DNA of 47,394 bases from a virus. The position numbers and the translations under genes are program-made. Below are positions 1-47,394 of the stretch, piece by piece. Where the stretch lies: IMG/VR virus record IMGVR_UViG_3300026484_000346, positions 1-47,394 of that record; one strand, written 5' to 3'. The notes beneath the pieces were generated by a model. It was not told where the DNA came from and did not search any database. It saw nothing but the letters and a program-made list of their open reading frames with translations. The first letter of the stretch is position 1, and each line of letters begins with the position of its first letter.

Positions 1-545
1 AACCAGTATAAAAAATTAATGACTGTGGAGTTCTTATACCACTATAGAAATTGTTCTATAGAAGTTACTTAGAAGCAGTAAATAAGGATAGTATAACTTT
101 TTATACTATTATATAGATTTATATTCTTTAAATAAATTTATATTTCTTTGCTATTATATTAGTATTTAAAAAATACAGAATACTACAAGAGTTTAAGAAT
201 TCAGATATTAATATAAAATCTCAACAAGAAAAAGTAAATATGAAAAATTATCAGAAAAAGAGAAGTATATACAAGACATAAACATAGGTAAAGTAGTCAA
301 ACTTAGGAGAGAAAATATGTCTGAAGAGTTAAAAGAAATTCATTAAATAAATTCTACTAAATGGATGAAAGAAAAACAAAAGAAGAGATGATTATCGTAA
401 ACAATAAAAAAGTTTAAACGGAATGAAAAAAAGTAGGGCAAAAGTGTTCACTTTGACTGACCTCAAAACAAAGTTTATACAGTTAAAATACTAAAAGAAT
501 TAAAAATACTTTTGCAAGGCTAATAATATTGTTTATAACATAATT
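1..545 (+). other. No intact gene; degenerate coding remnants
   Basis: No open frame of useful length is visible. The + strand holds short broken frames rich in Lys/Glu, for example around 240-345, that stop at TAA near 344 and resume after it. They read like a decayed endonuclease or a 3' gene remnant. Two strong hairpins occur at about 42-61 (CTATAGAA/TTCTATAG) and 88-109 (ATAGTATAA/TTATACTAT). A further short frame at 554-634 ends in TGA and may be the tail of a lost gene. Nothing is recognisable by function. Confidence 0.3.
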
Positions 546-553
546 TATAAATA
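546..553 (+). promoter_or_regulatory. T4-type late promoter upstream of gene 21
   Basis: Exact TATAAATA octamer about 105 bases upstream of the protease start codon. The same octamer recurs before genes 22 and 23 and other + strand structural genes. T4 late promoters use this sequence as their only core element. Confidence 0.55.
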
Positions 554-657
554 CTACAAAGAAGGGATTTCTGTACCATCTGCATCTAATTCTGACAATA
601 AATATAGAATTAGTAGAGATATTACAGAAAACTGATTATGCAAATAAGGAGGTATAT

Positions 658-1899
658 ATGAAATTATTAATTGACGAGCCGCTAATGTTGGAAGGTTCAA
701 TTGAAGATGAGTTAAACGAGGCGTCGGGTGCAAATGAAAGAAACTATTATTTAAGTGGTGTTTTCAGCTCTCCTGATACTAAAAACCGTAATGGTAGAGT
801 TTATTCGAGAGCGATATGGGAAAAAGAGGTAAAGGCTTACCAGACTGAAATTGTTAATAAGACAGTAAATAGTTTAGGGGAGTGGCAGCATCCCCCTCGC
901 TCAAATGTAGACCCCATGAAAGCAGTAATAAGAATAGTTGAAATGGGCTTCAAAGAAGACGGACAAGTTTGGGGTAAATGTAAGATTCTTAATAATAACA
1001 GCGAAGCCACAAATGCCATTAAGGGCCTTATTAAAGAAGGAATTAAGATAGGAATTAGCACGAGAGGTGTAGGTAAAGTTTCTGCTACAGGCGTTGTTGA
1101 AGAATATAAAATGATAACAGCAGATTTAGTAGATATGCCATCAAATTATGGTTCGGAATTAAATGGCGTTGTTGAAGGTGTACAATTCTTAAATGGTATA
1201 GCACAAGACAAAGAATATCAAATTGACGAAAACGGTTGTATCGGTGAAGCTTGTTCTTTAGCAAGTACACAAATAGCCGAAGCAAACGAAAGTAATAAAC
1301 CTTGTCCTATACAGGAAAAAATTACTGAAGCAGTTACAAAAGCTAAAGAAGAAATATATGATAATATCGATGCTTATTTACAGGAGTCTTTTAAAGAAAT
1401 AGAGACAGAAAGAGTTCAACTTATAGAAGGTATTTCAGATTTTTTAAATTCCAAACCAGTAAACGAAAAAGCTCTAAAAATCAAAGATGTTGAAAAAGCT
1501 TTAAAAGCTGGAAAAATAGTAAACGCTACTTATAATAATGGTATTTGGTGTTCTATTCAGGATTTAGAAAACGGTACTGTTTATGTAATGGATCAAAACG
1601 ATGATGAAAAAGAACTAGAATTTTCTAAATTATCAGACGTTGAAATAGTAGAATCTAAAAAGAAAAAAGATAATTTTGCTGATAAACTTTTAGAAGCACT
1701 AAGAGCTAAAGAAGAAAAATCTAAAGATGGCGCTAAAAAAGATGAAGACAATAAGGATTCAACAGTAGGAAAATGTGCCGAATGTGGTAAAGAAGTTGAA
1801 GAAGACGAAAAATTTTGTAAGGCTTGTTTGGATAAAGAAGAAATAGTTGAGTCAGACTTAATGGCAAGACTAAAAAACAAAGTCTTTAATAATCAATAA
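658..1899 (+). CDS. 21: Prohead core protease (T4 gp21-like) with C-terminal zinc ribbon
   Basis: Serine protease of the T4 gp21 type that should cleave scaffold, capsid and packaged proteins after (I/L)xE-type sites during head maturation. Residues 30-180 match the family: NRNGRVYSR near 43-51, GEWQHPPRSNVDP with candidate catalytic His78, GISTRGVG with candidate nucleophile Ser134, then ADLVDMPSN near 155-163. The protein is 413 residues, roughly twice T4 gp21. The extra C-terminal half is charged and ends in a zinc-ribbon pattern, C373-x2-C376...C387-x2-C390. A strong ribosome site (AAGGAGG) precedes the ATG. It is followed directly by scaffold and capsid genes, the usual T4 order. Confidence 0.88.
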   Translation: MKLLIDEPLMLEGSIEDELNEASGANERNYYLSGVFSSPDTKNRNGRVYSRAIWEKEVKAYQTEIVNKTVNSLGEWQHPPRSNVDPMKAVIRIVEMGFKEDGQVWGKCKILNNNSEATNAIKGLIKEGIKIGISTRGVGKVSATGVVEEYKMITADLVDMPSNYGSELNGVVEGVQFLNGIAQDKEYQIDENGCIGEACSLASTQIAEANESNKPCPIQEKITEAVTKAKEEIYDNIDAYLQESFKEIETERVQLIEGISDFLNSKPVNEKALKIKDVEKALKAGKIVNATYNNGIWCSIQDLENGTVYVMDQNDDEKELEFSKLSDVEIVESKKKKDNFADKLLEALRAKEEKSKDGAKKDEDNKDSTVGKCAECGKEVEEDEKFCKACLDKEEIVESDLMARLKNKVFNNQ

Positions 1900-1903
1900 A
1901 ACT

Positions 1904-1911
1904 TATAAATA
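1904..1911 (+). promoter_or_regulatory. T4-type late promoter upstream of gene 22
   Basis: Exact TATAAATA directly after the gene 21 stop codon. It would give gene 22 its own late transcript with a leader of about 110 bases. Confidence 0.6.
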
Positions 1912-1934
1912 TTATTAATTAATATAGTATATAT

Positions 1935-2002
1935 AAAAATTAGGTCCTTTTTGGACATTGACCGAAATGTCATTAAAACTATCTAATTTTTATCGATAAA
2001 AA
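1935..2002 (+). promoter_or_regulatory. Structured leader between genes 21 and 22
   Basis: AAAAATTAG (1935-1943) can pair with CTAATTTTT (1983-1991), enclosing two small hairpins: GTCC/GGAC around a T run, and GACAT/ATGTC. A palindrome TTTTTATCGATAAAAA follows at about 1987-2002 and overlaps the outer stem, so two folds compete. The location, just upstream of the gene 22 ribosome site, suggests attenuation or translational control. A terminator is the alternative. Confidence 0.45.
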
Positions 2003-2028
2003 TTAAAAAAACAAGGGAGAAAATAAAT

Positions 2029-2712
2029 ATGAAACAAATTTTAGAAAGTTTAGAAGTAGCTGAAGAAACTAAAGTTGCATTACAAGAGTCTTTTGACGCT
2101 GCAGTTTTAAAAGAAGCAGTTATACTCGCGGAATCTAAAGAAGAAGCTTATGAAGAATATATGCTAGCTCAAATGACAGAAATGAAGTCTGAATTAGAAG
2201 ATACACTTGACGCTTACTTAGAAAAAGTAGTTGAACAATTCGTAGAAGACAATACATTTGCTATTGACGAATCAGTTAAATCTGAAAAATATGATGCTGT
2301 TCTTGAAGGATTCAATTCTTTAATGATTGCTACAGGTGTAGAAATTGCTCAAATAGCAGAGGCAAAAGAAGAAGTTGAAGAAGAAACAAATGAGTCTGCT
2401 GAGATTTTAGCTGACAAATTAATGGCTGAAAATATAGAACTTAAAGAAAGAAATGCTGAATTGTTAAAAACAGGTCTTGTAAAAGAATCTGCTGAAGATA
2501 TGACAGTAGTTCAAAGAGATAAATTCTTAAAATTGGCAAGAGTAGTTGAATTTAAAGCATCTGCACCAGTAGATTTCATTGAAAAAATGGATACTTTAGT
2601 AGAAGCCGTTAAAGGTGAAAAAGTTGTTACTGAAAAAGTATCAGAGAAAGTTGGAGAAAAATTGATTGTAGAAAACACAAAATATGTGTCATCTGCTAGT
2701 CACTTATTCTAA
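2029..2712 (+). CDS. 22: Prohead scaffold (core) protein, T4 gp22-like
   Basis: Predicted internal scaffold of the prohead, 227 residues, very rich in Glu, Lys and Ala and almost entirely helical or coiled coil. It lies between the prohead protease and the major capsid protein, as gp22 does in T4-like phages. Residues about 130-150 (ILADKLMAENIELKERNAEL) and the region after it resemble the C-terminal part of gp22 proteins. The start has a clear ribosome site (AAGGGAG). It should be degraded by gp21 during maturation; several (I/L)xE-like sites are present. Assignment rests on position, composition and local similarity. Confidence 0.8.
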   Translation: MKQILESLEVAEETKVALQESFDAAVLKEAVILAESKEEAYEEYMLAQMTEMKSELEDTLDAYLEKVVEQFVEDNTFAIDESVKSEKYDAVLEGFNSLMIATGVEIAQIAEAKEEVEEETNESAEILADKLMAENIELKERNAELLKTGLVKESAEDMTVVQRDKFLKLARVVEFKASAPVDFIEKMDTLVEAVKGEKVVTEKVSEKVGEKLIVENTKYVSSASHLF

Positions 2713-2731
2713 GAACACACTATATATATAA

Positions 2732-2739
2732 TATAAATA
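2732..2739 (+). promoter_or_regulatory. T4-type late promoter upstream of gene 23
   Basis: Exact TATAAATA 33 bases upstream of the capsid protein ATG, with TAGGAG as ribosome site between them. Confidence 0.7.
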
Positions 2740-2771
2740 ATTAAAATACAAAAAAATAGGAGAATACAAAA

Positions 2772-4136
2772 ATGAATGAAATTTTATTAACAGAAAAATA
2801 TTCTGATCTTTTAGAGTCAGATAAAATGCCAGCAATTAAAGCTAGTGAAAAGTCAAATATTGCTCTTTTGCTTGAAAACCAAGCAAACGAAGAGGCGAGA
2901 TTAATGTCTGAGGGAACTGTTGCAGGTGATGTTGCACAATTTACTCCAATATTTATGCCTCTTGCAAGAAGAATTCAACCAGCATTAATTGCTAATGAAT
3001 TAGTTGGTGTACAACCATTAACAAGTCCTACTGGATTTATTTACTCACTTGCTTTCAGATATACTGGAAAAGGTGCAAATGCTCAAGACAGAACAAGTGG
3101 AAGATTATCACCAGTAGCTGGCGGACAAATAATTGATGTTGCTGTTACAGGTACTGCACCAGTTAAAGGTGATGTTGTTAAAGTTGGAGACGCTTCTGCA
3201 ACTGTAATTTATGTTGAAGAATCAACATTTTTAATTGATGCTAAAATTGGATCTGCAGGTGCTACTTTAACAGATAACACAACTGATGCTAATGAAATCG
3301 GTACTATTTCGGCTTCTTTCTCAAATGAGTTAGCTTTCAGAAAGATACTTAAAGGTTATACTGGTTCTTTACCAACTTCACAAGCAGAGTTATTAGGTTA
3401 TGATATGTCTGAGATCGGTTTCGAAATCAAACAAACACAAATTGGTGTTGAATCTAGAAAACTTAAAGCTGAATATACTGTTGAAATGTACCAAGATTTA
3501 AAATCTATGCATGGACTTAATGCTGATGAAGAATTGATGAATATTATGGCTGTTGAAATTCAAAATGAACTTGATAGAGAAATTGTAGATAAAGTTAATA
3601 GTTGGGCTTCTGTTGCAGCCGATTTTAAAATTGGTGGTACTGATGCATCAGGTTCAACTAGATTTGAACTTGAAAATATGGCTCACTTAAGCTTAAAAAT
3701 TGCTAACGAGTCAAGAGAAATTGCTAGATTAACAAGAAGAGGGGCGGGTAATATTTTACTTGTTTCACCAAAAGTTGCTACAGTTTTAGAACAAGTTAAA
3801 GGTTATAAAGCAATTGAAAATCTTTCAAGTGTTGATGCTACTGCTGTTGGTGTTTCTGTTATCGGAACATTTAACAAAATGAAAGTTGTTATGGATGCTT
3901 TTGCAGAATCTGACTATTGTACAGTTTTATACAAAGGTAATGATAGAAGAGATGCAATTGGATACTTTGCCCCTTATGTACCAGTTTCTTTTACAAGAGT
4001 AGTACATCCAGAGTCAGGACAGCCTGCAATAATTTTAAATACGCGATACGGTATTAAAGAAAATCCAATGAACTCAGCTGAATCTTGTTATGCAAGATCG
4101 TTTGCAGTTAATTTTTCAGATAGTTTCTTAAAATAA
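2772..4136 (+). CDS. 23: Major capsid protein, T4 gp23-like
   Basis: Main head shell protein, 454 residues. Family landmarks visible are GVQPLTSPTGFIYSL (about residue 78), the central EIGFEIKQTQIGVESRKLKA segment and MHGLNADEEL (about 240-260), RRGAGNILLVSP, and the late FAPYVPVSFTRVVHPESGQP and RYGIKENP segments. The N-terminal roughly 50 residues resemble the leader that gp21 removes in T4. Residues about 115-175 form a Gly/Thr/Val-rich inserted beta domain. The last 8 codons plus the downstream terminator are duplicated at 5270. Codon use is cleaner and less AT-extreme than in the neighbouring endonuclease genes, as expected for a highly expressed gene. Confidence 0.93.
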   Translation: MNEILLTEKYSDLLESDKMPAIKASEKSNIALLLENQANEEARLMSEGTVAGDVAQFTPIFMPLARRIQPALIANELVGVQPLTSPTGFIYSLAFRYTGKGANAQDRTSGRLSPVAGGQIIDVAVTGTAPVKGDVVKVGDASATVIYVEESTFLIDAKIGSAGATLTDNTTDANEIGTISASFSNELAFRKILKGYTGSLPTSQAELLGYDMSEIGFEIKQTQIGVESRKLKAEYTVEMYQDLKSMHGLNADEELMNIMAVEIQNELDREIVDKVNSWASVAADFKIGGTDASGSTRFELENMAHLSLKIANESREIARLTRRGAGNILLVSPKVATVLEQVKGYKAIENLSSVDATAVGVSVIGTFNKMKVVMDAFAESDYCTVLYKGNDRRDAIGYFAPYVPVSFTRVVHPESGQPAIILNTRYGIKENPMNSAESCYARSFAVNFSDSFLK

Positions 4137-4263
4137 TATTTTAAGACTATTGATTAAGTAAAATAAAGGTAAGAATTAAGTTTCTTACCTTTTATATTTT
4201 TATATGTACTATATTTTTCTTTTAGCGGGGTTTAGATATAGTACATATAAAAATATAAATAAA
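4109..4263 (+). repeat. 155-bp direct repeat, copy 1 (gene 23 tail, terminator, late promoter)
   Basis: Identical to 5270-5424. It contains the last codons of gene 23, a hairpin terminator, the AT-rich inverted repeat of the endonuclease leader and a TATAAATA. After a short unlike linker, similarity resumes with CCCGCTAGGTTCTGTTATCT. The duplication brackets the first endonuclease gene. Confidence 0.95.
4165..4195 (+). terminator. Terminator of gene 23
   Basis: AAAGGTAAGAA and TTTCTTACCTTT pair around a short loop, followed by a T-rich tail. Present in both copies of the 155-bp repeat. Confidence 0.75.
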
Positions 4264-4282
4264 AAAGATACAAATCCCGCTA
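4193..4282 (+). promoter_or_regulatory. Pseudoknot-type leader of endonuclease 1, with late promoter inside
   Basis: A perfect 22-bp inverted repeat (4193-4214 with 4236-4257) has TAGCGGGGTTT (4223-4233) in its loop. This can pair with AAATCCCGCTA (4272-4282), giving an H-type pseudoknot with one G-U pair. TATAAATA at 4254-4261 lies at the right arm, so late transcripts starting there would lack the left strands. The same arrangement precedes the endonucleases at 5479 and 40215. Confidence 0.65.
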
Positions 4283-4310
4283 GGTTCTGTTATCTTAAAC
4301 GGGGCAAATT

Positions 4311-5297
4311 ATGAAGCTACTACAATATAAACATAATAAAATTAATTATGATAAATTAAATACAAATAAAGCATATAAAAAATCTGTAATAAATAAACTA
4401 AAATTTTGGTATTTTTACAATAGATACAGTGAAGAAACTGCCTTTTATTGGTTATATAAAAAGAGAAGAAACCAAATACATACATTCATAAAATTCTTTA
4501 ATATAAAATCAAAAATATTTAAAGACAACAAAAGTTCAACAGAATATTTTTACAATAAAATATTTGCTAAAAAATGTATTGAATGTAACAAGACATTTGC
4601 TTCTAAAACAGGAAAGTTTTGTTCTGTGAAATGTTCCAATAATTATAAAGCAAAGGATGCTGATTTTATAGTAAAACTAAGTAATGGTATAAAAAAGTCT
4701 TGGGAAAATCTTAGTTCTAAAGAAAGAGCTATTAGAAAGAAACAAATCTCAGAAGGAAACAAGAAATTTTATGCTAATTTATCTGAACAAGAATATAAAG
4801 ATTTTTGGGATAATTGGAAAACGACATATAAGGCAACTTGTTTATTAAATTATGGTTATAACAATTATTTTGAGGTACCTAAGCATATAGAATCTTTCAA
4901 GGAAAAAAGAAAACAAACAAATATTTTAAGATATGGTGGATTAGCACCCAATTGTTCCGAAGACATAAAAATGAAAGTTAGAAAAACATTAAGAAAAACA
5001 AATGAAGCATCTGGCAAATGGGTAAAAGAAGAAGATGTTTCAGACTTTAAGTTATATTCAAAAATAACAAGAAAACTAACAGAAAAGCAACCAATACATT
5101 TATTAGAAAATTTTAATAAAAGAGGAACAGTAGATAAAGAAGGAGCTTATCATCTAGATCATAAAACCCCAATAAAATATGGCTTTGATAATTGTATCTT
5201 GCCTTATATTATAGCAGATATAAAAAATTTAGAAATGATACCTGCATTAGATAATATCAAAAAAGGGAGTAATTTTTCAGATAGTTTCTTAAAATAA
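4311..5297 (+). CDS. HNH homing endonuclease, 3' end fused to duplicated gene 23 tail
   Basis: Free-standing homing endonuclease of 328 residues. The N-terminal part is basic. A zinc-finger-like CIECNKTFASKTGKFCSVKC stretch lies near 88-107, and the C-terminal HNH motif reads YHLDHKTPI...NCILPYIIADIKNLEMIP...N..KG at about 283-322. The last eight residues, NFSDSFLK, are those of the capsid protein and come from the 155-bp duplication, so the reading frame runs into the copied gene 23 end. This implies insertion at, or recombination with, the 3' end of gene 23. The start ATG is preceded by a weak GGGG ribosome site 29 bases after the pseudoknot leader. Confidence 0.8.
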   Translation: MKLLQYKHNKINYDKLNTNKAYKKSVINKLKFWYFYNRYSEETAFYWLYKKRRNQIHTFIKFFNIKSKIFKDNKSSTEYFYNKIFAKKCIECNKTFASKTGKFCSVKCSNNYKAKDADFIVKLSNGIKKSWENLSSKERAIRKKQISEGNKKFYANLSEQEYKDFWDNWKTTYKATCLLNYGYNNYFEVPKHIESFKEKRKQTNILRYGGLAPNCSEDIKMKVRKTLRKTNEASGKWVKEEDVSDFKLYSKITRKLTEKQPIHLLENFNKRGTVDKEGAYHLDHKTPIKYGFDNCILPYIIADIKNLEMIPALDNIKKGSNFSDSFLK

Positions 5298-5424
5298 TAT
5301 TTTAAGACTATTGATTAAGTAAAATAAAGGTAAGAATTAAGTTTCTTACCTTTTATATTTTTATATGTACTATATTTTTCTTTTAGCGGGGTTTAGATAT
5401 AGTACATATAAAAATATAAATAAA
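5270..5424 (+). repeat. 155-bp direct repeat, copy 2
   Basis: Identical to 4109-4263. It supplies the stop codon and terminator of endonuclease 1 and the leader of the endonuclease pseudogene that follows. Confidence 0.95.
5326..5356 (+). terminator. Terminator after endonuclease 1
   Basis: Second copy of the gene 23 terminator hairpin within the 155-bp repeat. Confidence 0.7.
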
Positions 5425-5448
5425 TTAAAAAGGTAAGAAACCCCGCTA
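5354..5448 (+). promoter_or_regulatory. Pseudoknot-type leader of the endonuclease pseudogene
   Basis: Same 22-bp inverted repeat as at 4193. Here the loop TAGCGGGGTTT (5384-5394) meets a perfect partner AAACCCCGCTA (5438-5448), where copy 1 has a T. The distal strand thus changed in a linker that otherwise diverged while pairing was kept. Late octamer at 5415-5422. Confidence 0.6.
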
Positions 5449-5478
5449 GGTTCTGTTATCTTAAATGGAGCAAAACAA

Positions 5479-6910
5479 ATGACCAAACAATACCTATTAG
5501 ATAACAAAGACTTTTTTTAAAGAAAAACGGAAATATCAATTCTCTTAAGCTTAAAAAGTATAAAGTTAAAGTCGAAGATTTTTATAAAATAATTAATAAC
5601 CTTGATTCTACTCCCTTATGCATTTGTGGGCGCAACAGAAAGTTTATTCGAGGGAATTATTTGAATAGTTGTGGAGCTAAAGAATGTGCTTATAAAACAG
5701 CTCGTCTTAAGACTAAAAACAATAAGAACTATGAAATGGTAAGAGAACAAAATAAGCTTAAAACTAAAGAAATTAACACTAAAAAAGAGAAAATACGAAA
5801 AGAAATATCTAATTTAAACAGATATCATAAAGAACTAGATCAAGGTTACAAAATTGGCATGTCTGTAGATAACCCTACAGATGTCAATAGAGAGTACTGG
5901 ACAATAAATTTTATAGAAAACAATTTATTTGATAAAGAACAGTGCATCAATTATCATAAATGTAGTGCATCGTATATAGATAAAACCAAAAAGTTTTTCA
6001 GTATTTTAATCCCTAATAAGCCTACAAAAGATACTATAGAACAAAGAATTAACAAAGAATTCAATAACATATTCACAATAAACGATAGAATCTTTATAAA
6101 GCCTTTGGAAATAGATTTAATAAATGAAGAAAATAAGTTTGGTATAGAATACAATGGTCTTATATGGCATAGTTTAGGCAAATCAGAACATAGCAAATTC
6201 AATAACTTAAATGAAAGAGAATTTAAAAATAAACACATAAATAAAACCAATTTAGCGGAAGGAAAAGGAATACAATTATTTCATATATTTGAAAATGAAT
6301 GTTAAATAAAAATAAAAAAAGTATATGGATTTCTATAATAGAGGATAAATTAAATAAAAATAAAAAAGTTGGTGCTAGAAAATGTATAATAAAAGAAGTT
6401 CTTAATAAGGAAGCTAAAGAATTCATAGATGATAACCATATGCAAGGATACTCTAACTCTTCTATAAGAATAGGTTTATATTATGAAGAAGAGCTAATGT
6501 CTATAATGACTTTTGGGAAGTCTAGATTTAATAAAAATATAGAATATGAACTTATTAGGTTTTGTACTAAGAAAGGATATACTATACAAGGTGGAGGTTC
6601 TAAGTTGCTTAAGTACTTTGAAAGAACATATAAACCTAAGAGTTTGATATCATATGCTAATAGAAGATGGAGTACAGGTAATTTCTATATAAAATCAGGC
6701 TTCACATTTAGTCATAATACTCTACCCAATTATTTCTATTTTCATCCTAAAGAAAACATACTATGGTCTAGAAATAAGTTCCAAAAACATAAGTTAAAAG
6801 GTTTATTAGAAACCTTTAATCCAGATGTTACTGAAACCATAAATATGTTTAACAACGGTTATAGAAAAATTTATGATTCAGGCAATAAAGTATACTTAAA
6901 AGAGTATTAA
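5479..6910 (+). pseudogene. Frameshifted VSR-fold homing endonuclease (relic of the type intact at 36933-38558)
   Basis: The reading frame starts at ATG 5479 and runs into a stop after 12 codons at a T tract (5511-5517). The original frame continues from there and ends at 6305 in FENEC-stop, where the intact relative reads FENEW. One missing G there moves the rest into the frame 6299-6910. The parts are a Cys-containing N-terminal region, the endonuclease core (PLEIDLINEENKFGIEYNGL, then WHS) and a C-terminal domain with ARKCIIKEV...HMQGY...IMTFGKSRF...YANRRWSTGNFY. Two single-base losses mean no full-length protein. It lies downstream of the duplicated gene 23 tail. Confidence 0.85.
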
Positions 6911-6916
6911 TTTTTG

Positions 6917-7132
6917 TTATTGTCTCCGTGAATTAAAACATTTTTCAATTTGTTTAAATATAAAATCTTTATTTCCGGGTTTCAATTCTCTGCCGTTACA
7001 TTTATAAAAATTATAAAATTTTATTAAATCCTTCTTCCTAATAGTTTTAATAAATGCTCCATACCCATAACTATGTCCTTCGCCCCAAACCAATATATTT
7101 CTAATTACTTTTGCGGGTAGTTTATAAGCCAT
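6917..7132 (-). CDS. Small basic protein, unknown function
   Basis: A 71-residue Lys-rich protein containing WGEGHSYGYGAF in the middle. Its ATG overlaps the stop of the upstream membrane protein (TAATG), which indicates translational coupling in a minus-strand operon. No family recognised. Confidence 0.6.
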   Translation of the reverse strand: MAYKLPAKVIRNILVWGEGHSYGYGAFIKTIRKKDLIKFYNFYKCNGRELKPGNKDFIFKQIEKCFNSRRQ

Positions 7133-8307
7133 TATCTTTTTCTTTCCTGGTTATTAAGGAATTTATATGCAATAAATCCACTTATAATTATATTTCCTAA
7201 AAGAATTAATAATTGCCATTTCCAATCTAATGTTATATTCTCTTTAAGGTATGCAAATTCAGCCATCGGTTTTCTAATATATTCTGAGTTTATCAATTTT
7301 TCAAATTCTGCTAGTATTAATGGATTAACTTCTTTTCCATCAAAATTATTTTGCATATCTACTATAAAATCTGTATTATTAGTGAAACAAATCACATCTG
7401 ACCATTGAATCTTTTTATTTTCATCAATCCCTAATACTAAAGTTATATCATTTTTCTTACCCATTGACCAATGTTGTGATAAAGCATCCTTAAAACTTCT
7501 GTCAAATTTATCTGCTGATACAATATATATTATTGGATTTGCTTGTTTAGTTTCACCGACTCTTGTAGAAAGTTTATTTGTTAAATGTAACATTGTATTT
7601 AAATCAACCTTACCAGTTGTATCAATTATTCTGTTTAATTTTGTTTCACCATATTTACCCTTATAAAGTGACGGATATTCTCTCAAAATTCCTATTTTAA
7701 CAAGTTGTGCTATATTTTCTTTAGGTACTTTTAAATGAATTACATTTCCTTTTGCTGCAGCAACTACATTTTCATAACTATGTCCTACAGATGTTGCTAT
7801 AGCTTTATTTGGATATGATACAAATTTATTACCATCTCCAAACGAAACTTGTCCGCTTCTATGAAGATATACTTCTTTAGAGCCAAACTCTCTTGAAGTT
7901 TTTAAATAATCACCTCGTCTGATAGAAATGGTTTCACCTAAATCTGTTTTAATCTGATAATATGGACTATGATAATCTCTTCTTGTTTTTGGTCTGGTAC
8001 AAGTTCTAGGAGCTTTAGAAGTACCACAAGGATAACTTTCTGTATAATGAACTAATTCTGTCCATTCTTCATAATATGTACTTGACTTCACTTTTCCGTT
8101 GTAATAATTTGTGTCCCAAATTTCTGTACTAAATGAAAATGCCGCAAAAAATACAATACTTACATAAGCTAAAGTTGCTGCTGTCTGAATTCCAAACTCT
8201 TTCCAGATATATTCTCTATTTGTTAAAACCAAATACAATGCTATAATTATTGGAATACTTAAGTTCAGGATAAAACCCCAATTACTAACTATAATATCAA
8301 ATAACAT
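7132..8307 (-). CDS. Membrane protein with TPM-like extracytoplasmic domain
   Basis: 391 residues. Hydrophobic segments at about 9-27, 41-60 and 363-384 frame a large soluble region. The C-terminal third of that region (NPIIYIVSADKFDRSFKDAL, QHWSMGKKNDITLVLGID) recalls TPM/phosphatase-like domains found in membrane proteins, including phage ones. The pair CGT...CTR near 93-102 may form a disulphide. It belongs to an early operon read from the promoter near 8520. The function is unknown; altering the host envelope is a guess. Confidence 0.65.
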   Translation of the reverse strand: MLFDIIVSNWGFILNLSIPIIIALYLVLTNREYIWKEFGIQTAATLAYVSIVFFAAFSFSTEIWDTNYYNGKVKSSTYYEEWTELVHYTESYPCGTSKAPRTCTRPKTRRDYHSPYYQIKTDLGETISIRRGDYLKTSREFGSKEVYLHRSGQVSFGDGNKFVSYPNKAIATSVGHSYENVVAAAKGNVIHLKVPKENIAQLVKIGILREYPSLYKGKYGETKLNRIIDTTGKVDLNTMLHLTNKLSTRVGETKQANPIIYIVSADKFDRSFKDALSQHWSMGKKNDITLVLGIDENKKIQWSDVICFTNNTDFIVDMQNNFDGKEVNPLILAEFEKLINSEYIRKPMAEFAYLKENITLDWKWQLLILLGNIIISGFIAYKFLNNQERKR

Positions 8308-8490
8308 TTATAATCCTTTAAAATATTCTATCTTTGTTGCTACTTCTTTAGCAACTTCAGTGTGCTTATATTCAAAAGTTCTTGAAGTAGAACTATTATT
8401 TATAACACCGTAAACGGTAACATTCCCATCTTTTAAAGTTACTTTAAAAATTTTACTAAATGACTTTACTATATCTTTATAATTTTTCAT
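8308..8490 (-). CDS. Small protein, unknown
   Basis: 60 residues, first gene behind the early promoter at 8505-8545, abutting the membrane protein. It is a mixed beta/alpha sequence with no motif. A ribosome site (AAGGATAGAAAG) precedes the ATG. Confidence 0.6.
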   Translation of the reverse strand: MKNYKDIVKSFSKIFKVTLKDGNVTVYGVINNSSTSRTFEYKHTEVAKEVATKIEYFKGL

Positions 8491-8504
8491 CTTTCTATCC
8501 TTCT

Positions 8505-8545
8505 TTTTATATATTATAATTATAACATAATAACCTTAAAGAAAA
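8505..8545 (-). promoter_or_regulatory. Early-type promoter
   Basis: On the minus strand: TTAAGGTTATTATGTTATAAT, with TATAAT as -10 box and TTAAGG nine bases upstream of it. The same composite occurs at many minus-strand gene starts here (11.5, 18.7, 28.6, 36.9 kb). It serves the genes 8490 down to 6917. Confidence 0.65.
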
Positions 8546-8546
8546 A

Positions 8547-8909
8547 TTAAATGAAATATTCTGGATATTTCATTGTATTCTGTTTATCCGTGAAAACAAA
8601 AAGAGGAAGTGCCCCTTCCTTTAACTCTCGAAACATATTATCACCACTTGGTATCAAACCATTCATATAATCACTTGGATAACATGCAATTAATGATAAT
8701 TTATATTGACAAGATACAACAAATTCTGTATCTTGTATTCTGCTAATACTCGGACCTTTTTGGGTTTCATGATTTACAAAATCATATTTAAGATACATAA
8801 TAAGTTCATTTATTTCTTGTTCATTTTTAACATAAACAGAATATTTTCGACCTTGTATTAAAAATTTATTTTCAACTTCCTCATACATTTCTCGTCTGTG
8901 TTCAAGCAT
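8547..8909 (-). CDS. Unknown protein, 120 residues
   Basis: Acidic to neutral soluble protein with no signal or membrane segment. Residues 15-75 look like a small alpha/beta fold (FLIQGRKYSVYVKNEQEINE). AAGGA lies upstream of the ATG. It follows the LemA-like gene in the same direction. No family recognised. Confidence 0.6.
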   Translation of the reverse strand: MLEHRREMYEEVENKFLIQGRKYSVYVKNEQEINELIMYLKYDFVNHETQKGPSISRIQDTEFVVSCQYKLSLIACYPSDYMNGLIPSGDNMFRELKEGALPLFVFTDKQNTMKYPEYFI

Positions 8910-8929
8910 TTTATTCCTTTTTAATTTTT

Positions 8930-9490
8930 TTAAAAAAGTTCCGGTGTTTCATCTTCACCCGTTTTCCAAGTTTTCTTAGTGCCTTTGGTTGAGATTATTC
9001 TATCCATAATTTTTGTTGCTTTTGGTGTTGGATAACTAAATATTCCACTTGCAACTGTACCTTTTAAAGTTGTTTTTAAATATGTTCTATATTCCTGTGT
9101 TACCGAGATTTTACTTAATTGTCTTGCTTCTTTTTTAGCATAAACTTTCTCAATAGTTTTCATAAGTGTTTTATGTAAATCAGGTGACATCTGGCTTCTT
9201 GCTTCTTGTACAAACTTCATCATTGCATTTTTGTCATTTTCATATCTTTTAGCATTTGCTTCTAAAGACTTAATAAATGTTTCACCATAATTTTTAACTG
9301 TTATACCACTTAATTTTAATTGCTGTTCCATCATACCCCAAGTATTTTGCATACTTTCATCTTGTGCATAAATTGCCTGTTCGTATTTTTCTGCTGTAAA
9401 CTTTGCTGATACTACATATCCAACTGTTCCTCCAATTAATAACATAAAACTTAATACTACACCTAAAATCACTTTTGTTGTCTTGCTCAT
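8930..9490 (-). CDS. LemA-like membrane-anchored protein
   Basis: The start is set at ATG 9490 (MSKTTKVILGVV) because a strong ribosome site (AAGGAAAGAAAG) precedes it; the frame is open further upstream to 9535. About 186 residues, with an N-terminal membrane anchor (residues 5-26) followed by a helical region with YAQDESMQNTWGMMEQQLKL and an Arg/Lys-rich tail. The layout and the QDESMQNTW stretch recall LemA-type proteins seen in several large phages. Role unknown, probably at the inner membrane or periplasm. Confidence 0.6.
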   Translation of the reverse strand: MSKTTKVILGVVLSFMLLIGGTVGYVVSAKFTAEKYEQAIYAQDESMQNTWGMMEQQLKLSGITVKNYGETFIKSLEANAKRYENDKNAMMKFVQEARSQMSPDLHKTLMKTIEKVYAKKEARQLSKISVTQEYRTYLKTTLKGTVASGIFSYPTPKATKIMDRIISTKGTKKTWKTGEDETPELF

Positions 9491-9501
9491 TCTTTCTTTC
9501 C

Positions 9502-9660
9502 TTATCTTTCTTCGATTTTTTCTATATTTGTACAAAAAACATTTGCACTACATTTTTCTAATACATAAACTATATCTTCAGCTTCTTTAATTGTTTCGCA
9601 TTCTATTTCTGTATCAGAATTATATTCACAATCTCCAACTGTTAAAATTACTTTATACAT
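9502..9660 (-). CDS. Small acidic protein, 52 residues
   Basis: ATG at 9660 and TAA at 9502, ending 11 bases before the LemA-like gene start. It begins MYKVILTVGDCEYNSD and has the composition of a small alpha/beta protein. It lies in a compact run of same-strand genes. No family recognised. Confidence 0.45.
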   Translation of the reverse strand: MYKVILTVGDCEYNSDTEIECETIKEAEDIVYVLEKCSANVFCTNIEKIEER

Positions 9661-9852
9661 CTTCTTCTGCCTTTAAATTTATGCATTTTACAAAATCTCT
9701 TAAACTTTGAACTACTTTATTAAATAATATTCTTAATGTTCTATCTGGCGTACTACCAATTCTGTATAATCAAGAACCTATTGTCCTTTAACCTCATTTT
9801 CAATATATTCAAAGAATGATTGGAACTCTTCTTTTATATCTTCTACTGACAT
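9653..9852 (-). pseudogene. Broken small gene
   Basis: ATG at 9852 overlaps the end of the lipoprotein gene and begins MSVEDIKEEFQSFFEYIENE, but the frame stops at 9778 after 24 codons. A second frame (GSTPDRTLRILFNKVVQSL and onward) has no start codon and runs to TAA at 9653. The two halves look like one protein broken by a small indel. A tiny intact 24-residue gene is the alternative. Confidence 0.4.
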
Positions 9853-10052
9853 TTTGAAATAAAACCATCTGTGTCATATCTTACCGAAAATTCACCCGCA
9901 TATTTACCTTTTGAAAATAAATATTCAATATTTTTTTCTTTGTCACAATAAACTTGAACTCTTTTGAATGATCTTTCATCTTCTGTTGAACCACAACCAG
10001 CAAATAAACTGGCGATTAAAGTGGTTGCTAATACTAATTTTAGTACCATCAT
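9843..10052 (-). CDS. Small lipoprotein (paralogue of 28355-28582)
   Basis: 69 residues. A lipoprotein signal ends in LFAGC (lipobox Cys near 19), followed by a mature part with VQVYCDKEKNIEYLF and SVRYDTDGFISKC. The same pattern (CNKETNVEYLI, SVRYNLDGSI) occurs in the lipoprotein at 28.4 kb, and both recall DUF6440-type small domains. Probably anchored in the host membrane. A superinfection-exclusion role is only a possibility. Confidence 0.7.
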   Translation of the reverse strand: MMVLKLVLATTLIASLFAGCGSTEDERSFKRVQVYCDKEKNIEYLFSKGKYAGEFSVRYDTDGFISKCQ

Positions 10053-10297
10053 TAAACAGCCAAATTAGATTCGACTACTTTGTAACCATAAGCTACCCCA
10101 AAACCAATTAAAGGTGCAACTATAAATCCTGCAGATGTAAATACAAATGCTGTTATTCCTGCAACTGTTCCAAAATAAGCCGGTTTATTTTGATATAAAT
10201 CTTTACTTAATTGAACGGCTACATTTTTAAAATCAATGTCCGTTTTTCTACCCATTTTCTCGTTTAACTCATTTATTTTTCTATCCATTGCTGTCAT
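10052..10297 (-). CDS. Small membrane protein
   Basis: 81 residues with a charged N-terminal 35 residues and two hydrophobic stretches (about 38-55 and 57-72) that could form a hairpin in the membrane. Its stop overlaps the lipoprotein start. Function unknown. Confidence 0.6.
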   Translation of the reverse strand: MTAMDRKINELNEKMGRKTDIDFKNVAVQLSKDLYQNKPAYFGTVAGITAFVFTSAGFIVAPLIGFGVAYGYKVVESNLAV

Positions 10298-10298
10298 T

Positions 10299-10604
10299 TT
10301 ATTTTCCTTTATGTTGTTTTATAGCTTCTTTTACAGAAACTTTATTTTTAATTTTTTTGAAAAACTCTTTACTATCTTTTCTTCTTTTAATTTCTTTATC
10401 AGAAACTATAATTTTAACTATTTTAATATCTGTTACAGTTCCGAAATTATAAGGTTTTTCTTTAATTATATTAATATGTTTTTCTGCCGTTTCTATTTTA
10501 GCAAACTCTTTTGGATTTTGTTTTTGAAAGCTAAATCCAGTGTAAAAACCTTTATATTCTTTTCCACCATAAATTGCTTTACCTGTTATAATAAATCGTT
10601 CCAT
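10299..10604 (-). CDS. Unknown protein, 101 residues
   Basis: Basic, Lys-rich protein beginning MERFIITGKAIYGGKEYKGF, first gene of the operon behind the promoter at 10660-10700. A beta-rich first half is followed by a charged helical tail. No family recognised. Confidence 0.6.
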   Translation of the reverse strand: MERFIITGKAIYGGKEYKGFYTGFSFQKQNPKEFAKIETAEKHINIIKEKPYNFGTVTDIKIVKIIVSDKEIKRRKDSKEFFKKIKNKVSVKEAIKQHKGK

Positions 10605-10659
10605 CTTTCTTTCCTTATTTTAATTCTAATGCTTTTACATTAGTACTTTTTGTTTTTGT

Positions 10660-10700
10660 TAATATAATTATAACAGGTTAATATTAAGCTAAAATTAAAT
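10660..10700 (-). promoter_or_regulatory. Early-type promoter
   Basis: Minus strand reads TTAATATTAACCTGTTATAAT followed by TATATT. The TGTTATAAT core matches the other early promoters, while the upstream box is TTAATATTAACC. This subtype recurs at 24.9, 26.7 and 43.9 kb. Confidence 0.6.
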
Positions 10701-10705
10701 TAATC

Positions 10706-11476
10706 CTAATATCTATAAAGATTAGGTTTAACTATTGACATAACTTTTGCGTCAATTTTGTCACTATAATTTTTAAAGTTCCCACCAAAAAATCGTCTTA
10801 GCATACTTTCATCTTTTGATTTACAGCCTTTTAGTGTTGGCTTTTTATACATTTCATTTAATACAAAACCAACTGCTTTAATGTTTACATCAGGTAAAAA
10901 TAAATCTGAACGAGTTTGAGCTATTCCTTCTTTTTTAAGTGCTTCTCCCCACCATTCCCAAACGATTCCTCCAAGCCCAACAGCCCTTACATATTTTTTC
11001 TTACCTTTAATTGTTATGAGAACTCTACTATGTTCAATTTGAAACCTCATTGTACTTTCAACATGCAGTAAACTGTAAACAATTAAAGGATTAATATTAT
11101 ATTTTTTCGCTGTTTCTATAACATTTTCTATAATTATTTTTTGAATTCTAGGAGACAACTTCGTATATAATTTTAAGTTCGCTTCTAATAAACTTTTATT
11201 AATAAGAATAAAAGACTTTTTATCTTTCCAAGAGTTAATATTTTTAATTTTAGTATTTAGGGTTAATATGCGTTTTTCTAGTTGTTCTTTTTCTAAAGAA
11301 ACATTAGTAAGTTTTATTTCTCGCTTTTTTAGTTCTTTTTTAATAATTTCGAACTCACTTTGAGACTTATTTAAATATTTAGAACCGATAACGACCCCAC
11401 CGCTCATTATAACACTTGCCGCAATTATTGAACCCGCTAATACTTTTTTGCTAAAGCATTTTTTAATATTATCCAT
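10706..11476 (-). CDS. Membrane-anchored lytic transglycosylase (SLT fold)
   Basis: 256 residues. An N-terminal anchor (about 10-34) is followed by a coiled coil (38-80) and then an SLT-type catalytic domain from about 110. The candidate catalytic Glu lies in YSLLHVEST, followed by the AVGLGGIVWEWW segment that corresponds to the family's GLMQ loop. It would cut the glycan strand of peptidoglycan from the periplasmic side. The gene is alone behind its own early promoter, which fits an early envelope or lysis-timing role rather than a virion enzyme. Confidence 0.72.
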   Translation of the reverse strand: MDNIKKCFSKKVLAGSIIAASVIMSGGVVIGSKYLNKSQSEFEIIKKELKKREIKLTNVSLEKEQLEKRILTLNTKIKNINSWKDKKSFILINKSLLEANLKLYTKLSPRIQKIIIENVIETAKKYNINPLIVYSLLHVESTMRFQIEHSRVLITIKGKKKYVRAVGLGGIVWEWWGEALKKEGIAQTRSDLFLPDVNIKAVGFVLNEMYKKPTLKGCKSKDESMLRRFFGGNFKNYSDKIDAKVMSIVKPNLYRY

Positions 11477-11494
11477 TTTACACCTTTTTTAGAT

Positions 11495-11530
11495 ATAGTT
11501 AATTATAACTTAATAACCTTAAGATAACAT
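11495..11530 (-). promoter_or_regulatory. Early-type promoter
   Basis: Minus strand: TTAAGGTTATTAAGTTATAAT, nearly the same as at 8505-8545, about 30 bases upstream of the transglycosylase start. Confidence 0.65.
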
Positions 11531-11535
11531 TAATT

Positions 11536-12231
11536 CTAGAGGAAAGTTTCTCTTTTAAGAGGAAAGATTTTACCGTTTTCCCAATACTCTGCTTCATAAG
11601 TTTTATCTTCTAATTTTTCTTTAACTAGAACAAAATGATTAAGATTATATTCCAAATCACCTCTAATATTGGGAACATTAACATTATGATTAATAGCATT
11701 TGACAATTTCGCTTCTTTACCGTATTCCATTAGTACATTTCTTGTAGCTATGAGACCTTTAATATAAGGATTAAAACAATAATAAATCTTATAATTTTTT
11801 TCTTTTGCTCTCCCCCACTTAAATATTTTTGTACTTCCGAGCTTTTTAGAAATTTCCGAAACTTCAGTAAAACCCTGGGCAGAAAAAACTATAATATATT
11901 CTTCTTTATGCGCATTCGTTAGTTCTTTTGGAATAATATAATCCCAATAAGTGTCATCTTTTCCCTCTCTTCTTTTAAGTAAATATGCCTCATTAGGTTG
12001 TACAGGCTTAACAACTGAAACCATCCAATTTATATCTGTTGAAGTGGCAAAATCGTAATTTACAAAAGACGGCAAATCCCTTTTGCTTTTTAATTTAATA
12101 AATCTTGTAAAAGGGGCGCGAATCCTTATGTATTCTTCAAGCTCTATGCCATTATTTTTAGAAGCTTGTAGAAAACTATTATAAGTTTCTACATTATAAT
12201 ATCTATCAAAAGTTATATAAATAGGTCTCAT
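11536..12231 (-). CDS. Unknown late protein, 231 residues
   Basis: The start is placed at ATG 12231 (MRPIYITFDRYYNVETYN) because AAAGGAGAG lies just before it and the late promoter just before that; the frame stays open to 12294. Soluble alpha/beta protein. MRPIYITFDRYYNVETYNSF hints at a conserved N-terminal fold, but no family is recognised. Late expression suggests a virion or morphogenesis role. Confidence 0.6.
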   Translation of the reverse strand: MRPIYITFDRYYNVETYNSFLQASKNNGIELEEYIRIRAPFTRFIKLKSKRDLPSFVNYDFATSTDINWMVSVVKPVQPNEAYLLKRREGKDDTYWDYIIPKELTNAHKEEYIIVFSAQGFTEVSEISKKLGSTKIFKWGRAKEKNYKIYYCFNPYIKGLIATRNVLMEYGKEAKLSNAINHNVNVPNIRGDLEYNLNHFVLVKEKLEDKTYEAEYWENGKIFPLKRETFL

Positions 12232-12240
12232 AGACTCTCC

Positions 12241-12258
12241 TTTATAAATATTTATAAA
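12241..12258. promoter_or_regulatory. Divergent late promoter palindrome
   Basis: TTTATAAATATTTATAAA is a perfect palindrome that carries TATAAATA on both strands, overlapping by two bases. It lies between the minus gene starting at 12231 and the plus gene starting at 12270. The same device recurs at 14774 and 31127. Confidence 0.7.
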
Positions 12259-12269
12259 AGGGTATTCAT

Positions 12270-12800
12270 TTGACTTTACAACAAATAAAAGCAAAAAAAG
12301 AAAACGAAAAAGAATCTTATATTATGATGAAAAACTTAATAAAGAAACCTATCAAATTAAAAAGTTCTGATTTTAAACCAGGTAAGATCCTTTTATATTC
12401 CTATGCTGCAAAATACGATAAAAACCCTTACGATATGTCACCTATGGTAATGGTACTTAGGAGAAGTAGCAAATACACACTCGCGTGGAGCATTAACTGG
12501 ACTCCACCTGCCATGAGGGAGAAAGTCCTTGATTTTATAATAAAAAAGAACAGGAAAAATATAGACAAAGGTAAAGATATCGAAATAGATTACAATACAA
12601 TTAAAAAAATTATTAAAGGGTTAGGTCCTGTAATCAGATTATATATTAATAGACGGATCTCTCCAAAAGGAGTTTCTTTAAGTTCATATCAGTATTACAA
12701 AGTAATTAATTTGCGAGCAGAAAATTTTATTGGTATTAGTTCTGAAAAAGCTTGGGAAATGGCTGTAAAACAGAAGAAAAAAAGAAAGGCAAAAAAATAA
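12270..12800 (+). CDS. Conserved phage protein of unknown function
   Basis: 176 residues if it starts at TTG 12270, which has AAAGGG eight bases upstream; ATG at 12324 or 12327 is the alternative. The core PGKILLYSY...PMVMVLRR...YTLAWSINWTPPAMRE resembles a family met in many large phages, with an (L/V)LRR...TL..N(W)..P..R signature and no assigned function known to me. The C-terminus is strongly basic. Its stop overlaps the start of cheY (TAATG), and gene 4 follows, so the three form one late operon. Confidence 0.65.
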   Translation: MTLQQIKAKKENEKESYIMMKNLIKKPIKLKSSDFKPGKILLYSYAAKYDKNPYDMSPMVMVLRRSSKYTLAWSINWTPPAMREKVLDFIIKKNRKNIDKGKDIEIDYNTIKKIIKGLGPVIRLYINRRISPKGVSLSSYQYYKVINLRAENFIGISSEKAWEMAVKQKKKRKAKK

Positions 12801-13171
12801 TGAGTAATTTTGAAGATCTAAAGATTCTTATAGTGGATAATAGTAAAACAATGCTAAGGATTATAGGTAATGCTGTAAAACAAATTGGAGTAGAGATATC
12901 AAAAAGTGCAGAAAACGGACAAGAAGCATTAGAGTTATTTAGGAAAGAAGAATTTAATGTTGTTCTTACGGACCGTAACATGCCGGGGATGGATGGACTT
13001 ACACTTGTAAAAGAAATGAGAAAATTAAATAAAGCTGTACCAATTGTAATGATAACAACAGAAAGCGGCAGAACAGAAGTGATTAAAGCTCTTAAAGCAG
13101 GAGTAAGTTCATATATTGTCAGACCTTTTGAAGTAAAAACATTAAAAGAAAAACTTGAAGATATATTATAA
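12800..13171 (+). CDS. cheY: CheY-like response regulator with altered acidic pocket
   Basis: Single receiver domain of 123 residues. The start is taken at ATG 12800, overlapping the upstream stop. Phospho-acceptor Asp58 lies in LTDRNMPGMDG. Switch Thr86 (VMITTESG), aromatic Tyr105 and the overall order match chemotaxis CheY, closest by eye to Campylobacterota CheY (TDWNMPxMxG, ITTEGGKAEVI.ALKAG). Changes at key sites are the second acidic-pocket Asp to Asn14 (VDNS for VDDS), the residue after the acceptor Asp to Arg59 instead of Trp, and the conserved Lys to Arg108 (IVRPF). It could mimic or sequester host CheY at the flagellar motor or CheA. It lies in a late operon between a conserved gene and head gene 4. 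Confidence 0.88.
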   Translation: MSNFEDLKILIVDNSKTMLRIIGNAVKQIGVEISKSAENGQEALELFRKEEFNVVLTDRNMPGMDGLTLVKEMRKLNKAVPIVMITTESGRTEVIKALKAGVSSYIVRPFEVKTLKEKLEDIL

Positions 13172-13650
13172 TGGCAGGATTTAAAAGGGGAGTTAAAACC
13201 GGAATGTATCAACCGATTAACCCAGAAAAGTGGATAATAACCGAAGCATTTGACAGTAAAGGTAAAGCAGGTATTAAATATAGAAGTTCTTGGGAATTAA
13301 AATTTATGAGATTCTGTGATTACAACAATAATATCTTAAAATGCAATTCGGAAGGAATGGTAATCTCTTATCTTAGTCCTATAGATAATAAAATGCACAA
13401 ATATTATATGGATTTTATGGTAGAGACAAAAGGTGGGATATCGTTAGTAGAAGTTAAACCATTTGCTGAAACACAACCACCCAAACCACCAAGAAGTAAT
13501 GCCAAGAATCCTGAGAAAGCAAAACAATACTATGAAAAGGCTATTAAAACTTTTGTAGTAAATCAAGCAAAATGGGAAGCAACTCGTGTGCTTTGTGAAG
13601 AAAAAGGGTGGGATTTTAAAATAATTACCGAGCGAGAACTCGGTTTATAA
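13171..13650 (+). CDS. 4: Head completion protein, T4 gp4-like
   Basis: 159 residues, close to T4 gp4 (150). Family landmarks are FKRGVKTGMYQPINPEKW, YRSSWELKFMRFCDYN, YMDFMVETKGGISLVEVKPF (a D...E-x-K nuclease-like motif) and a C-terminal WEATRVLCEEKGWDFKIITE. It finishes the packaged head before tail joining. It starts at ATG 13171, overlapping the cheY stop (TAATG), so cheY and gene 4 are translationally coupled. Confidence 0.88.
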   Translation: MAGFKRGVKTGMYQPINPEKWIITEAFDSKGKAGIKYRSSWELKFMRFCDYNNNILKCNSEGMVISYLSPIDNKMHKYYMDFMVETKGGISLVEVKPFAETQPPKPPRSNAKNPEKAKQYYEKAIKTFVVNQAKWEATRVLCEEKGWDFKIITERELGL

Positions 13651-13651
13651 A

Positions 13652-14245
13652 TTATTTTTCTTCAAATCCTATAATAGAACCTACTTTTGTCATATTATAC
13701 AACTCTAAAAATCCTTCGTCACAAAGGTCATTGTACGCTTCTCTTGCGTCTTTATCGTTAAAAAATTCCAAATTAAAACTATATTTATCAAAATTTTCTT
13801 TTTTGATTTTATATCCTAAATCAGTTAAAAATCTAGAAGCTGACATTGTCTTGGGCATTTTGCCTTCAACTAAAATATACTGACTTAAAAATATATTTGT
13901 TTTAAGTGTATCTTTTCTTTTTTTCTTTAGACTATAAAAAGTTACTTCTTTTGGGCTGATATCTTTAATATCTACTTTATCAGTCGAATCTTTTTTCTTT
14001 GCATAAGTTGCATTTATTTTTAATTCGGTTTCTTCAGTTACAACAATAGGTTTTCTCCCATCCAACTTATATTGGTTTAATAATTGAGTTGCAACTGAAA
14101 CTCCCCCAAGCTCTCTTACTATTTTTCTAAATCTTTTTGCTACATCAGAACTTTCAATGTGCGCTAATGCTTCACTATCTTTTGTTCTGCCTACTTTTCC
14201 GACTGGAGATTCAGCCAAAACTACTATTTCTCTAAATGATTTCAT
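13652..14245 (-). CDS. Probable packaged head protein with capsid-targeting leader
   Basis: 197 residues. The N-terminus MKSFREIVVLAESPVGK has the form of the T4 capsid-targeting sequence: a short amphipathic helix starting MK(S/T)F(K/R)E and ending in a gp21 cleavage site, here LAE before Ser. The rest is basic and soluble (Lys-rich, no membrane segment). It is the last gene of a three-gene late unit behind the promoter at 14774. Function inside the head or on injection is unknown. Confidence 0.6.
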   Translation of the reverse strand: MKSFREIVVLAESPVGKVGRTKDSEALAHIESSDVAKRFRKIVRELGGVSVATQLLNQYKLDGRKPIVVTEETELKINATYAKKKDSTDKVDIKDISPKEVTFYSLKKKRKDTLKTNIFLSQYILVEGKMPKTMSASRFLTDLGYKIKKENFDKYSFNLEFFNDKDAREAYNDLCDEGFLELYNMTKVGSIIGFEEK

Positions 14246-14253
14246 TTTTACCT

Positions 14254-14406
14254 CTAGTCTTTTACTTTATTTTTGGAGTCTGCTTCAATGTTAAATTTAT
14301 TCCAAAAATATTCTTTAAAAGTTAATTTTTTCTTTTTAATTCGTCTCTCAGGTTTAGTACTTATTTTTACCATAGGTGCCGAACCTAAGCTTGATATTCC
14401 AGTCAT
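14254..14406 (-). CDS. Small basic protein, 50 residues
   Basis: Starts MTGISSLGSAPMVKISTKPE and continues RRIKKKKLTFKEYFWNKFN. ATG 14406 overlaps the stop of the upstream gene (TAATG). Very basic, so possibly DNA- or membrane-interacting. It lies between two proteins with capsid-targeting leaders and probably belongs to the same late unit. Confidence 0.55.
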   Translation of the reverse strand: MTGISSLGSAPMVKISTKPERRIKKKKLTFKEYFWNKFNIEADSKNKVKD

Positions 14407-14759
14407 TACTCAACTACATCTTCAGGCTTAGGCTCAACTAAGCCTTTCGCTAATTTTTGTTTGTACACTTTTAACGCCTTTTTTTCTATTTTAGTAGAAT
14501 GTTTAGATTTAGTTATTTGTGCCTTTCTTGCAGCTCTAGATTTGTCTTTGATTTCACTAGGATTCATTTTTTCACATTTTTTCCCATCTACAACTTTATA
14601 TCCTGCTGCTTTAGAACCTTCTGTATTAACGCACATCTTTTTGAGAACCTTTTTAAGTTTCCCATTTTCATCAGGAACCCAAGTCTTTTTCTTTTTAAGT
14701 TTGGCTCCTTCGTTTATTTCTTTTTGATAATGTTCAGCCATTTCTTTAAATGATTTCAT
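14406..14759 (-). CDS. Basic internal head protein with capsid-targeting leader
   Basis: 117 residues. The leader MKSFKEMAEHYQKEINEGAK fits a T4 capsid-targeting sequence with INE as probable cleavage site. The mature part is extremely Lys-rich with two Cys (CVNTEG, KKCEKM), as expected of DNA-associated internal proteins. First gene after the divergent late promoter, with GAGG as ribosome site. Confidence 0.6.
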   Translation of the reverse strand: MKSFKEMAEHYQKEINEGAKLKKKKTWVPDENGKLKKVLKKMCVNTEGSKAAGYKVVDGKKCEKMNPSEIKDKSRAARKAQITKSKHSTKIEKKALKVYKQKLAKGLVEPKPEDVVE

Positions 14760-14773
14760 TAAAAATACCTCTT

Positions 14774-14790
14774 TTTATAAATATTTATAA
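14774..14790. promoter_or_regulatory. Divergent late promoter palindrome
   Basis: TTATAAATATTTATAA gives TATAAATA on both strands (14776-14783 plus, 14782-14789 minus). It serves the head-protein unit on the left and phoH on the right. Confidence 0.7.
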
Positions 14791-14809
14791 CTTAACATAA
14801 GGGCACAAA

Positions 14810-16822
14810 ATGATAAACCAATTTGACAAGATCTTCATCTTAGACACGAATATAATTTTAGATAACGCTTATAATCTTGTAACATTATCGGAAGATGGAA
14901 AAAATTTAATAGTTCTTCCTGAAACAGTTTTAGATGAAATAGATTCTAAAAAATCAGGATTTGAGGAAATTAATTTTCAGGCTCGTTCTTTTGCCAGACT
15001 TTTATACGATGCAGAAATTAAAACCAAAAAATCTTATGATGAGATTATAGTTGTTGAAACTTCAGTTCAAAATACTACTATATGCATTATTTCTAAACAA
15101 GTATATGCAGCCGATTCTGATACAGTATCAGGAAGCATTAGAAATGATAGAAAAATATTAGAGATTACACAAGATTTAATGAAAATTGAAGATTATAAAG
15201 AAATGACCTTTATTTCGTTAGATGTAATGGCTAGAACAAGAGCGATTTCTTTGGGTATCCCAACTGAGGCAATGGACTTAGGTGCAACAGATAATAATTT
15301 TGAATTTGTAAAAGAAATAGATTTAAATGAAACCGGTATAGAGTTAAACAATGGCAACAATATAAAATTATACGATGATTTTCATCAACCTGATAATTTT
15401 AGTTATATTTTTGAAAAAGATGGTAGAAAACAATTAGCTGTTATTAAAAATAATAGTATAGAATTTATAGACGAAAAAGAATTAAGAAAGCAAAATGTTA
15501 ATCCTATGAATACTGAACAATTATTTTTTAGTCATTCATTACTTGACAATCACTATAAAATTATCGTAGCAGAAGCAAAAGCTGGATGTTCTTTACCAGG
15601 TTCTAATGTTGATATTGAATTAGAACCTATATGGATTTATAAAGAGGAGTTAAAAGAATATATTGATATTAAAGAGATTGCATATATTAGGAAACAAGGA
15701 TATATAGATTTTAAGAAAGAAACTAATAAAATCTTCTTATATAATAAAAATAGTATAAAATATAACTTATTAAAAATGCTTGAATCCAAAATGAGAGCCA
15801 ACGATAATAGAACATTAAATATGGATAGTAATTATAATTCTAAATATTGTAAGCTATCTTATTGGTTGGGATTTACTGATTTAGAGTACGCATTAAAGAA
15901 GGTTAAAAGTATTAGAAAATATAGTAAATTTTTTGAAACACCTGAACTAGAAAACTTCACTAACTATAATCCTAATAATTTTAAGAAAACTATAGCTGAT
16001 ATTCAAAGTCAATTTATTCAACTAGATAGAAATATTACCTTATTGAAGGAATTATTAACTTACTCAAACAATAATACTACTTTAGAATATTGGTTTTTTA
16101 GAGGATGGAGTGAAGAAGAAGCGAGATATAGGATAGAAGATATTCAAAGAAATAATGGCTTAAAATATGGACTGAAAAGAAAAGAAAGTCCAGAAAAATA
16201 CAATAATTTATATAAGAATCAAACTAGATATTGGATTAAGTTAGGATTTACAGAAGAAGAGGCAAAACTTAAAGTAAAAGAAAGACAAACAACATTTTCT
16301 TTAGAAATATGTATTAAAAAATATGGATTAGAAGAAGGTACTATAGTTTTTAATAAAAGGCAGGCAAAATGGCAGAAATCATTAAATTGTAAAACTAAAG
16401 AAGAACTCGAAGATATTAACAGAAGAAAAATGGTAAATTTATCAAAAGCCTCAAAAAGCTCTCTATTAGTTTTCGATAAAGTAATAAATACATTAAATTT
16501 AGAAGGTTACTATATGGGTATTGAAGGCAACAAAGAGTTTTATATTAGTGATAAAGAAAGTAAAATTAATTTCTATGATTTTACTTTACCAAAGAAAAAA
16601 ATAATTATAGAATTTAATGGTTGTGCTTGGCACCCAAAAGAGGGACAGCAGGATTGGACAAGCATACATTCAAATATAACGTATGAAGAAGCGTTAAATA
16701 ATGATAAACTTAAAATAGCTAAAGCCGAAAGACACGGTTTTAATGTTTTGGTTATTTGGGACGATATATCAATAGAAGAAAATGTTAGAAAATGTATAGA
16801 TTTTATAGAAGGAATTAAATAA
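14810..16822 (+). CDS. phoH: PIN-PhoH ATPase N-part, fused to intein N-fragment and endonuclease
   Basis: Residues 1-259 are a PIN ribonuclease domain (FILDTNIILDNAY, LPETVLDEIDSKKSG, DSDTVSGSIRNDRKI) followed by the start of a PhoH ATPase up to IIVAEAKAG, the first half of Walker A. Cys260 begins an intein (CSLPGSNVDIELEPIW, block A). From about residue 300 the frame encodes helical linkers with paired repeats (YWLGFTDLEYALKKVK, YWIKLGFTEEEAKLKV) and a C-terminal VSR/I-Bth0305I-type endonuclease core (KIIIEFNGCAWH...RHGFNVLVIWDD). The ORF stops at 16820-16822, overlapping the next ATG by one base. Spliced with the second ORF it yields a 465-residue PIN-PhoH protein. Confidence 0.85.
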   Translation: MINQFDKIFILDTNIILDNAYNLVTLSEDGKNLIVLPETVLDEIDSKKSGFEEINFQARSFARLLYDAEIKTKKSYDEIIVVETSVQNTTICIISKQVYAADSDTVSGSIRNDRKILEITQDLMKIEDYKEMTFISLDVMARTRAISLGIPTEAMDLGATDNNFEFVKEIDLNETGIELNNGNNIKLYDDFHQPDNFSYIFEKDGRKQLAVIKNNSIEFIDEKELRKQNVNPMNTEQLFFSHSLLDNHYKIIVAEAKAGCSLPGSNVDIELEPIWIYKEELKEYIDIKEIAYIRKQGYIDFKKETNKIFLYNKNSIKYNLLKMLESKMRANDNRTLNMDSNYNSKYCKLSYWLGFTDLEYALKKVKSIRKYSKFFETPELENFTNYNPNNFKKTIADIQSQFIQLDRNITLLKELLTYSNNNTTLEYWFFRGWSEEEARYRIEDIQRNNGLKYGLKRKESPEKYNNLYKNQTRYWIKLGFTEEEAKLKVKERQTTFSLEICIKKYGLEEGTIVFNKRQAKWQKSLNCKTKEELEDINRRKMVNLSKASKSSLLVFDKVINTLNLEGYYMGIEGNKEFYISDKESKINFYDFTLPKKKIIIEFNGCAWHPKEGQQDWTSIHSNITYEEALNNDKLKIAKAERHGFNVLVIWDDISIEENVRKCIDFIEGIK

Positions 16823-17160
16823 TGAAAATAGATGTATGTAATTTGGATAAATATCAAGGTAAAATAAAAACAGATTCTGGGTATATAGATTTTAATAATA
16901 TACCTACAAAATTTGAAAACTGCTATGAAATAGCCTTTAGTAATAACTCAATTTTAAGAGTTTCTTATAACCATTTGTTTGAAGACTTAAATGGTAATTG
17001 GTTGTTAGCTGAAGATATTGATTTCAATACGCCATTATTGACTGATGGAGGAATAGCTTATATAATTAATAGAAAATATATAGGTAAAAATGAAGTATAT
17101 GATTTAACAGTAAATTCTGTTAAACATCAATATTATTTGGATGGTTTTAGTTCTCATAAT
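15587..17160 (+). mobile_element. Split intein in PhoH Walker A, with embedded endonuclease
   Basis: Runs from Cys codon 15587 to Asn codon 17158-17160, followed by Ser+1 (TCA). Exteins rejoin as AKAG-SGKT, a perfect Walker A. Block A is in the first ORF. Block B (LRVSYNHLF), block F (YDLTVNSVKHQYYLDG) and block G (SSHN-S) are in the second. The break lies between A and B, so the N-fragment is short, unlike canonical split inteins that break after block B. Confidence 0.85.
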
Positions 17161-17781
17161 TCAGGTAAAACATTGTTGGCAATCTCAGCAGCATTTGAAC
17201 TTATTAAAAGAAAAGATTTCCAAAGAATAGTATATATTAGAAACTCTGTTGAATCACTTGCAAAAGGTGAAGATGTTGGGTATTTATCTGGAAATGATGA
17301 GAAATTTGCTGTCTTCAATCATCCTTTATTTGACACTTTAGGATATATAGCTTCAAATATGATTAATAAATCTAAAGAGAATAAACCTGGAAAAGGCAAG
17401 TTTATTACCGAAGAACTAATATCAGAAAAAGTCCAAAACCTAGTAGATAAATACCAAATTGAAACTATGTGGACTGGAGCACTTCGCGGAAGAACTATAT
17501 CAAATGCAGTAGTGATTATAGATGAAGCACAAAATATGAGCAACTCAACATTACAACTAACATTAACTAGAATAGACGCTTCATGCAAGGTAGTAGTTTT
17601 GGGTTCAAATAGACAAATTGATAATGCTTATATCACTAAACATACCAATGGATTATCCTCACTTTTAAATGCCACTAAACAAGAACATAAAGAAGTAAAT
17701 TTATTCGGTATAGAATTAACAAAAGTATTAAGAGGCCCAATAACTACTTTTGCTGAAAAGATTTTTAGTAAGTCTAATTAG
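16822..17781 (+). CDS. phoH: Intein C-fragment plus PhoH ATPase C-part
   Basis: 319 residues. Residues 1-113 form the intein C-fragment ending in SSHN. Residue 114 onward is the C-extein: SGKTLLAIS completes Walker A, IYIRNSVESL and MWTGALRGRTISNAVVIIDEAQNM (Walker B IIDEAQ) follow, and VVLGSNRQIDN is sensor-like. The start ATG overlaps the stop of the first ORF (TAATG), suggesting coupled translation at equal levels. The mature product would be a PIN-PhoH RNA-processing ATPase made by trans-splicing. Confidence 0.85.
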   Translation: MKIDVCNLDKYQGKIKTDSGYIDFNNIPTKFENCYEIAFSNNSILRVSYNHLFEDLNGNWLLAEDIDFNTPLLTDGGIAYIINRKYIGKNEVYDLTVNSVKHQYYLDGFSSHNSGKTLLAISAAFELIKRKDFQRIVYIRNSVESLAKGEDVGYLSGNDEKFAVFNHPLFDTLGYIASNMINKSKENKPGKGKFITEELISEKVQNLVDKYQIETMWTGALRGRTISNAVVIIDEAQNMSNSTLQLTLTRIDASCKVVVLGSNRQIDNAYITKHTNGLSSLLNATKQEHKEVNLFGIELTKVLRGPITTFAEKIFSKSN

Positions 17782-17884
17782 TTTTATATTTCTTTAAGCT
17801 TCTACTTCTCACCAACTCATTGAAATATATTTGGGTAAATCTTTTGCACTTAATAGTTTACCTTCATTATAAAAAAGAAATTTT

Positions 17885-18676
17885 TTAAAAATCTAAAGAA
17901 ACCTTTTCTTTCATAACTGACTTAGAGATTTCTTCTAAGTCTTTAACAGCAGAACAATGACCAAATTTTTGAAAATCACAATAATCGCACAGTGCACTGG
18001 TTTTTTCTGGATAAAATTTGTCATTTTCCACAGTCTTAGTTAAATTATAAAAATATTTAACATAATCTTTAAACTTATCACGGGTGTAAACTATTTCTTT
18101 TTCAGTTCCGTGTTCCACAAATACAAATTTAGAAATAAAAGTATCTATTTTAGGATACTTTAACATTAAAAAGATACTATACGCCATACTTTGAGTAATA
18201 CCGAAATCATCCTCATCTTTATGGCATTTACCTGATTTCCAATCAATGTTATGAACTATGCCACCTTCACTATATTGGAAATCTAATGCTCCACGAATCC
18301 AACATTCTTTATCCCAATAACCACATAAAACAACTTTGCCATCTTGTACTTTTATTCCAAACTTTTCTTCGTGGAGAGAAATTATATTTTTATCTTGTGC
18401 TTTACTTTTATATAATTTACCCAAATATGAAGATTCAAATTTTTTAATTATTTCTTTAGCTGTTTCTTTTCTCTCAGGAGTAAAGATATCGTTAGTTTTA
18501 AATTCTATTTCATAATTGTAGTTATTTTCTAAGATAGAATGTATGTAATTACCTTTGTACAAAGCTGGATTCATTGTAAAAGGTACTTTAATTTTATCTA
18601 TATACTTTAATTTAAATTGTTTAGGACAATGAGAATGACATCCTAATTTACTTACTGAATATGGTGAATACTTCAT
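17885..18676 (-). CDS. Cas4/RecB-like PD-(D/E)xK nuclease with Fe-S cysteines
   Basis: 263 residues. YSVSKLGCHSHCPKQFKLKY at the N-terminus and CDYCDFQKFGHC near the C-terminus place Cys as in iron-sulphur Cas4/AddB-type exonucleases. The catalytic order is visible: His in GNYIHSILE, Asp in RGALDFQ, NIDWKSGK (D-x-K) and QSMAY. Such enzymes trim DNA ends in recombination or host DNA degradation. Downstream (17790-17884) the minus strand shows another short frame, NEGKLLSAKDLPKYI, which may be a frameshifted extension or a small relic. An early promoter precedes the gene. Confidence 0.75.
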   Translation of the reverse strand: MKYSPYSVSKLGCHSHCPKQFKLKYIDKIKVPFTMNPALYKGNYIHSILENNYNYEIEFKTNDIFTPERKETAKEIIKKFESSYLGKLYKSKAQDKNIISLHEEKFGIKVQDGKVVLCGYWDKECWIRGALDFQYSEGGIVHNIDWKSGKCHKDEDDFGITQSMAYSIFLMLKYPKIDTFISKFVFVEHGTEKEIVYTRDKFKDYVKYFYNLTKTVENDKFYPEKTSALCDYCDFQKFGHCSAVKDLEEISKSVMKEKVSLDF

Positions 18677-18704
18677 ATTTCTTCCTTTTAAGAGTTGTTC
18701 TATT

Positions 18705-18745
18705 TGTAAATATATTATAACATAACAACCTTAGGATAAAATTAA
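18705..18745 (-). promoter_or_regulatory. Early-type promoter
   Basis: Minus strand: CCTAAGGTTGTTATGTTATAAT, about 35 bases upstream of the nuclease start. It has the TAAGGT and TTATAAT elements of the common early promoter. Confidence 0.65.
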
Positions 18746-19027
18746 TTATAGCAATAATTCTGGATGTTCTTCATCTATCATTTTGAAAACTTTCATAACT
18801 TCTTCAGGAGTTGTTCCCCAAGTTTTCAAAAAGGCTACCAGTAAATTATAATTGCGCTCTATTAATACTATTCGGCTCTTATTAAATTTGGATTTTCCTC
18901 TTCTGATAACTTTATCTATTTCAGGAATTTTAAACTTATAAAACTTGGGGGTCACATCTAGTATTTCTACTTCTCTTATATCAAATAAGGTTGAAACTTG
19001 GACAAATGCTTTATCTCCTATTTTCAC
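18746..19027 (-). CDS. Unknown protein, 93 residues
   Basis: The beta-rich first half (MKIGDKAFVQVSTLFDIREV) looks like a small barrel; the second half is helical (TTPEEVMKVFKMIDEEHP). It abuts the GapR-like gene upstream in the same direction. No family recognised. Confidence 0.6.
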   Translation of the reverse strand: MKIGDKAFVQVSTLFDIREVEILDVTPKFYKFKIPEIDKVIRRGKSKFNKSRIVLIERNYNLLVAFLKTWGTTPEEVMKVFKMIDEEHPELLL

Positions 19028-19462
19028 TTAGTCTGCTTTTTTAATTAACAGAGCAATCTCTGTTCTGATATCAACATCTGCACTTAAAACAGTTTGAATC
19101 ATTTCAATTTCAGTAGCGTCTAAATCATTAAGTTTTGCCGCCATTTTAATATTTCTAATTGCTTTATTAACCTTCCCAACAGAAACGCCATCATCCTTGT
19201 ATTCCTTTTTAATAGCAGCCATATCATCTTTTATAGCTTTGACTTCCATTTCTAATGCTATAATTCTTCTAGCATATTCTAATGTTAATTTAGTTTCTTC
19301 TGCGTCTCTATTAATAAGGAACTCTTCTTGCACATCTACCATTTGCTTCTGGCTAACTATTGCTTCAGTTTTTACGGATGTATTTTCTGTTTCCTGTACT
19401 GTTTTTACCTTTTTGATAACACCCGTATCAATATCATTTAATATTACATCTAATTCTTCCAT
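19028..19462 (-). CDS. GapR/DUF2312-like coiled-coil protein
   Basis: 144 residues. Residues about 60-115 (YARRIIALEMEVKAIKDDMA...KEYKDDGVSVGKVNKAIRNI) resemble the R(I/L)..LE.E...I..DI......G.D...LRK.I pattern of GapR, a nucleoid protein that clamps overtwisted DNA. The N-terminal 55 residues are an unrelated acidic extension. If correct it could act on phage DNA during replication. The match is by pattern only. Confidence 0.5.
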   Translation of the reverse strand: MEELDVILNDIDTGVIKKVKTVQETENTSVKTEAIVSQKQMVDVQEEFLINRDAEETKLTLEYARRIIALEMEVKAIKDDMAAIKKEYKDDGVSVGKVNKAIRNIKMAAKLNDLDATEIEMIQTVLSADVDIRTEIALLIKKAD

Positions 19463-19899
19463 AATTTTGCCCCCAATGCGTTTTTAAAGTTTGTAAAATT
19501 TTCTCTATCTTTAAAGTTAAAGAAAACAAAGTCCGATGTTAATTTGTTATAGTCCTTCGGATGCGTAACATTGTAATTAAGATTAAAGATAACTCTATTT
19601 TTATAGTCGTCTATACCTATGCTTGATATACAAGTTGTATTAATATACCGTTGCCCATCTTCTACTGGTTGAATCCAGTCTTCTATTAAAAGAATAATTT
19701 TACTTTTAATACATTCTAAGTCATTATCAGAATTAAAACTCCAATAAACATAATCAGGTGTAAATTTGTTATCAAATATTTTAACACTATAATTCATATT
19801 AAAAATTACTTTACCTTGCCCATCTTTATTATCTATATAAATATTTGACACATTTTCTAAATTTACTATTTTCTCCTGTTTAAAACTTATAAACTTCAT
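19450..19899 (-). CDS. Unknown protein with internal duplication
   Basis: 149 residues. Two halves repeat the same layout: a strand with V(S/T)..IYIDNKDGQGKVIFNMNY followed by an FVYWSF-like strand, then ISSIGIDDYKNRVIFNLNY followed by DFVFFNFK. This suggests a two-lobed beta domain. It overlaps the next gene start by 13 bases. No family recognised. Confidence 0.6.
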   Translation of the reverse strand: MKFISFKQEKIVNLENVSNIYIDNKDGQGKVIFNMNYSVKIFDNKFTPDYVYWSFNSDNDLECIKSKIILLIEDWIQPVEDGQRYINTTCISSIGIDDYKNRVIFNLNYNVTHPKDYNKLTSDFVFFNFKDRENFTNFKNALGAKLWKN

Positions 19900-20355
19900 T
19901 TATTTCCCTTCTGGTTTATTTTTATTACTTTTCTTGAATTTTTTGCAGGCTTTTCTCATAGCCTTGCCGGCATTAGGATGTTGTTTTGTTATGATTGGCT
20001 CAAGTTTTACCATTATTTCTTGGAAAAAAGGTAAAAAGATTTCATCACCGATTCTTTCATCCATTTCTTGTAACTTTTTCAATGTAGTTATAATTGTTCG
20101 TTTTTGTTTTTTATAATCAAAGTTTATTATCTCATCTTGAACTTGATTATTTATTGTGATTCTTTGCAATTCGGAAATACTTTCAATTGCTTTACTATTA
20201 TTAAAAGCTTCCAACATTTTAAATACCAAATCTAGTTGAATTCTAAATTTGTCAATTGCATTTTTTAACTCCCGAACTTCCATATCCCCGTTCTCAACTT
20301 CTTTCAACATTTCCTCAAGGGCACTTGCAATCTCTTGTATTTTTTCTGTGTTCAT
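19900..20355 (-). CDS. Coiled-coil protein, unknown
   Basis: 151 residues, nearly all helical with heptad patterns, and a basic Lys-rich C-terminus (KACKKFKKSNKNKPEGK). It heads the run of genes read leftward from about 20.4 kb. A sequence resembling a -10 box (GTATAATG on the minus strand) lies at about 20415. Confidence 0.6.
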   Translation of the reverse strand: MNTEKIQEIASALEEMLKEVENGDMEVRELKNAIDKFRIQLDLVFKMLEAFNNSKAIESISELQRITINNQVQDEIINFDYKKQKRTIITTLKKLQEMDERIGDEIFLPFFQEIMVKLEPIITKQHPNAGKAMRKACKKFKKSNKNKPEGK

Positions 20356-20444
20356 ACCGTTCCTTTCCCTAAATTTAGTTAGCTAGTTTTTGGACAATCT
20401 CGGTCTTTGATGTTTTCTACATTATATACTATATCTACTTAACT

Positions 20445-20819
20445 TCATGACCATTCGTCTATAAGTGAAAATAAACTGAGGTAGTCTAATGAGTATCTTT
20501 TTGCTTTAAAATAAACATTTACACTACAATAAACTTTATTATCACATTCAACGTCAATCTTTCCATTTATATAAAGACTAGGCACACCTTCAAACTGGTC
20601 CAATTTATCCTTGTGCTTATCTTCTATTTCCCATAATTCACCTCGAACTATCATCCCAAATCCGGGATTATTTTGTAAATATGGGAATGGATCATTTAAT
20701 TTAAACATTGGATATTTCAATATAGTTTTAACTGGAGAAATAAACTCAGCATCTACTTGTTCTAAAATATGATGATTGTTCATATCTTTTTTTAAAGTTC
20801 CGTATATAAAAACTAACAT
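20445..20819 (-). CDS. Gamma-glutamylcyclotransferase-like (AIG2-like) protein
   Basis: 124 residues. LVFIYGTLKKDMNNHH at the N-terminus is the family's substrate loop, and GELWEIEDKHKDKLDQFEGV contains the candidate catalytic Glu in FEG. Family members release 5-oxoproline from gamma-glutamyl compounds. In T4-like phages homologues are usually unstudied. Length and motif order are complete. Confidence 0.75.
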   Translation of the reverse strand: MLVFIYGTLKKDMNNHHILEQVDAEFISPVKTILKYPMFKLNDPFPYLQNNPGFGMIVRGELWEIEDKHKDKLDQFEGVPSLYINGKIDVECDNKVYCSVNVYFKAKRYSLDYLSLFSLIDEWS

Positions 20820-20952
20820 AATTTTAATCCTTCCTTTCTCAAATAATTTGATAATTCATAATAATTGTAACCTACTTTTTACTAAAATGCATTACTAAAA
20901 CATTATATCTGTCTTTGGAATATCTCATAACCTTGATTTGGTCTTTGATTAA

Positions 20953-21075
20953 TCAAATTTGTAATTTTTCTAATTTTAGAATTTCTTGCAAAACATTTGT
21001 TTCATTTTTGTAAAACTCATCGTATAACATATTTCCCATTTTAGAGTGTAGTTGTGCTAATCCTGATATTATCAT
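20953..21075 (-). CDS. Possible small protein, 40 residues
   Basis: ATG 21075 to TGA 20953; begins MIISGLAQLHSKMGNMLYDE, helical. AAAGG lies 12 bases upstream. The frame is open upstream to a GTG inside the end of the neighbouring gene. Plausible but weakly supported. Confidence 0.35.
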   Translation of the reverse strand: MIISGLAQLHSKMGNMLYDEFYKNETNVLQEILKLEKLQI

Positions 21076-21091
21076 TTCTTGTTCTGTCCTT

Positions 21092-21625
21092 TTATCTATA
21101 ACTTGCACCGCTTTCTAGTTTTTGATAATCACTTAGTAATCTATCTGTAATTCTGTCATATAGGGTGTTAATTTTATTAATTAATTTTTTCATAGCGTTA
21201 CAAATAAAGTCATTAACTACATATCCAAGTAAACTAAAAGGCCATAAAAGAATCCAATATGCGATAGTATCATAATCTTTTCTATAGTTAATTTCTCTTT
21301 TTACTTCATCTTTTGGGCTATTGTAAAGTTTACCTTTTTCTATTTCATTTTGGACTATTAATTTCCATTTAAATAAACTCCATCCGATTCCTATGATTAT
21401 AAAAACTACCCCGTAATATAATAATCCCGTTAAAGTCATAGTAGCCCATATTGAACCCATACCACTCCAATTAACAAAAGTTAAAATACTAATTCCAATA
21501 ACAAAACCTAAAGCACTCTCTTTATATAATGAGGCACCAATTTCAAATACTAAAATACTAAATAGCACAAGTTCCCACCAAATTAATCCAGTGAGAAATG
21601 CCATTCCTACTTCTATCCCAAACAT
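21092..21625 (-). CDS. Multi-pass membrane protein
   Basis: 177 residues with about four hydrophobic segments (7-30, 38-55, 60-83 and 118-135) and a charged C-terminal helix. The gene start is overlapped by the small Cys-rich gene upstream. No recognised family; probably an early inner-membrane protein. Confidence 0.6.
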   Translation of the reverse strand: MFGIEVGMAFLTGLIWWELVLFSILVFEIGASLYKESALGFVIGISILTFVNWSGMGSIWATMTLTGLLYYGVVFIIIGIGWSLFKWKLIVQNEIEKGKLYNSPKDEVKREINYRKDYDTIAYWILLWPFSLLGYVVNDFICNAMKKLINKINTLYDRITDRLLSDYQKLESGASYR

Positions 21626-21759
21626 TTATTTTTCCTTTTTTTTATAAACTTCTTTAAAGTTCCGCATTTTGGACTTCTATACCTACAACCCATTAGTGCA
21701 CTTTGAATACTTTCTGCTTTTGCACCGCATTTAAATTTACTATCGATATATTTTCCCAT
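21613..21759 (-). CDS. Small Cys-rich basic protein, 48 residues
   Basis: ATG 21759 overlaps the upstream stop (TAATG). It begins MGKYIDSKFKCGAKAESIQS; four Cys in total and a KKFIKKRKNK tail suggest a metal-binding peptide. It ends 13 bases inside the next gene. Confidence 0.5.
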   Translation of the reverse strand: MGKYIDSKFKCGAKAESIQSALMGCRYRSPKCGTLKKFIKKRKNKCLG

Positions 21760-22286
21760 TATAATACTTCACATTTTAAATCTAATTCGCAATAAAATAT
21801 TTCTGAATTTTCATAAACTCTTGAATAATAAAAATCTGAACCACCCATTAAGTCGTGATTTTCTTCCATAACATATTCAGCCCAACCTTCACCAAGGTCT
21901 TTATTTTCTTCTATATAATCATTTAGCCAATCAGCCCATTTATTAGCTTTAAAACCTTGCTCATTTTTATACGCTCGAATTACTTTATCTCGCAAATCTG
22001 TTAGTTTTAATCCTGGAATTTTAAGTGCACCAAATATAGCTGGATTTTCAATTAAATAAGCAACAATAACACCTCTTGCTTGTGTATAATCATCTTTCAT
22101 TAAATTTCCAATTCCTTTTTCACCATTACAAGAACTTATGAAAATTGCTTTACACATTTTTTGAATTTCTAATGCCTGTTCTTTACTTTGATAAGTTTTT
22201 CTTTTTGTTTGATAATTGTCTCCATCATTTTCCCAAGATGTTACAGATAGTGTGTAACCTTTTTCCATTATTACTTTAGTTTGCAT
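21759..22286 (-). CDS. Unknown protein, 175 residues
   Basis: Acidic soluble protein with DGDNYQTKRKTYQSKEQALE near the start and a Trp/Tyr-rich C-terminus (DFYYSRVYENSEIFYCEL). No family recognised. It belongs to the operon downstream of the RNA ligase. Confidence 0.6.
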   Translation of the reverse strand: MQTKVIMEKGYTLSVTSWENDGDNYQTKRKTYQSKEQALEIQKMCKAIFISSCNGEKGIGNLMKDDYTQARGVIVAYLIENPAIFGALKIPGLKLTDLRDKVIRAYKNEQGFKANKWADWLNDYIEENKDLGEGWAEYVMEENHDLMGGSDFYYSRVYENSEIFYCELDLKCEVL

Positions 22287-22295
22287 CTTTCTTTC

Positions 22296-22430
22296 CTATA
22301 TCATTTCCCCAAATTGTTCTTTATGATTTTCACCATTTACATAGAACATACTATTTTTTTCCATATTTTCCATAACCCATTCAAATGCTTCAGGACAGTA
22401 TTCCTTAGTATGGGTTATGAACTTTTCCAT
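22296..22430 (-). CDS. Small acidic protein, 44 residues
   Basis: The start is taken at ATG 22430 (MEKFITHTKEYCPEAFEWVM), overlapping the RNA ligase stop; the frame is also open upstream to 22478. Not recognised. Confidence 0.45.
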   Translation of the reverse strand: MEKFITHTKEYCPEAFEWVMENMEKNSMFYVNGENHKEQFGEMI

Positions 22431-22431
22431 T

Positions 22432-23454
22432 TTACATTTGCTCTTCATTAAGTCTATTAATGAAATAATCTTTTGCAACTTTACTAATCATTCCGTTAAT
22501 TTGTTTGGGTTCTAAACCTTTTTCCATTAATTCGTCAGTATGTTCTTTGATAACATCTCTATGAATTAATCTTAAGTAAGTACCCATATCTTTCATTGAC
22601 ATTTTCATAACATCACCATTGTATTCAGAATTTTTTACTTCACTAAACATTTGGTCTAATCTAAATGTCTGACAAGCAACATTATTAACAAAATCAATCT
22701 TAATTTTTTCTTTTGCTTCATCTACGGGTTTTAACACTTTTACTTTAGATTTCCCCGCATGCTTTTCCCCTTTTGTTTTCCAAATAAATCTATTTTCATC
22801 TAAAACAAAAGTCCATACGAAACCCTCACCTATATTATCTGGTACATTAAATGCTTTAGCAATTCCTGAATTATTTTCAACATCTTCTGTTAATTTAATC
22901 ATTTTATTAATTGCCATTTGTGGTTCATTAAAATCAATTTCTAATTCCACGGAAGGAAACTTTGTTACATTAAAAATATTTTTTTCTTCATTACAAATAC
23001 CATTAGTTTCTAACCATCTTGCGGCGACTTCTCTACCATTATCTTCTGTTTGTGGTTCAATAGGAGAAACTTTAAAATATTTAAAAATAACTGCCATTTT
23101 GTCTAAACCAGAAACACAAGCATTTTTCTGAATATTACCCCCACACCATTCAAAATAAACTGTAATAATTTCTTTATCTAAATCAATATTATGTTCGTCT
23201 GATAAACTAGAAATAATTTCCATCCATTCTTTTTCATTAGCCATTGCTGCAAATGCACAAGCAGCATTATCTTTTTCTGGTGTAATAATATTTTTTCTGC
23301 TTTGGACCCAAAAACCATCAGGTTCTGAAAAACACACAGAGCCGTTGCTATTATGCACAAGAATATTATTAACATAAAAGTTATGATTATCCTCTATTTC
23401 TAAATCCCAATATTCATTTTGATTTTCTATTTCTTCTATTCTCAATAATTTCAT
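22432..23454 (-). CDS. RNA ligase C-part preceded by intein C-fragment
   Basis: The start is set at ATG 23454 (MKLLRIEEIENQ), which overlaps the endonuclease stop as ATGA and has AAGGAAAG upstream, not at the longer in-frame ATG 23490. Residues 1-35 are the intein C-fragment with block F (YWDLEIEDNHNFYV) and the end LVHN. Residue 36 onward is C-extein SNGSVCFSEPD, continuing an Rnl2-type RNA ligase with VYFEWCGGN (motif III region), EGFVWTF (motif IV) and KSKVKV (motif V). With the N-part at 24434-24883 it gives a ligase of about 360 residues. Confidence 0.8.
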   Translation of the reverse strand: MKLLRIEEIENQNEYWDLEIEDNHNFYVNNILVHNSNGSVCFSEPDGFWVQSRKNIITPEKDNAACAFAAMANEKEWMEIISSLSDEHNIDLDKEIITVYFEWCGGNIQKNACVSGLDKMAVIFKYFKVSPIEPQTEDNGREVAARWLETNGICNEEKNIFNVTKFPSVELEIDFNEPQMAINKMIKLTEDVENNSGIAKAFNVPDNIGEGFVWTFVLDENRFIWKTKGEKHAGKSKVKVLKPVDEAKEKIKIDFVNNVACQTFRLDQMFSEVKNSEYNGDVMKMSMKDMGTYLRLIHRDVIKEHTDELMEKGLEPKQINGMISKVAKDYFINRLNEEQM

Positions 23455-24380
23455 TTCTTTCCTTTTCTCGAAATTGTTCCATATTCCCATCCGTTGGATA
23501 GATATTCATCCACTTCTGATAATTTAACATATTTATTTTTGTCCAATCTAATATTTTTCATCATCTTAGATTTCCCACTCTCTCCTACTTCCCACCATTT
23601 GGGTAAATCCCAATCTTTATTCTTAAAAGTTTCAAACTTATCTAAAACATTTTTCCTATTATTATTCCATTCGTTTTCCCAAATAACAATAACTTGCCAG
23701 CCAAAGCCTCTCAGCCTGAAATTTTTTGCCCTGTCTTTTTTCCATTTCTCCTCCGCTGTCATTTTAATCATCTCAATATAATCAGTTGGTTTATATATTC
23801 TAGGGTTGGCATGAAATAAATCTCCATTATATTCAATTATAATTTTCTTTTCATAATTAACTATATCACACATCATACCTTCAACAAATTGTTCTACTAA
23901 AAAACCATCTACAGCTAGTATATTTCCTATTTCTTGTTGTGCTTTAGATATATAACCTATTGTTGAATTTTTGAAAATTTTCTTATAATGTTCCTCTTTC
24001 AGTGTAGGATTATCATTTAACATTTTATGAAAATTCTTAGATGCATTTTGTCTCTGCTTCTTAAAAATATTATATTCTTCATCTGTCATGGCATCTACTC
24101 TTTCCCGACTAAAATGACCTTTATTGTATTTAAGTGTCCCATCCTCATTATATGTTCCCTTTATTCCTGCTCTTGAGGCCATAAATGGTCTTGAGCATTT
24201 ACCACAATATTCCTTATCTATTAAATCTATCCTCCTTTCAAAGACTATGCTCTTATCTTCAAATACTTTATTGCATTTATCACATTTTACCTCGTAAATG
24301 GGCTTTGCTAATTTACAACTATTATGTAATTTGCCTTTTTTTGTGAACTTTAATTTACTATGAGAATGTTTTAATATCAT
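23451..24380 (-). CDS. Free-standing VSR-fold homing endonuclease between intein halves
   Basis: 309 residues. A zinc-finger-like CDKCNKVF...CGKC region (about 32-60) is followed by the endonuclease core KKIIIEYNGDLFHANP near 174-189 and FGWQVIVIWENEW near 226-238, as in the I-Bth0305I-type (EDxHD) family reported inside genes broken by split inteins. A C-terminal WEVGESGKSKMM and SRKGKK tail may bind DNA. A late octamer and AAAGGAG precede the ATG inside a hairpin (see regulatory entry). Confidence 0.8.
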   Translation of the reverse strand: MILKHSHSKLKFTKKGKLHNSCKLAKPIYEVKCDKCNKVFEDKSIVFERRIDLIDKEYCGKCSRPFMASRAGIKGTYNEDGTLKYNKGHFSRERVDAMTDEEYNIFKKQRQNASKNFHKMLNDNPTLKEEHYKKIFKNSTIGYISKAQQEIGNILAVDGFLVEQFVEGMMCDIVNYEKKIIIEYNGDLFHANPRIYKPTDYIEMIKMTAEEKWKKDRAKNFRLRGFGWQVIVIWENEWNNNRKNVLDKFETFKNKDWDLPKWWEVGESGKSKMMKNIRLDKNKYVKLSEVDEYLSNGWEYGTISRKGKK

Positions 24381-24384
24381 AATA

Positions 24385-24415
24385 ACTCCTTTTATATTAT
24401 TTATAAAAGGTTAAA
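24385..24415 (-). promoter_or_regulatory. Late promoter inside a ribosome-site-masking hairpin
   Basis: Minus strand: CCTTTTATAAATAATATAAA followed by AGGAG. CCTTTTAT pairs with ATAAAAGG and hides the ribosome site in long transcripts. TATAAATA lies in the left arm, so a late transcript would start past it and expose the site. This resembles the known control of I-TevI in the T4 td intron. Confidence 0.5.
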
Positions 24416-24433
24416 AAGTATATATGGTACTAA

Positions 24434-24883
24434 TTAAGTAGTTTGAAAAATATCTTCTGAGGTTAAATATTGAGCCTCCACATATCCTCTATTATCCGTC
24501 CAGATCTTGTGGTCTTTTGTACATATAATTTCAGTCTTATCAAAAATCAATTTTAACCATCCTTTGTTGAGTTTTTGGTTAATACTTTTAATAACCTTCT
24601 TTGCTTCTTGTTTTTTTGTTTTGTGATTATACGAAAGTATATATGAGCCTTCAGTAATTTGACTAATTGGTATTTGTTCCCCATTTGCCAATGTTACTAA
24701 GCTATTTTTTTCAAAACAACCATGAATTTTTTCTGTTGCTTGTACTTTAATTGTAGGCATTTTTCTATCAGTATAAACAGCATTACCATCTTCATCTAAA
24801 CCATCATATCTAATTTGATATTGTAAATTTTTAACAACTTCTCTAAATTGGGGGATTGAACCCATACTTATAAATCTTTTCAT
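24434..24883 (-). CDS. RNA ligase N-part fused to intein N-fragment
   Basis: 149 residues. Residues 1-55 are the N-extein ending in VQATEKIHG, with Lys52 the predicted AMP-accepting lysine of ligase motif I. Cys56 starts a canonical intein N-fragment of 94 residues with block A (CFEKNSLVTLANGEQIP) and block B (IICTKDHKIWT), then stops. Splicing to the C-part would restore EKIHG-SNGS, matching EKIHGTN of T4 Rnl2. Preceded by an early promoter, so the ligase is probably made early for RNA repair. Confidence 0.82.
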   Translation of the reverse strand: MKRFISMGSIPQFREVVKNLQYQIRYDGLDEDGNAVYTDRKMPTIKVQATEKIHGCFEKNSLVTLANGEQIPISQITEGSYILSYNHKTKKQEAKKVIKSINQKLNKGWLKLIFDKTEIICTKDHKIWTDNRGYVEAQYLTSEDIFQTT

Positions 24884-24899
24884 CTTTTTCCTTTATTTG

Positions 24900-24945
24900 T
24901 TTTTATTAATATAATTATAACAGGTTAATATTAAACTAAGTTTAA
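24900..24945 (-). promoter_or_regulatory. Early-type promoter
   Basis: Minus strand: TTTAATATTAACCTGTTATA then ATTATATTAA; same subtype as at 10660 and 43875. Confidence 0.6.
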
Positions 24946-24978
24946 ATTTTTTAAATATCTACATAAATTTTACTTTTC

Positions 24979-25182
24979 CTACATTCCAAAATATCCAATT
25001 GCTAAAGAAACTAATCCCAAACCAATCCATAATAACCAAAATCTAAAAGCTGTCCAAGCAGCAAGTGCAAATGCCATTCCTGTTCCACCCCATAAATATA
25101 AACCGTATCCGATTCCACCAATATTAGCTATTGCTAACATAATAATTCCTAATATAAAAAATATTCCCATTGCTTTAAACAT
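24979..25182 (-). CDS. Small hydrophobic membrane protein
   Basis: 67 residues, nearly all hydrophobic with Gly-rich turns; two membrane segments (about 3-30 and 35-64). Not recognised. Holin-like size, but no lysis neighbours. Confidence 0.55.
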   Translation of the reverse strand: MFKAMGIFFILGIIMLAIANIGGIGYGLYLWGGTGMAFALAAWTAFRFWLLWIGLGLVSLAIGYFGM

Positions 25183-25191
25183 TTGTTCCTC

Positions 25192-25671
25192 TTACCAATC
25201 TGCTTTAAAAGAATACACATTTTGTTCTATTGCATCTTCCATAAGCCCTTTTAACTCTTTTTGAGTATCATTTTCCAAAGCATCAAATGCTTTTTTATCT
25301 TTTTCAATATCTTCAAAATGGGTATAATCATCAATTTCACCATAAATATAATCAATAAGCATATCTTCGACATAATCGATAGTTTCATATCTATTCATAT
25401 CACTAAATACCAAATTTCTCATTGGTCCATCATCAATAATCCAATCTGATTTACATTTTTCAGTTGAATTTATCCAAAGTGCGAATCTGTCCATAATATG
25501 TTTACTTTTATCATTCATTTCCATAGTTTCTTGATCTTTTATTTTTAGCTTAAGAACTTTTGCTTCTGCTTCTTTAATTTTTAAATTGGCTTGAAGTGAC
25601 TTTGTTTGTTCTTTAATATCAATTTTAATTTGTTTGATTTCATCTTTTAAAATGTTTAATTCTTCTTGCAT
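25192..25671 (-). CDS. Coiled-coil acidic protein, unknown
   Basis: 159 residues. A long coiled coil (1-60) is followed by an acidic region with IYGEIDDYTHFEDIEKDKKA and ending in SFKADW. No family recognised. Its ATG overlaps the stop of the upstream gene. Confidence 0.6.
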   Translation of the reverse strand: MQEELNILKDEIKQIKIDIKEQTKSLQANLKIKEAEAKVLKLKIKDQETMEMNDKSKHIMDRFALWINSTEKCKSDWIIDDGPMRNLVFSDMNRYETIDYVEDMLIDYIYGEIDDYTHFEDIEKDKKAFDALENDTQKELKGLMEDAIEQNVYSFKADW

Positions 25672-25940
25672 TATTTAATCTTTTCTATTGTTGAGTTTGT
25701 CATTTTATCGATTATTACATTTGTTCCAACACAACCACTAACAGTGATTAAAACAATTAAAGTAACACTTACAACTATTTTAATTAAAATTCCATCCACT
25801 ACCGAAAAGATCCCTGATTTAACAGTTTCAACTCCTTCTTCAATAATTACTTTTGAAGTGTCTTTTGCTACTTTTGAAATATCGACACTTTTAATATCTC
25901 GCACTTTCTCATCTTTTACTGTTTTATTAAACATTATCAT
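25671..25940 (-). CDS. Small membrane lipoprotein-like protein
   Basis: 89 residues with a C-terminal hydrophobic segment (about 48-72) containing VSGCVGT. A KIEK end and a charged N-terminus suggest a single-pass protein. Unknown function. Confidence 0.5.
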   Translation of the reverse strand: MIMFNKTVKDEKVRDIKSVDISKVAKDTSKVIIEEGVETVKSGIFSVVDGILIKIVVSVTLIVLITVSGCVGTNVIIDKMTNSTIEKIK

Positions 25941-25952
25941 CCTTTTTGTATT

Positions 25953-26261
25953 TTAAATGTATTTTCCAAATTCTGTTAAATCTACTTCCGGTCAAGACAT
26001 AATAAGTTCGACTGTTTTACTTTCGCCATTTTTAAAATAAGCCCTCCAAACATCTCCGTTTTCCTCTCTTTCACCATCCACTGTAAATAAAGTATTTGGA
26101 AATATCTTAGAAAAAATTATCATATTTTCTTTCCAATTATACTATTTACCATTAAGTTCATAATTTTCTAAAGAATAATCCGTTATTTCATTAAACTTTT
26201 CTTCGAAATTATCCGGAAATGTTGGTTCAACATTTATTTTAAAATCTGTATAATAACCCAT
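25953..26261 (-). pseudogene. 102-codon gene interrupted by TAG and TGA at two Trp-like positions
   Basis: ATG 26261 overlaps the stop of the gene before it (TAATG) and the frame runs to TAA at 25953. It carries two in-frame stops: TAG after ELNGK (before YNWKENM), and TGA after VELIMS (before PEVDLTEFGKY). Each needs one G where A now stands to restore TGG. The rest reads as an ordinary conserved small protein (VDGEREENGDVWRAYF). Either a young pseudogene or, less likely, a read-through gene. Confidence 0.65.
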
Positions 26262-26647
26262 TATTGTTTAATCCATTCAATTTTTCGCACTTCTTTCGGT
26301 TCAACAATATCAAATCCAGACCATTCGTTATTATTCCAAACATTATACCAACCGTTTATTCTAAAATAAATTTTTGAATTATCTACTTTTGAAGTTAAAG
26401 AATAAACTAACTTTATTACCTCTTCAGTGCCTTCATATCCACCATAACTTTCTTTTGTTTTTAAAATATAATTTTCATTCTCAATTTTGTTATCTACATA
26501 TTCTTGAAAAGTATCACCATTAAAATTTTCAATGGATTCTTGTTCTGAATAGTGAAAATTTTTACTTTCTTTCGCTACCTTTAGAATCATTTCTGGTACA
26601 ATTCTTTTTACTAACTCTTTCTTCTGTTCTTTTGTCATTTCTATCAT
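26261..26647 (-). CDS. Unknown protein, paralogue of 26735-27124
   Basis: 128 residues. It shares MTK.QK..L....VP...L and a C-terminal half VYSLTSKVDNS.(I/V)YF..NGWYN.W..NEW.G.DIVEPKEV with the next gene, so the pair is a tandem duplication. Soluble and acidic, with a probable beta-rich C-terminal domain. Own early promoter upstream. Function unknown. Confidence 0.65.
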   Translation of the reverse strand: MIEMTKEQKKELVKRIVPEMILKVAKESKNFHYSEQESIENFNGDTFQEYVDNKIENENYILKTKESYGGYEGTEEVIKLVYSLTSKVDNSKIYFRINGWYNVWNNNEWSGFDIVEPKEVRKIEWIKQ

Positions 26648-26659
26648 TTTTTGTCCTTC

Positions 26660-26705
26660 TTTCCTTTATTTGTTAATTATAACGGATTAATATTAAACTA
26701 AATTT
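26660..26705 (-). promoter_or_regulatory. Early-type promoter
   Basis: Minus strand: AGTTTAATATTAATCCGTTA then TAATTAAC; the GTTATAAT core and TTAATATTAA upstream box are kept. Confidence 0.6.
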
Positions 26706-26734
26706 AAATTATCCGTTTCTTAACATTTTTAACA

Positions 26735-27124
26735 TTAAATATTTTCCCATTCAATTTTTTTAACTTCTTTCGGTTCAACAATATCAATACCTTCCCATTC
26801 ATTTGAGTCCCAAGAATTATACCAACCGTTCATTTTAAAATAAACAATTGAGTTATCAACTTTTGAGGTTAAAGAATAAACTACCCACATCTCTTCTCCT
26901 GCACCTTCATATCCTTTAAAAGTATCTTTTTTTTCTAAAATATATTTGTTATTTTCAAATTTGTTATCAATATATTCTTTAAATCTATCGCCATTAAAAG
27001 ACTTAATATCATTAATTACCCTCTTATCTTCGCTGAACCATTCATACCCCATTGCAGACTCTAATATTAAATCAGGTACAATTTCTTCAATTAACTTAAT
27101 TTTCTGTGCCTTCGTCATTTCCAT
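26735..27124 (-). CDS. Unknown protein, paralogue of 26261-26647
   Basis: 129 residues, beginning MEMTKAQKIKLIEEIVPDLI. The FNGDRFKEYIDNKFEN block and the DIVEPKEVKKIEW end match the neighbouring paralogue. AAGGAAAG is the ribosome site. No recognised domain. Confidence 0.65.
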   Translation of the reverse strand: MEMTKAQKIKLIEEIVPDLILESAMGYEWFSEDKRVINDIKSFNGDRFKEYIDNKFENNKYILEKKDTFKGYEGAGEEMWVVYSLTSKVDNSIVYFKMNGWYNSWDSNEWEGIDIVEPKEVKKIEWENI

Positions 27125-27145
27125 TTTCTTTCCTTCTTAATTTTG

Positions 27146-27403
27146 TTAAACTTTTCTGAATTTATAATCACCATAATACCAAGACCCGTCTATTAAATAT
27201 TTAACACCATCTTTAAAACAATACATCCAAAAATCTACTTGCCATCCATTTGTATCGATTTTATCTTTTTCAACTTCAAAACCAAGTTTTGTCAATGTTT
27301 CAATAATACTATCTATAGGCTGCATTTTAAAATTATAAATATCCTCAGAATAGTCATCACTCATAACTTGTGCTACTGCGTCAATTAATTCTATATTCTC
27401 CAT
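27146..27403 (-). CDS. Unknown protein, 85 residues
   Basis: Acidic small protein with a WQVDFWMYCFKDGVKYLIDG strand-rich C-terminal half. The start overlaps the nucleotidyltransferase-like gene by 13 bases and has AAAGG upstream. Confidence 0.6.
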   Translation of the reverse strand: MENIELIDAVAQVMSDDYSEDIYNFKMQPIDSIIETLTKLGFEVEKDKIDTNGWQVDFWMYCFKDGVKYLIDGSWYYGDYKFRKV

Positions 27404-28173
27404 TCTTTTCCTTTATTTAATTGTTTTATAATATCGATTCTTTGCTTAAAATGTTCGCTATACATTGTTCTTATTTCTTCAAAATGTAGAACTAACCACA
27501 AATTAAACCAACCTGATGTTGTACTTGTTATCATTTTTTTAAGCATTTTTGTTTTTGCTATTTGTAATGGTATAGGCTTATCTATGAAAATATATCTTTC
27601 AGCTGTAAGAACCATTAATTCTTCTACAGCACATTTTATTTGTTGAATTTTAGTTAATTTATTCCAAAGTGCCTCAGAGCATAATGGAGAGTTTAAATCT
27701 TCTCTAATTTTCTCATTTAAAGGCCTGTCATTAAACATAAATTGTTCGTGTAACCATTCATGATTATATTTTCTTTTAATATTACCTTTAAAGAACTCAT
27801 CATTTTCTACATTCATTTTAACTTTCTTTTTTCCGTGTAGTATAACCCATTCTTTATAAAGCATATCAAATAATATTTTATCAAGTTTACAACCTTTATT
27901 CCTAAGAAATAAAATATCTTTCATTGTTTTGTCCCATTTAATATTCCAGGCAACATGTGACATTTTAATTGTATAAAGAAAATCGGCATCTACATATTTA
28001 GCATCTTTGTTATTATCAATTATATATTGAAAACTATTTACCCAATAATATTGAATTGCTTTTGTATTATGTTCTTGATTTTTAATATTTGAATCTATTA
28101 TATCCAAATCTTTTGATTCTCTTGAGTCATTAAACCAATATGCCATTGCTTGTGAACCAAAAATTAATCTCAT
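27391..28173 (-). CDS. Nucleotidyltransferase-like protein
   Basis: 260 residues. The N-terminal FGSQAMAYWF...SKDLDIID matches the GS...DxD pattern of the nucleotidyltransferase fold. The rest is helical with HVAWNIKWDKTMKDILFLRN and WLHEQFMFNDRPLNE. Related phage proteins are usually annotated only as putative nucleotidyltransferases; substrate unknown. The second catalytic Asp is plausible but unproven. Confidence 0.6.
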   Translation of the reverse strand: MRLIFGSQAMAYWFNDSRESKDLDIIDSNIKNQEHNTKAIQYYWVNSFQYIIDNNKDAKYVDADFLYTIKMSHVAWNIKWDKTMKDILFLRNKGCKLDKILFDMLYKEWVILHGKKKVKMNVENDEFFKGNIKRKYNHEWLHEQFMFNDRPLNEKIREDLNSPLCSEALWNKLTKIQQIKCAVEELMVLTAERYIFIDKPIPLQIAKTKMLKKMITSTTSGWFNLWLVLHFEEIRTMYSEHFKQRIDIIKQLNKGKEWRI

Positions 28174-28355
28174 TTTATTCCTTTAACTAACCCTTGAAGT
28201 TCTGACTTTCCTAGCATATATGCTATAATCATCTTAAATAACGAACCTTTAGCTCCAGTGCTAAACTTAAAAATAACTATTTTGAAAAAACTTAAAATAA
28301 AGTTATATAAGAAGATAAAAACAAATATTCCTATAATCAATAAAATGCTATTCAT
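28170..28355 (-). CDS. Small membrane protein
   Basis: 61 residues with a hydrophobic N-terminal half (about 3-30) and a second weak segment. Both its ends overlap neighbouring genes by a few bases, giving a coupled operon. Confidence 0.5.
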   Translation of the reverse strand: MNSILLIIGIFVFIFLYNFILSFFKIVIFKFSTGAKGSLFKMIIAYMLGKSELQGLVKGIK

Positions 28356-28582
28356 TATTTACAACTTCTTATAGAACCGTCTAAGTTGTATCTAACACTT
28401 AATCCACTACTTCTATGGCTTTTATAAATTAAATATTCAACATTAGTCTCTTTATTACAATAAATATTTATGCCACATTTAGTTGAAATCCTGTTATTTG
28501 AAGTTTCTTGTGGTTTTTGTATTTCATCACATCCTGTAAATATTACTAATACAGTCATTAAAGTTAAAGTTAATTTTTTCAT
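28355..28582 (-). CDS. Small lipoprotein (paralogue of 9843-10052)
   Basis: 75 residues. The signal ends at VIFTGC (lipobox Cys about 18); the mature part carries INIYCNKETNVEYLI and LSVRYNLDGSIRSC, parallel to the lipoprotein at 9.9 kb. Directly behind an early promoter. Confidence 0.7.
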   Translation of the reverse strand: MKKLTLTLMTVLVIFTGCDEIQKPQETSNNRISTKCGINIYCNKETNVEYLIYKSHRSSGLSVRYNLDGSIRSCK

Positions 28583-28597
28583 TTAGTTATCCTTATG

Positions 28598-28632
28598 TTT
28601 ATGTATAATTATAACATAAGTACCTTAAAACC
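28598..28632 (-). promoter_or_regulatory. Early-type promoter
   Basis: Minus strand: TTAAGGTACTTATGTTATAAT, with a second AAGGTGG copy just upstream. It serves the lipoprotein operon. Confidence 0.65.
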
Positions 28633-28647
28633 ACCTTAAAATTCTGA

Positions 28648-29526
28648 CTATTTCAAAGATTGTATTAAACTATTTAAATCTTGATATAATGTTATTCCCA
28701 TTTTATTCGCTTCCCTTAATAACTGTTTGGAAACTTGTAATTCTTTCTTACCAAATAAATCGTCTTCGAATTCCTCATAATCTTTATCAAATTCTTCGGC
28801 TCCATCTTCAAATTCAAATTGGTCGTCAAGTAAATAATTAAAAAAATCCTCACCTTGCATTTTGATGCCCTTTATTTTAAAATTGTATCCAAGTATTTCG
28901 TTATAATATTCTGTCTCTTCACTCATAAATTCATTTATTTTCTTTTTGTACTTTTTGAGAACTTTTTCAGTACTATCTAAGTAATTTTTAATTATAATAG
29001 CTTTAGTCTTTCCGTCGATACTATCCCATTGAACACTATAAATTTTTTCACTCACTTCTTTGCTTGTCATAACTCCAAAATCTTGAGACATAAAATCGTC
29101 TTTAATTTTATCAGATAGGTTCTCGTAAAAAGACATCATCTTGTTATAACCAATTTCATACCATTGTATCCATCGTCTTCCTTGTTTGTCAAAATCTGTA
29201 TAGAAGTCCTCAGGCATTTTAAATGTATAATTTCCTTGAAGGATAAATAAAGCGTTAAAATCATATTCAATTCCTGCTGCTCCATTAAAAATATCACTAC
29301 GATTCCATTTGTTAAAACAGGATATTGTTTTTCTACTTCCTTGTAATTTTTCCATCTTGGGTTTAAAACTCAAATCAGTTAAATGATAATATTCTTCATT
29401 TTTTATTTCAAATATTCCTTCCAATACCTTGGGAGATAATGGAATATCTCCACTTTTTATTTTTGAAAAAATGCTATCTGATGAGTTTGCCTCTACTACT
29501 GTTCCTATATATTCTTTAAAATTCAT
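28648..29526 (-). CDS. Probable packaged protein with capsid-targeting leader
   Basis: 292 residues. MNFKEYIGTVVEANSSD fits a capsid-targeting leader with VVE as cleavage site. The body is helical and acidic with KIKSGDIPLSPKVLEGIFEI near 22-41 and an Asp/Glu cluster at about 235-265. The SGDIPLSPKVLEGIFE stretch is also seen, broken, in the pseudogene at 30.6-31.1 kb, so a family has multiplied here. Downstream of the HD-GYP gene. Confidence 0.6.
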   Translation of the reverse strand: MNFKEYIGTVVEANSSDSIFSKIKSGDIPLSPKVLEGIFEIKNEEYYHLTDLSFKPKMEKLQGSRKTISCFNKWNRSDIFNGAAGIEYDFNALFILQGNYTFKMPEDFYTDFDKQGRRWIQWYEIGYNKMMSFYENLSDKIKDDFMSQDFGVMTSKEVSEKIYSVQWDSIDGKTKAIIIKNYLDSTEKVLKKYKKKINEFMSEETEYYNEILGYNFKIKGIKMQGEDFFNYLLDDQFEFEDGAEEFDKDYEEFEDDLFGKKELQVSKQLLREANKMGITLYQDLNSLIQSLK

Positions 29527-29536
29527 TATTTACTCC

Positions 29537-30100
29537 CTAAAATTTTCTTAATCCTAATAATTGTCTAAAATTTATTAAAACCATATCTACCACTTCTTGA
29601 TGAAAATATTCATCATTGTCAATAAAAAAGTCTTTTACCTTTTCAGGTGACCATCTTGTTTTATATGCCCTATCAGATAATAGAGCATCCATCACATCTA
29701 CTACACTAACAATACTAGCAGCAAAATCAATTTCGTCACCTTTTAAACCTTTAGGATAACCTTTTCCATTAGGTTTTTCGTGATGTTGAATAATAACTTT
29801 TGTTTCTTCATCCAAAAAACCAAAATTTCTCATTATTCTTAAACCTTCTTCAGGATGTTTTCTTACTAATAGTAATTCTTCATCTGTTAAAGGTCCATTT
29901 CGTTCTAATATATGTATAGGAATAATTGTTTTACCTATATCATGAAATTTTGCCATAATTTTTAAAAGATAAAGTTCTTTATCTGTAAAACTAAATTTTC
30001 TTGCTATAAAAACAGACATATCTGAAACATTTTCAACATGATTTTTGGTTTCTATATTTAATAATTTAGCCTGATAGTCAGCTATTTGCCTCATTAACAT
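29537..30100 (-). CDS. HD-GYP domain phosphodiesterase
   Basis: 187 residues consisting of one complete HD-GYP domain. His21 (TKNHVENVS), His53-Asp54 with Lys57 (FHDIGK), IPIHILERNGPLTDEE, His82 (RKHPEEG), His106-His107 (HHEKPNGKGYP), the GYP signature at 114-116, and Asp135 with DALLSDRAYK all fit the metal-binding set. Such enzymes hydrolyse cyclic di-GMP, or in some cases 3',3'-cGAMP, and so change motility, biofilm or defence signalling. No sensory domain is attached. The start overlaps the end of the upstream hydrolase gene. Confidence 0.88.
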   Translation of the reverse strand: MLMRQIADYQAKLLNIETKNHVENVSDMSVFIARKFSFTDKELYLLKIMAKFHDIGKTIIPIHILERNGPLTDEELLLVRKHPEEGLRIMRNFGFLDEETKVIIQHHEKPNGKGYPKGLKGDEIDFAASIVSVVDVMDALLSDRAYKTRWSPEKVKDFFIDNDEYFHQEVVDMVLINFRQLLGLRKF

Positions 30101-30558
30101 AATAAAAGTTTGTCAAAACTTCCTGGATTATATTCATTACTATTTTTAGTTAATTTTGACACTCCCATTATTTTTAAAATTTCAGCACATATTTCAGTAC
30201 AAAAATATTTATCCGGATTTTCTTTATGTATGTTTATAAATTGAGTTAAAAATATACCTTTCCAATCATAAGCTTTTCCTATTTGTTTATTAGCAAATAT
30301 TATTCCTTTTTCAAAATTCTCTTCCGATACTTCTATTTCTATAATATTAGCATATTTTTCAATATCTTTTCTTAATAGTTCTTCTTTACTACTTACACCA
30401 TTTTTAGTATGTGAAGTTATTCTTTTACCATCAATGAGTATTTCTGTATGAAAATACTTACTATTTGTCCAAAGAGATACTGCCCATCCTGAGATTCTCT
30501 CTTTTAATGTCCAAGACGGTGTAAATTTAAAATATGAAATTATTTTAAATTCTTTCAT
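30094..30558 (-). CDS. Permuted papain-fold (NlpC/P60-like, YiiX-type) hydrolase
   Basis: 154 residues. Early His in KYFHTEILIDG and late Cys in YFCTEICAEIL are in the order of circularly permuted NlpC/P60 amidases, with GKAYDWKGIF between them. Members cut amide or lipid ester bonds. No signal peptide is visible. It overlaps the HD-GYP gene by 7 bases, so the two are probably co-translated. Confidence 0.7.
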   Translation of the reverse strand: MKEFKIISYFKFTPSWTLKERISGWAVSLWTNSKYFHTEILIDGKRITSHTKNGVSSKEELLRKDIEKYANIIEIEVSEENFEKGIIFANKQIGKAYDWKGIFLTQFINIHKENPDKYFCTEICAEILKIMGVSKLTKNSNEYNPGSFDKLLLC

Positions 30559-30589
30559 TACTATACCTCCTAATAATTAGCCCCTAAAT

Positions 30590-31115
30590 TGCATGGGCCA
30601 AATTTTTTAATTGATTATCATTATAGTCAACTAACTGCATTAATTTTTCATGCTGTTCTTCATCTAATCCAAAAGTTTTATTATTTCTTCTAATTTAATT
30701 AATAAATTAGTACCATCAAAATTTTCTATTAATAATTTCCAATCCTTGGAATTCAGACTGCATCGGAATTGTATATTTCATTGATATACTGTATCCTTCC
30801 GGATTCGGTAAAAATACTGGTATACCACCTTCAATAAGTAGTGTTCCATCTATCTCTAACTTGTGGTTTCTGGGAAATGCTATCATTTTCCGTCCATTAA
30901 TAAGAAAAAAGTAATTAGCAATTTGTTGCCAATTGAAACTTCTTCTCCACCAATTACATTAAATGTTACCCTTTCTTCCCAAGGTTGATAAAATATCAAC
31001 CTGTACTTCCAGATAATCTACATTATTAACTCTTATTAATTTGTTGGGTGAAAATATACTTCGTTTTTAACTTCAAATATTCCCTCAAGAACTTTTGGGG
31101 GATAACGGTATACCT
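30590..31115 (-). pseudogene. Decayed structural or packaged-protein gene
   Basis: On the minus strand after the late promoter at 31127, the frames give KIKTGGIPLSP, then after an indel VLEGIFEVKNEVYF, then VNNVDYLEVQVDIL, VTFNVIGGEEVSIGNK, and a longer stretch MIAFPRNHKLEIDG...LLIEGGIPVFLPNPEGYSI. Each segment is in a different frame or ends in a stop. The first part is like residues 22-45 of the packaged protein at 28648-29526. A fossil of a paralogue or fusion. Confidence 0.55.
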
Positions 31116-31126
31116 CCTGTTTTTAT

Positions 31127-31144
31127 TTTATAAATATTTATAAA
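31127..31144. promoter_or_regulatory. Divergent late promoter palindrome
   Basis: TTTATAAATATTTATAAA again, with TATAAATA on plus (31129-31136) and minus (31135-31142). The minus side now faces the pseudogene; the plus side faces the structural operon. Confidence 0.7.
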
Positions 31145-31159
31145 ATAAAAGGATGTTAA

Positions 31160-31750
31160 ATGACTGATTACGATAAATTGCTAGAAAAACAAATATTAGC
31201 TTTTGATCTACATAAAAATCAAAGTTACGTAGAAAGATTAATGAAAGAAGGGGAAATAAAAGGATATACTGATTTACTTCATTTATATAAAAGTGTAATG
31301 GAAGCGAAATACCTTCAAGCAAAAGAAAAACTTAAAAGTTTTAAAGGTATTGAAAACGCAATGAAAAAATTTAATATAGACACCGACGGCCCGAAATATT
31401 CAAAAGATATTCATAAATTTTATCGATTATTAAATAGTAAAATTAAAACTGCTAGAAACGAATTAAATATTATGAAAGCTACCGAAAATATATTTAACTT
31501 ATTATCAAATGATGTAGAAAATTCTCTTACAAGTTTAGATATACTTAATACAGTAAAAGAAAACAAAAGAAAATATAGTCCAGATGTACAACTTAGGGTA
31601 GATAGTGGTAAATGTGCATTAAAAAGACCAGGCGGAAAGAAAAAATTTAGTTGTGACTGCAAAGTAATCTTAGGGGCTAAATATTGTAAGGAACATTTAA
31701 AACAATACTCGCCGTTGGATTATACTGATATTTTTCCAGAGGGGGAATAA
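31160..31750 (+). CDS. Unknown late protein with Cys-rich motif
   Basis: 196 residues, mostly helical. Near the C-terminus CALKRPGGKKKFSCDC...YCKEH could bind zinc. AAAGGATG precedes the ATG. First gene of a late operon, probably virion-related. Confidence 0.6.
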   Translation: MTDYDKLLEKQILAFDLHKNQSYVERLMKEGEIKGYTDLLHLYKSVMEAKYLQAKEKLKSFKGIENAMKKFNIDTDGPKYSKDIHKFYRLLNSKIKTARNELNIMKATENIFNLLSNDVENSLTSLDILNTVKENKRKYSPDVQLRVDSGKCALKRPGGKKKFSCDCKVILGAKYCKEHLKQYSPLDYTDIFPEGE

Positions 31751-31751
31751 T

Positions 31752-32315
31752 ATGAGCAAAAAAAGAACATCTACTAAAGAACTCCAACATAGATATAAAG
31801 CATTAAAAGAAGGGTTAGAAATAGATAATAACGAAATAATGCAAATGTTGATGGAAACAAGACAGCATGATGATTACGGTATTGAAGTTATTATTAAAAG
31901 TGACGGCGCAAAAAAGGCTATTAATAATTTCATACTCGAAATAGAAAAAAATATTTTATCTTCCCAAAATATTGGAAATATTTATAAATATAAAAAAACA
32001 AAACCCAAAGACTGGCCTTTTATTACAACAGAAGAAGAGTCTATTTTAAGAAATACAACTAATTTTTATAAAGAAATGAAACTTAAATATATGGTTAATA
32101 GGGCTGAACTTATGATTATGAGAAAAGAAGTATTTGAATTTGTAAGAACTGTAGGAACTGCCGAAAATTTTAAAGAGATGATTAAATATATTATTAATAA
32201 CTATACTTACTATGACACTTTAAAATCTTTAGGTTTTTCGCCAACTGAGGTAGAAGGTGAAACTAGTCTTGTTCCTTACAAATTAGACCCTGATACATTA
32301 TTATATAAGGTATAA
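31752..32315 (+). CDS. Unknown late protein, 187 residues
   Basis: Lys/Glu-rich helical protein beginning MSKKRTSTKELQHRYKALKE; one base after the previous stop codon. GAGGG just upstream is the ribosome site. The C-terminal YKLDPDTLLYKV is a probable exposed tail. Not recognised. Confidence 0.6.
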   Translation: MSKKRTSTKELQHRYKALKEGLEIDNNEIMQMLMETRQHDDYGIEVIIKSDGAKKAINNFILEIEKNILSSQNIGNIYKYKKTKPKDWPFITTEEESILRNTTNFYKEMKLKYMVNRAELMIMRKEVFEFVRTVGTAENFKEMIKYIINNYTYYDTLKSLGFSPTEVEGETSLVPYKLDPDTLLYKV

Positions 32316-32318
32316 ATA
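32311..32318 (+). promoter_or_regulatory. T4-type late promoter
   Basis: Exact TATAAATA overlapping the end of the upstream gene, about 115 bases before the structural gene at 32431. Confidence 0.55.
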
Positions 32319-32430
32319 TTATTGGGGCTATATATGTTTTGAATTAGAAATCTAATATATAAATAATGATAAGATAGGTGTATTCCTATCAATAAAATAG
32401 TCTTTGATAAAAGACGAGAGGAGAAATAAA

Positions 32431-33654
32431 ATGGCAGTTAAAAGTTTATTAAGCCAAGCGAGACAGATCAAAGCATCTGTCTCGCACACAGATGTAGCAC
32501 TTGGTGCAGATAATGCAGACAGAAGCACCCTTGTTGAGGGTGAATCATTCTTAGAAGGAGATTTAAACAATCTAAGATCAATGATCTTAGACATTACAGG
32601 TGAGACTAAATGGTCTGATATACCTGCTGTTACACTAAAAGATGCAGCAGGCACAAATAATAAATTAATTTTACAACCTATTCAATACTCTGGTTCTGTT
32701 ACAGATGCAGATAATGTTGTTACGGATTTAGATGCTGTTGCAGGTGTAGCTAATACTACTGCTACTGAAGACTTAGGGTATGTTGTAACAGATTCGGATT
32801 CACCCGCTCCAGGAACAAAAGCGTATGTTGCACTTAGAGGTAAAGCAACAAATATGCCTCTTGTGGATGCAGATGAAAATCAAATATTTGCGGTTGCATA
32901 TAATGATGGAAATGATAAAGTTCAATTAAAATTCTTTACAGATGTTGATGGTACATATACTGCTGCTACATTAGAAGGTACAGTTGATTTCGAATCTATA
33001 CTACCAAGTAGAGAAAAATTAGTAGATGTCAATGAAGGTTTTGCTATGGTTAATGCAGGTTTTGCTGGTCAAGTTGGTGCTTTTGAAATAGGTGATAGAG
33101 CATGGAAAGATGGTTTACTAAATGATGGTGCTACTGCTACTTACGGTTTTGTTGATGATGAAGATATTACTAAAACTATTAATAAAATTGCTGCTATAGG
33201 TATCGATGATAAAAATCTTGGAGATAATGTTTCTGCTGTTTCTGGTATTGATAGTGCTACTTTCACAACTAAATTTAAAACAGATAATGAAGATTCGTAT
33301 ATGGAAGATGGCGATACATTATATACTGCTTTAACTAAACTTGATGCTCAAGCAAAAGCTAATGCTGATGCTGCTGCAAATGCAAGTTCTGATAAAGTTA
33401 TTAGTATAGTAACAGAAGATGTAGAAGAAGGAACAAATGTTACTATTCCCAAATCTAAAACATACCTTAATACTAATAAAGATGCTATGAGCGTTTATGT
33501 TAATGGTGCTGCTCTTATTTCAGATGCAGTAGCGGATGATAACAATTCAGGTGATACTGGTGATTATAGCGAAGCTTCTACTACTGAAGTTAGTTTTAAC
33601 TTCCCATTAGAAGCTGGTGATGTTATTGTTTACGAAATAAAAATGCCTGCATAA
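32431..33654 (+). CDS. Virion structural protein
   Basis: 407 residues from ATG 32431, chosen because GAGGAG lies just upstream; the frame opens at 32404. The N-terminus MAVKSLLSQARQIKAS, followed by DLNNLRSMILDITGETKW, is typical of a structural protein family seen in many large phages (QARQI..S...D...DLN.LR..I.DITG.T.W). The rest is Ala/Asp/Thr-rich and beta-like, with an Asn/Ser/Gly spacer near the end and an adhesin-like C-terminal strand. Codon use resembles gene 23, indicating high expression. Possibly a fibre or decoration component. Confidence 0.7.
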   Translation: MAVKSLLSQARQIKASVSHTDVALGADNADRSTLVEGESFLEGDLNNLRSMILDITGETKWSDIPAVTLKDAAGTNNKLILQPIQYSGSVTDADNVVTDLDAVAGVANTTATEDLGYVVTDSDSPAPGTKAYVALRGKATNMPLVDADENQIFAVAYNDGNDKVQLKFFTDVDGTYTAATLEGTVDFESILPSREKLVDVNEGFAMVNAGFAGQVGAFEIGDRAWKDGLLNDGATATYGFVDDEDITKTINKIAAIGIDDKNLGDNVSAVSGIDSATFTTKFKTDNEDSYMEDGDTLYTALTKLDAQAKANADAAANASSDKVISIVTEDVEEGTNVTIPKSKTYLNTNKDAMSVYVNGAALISDAVADDNNSGDTGDYSEASTTEVSFNFPLEAGDVIVYEIKMPA

Positions 33655-33670
33655 TTCTTGTAAAAGATGA

Positions 33671-33705
33671 ACCTTAAAAATAGAATTAACTTCTATTTTT
33701 AAGGT
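33671..33705. terminator. Bidirectional terminator
   Basis: ACCTTAAAAATAGAA and TTCTATTTTTAAGGT pair perfectly around TTAAC, with A/T runs on both sides, between two convergent genes. Confidence 0.8.
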
Positions 33706-33716
33706 GAGTTTAATAG

Positions 33717-34592
33717 TTAATTTAGTAAATTAACTATATTTTCTAAATTATCTGAAATATTAAACATAGTTTGATTTGCATTAATACCTTCATAATCGTT
33801 ATAAGAACAGATTATATCAGCTGAATCTATATCAGTTGTAATTAAGAATTCATTTGCTTCACAATACATAGAAAGTAAATCAAACATATTTTCTTTATAA
33901 TCAATAGCATTAAATACTAATTTTTTATATTTTTCCATTTTTCTTGCCATAGAATCGATATTAATACCTTGTTGTTCTTCTGAATATTGATCAATCATAA
34001 CAATTTCCATAGTTTCTAGATCAATTGCAACAGCAGAATGACTTTGAAAATTTCCGCCTATTTTTATCTTAAATAAAGAATCATTTAAATTAATAAATTG
34101 TGTCTTTTCTGTTCTTAATTCATCTAGTAATTGAACACCTGACCACGCTTGCATGTCATCATAATCTGCTGCTCCTGAATAAATAAATTCAGCCGTAAGT
34201 ATGTAACGATAACCATCTTTTTTTGCTTTATTAATATCTATATCACAAAATTCTGCAGTTATCTTCCCATCTAATGGCTCATATGCTCTGCAAGAAGTAA
34301 AGTCACCCGAATGTACCCCAAAATCAGTATCCTGATTGTAAAATGCTAACGGAGTACCCATTAAAATATTATCCTTATCTGTTATACCTAAACATCCTAA
34401 ATCTACATCAATATCACCTTCTTTTCCGCTTTTAGTCGCCCAAGCAGTAAATAACCTTACAAATTTAATATCTTTACTTAAAGGAATTCTAGTCCCAGGT
34501 GTAAATATTTTATTTTCTGCTTTTGAATTATTTCTCATTTCTGACGGAACTACATAACCTTTTAATTTATTATCTATATAAACTTTTCTCAT
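33717..34592 (-). CDS. TerD-like stress protein
   Basis: 291 residues. VRLFTAWATKSGKEGDIDVD, LGCLG, FGVHSGDFTSC, and ITAEFCDIDINKAKKDGYRYILT give the Asp-rich order of TerD/CABP domains, which bind calcium in bacterial ter systems. The C-terminal 120 residues are less conserved. It is coupled to the upstream 467-residue gene with a one-base gap. Bacterial ter clusters act in tellurite and phage-related stress; a phage copy could blunt such a response or use it during infection. Confidence 0.65.
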   Translation of the reverse strand: MRKVYIDNKLKGYVVPSEMRNNSKAENKIFTPGTRIPLSKDIKFVRLFTAWATKSGKEGDIDVDLGCLGITDKDNILMGTPLAFYNQDTDFGVHSGDFTSCRAYEPLDGKITAEFCDIDINKAKKDGYRYILTAEFIYSGAADYDDMQAWSGVQLLDELRTEKTQFINLNDSLFKIKIGGNFQSHSAVAIDLETMEIVMIDQYSEEQQGINIDSMARKMEKYKKLVFNAIDYKENMFDLLSMYCEANEFLITTDIDSADIICSYNDYEGINANQTMFNISDNLENIVNLLN

Positions 34593-34593
34593 A

Positions 34594-35997
34594 TTATTTT
34601 CCTTCTCTTAATTCTTGTTCTTGAATATCTTCAACTACTGAAGGAAATAAATCCTTACCAGCTAAATGTTTAATCACTGTATTTCTAAGAGTTTTTACAA
34701 CTTTCTTAGTTCTTTTTTCTTTAAGTGGCTCTAGGGATTTTAGAACTGTTTTAGGAGTTCCTTTAATATTAAATGTTCTTTCTTTAAAACCATTTTTAAT
34801 TCTAAACTCAAGCCATTTTTTAACTTGAATTGTTAATTTCGGATTTAACTTAATTTCAGATAATTTTACTACTAACTTTTTCCTTGCTGGTTTATCGCCC
34901 TTCCTAATTATCATATCTAAACTTCTTAAAAGTTCGCCAGGTTTATCTGATAAATGGCCAACTAATGCTTTATAATCGCCCAAGTTAATCATTTTTTGAG
35001 TTCTGGAATTAAAAGTTTCGATTTTACCACCATTTCTTAAATATTCAAATACTTCTTGTGCTCCGCTAAATCTTTTAAATTTTGCTGAACCTGGATGTAA
35101 ATTTGTAGCAATACCCAACCATTGTGATTTATATGGCTTCATATCACCGATTAAGTTTCCTAAATTTTTCCTTGCTAATTTATCTAAAGATCCCATAACA
35201 ATTTTTTTATCTGCTGTAGATAATTTGAATTTGACACCAGTGAATAAATTCTGTACCTCAAAACCTGAAACGAAATAACAATAACGAAGTATATCTGTAG
35301 CAGTTTTAAGAACATCGTTATGTTTAACGAATTCTTTACCAGTAATTTCAATTAACTTAAATAAATTTTCTTTTACTTTAATACTAGAAACATTTGATAA
35401 AACTTCACTTAATTCTTCTGATCTATTTGCTTCTTGAATAAATTCAACTTGTTGCTCACCAAAAACAATAGGAGATTCTAAAATAACTTTTACATCATTT
35501 CTAAAGTCTGCAACAGTTTTGGTGTCAATAATCCTAAATGTATTATTTAAATCTTGTTTATCTTTTCTTTTAGATACATTAGAAATTTGTATTTTTCTTT
35601 TTTCATCAATTTCAAATACCTCATAATCAATTTCACCTAAATTATAAGAAATAAAATAGTGTTGAATTTGTTCAACAAAATCTTCAGAAGTAAATGCTTC
35701 ATCTTCAATTTCTTCACCAGTAGCAAAAACACTTCTAAAGATTTGCCCCTGCATAGAAGCGTAAATTGTATCAAATTGTTCTTTAATTGTTTTAAAATCT
35801 ACCGCTTCCATAGTACATAAGTTCTGTACTAATTCTTTTGATAACAAAAGATTATTTTTCTCAGCTCTTTTAAGCATCTTAGTAACACCTTTCAAGTTAC
35901 TATTTTTACCTGTACCTCTATAAGATACTACATATCCTTTAGGAACCGTTACCGCTAATCTGATTTGACCTTTGTTACTTAATTGAGTATTTTCCAT
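34594..35997 (-). CDS. TerD-associated large protein
   Basis: 467 residues, Lys-rich, no membrane segment. KPGELLRSLDMIIRKGD near 354-370 and YKSQWLGIATNLHPGSAKF near 288-306 recall a protein that accompanies TerD genes in bacteria (RPGE..RRLD.LLR signature, LHP upstream). Its role there is unknown. Together with the TerD-like gene it forms a two-gene operon. Recognition is from pattern memory, so family membership is tentative. Confidence 0.5.
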   Translation of the reverse strand: MENTQLSNKGQIRLAVTVPKGYVVSYRGTGKNSNLKGVTKMLKRAEKNNLLLSKELVQNLCTMEAVDFKTIKEQFDTIYASMQGQIFRSVFATGEEIEDEAFTSEDFVEQIQHYFISYNLGEIDYEVFEIDEKRKIQISNVSKRKDKQDLNNTFRIIDTKTVADFRNDVKVILESPIVFGEQQVEFIQEANRSEELSEVLSNVSSIKVKENLFKLIEITGKEFVKHNDVLKTATDILRYCYFVSGFEVQNLFTGVKFKLSTADKKIVMGSLDKLARKNLGNLIGDMKPYKSQWLGIATNLHPGSAKFKRFSGAQEVFEYLRNGGKIETFNSRTQKMINLGDYKALVGHLSDKPGELLRSLDMIIRKGDKPARKKLVVKLSEIKLNPKLTIQVKKWLEFRIKNGFKERTFNIKGTPKTVLKSLEPLKEKRTKKVVKTLRNTVIKHLAGKDLFPSVVEDIQEQELREGK

Positions 35998-36039
35998 ATT
36001 AATCCTTTTGAGTTATGGTTAGATATATTGAGTTAAATA

Positions 36040-36655
36040 AAATTATTTTATAAAGAAAACTAATCTATAATAGTGATTTTTTGTAAAATTGTTAGAAGTA
36101 ACTTTTATATAATGTTTTCTTTATAAAATAATCTACTTGTTAAGTGTTTGTTAAGTGTTTGTAAAGAATTTGAACTAAATGAGACAAGTGTAAACCTTAA
36201 TTACTTTTCGGAGTAATTCCTATCTAAGTATTCTGCTTAGCCGTATCCCATCCTTGCTCAGCACCCTGAGGCATTTTGCTTGGGCTTCTATTAAAGACTG
36301 GGTATCTTACGATACTTATTTATTTTTTAGAAGTAACTTGTTTTATTTCGGTTCTCTTATGTTCAAATATCTTAATAAAATAAACTAATCGGTTATCGTT
36401 CCCTGTCTTACGACGATTCCATTTTTTACTTAAATAATTTTTTAGAAGTAACGAAAATTATATATGGGACCTTATGTTTATTTTATTAAGATATTTATCT
36501 TTTTGTTATACAATTATAACAAAGTTTTACTTAATTTTATAAAACTAATTTTCCTCCTCTTCATAATAAATGGAGAGGCGGCTTACACTACAAGATCAAA
36601 AGACTACTTAATCTTATTGCAATTTAGAAGTAATTATCTTTTTATGTTTCTTATA
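36040..36655 (-). ncRNA. Tandem structured noncoding modules
   Basis: No gene over 600 bases. Four modules share one layout on the plus strand: left arm ending AAC, then TAAT or TAAAT, a variable core, TTAGAAGTAAC (about 36091, 36331, 36442; TTAGAAGTAAT at 36625), then a right arm starting GTT. Arms: 36042-36060 with 36113-36131 (19 bp), 36163-36175 with 36361-36373, and 36366-36391 with 36475-36494 (19 bp). Arm sequences differ but pairing is kept. Module 2 adds four small hairpins. Early-type promoters on the minus strand at about 36490-36525 and 36645-36675 suggest minus-strand transcripts. Confidence 0.55.
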
Positions 36656-36895
36656 TTATACTAAAGTTTTACTTAATAAATCTGCTTTATAAGAAAACAC
36701 TGCATAAGGAGTCCACATATATTCATCTTCATAGGCTAAAACTTTACTCAACTCTTCATTGACACTATATTCATCTTTAGTGCCTATCTTATATACTAAG
36801 TAAATAGACCCCTCCACTAAAAATCCATCCACAGAAGTTTTAGTGCTATCTGTTGTATTCCCCAAATAGTTGGGCTCTGTTATATTAAATTTCAT
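36656..36895 (-). CDS. Unknown protein, 79 residues
   Basis: Acidic protein beginning MKFNITEPNYLGNTTDSTKT, with Tyr-rich middle strands (SIYLVYKIGTKDEYSV). Own early promoter and AAGGAAAA ribosome site. Not recognised. Confidence 0.6.
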   Translation of the reverse strand: MKFNITEPNYLGNTTDSTKTSVDGFLVEGSIYLVYKIGTKDEYSVNEELSKVLAYEDEYMWTPYAVFSYKADLLSKTLV

Positions 36896-36904
36896 ATTTT
36901 TCCT

Positions 36905-36945
36905 TTATTACTTAATTATAACATATATTACCTTAAAAGTACCTT
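36905..36945 (-). promoter_or_regulatory. Early-type promoter
   Basis: Minus strand: TTAAGGTAATATATGTTATA then ATTAAG; spacing one base longer than the standard form. Confidence 0.6.
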
Positions 36946-38558
36946 TTAATAAAAACTTTATTACCACTATCATATATTTTTCTATAATTGTTGTTAAACA
37001 TATTTATTGTTTCGGTATCTTTTGGATTAAAGGTTGCCAATAACCCTTTTAACTTATGTTTTTGAAACTTATTTCTAGACCATAGTATATTTTCTTTAGG
37101 GTGAAAATAGAAATAATTGGGTTTTGTATCATGACTAAAAGTAAAACCCGATTTTATATAGAAGTTGCCTTTAGACCATCTTCTATTAGCATATGATATT
37201 AAACTCTTAGGTTTATAAGTTTTCTCGAAGTAATTAAGCATCTTAGAACCGCCTCCCTGTAAAGTATAGCTTTTTTTAGTACAAAATCTAATAAGCTCAT
37301 ATTCTATATCTTTATTAAATCTAGATTTGCCAAAAGTCATTATAGACATTAGGTTGTCTCTATAATATAATCCTATTTTTATAGAAGAGTTGCAGTATCC
37401 TTGTAGATGATTTTCATCAACAAATTTTCTAGCTTCCTTAGTTTCTACTTCTTTAATAATGCATTTTCTGGCACCTATTTTAATATTTTTATTTAATTTA
37501 TCTTCTATTATAGAAACCCATATAGATTTTTTATTTTTATCTAACCATTCATTTTCAAATATATGTAATAGTGTATAGCCTTTTTCCTCCAACAGTAATG
37601 TTTTATTTAGATGTCTATTTTTATCTTCTGTAGGTTTATTAAACATAGAATGCTTAGAAATACCGAATGAATGCCACATTAGACCGTTATATTCTATTCC
37701 TATTTTATATTCTTCATTTAAAAGATCTATCTCTAGTGGTTTTATTAATTTTCTATCATTTATATAGAAAATGTTGTTAAACTCGTTGTTGATTTTTATT
37801 TCGACTGTCTCTTTAGAAGGTATATTTTTAGTGGTGATATTGTATTCACGCTTCAAAACATTAACTTTATCACTTTTAATATTATAGAACGACATACATC
37901 CCTCCTTATTAAAATAACCGTTTTTTATAAAGTTTTTAAAACCATGACTATTTAACGATTGTTTATTGAGTATATGAATAGAAGAAGCGGATTTAACACC
38001 ATAATTGGAATTAATAGTATAAGAAATTTTTAGTGGGTTGTTATAATTTTTATCGTTGTATTTTTTCTCTTTAGTCTCTTCTCTTTTACTTACTATTTTT
38101 CTTTTTTCTTTTGGAATTTTTTGGCGCCAAGATTCTTGTTTCTTGGAAACAATAGTAGATAACTCTTCTGTTGTTTTGTTTTTCCATTTTTCCATTTTTT
38201 TATTTTTAATATTTTCTCTGTCTTGGTTAGTCTTAGACTCTAAGGTCTTTCTAAAATTGTTAAGTCTCCTGGCTTTTTCTTTCTCAGTTTCTTTTTTTCT
38301 GCTTTCACTTAAGCTTTTAGCTTGTTTAGAATATCTCTTCTGTTTCCTTTTAGTGTTGCAGATACATTTTGGGTCACTACAGTAGTCAGCATACCCTTTA
38401 GGGAACGAAATAAATTTAAGTTTGTTATTTCCCTCACATTGATGGTTACCAGTATTTAAAATATTGTAAGCCTGCTCGGCTGTAATGCCAAGTTGTTTTA
38501 AACGGAGAGGGTTTATTTTTCCACTCTCCGAAATAAGTTTTCTGATTTCTTTTTCCAT
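36933..38558 (-). CDS. VSR-fold homing endonuclease, intact
   Basis: 541 residues. Order: N-terminal helices (LKQLGITAEQAYNIL), a Cys pattern CSDPKCICN near 60-68, a long basic coil (70-170), the endonuclease core KPLEIDLLNEEYKIGIEYNG followed by LMWHS, LLEEKGYTLLHIFENEW, and a C-terminal domain with ARKCIIKEVETKEARKF, HLQGY, LMSIMTFGKSRF and YANRRWSKGNFY that looks acyltransferase-like in layout. It is the intact relative of the broken gene at 5479-6910. It directly follows the 3' exon of the intron-bearing ATPase gene. Two hairpins (TAGTATT/AATACTA and AGTATT/AATACT) precede the start; the second has AAGG in its loop and touches the ATG. Confidence 0.82.
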   Translation of the reverse strand: MEKEIRKLISESGKINPLRLKQLGITAEQAYNILNTGNHQCEGNNKLKFISFPKGYADYCSDPKCICNTKRKQKRYSKQAKSLSESRKKETEKEKARRLNNFRKTLESKTNQDRENIKNKKMEKWKNKTTEELSTIVSKKQESWRQKIPKEKRKIVSKREETKEKKYNDKNYNNPLKISYTINSNYGVKSASSIHILNKQSLNSHGFKNFIKNGYFNKEGCMSFYNIKSDKVNVLKREYNITTKNIPSKETVEIKINNEFNNIFYINDRKLIKPLEIDLLNEEYKIGIEYNGLMWHSFGISKHSMFNKPTEDKNRHLNKTLLLEEKGYTLLHIFENEWLDKNKKSIWVSIIEDKLNKNIKIGARKCIIKEVETKEARKFVDENHLQGYCNSSIKIGLYYRDNLMSIMTFGKSRFNKDIEYELIRFCTKKSYTLQGGGSKMLNYFEKTYKPKSLISYANRRWSKGNFYIKSGFTFSHDTKPNYFYFHPKENILWSRNKFQKHKLKGLLATFNPKDTETINMFNNNYRKIYDSGNKVFIKRYF

Positions 38559-38600
38559 AGTATTATCCTTAATACTATTATAGTATTTAATTACTTAATA

Positions 38601-39209
38601 CTAAGCGAATTTTTGAGCTAGTATTTTCCAATTAGGTTTTTTAGCTAATACTTTTAATTTAAGTGCTGTAACCATCGCTCTTACTGTAACACCTTTTATT
38701 CTTCTTGCGTCTCCAGCTGTAGCATATTGAATACCATTTCTTACTAAAATATCTGTTTCTGCTTCTGCTTCATTTAAAGCATCTACAACTTCATCAACAT
38801 CTTCAGCAGTAAAATAACTACTTGGTGCCATAGCATGTCCGATAGTTTTGATTCTTCTGATAACATCTGTACTTTCTAAGAAAATATCAATAAATAAACT
38901 TCTTGACATTAATGCTCCACCCGAATCCACTTTTCTAAATTTAGCAATAGGCATATTACTAATAAAAACCATTGCACCAGTAAATCTAAATTTACTTGGT
39001 AATCGAACTTCACCTTTTCCTGGACCAATTTGTTTCCCATCAGCAATTTCCATATCTACTTCTGCAATATAATCATCCACTTCTTCATCAGTTTTGCCGA
39101 CCATAGGAGCATTACCTGGAGAATAAGTCATATAGTTTGCGCCACTTGTATCAAGAGCACCTTTAAGAGCTGTCATAATATCACTATTATTAAATAAATC
39201 GTCGCATTC
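38601..39209 (-). CDS. ATPase, 3' exon
   Basis: 203 codons from the inferred 3' splice site (after G at 39210) to TAA. Begins ECDDLFNNSDIMTALKGALD; joined to exon 1 it gives IIVWD-ECDDLF, a Walker B motif. RFTGAMVFISNMPIAK is the sensor-like segment, and VDSGGALMSRSLFIDIFL contains the arginine-finger region. A shorter internal ATG (39176) opens the frame but would give half a protein. Joined product about 502 residues. Confidence 0.75.
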   Translation of the reverse strand, partial: ECDDLFNNSDIMTALKGALDTSGANYMTYSPGNAPMVGKTDEEVDDYIAEVDMEIADGKQIGPGKGEVRLPSKFRFTGAMVFISNMPIAKFRKVDSGGALMSRSLFIDIFLESTDVIRRIKTIGHAMAPSSYFTAEDVDEVVDALNEAEAETDILVRNGIQYATAGDARRIKGVTVRAMVTALKLKVLAKKPNWKILAQKFA

Positions 39210-39261
39210 CTTTTATATTCAATACATATCGTTAATATGTACCCGTTGTTAATAGATTATA

Positions 39262-40215
39262 TTATAAGATTGAGACCTTATAATCTATATAGTTATTTAT
39301 ATTTTTAAGAAAATCATTAGCTCTAATTTTTAGTGTTCTATTTTGAAAACTTATTTCCAAATTTTTTCTTATACCAACAATATTAGGGTTATTGTCAAAT
39401 TCCTCTTTGGATATAGTTACGCGAGTTCGTGTATTAATATTAAGCCCGTTTACTTTATTTTTGGTGGGATGATAAAATTCTCCACTTTTAATTAAGTCTG
39501 AATTTTTGGATAATAGTTTAGTTACTCCCTCTTTATTAACAACGGGAGTATAGCCTTTATTTCTCCCTTGTAAACCTTCTTTTTCGGCATCAACTATGCT
39601 TATATTAATTAAGTGTCCGTCTTTCCAAAAATTGGATTTACCTTTCTGTACTCCCGCATACCCTTTATTAAATATTATAGGGTTTTTGATATCTAAAACT
39701 TTTACTTTTCCATCTACTATATAAGTAGTTTTACCAGTTGAGTGCCCTTTCATTTTTAGTTTGATGAATGTATCTTTACTTACCCATCGTTTTTCTTTAT
39801 TATTAGTAACCACCATCCCAGAAAAATTAGGATTGGTTGGGTTCTGAATATTCTTATTAAAAAACACTTCATTATCTTTAACATTAAAATATTGGTGAAG
39901 AAAAGATTCATATATAATCATATCCCCCGGATTATTAAAAACCTTCATTATCTTTACCTTAAATCTTTTTTCTTTATATTTTTTAATTAATTCTTTCTTT
40001 TTGCTAGATGTACAATAATTCCAGAAATCTTTAAGAACATCTTCTTGTTTGGATATTCTTGAGCCATAATAATATTCGTTGTCTTCTAAATCAGTGACTC
40101 TATATACATAATATAGTCCTATATGTTTATTTTCAAATATTAACTTTTCACTTCTTTTATCTTGAAGAACTAATTTTTTATATATGCTGTATCTTTTTGT
40201 TTGTGGAATTTTCAT
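39262..40215 (-). CDS. GIY-YIG intron endonuclease
   Basis: 317 residues from ATG 40215 (MKIPQTKRYSIYKKL), chosen for the AGGAGG just upstream; the frame opens at 40287 inside the leader structure. The N-terminal catalytic domain has LYYVYRVTDLEDNEYYYGSR (GIY and YIG strands with catalytic Arg) and IIYESFLHQYFN (metal-binding Glu). The C-terminal part contains repeated basic DNA-binding segments (KRWVSKDTFIKLKMKGH, TRVTISKEEFDNNPNIVGIR). Layout resembles I-TevI-type intron endonucleases. Confidence 0.85.
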   Translation of the reverse strand: MKIPQTKRYSIYKKLVLQDKRSEKLIFENKHIGLYYVYRVTDLEDNEYYYGSRISKQEDVLKDFWNYCTSSKKKELIKKYKEKRFKVKIMKVFNNPGDMIIYESFLHQYFNVKDNEVFFNKNIQNPTNPNFSGMVVTNNKEKRWVSKDTFIKLKMKGHSTGKTTYIVDGKVKVLDIKNPIIFNKGYAGVQKGKSNFWKDGHLINISIVDAEKEGLQGRNKGYTPVVNKEGVTKLLSKNSDLIKSGEFYHPTKNKVNGLNINTRTRVTISKEEFDNNPNIVGIRKNLEISFQNRTLKIRANDFLKNINNYIDYKVSIL

Positions 40216-40257
40216 CTCTGAATTCCTCCTATAATTAATTTTATAAGAGTGTAGATT

Positions 40258-40316
40258 TAGCGGGCCTACATTATATATGATATTCAAGACCCGCTAGAGT
40301 GAATATCATATATAAT
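40258..40316 (-). promoter_or_regulatory. Pseudoknot-type leader of the GIY-YIG gene
   Basis: Minus-strand order: 16-base arm (40316-40301), TAGCGGG (40296-40290), matching arm (40285-40270), CCCGCTA (40264-40258). Identical architecture to the leaders at 4193 and 5354, but with a different AT-rich stem. A TATAAATA lies just upstream at about 40330. Confidence 0.65.
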
Positions 40317-40669
40317 ATCTCTTATTTTTTATTTATATTTCGAGGTCTCAATTCGAAATATAAAAATAAACAACTGCTTTATGTCTCCATAAAGAATAGA
40401 CTATATCTTCATCCTTAACTTAATAATAGGATGTCTACCACTTCGATACCACTTGGTACCTACTTCCTTTCGGAATAGTCGTTGAACCTTCTACATATTC
40501 TACTTTAGAACTTAGTAGCTTGGCTGCTGATTTTCTCTATATAGTAACTTTTCTAACTTTCATAATCTAATTTCTTGATTATTGTAGTGCACTATATCTA
40601 ACAAGATGTCCCAGCAATTCAATAGATTTCTTTAGAAGCTGTTTACGCAGCAACTGGACAAATATTTTT

Positions 40670-41569
40670 ATCCCAAACTATAATTTTATCTCTCATTAAG
40701 TAACAATCTTTATAAAAGTTAGTCATACTTGCTTTTGGTGCAGTAATCATTTCCCAATCTCCACCAGCTTTACCTAATTCTGCTTTCATTATCTTATCGA
40801 CATGAAACGTCTTTCCAATACCACCCATACCTGTAACAACTAGAGATTTTGTAAATTTACTAGCAACCATTCCTGCTAAATCTTCAAGTTCACCAAAAAT
40901 TGTTTCAGGGTCAGCATATAATGTTTTATCTAATAGTTTATCAGATTTAACTAATTCATCTTCTAGAGAGTTTGTTTCTTGTTGTCCTAAAAATATTTCT
41001 AACTCAGCAGATAATCCGGCTTCTTTAGCTGCAGCTCGCATATTTTTTACAGAACCTGCTCTACTTCTTCTTAGACCGTTATTTTCTAACCAATCTATTT
41101 TTTCTTGTTTAGTTCTCCCTTCTAATAGCATACTATTTGCTGTATCTATCGTAGTTTGAGCTTCCGTAATAGTCCCTACTAAAAGAGCTTCTGTAATTTT
41201 ACCAAGCACTTGTATAACATTTAAATCTGAAGCGAACATTACTGTTCTAGTGGGTTTGGTAAAATCAATATTGTTGTGATCCCAATAATCTATGCTGGTT
41301 AAATCATATTGTGCTTTTTTCGCTTTTTTCTTATCCCAGTTAAATCTAAGTTGGACACCTTTTTCGTTAATCATTCTAATACCAGTACCAGCACCAGTTT
41401 TTCTATTAAAGGTTTCAATGCCCAATTCTCCAAAAGAGCCACCCATTCTTTTGCCCATAATTTTACCATAAAGTCCTGCAACTTTTGATAAATTCTTTTC
41501 ACTAAACTTAACTTCGTTTAAAACAACTTGTTCTTCTAGTCTACTTTTCATATAATCTTTAAAATTCAT
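40670..41569 (-). CDS. AAA-type ATPase, 5' exon, with capsid-targeting-like N-terminus
   Basis: 300 codons. MNFKDYMKSRLEEQVVLNEV looks like a T4 capsid-targeting leader with LNE as cleavage site. The central region is a separate domain (IRMINEKGVQLRFNWDKKKA). VVTGMGGIGKTFHVDK (about 248-263) is Walker A, and the exon ends at IIVWD in Walker B. Without splicing the frame adds eight residues and stops. A late octamer lies at 41595-41602 on this strand and AAGGAGA precedes the ATG. Related phage ATPases have no firm function; a packaged ATPase is unusual. Confidence 0.78.
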
Positions 41570-41570
41570 C

Positions 41571-41642
41571 TGTATCTCCTTGCTTAATTTATATTATTTA
41601 TAAAGCAGGATTCTAGTTGGTCAAATTAAGCAAGGAGATACA
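41571..41642. repeat. 20-bp inverted repeat spanning a late promoter
   Basis: TGTATCTCCTTGCTTAATTT (41571-41590) is the exact reverse complement of 41623-41642. Each arm is the ribosome site and leader of a gene starting with a capsid-targeting-like peptide, one on each strand. TATAAATA (minus, 41595-41602) lies between them. Confidence 0.8.
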
Positions 41643-41644
41643 AA

Positions 41645-41944
41645 TTGAAAACATTTAGTAAATACAACGCAATAAAGTTTAATTAACGAGACGAAATTAA
41701 GTCCTCTACAAAAAGAGTGCCAAGCATATTTTACCACAGCATTAAAGAAAGCAGGTGGTTTTCACCAGTAGAATTAAATGAAAAGGAAATGGAAATGTTC
41801 TTTGATGAGATATGCTTCATGTTGGTTAAAAAGAAAAATATTAACCTATTAAAGATTATTTTATCAGATAAATTTGATTGTGAAGTTTATTTTAGTGCTG
41901 GGATTGGAGGATTTATTACAGAGTTAGCACTGTTTTCTGTATAG
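41645..41944 (+). pseudogene. Capsid-targeted protein gene with in-frame stop
   Basis: After AAGGAGATACAAA the frame opens at TTG 41645 as (M)KTFSKYNAIKFN, meets TAA, and continues in the same frame RDEIKSSTKRVPSIFYHSIK...SPVELNEKEMEMFFDE to TAG at 41944 (100 codons in all). The start resembles a capsid-targeting leader. A GTG at 41717 could restart a 75-residue product. A single nonsense change or a restart gene are the two readings. Confidence 0.5.
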
Positions 41945-42026
41945 ATATTAAAGGGGAAAGCTTATGCCACTCTTCTTTCTTTAAATAGTAAAACGGGAAC
42001 TTCCGGAAGAAACTTATTTCCTCTTA

Positions 42027-42800
42027 CTAAAGTTCCCAGGCAATAGACTTGCTTAAAGTGTGTGTTTTAACTTCAAGAGAAATATCGTGTTTGTTTAACC
42101 AAGTTTTGATATTTCTTCTATCCATTCTATTTGCTCTATTTTGTGCAAATTTTCTTCTTTTACCATCATTAAAAAAAGTCATCATTTTCCAACTTGATAA
42201 AGGTTTACCATAAATAAAACTGCCATCTTTTTGAAAATCTTCAACTGTTATCTTATTTTTTCTTTCTATTGCCTTTTTAATAAGATCTTTAGGGAGAACA
42301 ATTGTTCTATCAGTGCATTTTTTATTGGATATTTTTAAAGACCAAGTTTGTTTTTTGTTAATACTAAGAAAATCACCTATACTTTCGTTTGTAATAGCAG
42401 AATAAACATTATTAGTATCAATGTATATACTTCTTCTAGAATTTTCATCAGTATATATTAAAGTTTCCTTCCAACTTTCCTCAAACCCTGAACAAGTTAT
42501 GCAGGATTTAATAAAATTATTGTTTTCATCAACTTTTCTCCAAGTGACCAATGCTTTATAAATTTTTACTTCTGTTACAATAGGTTTAGTTTCAACATAA
42601 CCACCTGCAAAAGTTTTAGAAGTTTCGGTTTCATTTCTAAAAACTTCTGGATTAACTTTTTTATTGGAATTTTTATGTCCATCATATGTTCTAATTATAT
42701 AACAACCATTATCTTTAAGCGTGTTATTTCTAGTTTGTTTTTTTCTTTTAGAATCTTTATGATTCCAACCTGATATTAATTCTTTCCAAAGTCCTTTCAT
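42027..42800 (-). CDS. Unknown basic protein, 257 residues
   Basis: The start is set at ATG 42800 (MKGLWKELISGWNHKDSKRK) because GGAGG lies upstream; the frame opens at 42827. The protein is Lys/Arg-rich, with CITCSGFEESW, IYGKPLSSWKMMTFFNDGKR and RRNIKTWLNKHDISLEVKTH near the end, resembling DNA-binding segments of mobile or regulatory proteins. It sits between the ATPase and the noncoding region. Not recognised. Confidence 0.6.
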   Translation of the reverse strand: MKGLWKELISGWNHKDSKRKKQTRNNTLKDNGCYIIRTYDGHKNSNKKVNPEVFRNETETSKTFAGGYVETKPIVTEVKIYKALVTWRKVDENNNFIKSCITCSGFEESWKETLIYTDENSRRSIYIDTNNVYSAITNESIGDFLSINKKQTWSLKISNKKCTDRTIVLPKDLIKKAIERKNKITVEDFQKDGSFIYGKPLSSWKMMTFFNDGKRRKFAQNRANRMDRRNIKTWLNKHDISLEVKTHTLSKSIAWEL

Positions 42801-42839
42801 TGTAGCCTCCAATTTGCATAAATTCAAAATATATTTATT

Positions 42840-43640
42840 TTAGAGTAAATTTAGTGTTTCATAAACCCTTTAATCGTTTTCAATTATGTCCTTTTGTTTA
42901 TTTAACAACTTGCAGCCTACGCTTCAGGCTTGCCTTTTGGCTAACATAAAGGAAGTCTAATTAAATTATTATAGTTAAAAATATCAATTCGATGTTTATT
43001 TTATTAAATAGTCTAACTTACTTCAGTACTTCTATTTTTACTTAAAAGTTCCATAGTCTTTACTAGAGATTAGCAATATCATTGAATTAACATTTTTAAC
43101 AATAATAATTTAAATATTTCTTTCAGTCTTTTTGCCTTATCTCCATAAGGACTTTTTTAAAAATACAGACTATTAAATTCTGCTTGAGTTATTTTCTATA
43201 ATCATTTAGTTTAGTTTTAATTCCTACTGACTATTAAAGCAAGAATAAACATTAAATGAACAGGCCTGTTTCTTGGCGTACCTCTTGGTTTACCTTTCTC
43301 TTCATTATGTTTAATTGGTGTCACTATATAAGTTTGTACCTAGATCCTCATTCTTCCTGAAATATAATCTCCAGGTCTTCCGAGGATTCAACGATACTCT
43401 TGTTAAATTTTATAAGTTTAACAGTCTATTCTTCTCATCGATTTATTGTTTCCAAAATCTTCCAGACTTTCACTGGTCCTTAACTTGAGCCTCTTTTTTG
43501 TTCTGGGTGAGCTTGTCTTATCTTTACCCTCAATAAAACTTCCTAAGAAATCTTATTGAGATTAAATACTTTAAAAAGAAATTAATACAAGTTCCTACGC
43601 TGTCCAAGTTACTACTAACTTGTTCCAAATAAATTATGGT
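42840..43640 (-). ncRNA. Large noncoding region, probably structured RNA
   Basis: About 800 bases with no credible gene on either strand and less AT-extreme, GC-clustered patches. Hairpins on the minus strand include CTCAATAA/TTATTGAG (about 43531-43560), GTTAAAC/GTTTAAC (near 43404-43425) and AGCCAAAAGGC / GCCTGAAGCGTAGGC (42914-42945). Two early-type promoters point into it from 43700-43740 and 43875-43920. Position beside a phage tRNA cluster recalls the GOLLD and ROOL giant RNAs, but I see no diagnostic sequence. Confidence 0.4.
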
Positions 43641-43731
43641 ATGAGTAAGATAGAGTTTATATCTTTATTTAAATTAACATTGTTAATATTAAGTTAAATA
43701 ACCTTTTTATTAATATAATTATAACATAAGT
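43632..43731 (-). repeat. 100-bp promoter repeat, copy 1
   Basis: Matches 43802-43901 base for base except for the 25 bases 43671-43695, which are inverted relative to the other copy. The repeat includes AATTATGGTATGAGTAAGAT and ends in an early-type promoter (minus strand TGTTATAATTATATTAAT). Confidence 0.85.
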
Positions 43732-43801
43732 TATATTAAAATAATATTAAACTAAATAAAGATATAAAATACGATAGTTTACTTCTAACCAAAATCTAAA
43801 T

Positions 43802-43901
43802 AATTATGGTATGAGTAAGATAGAGTTTATATCTTTATTTAACTTAATATTAACAATGTTAATTTAAATAACCTTTTTATTAATATAATTATAACAGGTT
43901 A
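43802..43901 (-). repeat. 100-bp promoter repeat, copy 2 (inner 25 bp inverted)
   Basis: Offset exactly 170 bases from copy 1. 43841-43865 is the reverse complement of 43671-43695; the flanks are TTTATTT and AAATAA. Carries the second early-type promoter. Confidence 0.85.
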
Positions 43902-43946
43902 ATCTTAAAATAAGTTTAAATTTTAAAAGAATATTAATATTTTTAT

Positions 43947-44017
43947 TGGAGCCCTCTAAGGTAATTGAAACCTTCCATCCGGAGTCGAAACCCAGAGTCT
44001 AATCTTTTAGAGAAGGC
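43947..44017 (-). tRNA. tRNA-Arg(UCG)-like, reduced D-arm
   Basis: Acceptor GCCTTCT/AGAGGGC, discriminator T and encoded CCA; anticodon arm CTGGG-TTTCGAC-TCCGG with anticodon TCG; T-arm AAGGT-TTCAATT-ACCTT. The D region is short and lacks the GG pair, so it may be inactive. Confidence 0.5.
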
Positions 44018-44034
44018 ATATTTTTTGAAAGTAT

Positions 44035-44109
44035 TGGAGCAGATGACTGGATTTGAACCAGCAATCTTCGGATTTGCAATCCACTGCCTTACCATTTGGC
44101 CACACCTGC
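44035..44109 (-). tRNA. tRNA-Cys(GCA)
   Basis: Acceptor GCAGGTG/CATCTGC, CCA encoded; anticodon loop TTGCAAA; T-arm CTGG-TTCAAAT-CCAG. Full cloverleaf. Confidence 0.9.
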
Positions 44110-44135
44110 AATTTATAAACATATTGTATGCACTG

Positions 44136-44208
44136 TCTAAGTAGTGGGAGTCGAACCCACAATCTCTTGGTCCCATACCAAGCGGCTCACCATCATACCT
44201 TTACCTAG
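44136..44208 (-). tRNA. tRNA-Pro(UGG)-like, A at position 33
   Basis: Acceptor CTAGGTA/TACTTAG (extendable to 10 bp); anticodon arm CTTGG-TATGGGA-CCAAG with TGG at 34-36; T-arm GTGGG-TTCGACT-CCCAC. The nearly universal U33 is A here and no CCA is encoded. Confidence 0.7.
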
Positions 44209-44232
44209 ACACTACATACAATGTCTTTATAC

Positions 44233-44317
44233 TGGAGGAGATAATGGGAATCGAACCCATCAGCCTTTTACAGCCCAGCGGTTAGCAACCGCTTTATGCA
44301 CCTTGCATGCTATCTCC
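44233..44317 (-). tRNA. tRNA-Ser(GCU)
   Basis: Acceptor GGAGATA/TATCTCC, CCA encoded; anticodon arm AGCGG-TTGCTAA-CCGCT; long variable arm as for Ser; T-arm ATGGG-TTCGATT-CCCAT. Confidence 0.9.
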
Positions 44318-44326
44318 ATTTTATTT

Positions 44327-44403
44327 TGGTACGCCCAATAGGATTTGAACCTATAATCTAAACCTTAGAAGGGTTTTGCATTCTCCAGTTATGCTATGGA
44401 CGC
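44327..44403 (-). tRNA. tRNA-Arg(UCU)
   Basis: Acceptor GCGTCCA/TGGGCGT with two G-U pairs, CCA encoded; anticodon arm AAACC-CTTCTAA-GGTTT; T-arm ATAGG-TTCAAAT-CCTAT. Confidence 0.9.
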
Positions 44404-44411
44404 GTCTTTTT

Positions 44412-44486
44412 TGGTCGCGGAGGTTGGATTTGAACCAACATTCTCCTGGTTATGAGCCAGGCGAGTTACCAGTACTCTACTCTGCA
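44412..44486 (-). tRNA. tRNA-Met(CAU)
   Basis: Anticodon arm CCTGG-CTCATAA-CCAGG; T-arm GTTGG-TTCAAAT-CCAAC; acceptor TGCAGAG/CTCCGCG with one A-C mismatch; CCA encoded. No initiator GGG/CCC pairs, so elongator Met or an Ile(CAU) acceptor. Confidence 0.85.
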
Positions 44487-44977
44487 TTTAAATAATTGTC
44501 TAAATATTTTAATATTTGTGCCAAATAGCACCTATTCTAGTAACTAACTCCTTTTCAGGCAAATATTAAAATGAGTTTCTCTGTTTTCTGGACTGACAAG
44601 CGTTACTTAAAAAATACTTGTTTACCTACCATTGTTTTTGAAATAGTATTTTAAAAAACTTGAGATTAAAGTTTTTTATGATGACCTTTAGTTCCATTAC
44701 CTATATTATCCCTAATATAGTTCTGACTTTATCCACTATTTTAATGCAAGCATACAAAATAGTATTCATCGTGGTTGCTTTGTTTTTATACCTAGCTTTT
44801 GGTATCTAATAAATAACTACTCAGTCTTCATCGACCTCTGAACCTTGCGGGTTCTGAATAAGTGCTAACTTAATGATGTGAATCCAACTAAACTATGTCC
44901 GCCTTGGGAGCTTCTATAGCACTTTGTTGTTCCTAAGAACCAAAGTCTTAAACCACTTTCATTATTTACGAAGCAGA
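44487..44977. other. Noncoding stretch between tRNAs
   Basis: No gene seen. Contains a 13-bp inverted repeat ATTTTAATATTTG/CAAATATTAAAAT (about 44507-44575), a hairpin GAACCTTGCGGGTTC near 44841, and several shorter stems. Probably part of the tRNA-cluster transcript. Confidence 0.5.
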
Positions 44978-45059
44978 ACTTTCCTGATGGATTTGAACCA
45001 TTTAAATTTCTTTACAAAAAAGAAACTGCTACCTTGCAATTTTTGTTGTGATAGAAAAG
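44978..45059 (-). tRNA. Degenerate tRNA, Gln(UUG)-like
   Basis: Acceptor CTTTTCT/AGGAAAG and T-arm ATGG-TTCAAAT-CCAT are clear; the anticodon loop may be TTTTGTA (TTG). About ten extra bases sit between acceptor and D-arm. Probably a relic or an insertion-bearing tRNA. Confidence 0.4.
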
Positions 45060-45627
45060 CGTCTGCCTAAAGCTTCATATCCTTTTGAGATACAAAATAC
45101 TTTACTTTCCTTGTGTTGGTATTTCTACTCCCACCATATTTTAAAATTCATGCCTTATGAACACAAACCTCTAATATTGAATATAAGCCTTTATGTTTCC
45201 ACTCAAACAAATATTCTACTGTTCTAAAATCTCAATTCGTACAATTTGGATGAACTCTTCAAGTATCCCTACTCTCATTATGCTACAGCCGAAAGCCCTC
45301 ACATAAGGTTGATTATTACCTCGAGTTCTTGTACTTCACTGATATATCCCATTGCAGGAATCATAACACAATCAATGTTATCATTAGTCAGCTTGTTTAT
45401 ATGGACTGTAATTAAACAGCGATTAATAATCAATTAATCCTTAATGCAGTTACCTACATTTATCTGAGATAAACCTCAACATAGTTTTTTAAATCCTATG
45501 ATTTTTAAGCCTTTATATAAAAGGAAACCGAAATTTCTTATAAATATAAAGTTATAACCTCTTAGTTTTATCATTACTGATTACTTATACCCAGTGCTAC
45601 GAAAAAGCGAGTTATAATTACTGGATG
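45060..45627. other. Noncoding stretch between tRNAs
   Basis: No credible gene; the + strand frame at 45246-45437 has no ribosome site and unlikely composition. Near 45560-45615 a roughly 50-base element ends in GCTACGAAAAAGCGAGTTAT and has a diverged second copy ending at about 46184. Confidence 0.5.
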
Positions 45628-45700
45628 CTCCGAAGGTAGGGATTGAACCTACGACTTTCTCCTTAACAGGGAGTTGCTACTACCACTGAGCTACTTCGGA
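45628..45700 (-). tRNA. tRNA-Asn(GUU)
   Basis: Acceptor TCCGAAG/CTTCGGA, discriminator G; D-arm with AGTGGTAG; anticodon loop CTGTTAA; T-arm GTAGG-TTCAATC-CCTAC. Confidence 0.9.
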
Positions 45701-45708
45701 ATATTTAA

Positions 45709-45783
45709 TGGTGACTCGTAAGGGAGTTGAACCCTTCTCTACAGGATGAAAACCTGTTGAACTAACCGATATTCGAACGAGTC
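45709..45783 (-). tRNA. tRNA-Glu(UUC)
   Basis: Acceptor GACTCGT/ACGAGTC, CCA encoded; anticodon arm ACAGG-TTTTCAT-CCTGT; T-arm AAGGG-TTCAACT-CCCTT. Confidence 0.9.
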
Positions 45784-45858
45784 ATCTTTGTTTCTATAAT
45801 ATATATTTCATTTTACTTATACTTAATATCTCATAAGGACAAGTTATAATAGTTGGTA

Positions 45859-45929
45859 ATGCGATGGTTGGGATCGAACCAACATTCACGACTTCAAAGG
45901 CCGTTGTCCTACCATTAGACGACATCGCA
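45859..45929 (-). tRNA. tRNA-Gln(UUG)
   Basis: Acceptor TGCGATG/CATCGCA; D-arm with TCTAATGGTAGGA; anticodon arm ACGGC-CTTTGAA-GTCGT; T-arm GTTGG-TTCGATC-CCAAC. Confidence 0.9.
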
Positions 45930-45937
45930 ATATTTAA

Positions 45938-46011
45938 TGGTGAAACATACGGGAGTTGAACCCGTCTCTGCAAATTGAAAGTATGCTGACCTACCGATAG
46001 TCGAATGTTTC
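45938..46011 (-). tRNA. tRNA-Glu(UUC)-like, second copy
   Basis: Acceptor GAAACAT/ATGTTTC, CCA encoded; D-stem GACT/GGTC; anticodon loop CTTTCAA with one T-T mismatch in the stem; T-arm ACGGG-TTCAACT-CCCGT. Confidence 0.7.
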
Positions 46012-46217
46012 TTGTCATTGAATAAACCGCCGCATGCTTAGAGCAGTAAATTCAACTATATATCTAGCTTTTTTGACTTATTGTTTCGTTCACTAATATA
46101 CTGTGTTATTAATTTCCTAGTTTCAATATAAGGTCTTTATCACCTTAAATTTACTTACGATTTGCGCTACGGGAAAGCGAATTAATGTTGCAAATCTAAA
46201 TCTTTGATTGTTCACTG
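46012..46217. other. Noncoding stretch with diverged copy of the 45.6-kb element
   Basis: TTTATCACC...TTACTTACG...GCGCTACGGGAAAGCGAATT (about 46137-46184) parallels the element at 45560-45615. The hairpin CGCT-TTCCCGT-AGCG has a seven-base loop like an anticodon arm. No gene seen. Confidence 0.45.
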
Positions 46218-46287
46218 TGAGTAAAACTGGGATTTGAACCCAGGTTTCCGGCCTTCGCTGGTGTCCTACACTAGACGAAATTACTCA
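46218..46287 (-). pseudogene. tRNA relic with shortened anticodon loop
   Basis: TGAGTAA/TTACTCA ends, D-arm GTCTAGTGTAGGAC and T-arm CTGGG-TTCAAAT-CCCAG are tRNA-like. The anticodon region CCAGC-GAAG-GCCGG leaves only a four-base loop, and two extra bases follow the T-arm. Confidence 0.5.
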
Positions 46288-46368
46288 GTGTTACTTAATC
46301 ATTGAAGTTTCGTAAAGCCTTTTACTTACTTAAACCGCGAATTTAAGTTTTCAAAGTTTTTTATATAT

Positions 46369-46468
46369 TTATTACAAGGACTCGAACCTTTTACTAGGAC
46401 CCAGCTAGAAGTTTTTGGCTATTATACTTTGTGGAATCGAACCACATTTCCGACCAACGGTTGAATAA
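46369..46468 (-). other. tRNA-like element, copy A
   Basis: Contains two T-arm-like hairpins (TGTGG-TTCGATT-CCACA and AAGG-TTCGAGT-CCTT), a D-arm-like CCGTTGGTCGG, and CTAG-CTGGGTC-CTAG. It is a near repeat of 46653-46750; the outer left arm has diverged. Confidence 0.5.
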
Positions 46469-46660
46469 AAATATAATCTTTACTAATTGTTTAAATATGA
46501 TCAGTATTTAAACAATTTTATTATAAACGCTTACTAATGAATTAAGTTTACTATTCAGTATCTTTCTATGTTACCAAATAGGCAATCTTTCAACATTCAT
46601 AATAAAATTGTTATCTCTAATCTTCTTCAAACAATTAGTAAAGATTATATTTTTATTCAA
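46461..46660. repeat. Perfect 32-bp inverted repeat between tRNA-like copies
   Basis: 46461-46492 and 46629-46660 are exact reverse complements (TTGAATAAAAATATAATCTT at the left edge). Inner sequence adds AACAATTTTATTAT / ATAATAAAATTGTT, so the intervening 136 bases sit in a long cruciform-like structure. Confidence 0.85.
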
Positions 46661-46750
46661 GGATTCGAACCTTTTACTAGGACCAACTAGAAGTTTTTGG
46701 TTATTATACTTTGTGGTTTCGAACCACACAACCGACCAACGGTTGAATAA
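46653..46750 (-). other. tRNA-like element, copy B, closed by a 32-bp stem
   Basis: Acceptor-like TTATTCA/TGAATAA lies inside a longer stem: 46629-46660 pairs with 46743-46774 at 30 of 32 positions. Inside are a D-arm (CCG-TTGGT-CGG), hairpin TGTGG-TTCGAAA-CCACA, CTAGTTGGTCCTAG and T-arm AAGG-TTCGAAT-CCTT. At 98 bases it is long for a tRNA; Ser-like with a large variable arm, or a tRNA with an insertion, are both possible. Confidence 0.5.
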
Positions 46751-46837
46751 AAATATAGTCTATACTAATTGTTTGAATATTAATCTTCTTTAGACAATTT
46801 TATAGTTATTAACAATATGTTTTTAATGAACTACTTC

Positions 46838-46965
46838 TCTTATTAATTATAACATAACTTTACTTAAATTATTATTAATTCTAAAAGTCTTTCTAAATCT
46901 TTTTGTTTATCTCTTTAACTGTAATAATTATAACAGCCTTTACCTTATAGCCTTATTAAAACAAT
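46838..46965 (-). promoter_or_regulatory. Two early-type promoters ahead of the tRNA cluster
   Basis: Minus strand: TTAAGTAAAGTTATGTTATA(AT) at about 46845-46875, and AAGGTAAAGGCTGTTATAAT at about 46925-46955. Both point into the tRNA-like region. Confidence 0.6.
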
Positions 46966-46998
46966 AAGAGTATTTAACGAATCTCTTTGCCAAAAAAA

Positions 46999-47034
46999 AA
47001 GCCAAACTAGGAAAATTAATTCCTAGTTTGGCTT
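46999..47034 (-). terminator. Strong intrinsic terminator
   Basis: AAGCCAAACTAGGAA and TTCCTAGTTTGGCTT pair perfectly, followed on the minus strand by a run of nine T. It ends the transcript of the 44-residue gene. Confidence 0.88.
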
Positions 47035-47054
47035 AGTAAATATAAAATATCTAT

Positions 47055-47189
47055 CTAATCAACTAGGAACCTATTATACTGTTCATTAATCTCTGCTTGT
47101 TCATAATTGGCAATGACATATGCAGACGGAGCAATATTATTTTGCTTATTTGAACTATTAATAATTATGTTTTGCCTAATATCTTTCAT
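47055..47189 (-). CDS. Small protein, 44 residues
   Basis: ATG 47189 with AAAAAGGAGAC upstream; begins MKDIRQNIIINSSNKQNN and ends EQYNRFLVD. A clear unit: triple promoter array, ribosome site, short gene, strong terminator. High expression is implied. No family recognised. Confidence 0.7.
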   Translation of the reverse strand: MKDIRQNIIINSSNKQNNIAPSAYVIANYEQAEINEQYNRFLVD

Positions 47190-47240
47190 AATATTGTCTC
47201 CTTTTTAATTTGTTTTATAGTATTATTTATATATACTATA

Positions 47241-47394
47241 TCTACTATATCTATTTATCAAGTTGTATTATAACAAACTTTTACTTAATATATACTATAT
47301 CTATTTATCAAGTTGTATTATAACAAACTTTTACTTAATATATACTATATCTATTTATCAAGTTGTATTATAACAAACTTTTACTTAATATATA
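47241..47394 (-). repeat. Three 50-bp tandem repeats, each with a promoter
   Basis: Units at 47241-47290, 47291-47340 and 47341-47390; the last two identical, the first differing near its left edge. On the minus strand each contains TTAAGTAAAAGTTTGTTATA(AT), the early-type composite. The array reaches the window end and may continue. Confidence 0.85.

Follow-up and report, generated by a model that had tools for sequence, protein, structure and literature searches.

The window, i.e., the whole 47,394-nt stretch of DNA analysed here, which belongs to a T4-like phage (IMG/VR record IMGVR_UViG_3300026484_000346, positions 1 to 47,394), contains three homing endonuclease genes (HEG1, HEG2, and HEG3), each preceded by a structured leader. 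Copies 1 and 2 of the leader lie in the gene 23 region, and copy 3 is associated with a group I intron.

Leaders and endonuclease genes in the window

The features are listed below by coordinates and strand.

4109..4263, plus: direct repeat copy a, with the gp23 3' end, a terminator-like hairpin, P1, and the late octamer
4191..4259, plus: copy 1 hairpin P1, 26-bp arms (4191-4216 and 4234-4259), loop 4217-4233, with compensatory changes in relatives
4223..4229, plus: copy 1 5' kissing strand TAGCGGG
4254..4261, plus: copy 1 late octamer TATAAATA, overlapping the last bases of the P1 3' arm
4265..4296, plus: copy 1 hairpin P2, AAGATA (4265-4270) with TATCTT (4291-4296)
4276..4282, plus: copy 1 3' kissing strand CCCGCTA, within the P2 loop
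4284..4305, plus: copy 1 helix P3 over the Shine-Dalgarno sequence, GTTCTG (4284-4289) with CGGGGC (4300-4305)
4311..5297, plus: HEG1, HNH-like, phrog_5104/phrog_1271
5270..5424, plus: direct repeat copy b, identical to 4109-4263
5352..5420, plus: copy 2 hairpin P1
5384..5390, plus: copy 2 5' kissing strand TAGCGGG, its pairing reaching TAGCGGGGTTT
5415..5422, plus: copy 2 late octamer TATAAATA
5430..5462, plus: copy 2 hairpin P2, AAGGTAA (5430-5436) with TTATCTT (5456-5462)
5442..5448, plus: copy 2 3' kissing strand CCCGCTA
5450..5471, plus: copy 2 helix P3 with the Shine-Dalgarno sequence, GTTCTG (5450-5455) with TGGAGC (5466-5471)
5479..6910, plus: HEG2, phrog_3339 homing endonuclease, broken
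39262..40215, minus: HEG3, phrog_314 homing endonuclease (GIY-YIG according to the original prediction), in the 3' part of the group I intron
40226..40249, minus: copy 3 helix P3 with the Shine-Dalgarno sequence, CTCTTATAA (40249-40241) with TTATAGGAG (40234-40226)
40243..40325, minus: copy 3 outer helix P0, ATAAGAG (40325-40319) with CTCTTAT (40249-40243)
40250..40270, minus: copy 3 hairpin P2, TGTAG with CTACA, containing CCCGCTA (40264-40258)
40268..40318, minus: copy 3 hairpin P1, 19-bp arms (40318-40300 and 40286-40268)
40290..40296, minus: copy 3 5' kissing strand TAGCGGG
40330..40337, minus: copy 3 late octamer, 5' of the entire structure
40377..40679, minus: group I intron core (Rfam RF00028), within a phrog_1250 gene

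The order stem arm, TAGCGGG, matching stem arm, CCCGCTA, reported in the original prediction, was verified at 4191-4282, 5352-5448, and, on the minus strand, 40318-40258, and this gapped pattern did not occur in 100 shuffles. A scan for hairpins with a kissing strand (cut-off score ≥32) found three structures in the window, each adjoining a late octamer TATAAATA, vs. a chance level of 0.025 per window in 40 dinucleotide-shuffled controls, none of which contained a kissing hairpin adjoining a late octamer. The long stems measure 26 bp (copies 1 and 2) and 19 bp (copy 3), somewhat more than the 22 and 16 bp described. The T/C difference facing the same G is present, with T4275 in copy 1 replaced by C in copy 2, but it lies between the gene 23 copies rather than in the right region. 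Because copies 1 and 2 share a perfect 155-bp direct repeat, the window holds two independent leaders, not the three initially assumed. The final residues of HEG1 duplicate the C terminus of gp23, and two frameshifts, near 5510-5520 and 6299-6305, break the HEG2 reading frame.

The pairing is interleaved, as a pseudoknot would require. Since the CCCGCTA strand occupies the loop of a second hairpin (P2), the leader may take the shape of kissing hairpins instead of a plain H-type pseudoknot. No Rfam family matched the three window leaders at the gathering score. The earlier description included neither P2 nor its competitor P3 at the Shine-Dalgarno sequence, nor the early-type promoter that relatives have directly 5' of hairpin 1.

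Covariation and endonuclease families in relatives

We found 17 leaders in IMG/VR contigs, all of which keep the loop-to-loop helix. At least nine different kissing sequences occur among them, each complementary inside its own leader, with a mean kissing helix score of 27.9 within the own leader vs. 13.6 across groups. Both sides have changed in 7 of 12 aligned kissing pairs and in 4 of 23 P1 pairs, and aligned positions are paired in 90.2% of cases vs. at most 57.6% when slid. Similarly, both sides of the copy 3 helix P0 are changed in relative L054, and P3 pairing is kept despite changed letters (CTCCGTTT/AAACGGAG, CTAGTTT/GAACTAG, and GTTTATC/GATAAAC). The interleaved fold is thus kept through covariation in uncultured relatives, which settles the leader as a true RNA fold.

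Kissing hairpins adjoining a late octamer are not present in complete T4, Campylobacter phage CP21, or Vibrio phage Va1, nor in the nearly whole genome of Aeromonas phage 25 that was scanned. A GTDB scan for the copy-3-type pattern gave three unrelated matches attributable to chance, and viral contig scans with a long-gap TAGCGGG or wrong loop spacing matched mostly by chance, in unrelated genes.

Homing endonuclease ORFs or their remnants lie downstream of all 17 leaders, the calls for L060, L061a, L061b, and L039 plus being based on sequence resemblance only. One leader (L042/L005/L052) appeared to precede a virion gene, but positions 458-668 of this ORF match the homing endonuclease domain phrog_655, so that it is a homing endonuclease gene as well. 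At least four homing endonuclease families are represented, in agreement with the idea that unrelated enzymes share the leader. Its independence of the enzyme was likewise borne out, as a copy-3-type leader precedes an HNH-like gene in L039 and a phrog_314 gene in the window.

Promoter position and competing helices at the Shine-Dalgarno sequence

In each of the ten gene-23-type leaders, copies 1 and 2 among them, P1 and P2 are separated by the late octamer. Judged by this motif, the 5' part of the structure would be missing from late RNA in these ten, whereas in copy 3 and its kin the octamer comes first, followed by the outer helix P0 enclosing P1 and P2, and then the Shine-Dalgarno sequence. 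In nearly all octamer-bearing leaders, late start sites positioned by the T4 spacing from the octamer are predicted to fall on the 5' boundary of either P2 or P0. An early-type promoter motif (TTAAGT-N10-TATAAT) occurs eight times in the window vs. 1.24 expected, and is found directly 5' of P1 in six of the ten gene-23-type leaders; no early-type promoter is present at the window's own gene 23 copies (1 and 2).

P2 and P3 are mutually exclusive, the 3' side of P2 alternatively covering the Shine-Dalgarno sequence. Both P3 strands are downstream of the late octamer, and hence the ribosome binding site is not paired with a strand missing from late RNA. As RNAfold does not score kissing helices, we imitated the kissing helix by blocking the strand. 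In 8 of 10 gene-23-type leaders the best predicted fold of late RNA contains P2, which is lost when the kissing strand is occupied, and in seven of those eight access to the Shine-Dalgarno sequence then drops by at least 0.27. Summed over nine leaders, the drop is 3.41 vs. -1.07 +/- 0.66 in shuffles (maximum 0.64, n=400), i.e., 6.8 SD beyond them. Individual leaders depart from this pattern: the Shine-Dalgarno sequence of copy 1 is predicted to be covered in both states, L061a prefers P3 in both, the drop in L040 is almost nil, and several late RNAs have a Shine-Dalgarno sequence only ~30-60% free.

These results suggest that, in most such leaders, loop pairing would hide or expose the ribosome binding site according to the promoter used, and we slightly favor the gene-23-type leader being a promoter-choice translation switch. 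RNA containing P1 would arise by read-through from the upstream gene or, in relatives, from the early-type promoter. Its P1 loop would pair with the strand in the P2 loop and disrupt P2, or its inner half, and the freed 3' side of P2 would then pair with the Shine-Dalgarno sequence (P3) and turn translation off. Late RNA from TATAAATA would start at the 5' edge of P2 without P1, P2 would fold, and the Shine-Dalgarno sequence would stay open, the endonuclease being produced late from the P1-less message. The fold and its covariation, the exclusive helices, the promoter motif positions, and the calculated flip are shown here, whereas the start sites in use, in-cell folding, the direction of the effect, and expression are inferred.

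A switch between read-through and late transcripts, as first envisaged, is supported by folding of the gene-23-type leaders but not, in this form, for copy 3, where the octamer is 5' of all parts and late RNA would retain the structure. There, one strand can pair with either the P0 5' arm or the Shine-Dalgarno region at near-equal predicted energy, and the Shine-Dalgarno sequence is predicted to be covered in late RNA too. We also considered whether upstream sequence masks a decoy arm in read-through RNA of the copy-3 type, and found a weak trend within the range of shuffled upstream sequence.

Little energy separates P2 from P3, and the sign of the switch could therefore reverse. The kissing helix, formally compatible with P2, would then clamp it and leave P1-containing RNA open, while the short late RNA would move into P3 and be silent, and the several late RNAs with a partly free Shine-Dalgarno sequence are in line with this. 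We regard such a reversal as unlikely, however: P3 is predicted in most leaders once the kissing strand is occupied and P2 has thereby lost its inner half, 10-13 bp within a 15-19-nt loop would probably strain a kissing complex, and it is the early message that is silenced in all T4 precedents (PMC2988022).

A role as mRNA stabilizer, in which P2 or P0 forms the very start of the late message, the pseudoknot blocks 5' decay, and Shine-Dalgarno competition is incidental, would fit the predicted start sites, but gene-23-type late RNA lacks P1, P3 pairing persists with altered letters, and the access drop exceeds that of shuffles, making this account improbable. Equally improbable is a protein operator, with the pseudoknot bound by the endonuclease or SSB for feedback control. 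Although the pseudoknot in the T4 gene 32 leader is a gp32 target (PMC3014915) and I-TevI represses its own late promoter (PMC2988022), the loops are wholly different among leaders of one enzyme family and one leader type precedes different enzymes, leaving little common sequence for a protein to read. A purely DNA-level feature (inverted repeats for homing or recombination, or a terminator) is highly improbable despite the recombined direct repeat around copies 1 and 2 and the terminator-like hairpin before P1, since covariation in an A-B-A'-B' order across whole helices would not be selected by DNA-binding proteins or cruciforms and the sequence after P1 is A-rich, not T-rich. P1 as terminator was discarded for want of a T-run behind it, and a self-cleaving ribozyme or known riboswitch for the lack of an Rfam match and the freely varying loop sequences.

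Known leader systems and implications

In E. coli pyrC, the transcript 5' end decides whether the Shine-Dalgarno sequence is covered. The promoter-choice switch would share with pyrC and translational riboswitches a sequestor/anti-sequestor pair; unlike riboswitches, it has no ligand pocket, its loop sequences are free to change, and its input would be promoter identity.

In T4 I-TevI, I-TevII, I-TevIII, and segB, and in Aeh1 mobE, early/middle RNA has a hairpin that covers the ribosome binding site, and an internal late promoter is present (PMC2988022). Like this type, the leaders described here serve several homing endonuclease families and would use Shine-Dalgarno covering as output; in the gene-23-type leaders, the octamer is also placed such that late RNA would be without the 5' part. 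In the I-TevI/mobE type, however, it is the covering structure whose 5' strand is missing from late RNA, whereas here late RNA would retain the two strands of the covering helix, and the lost part would act from a distance, through a loop-loop helix choosing between two exclusive helices. The best model for gene-23-type leaders is a promoter-choice switch that follows the I-TevI/mobE hairpin logic, but indirectly. The seg43 leader of Aeromonas phage 25 similarly combines a homing endonuclease gene with a very stable hairpin directly 5' of its ribosome binding site, which is uncovered (PMC2988022), but no kissing partner is reported for it. The gene 32 leader pseudoknot of the T4-type phages T2 and T4 affects translation and is gp32-bound (PMC3014915); it is a short H-type without a link to homing endonucleases or late-promoter choice, and the leaders described here, located at other genes and freely varying in sequence, do not belong to this class. 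We found no account of kissing leaders before homing endonuclease genes in the open-access literature.

More tentatively, the leader could be a mobile modular cassette exchanged among unrelated homing endonuclease families, in which an intramolecular loop-loop "key" of 7-13 bp reads the promoter and flips the Shine-Dalgarno switch; since copies bear their own key sequences, several per genome would not cross-pair.

In T4, simple hairpins are known to keep homing endonucleases silent on early messages. In the leaders described here, the same end would be achieved via a loop-loop gated choice of two helices, common to at least four nuclease families, with a key sequence that changes freely while its pairing is kept. 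If true, this would be a natural ligand-free RNA device sensing transcript 5' ends, with unrelated key sequences ready-made, and would show selfish genes bringing along, or taking up, a regulatory module that they share.

Leaders with a loop-loop pairing in the window

The original prediction located all three leader copies correctly, each before a homing endonuclease gene (HEG1 to HEG3).

Leaders and neighboring features
2772-4136, gene 23 (Pfam Gp23)
4191-4282, leader copy 1, downstream of gene 23, before HEG1
5352-5448, leader copy 2, downstream of gene 23, before HEG2
40679-40377, minus strand, group I intron core (Rfam RF00028), interrupting a phrog_1250 gene
40318-40258, minus strand, leader copy 3, behind the intron core, before HEG3

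Searching for hairpins with a loop complementary to a nearby downstream strand (score 32 or more) gave three matches in the window, each adjoining the late octamer TATAAATA; shuffled windows gave 0.025 matches per window, and none lay beside an octamer in 40 shuffles. The loop of the first hairpin (P1) carries TAGCGGG, and its partner CCCGCTA is flanked by the arms AAGATA/TATCTT or AAGGTAA/TTATCTT in copies 1 and 2, and TGTAG/CTACA in copy 3. Because CCCGCTA thus lies within a second hairpin (P2), this "kissing" pairing either joins two hairpin loops or replaces P2. Copy 3 also has an outer helix (P0, ATAAGAG/CTCTTAT), whose counterpart in L054, a locus of an uncultured relative, is AATAGAG/CTCTATT.

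Copies 1 and 2 have 155 identical bases in common (4109-4263 and 5270-5424), spanning the last codons of gene 23 to the late octamer, and HEG1 ends with a duplicate of the gp23 C terminus (NFSDSFLK). They therefore represent a single duplicated leader, so that of the claim of three shared leaders, presence stands and independence of copies 1 and 2 does not. The region 4109-5424 is a tandem HEG insertion behind gene 23, with the exact repeat as a recombination or homing footprint. HEG2 (5479-6910, plus strand) is split over three frames, with breaks after a T run near 5510-5520 and at 6299-6305, reflecting either a pseudogene or a sequencing/assembly error; the gene driven by leader copy 2 may thus be nonfunctional.

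Leaders and endonucleases in uncultured relatives

Fifteen loci were obtained from IMG/VR gp23 relatives (relatives' loci are labeled L below). The closest named gp23 relatives have only about 43-49% identity. No leader follows gene 23 in L001, L002, and L003, and a leader plus HEG follows it in L005-L008. Together with further pattern scans and whole contigs, this gave 17 leaders, near-identical copies counted once: ten of the gene 23 layout (copies 1 and 2, L005, L007, L008, L034a, L042a, L051, L040, L061a), all with the octamer between P1 and P2; six of the copy 3 layout (copy 3, L039 minus, L039 plus, L054, L061b, L060); and L042c, with the outer helix and without P2.

Kissing sequences among them include TAGCGGGGTTTA, GTCGTGGTTCTG, CCGCCAGGTTG, GGTCGGTTTA, CTTGCAGGTTACT, TGCGACGTTCT, TGACGGACTTC, TTAGCGGTCT, and TCTCAGGACA, and the mean helix score is 27.9 for a leader's own pair vs. 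13.6 across groups (14 leaders compared). In an alignment of eight gene-23-type leaders, both sides changed in 7/12 kissing pairs, 4/23 P1 pairs, and 1/6 P2 pairs, and 90.2% of cells were paired, compared with 57.6% or less when slid. Given two-sided changes in P0, P1, P2, and the kissing pairs, the predicted fold survives the objection of no covariation, being kept by covariation in relatives; we regard the leader structure as secure. No such leader was found by scanning T4, CP21, Va1, and nearly all of Aeromonas phage 25, or GTDB with the copy-3-type pattern, and the leaders matched no Rfam family.

Every leader precedes a homing endonuclease gene or remnant.

Genes behind the leaders
phrog_5104, HNH-like: copy 1, L005, L034, L042, L051, L039 minus
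phrog_3339: copy 2, L054
phrog_314: copy 3
phrog_655, HNH: L040, L042c
Assigned by sequence only: L061a, HNH-like; L061b, GIY-YIG-like; L060, remnant like HEG3; L039 plus, broken, zinc-binding type

Since the copy 3 layout serves an HNH-like enzyme in L039 and another family in the window, layout and enzyme are not tied, which bears out the predicted independence of leader and enzyme type. A 731-aa ORF in L042 (4038-6230; also in L005 and L052) has a phrog_655 homing endonuclease domain fused to some 450 residues of unknown type; the leader before it combines an outer helix with loop-strand pairing over 10 bp. At L034 (466-4500) and L053, a single contig holds several sequences resembling group I introns, which carry HEG ORFs but lack a kissing leader, so HEGs in the clade do not require one.

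Promoters and predicted access to the Shine-Dalgarno

The late octamer of T4 lies at -13 to -6, and by this spacing the late RNA of gene-23-type leaders is predicted to start at or near the 5' edge of P2, without P1. TTAAGT-N10-TATNNT occurs eight times in the window vs. 1.24 expected (eight reached in 0/100 shuffles), and is therefore interpreted as one of the phage's early or middle promoters. TTAAG(T/C)-N10-TATNNT lies upstream of P1 in 6/10 gene-23-type leaders and is absent there in copies 1 and 2, which would therefore rely on read-through from gene 23. Three tandem 50-bp copies of a TTAAGTAAAAGTTTGTTATAAT promoter, with a late octamer downstream, form an array of early-type promoters at the end of the window (47238-47394, minus strand). 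Another such promoter (38598-38577) directly precedes a full-length 541-aa phrog_3339 HEG (36933-38558, minus strand) after the intron-split gene; its Shine-Dalgarno, AAGGAT, lies in a hairpin loop (arms AGTATT/AATACT), with no kissing leader.

In gene-23-type leaders, the Shine-Dalgarno region can also pair with the 3' side of P2 or adjoining bases, forming P3; P2 and P3 exclude each other.

P3 helices
L005: CTCCGTTT[GTCTT]AAACGGAG
L034a: CTAGTTT[GTCTT]GAACTAG
L042a: TTCTGTTT[GTCTT]GAACGGAG
L040: GTTTATC..GATAAAC
L008: GTTCTG..CGGAGC

The kissing pairing was imitated by barring the kissing strand from other pairing, and late RNA was folded alone for contrast. In most leaders, the fold of late RNA alone was P2, and the Shine-Dalgarno was freer; with the strand barred, the best fold flipped to P3, the free fraction falling from 0.72 to 0.00 in L007, 0.69 to 0.13 in L042a, and 0.49 to 0.07 in copy 2. 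The summed drop over nine leaders was 3.41 vs. -1.07 +/- 0.66 in shuffles (best shuffle 0.64). In L005, L034a, and L051, the effect was lost when the block was shifted downstream by one base and so reached into the P3 arm; P3 begins exactly at the end of the kissing strand. Three leaders deviate: copy 1 stays covered in either state, L040 shows hardly any change, and L061a prefers P3 in both. The outcome is sensitive to the exact start: when the L008 RNA starts two bases further downstream, part of P2 is lost and the site becomes covered.

In RNA containing P1, its loop would thus occupy the kissing strand and P3 would cover the Shine-Dalgarno; in late RNA without P1, P2 would fold and leave it freer. 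Such a loop-loop gated translation switch, set by promoter choice, is the best account of the gene 23 type and is slightly likelier than not to operate.

Copy 3 and known leaders

The copy 3 octamer (40337-40330) precedes P0, so its late RNA would hold the whole structure, in which RNAfold favors P3. The predicted late-octamer switch is thus supported by folding calculation for the gene 23 type and, in that form, not supported for copy 3. In L042c and the leaders of the copy 3 layout, two partners compete for the 3' arm of P0, namely its 5' arm and the Shine-Dalgarno, the duplex energies differing by about 2 kcal/mol at most (7/7 cases); upstream masking of the decoy arm was not significant in copy 3. 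Its parts suggest strand competition of the same kind as in the gene 23 type. Just upstream (40375-40335, minus strand), an extra hairpin TTTATATTTCGA..TCGAAATATAAA overlaps the late octamer; AGACC in its loop is complementary to GGTCT in the P1 loop, a potential pairing that would rival that of CCCGCTA. Elsewhere, a GOLLD RNA (RF02032, just above threshold) lies at 44657-45112 (minus strand) amid eight tRNA genes.

Among known leaders, the gene 32 pseudoknot is bound by gp32 (PMC3014915), and seg43 has a stable hairpin with the RBS uncovered (PMC2988022). I-TevI-III, segB, and mobE have RBS-covering hairpins whose 5' strand is dropped by late promoters (PMC2988022). The present leaders would work like this last group, but differ in one defining feature: the RBS is not paired with the strand that late RNA loses.
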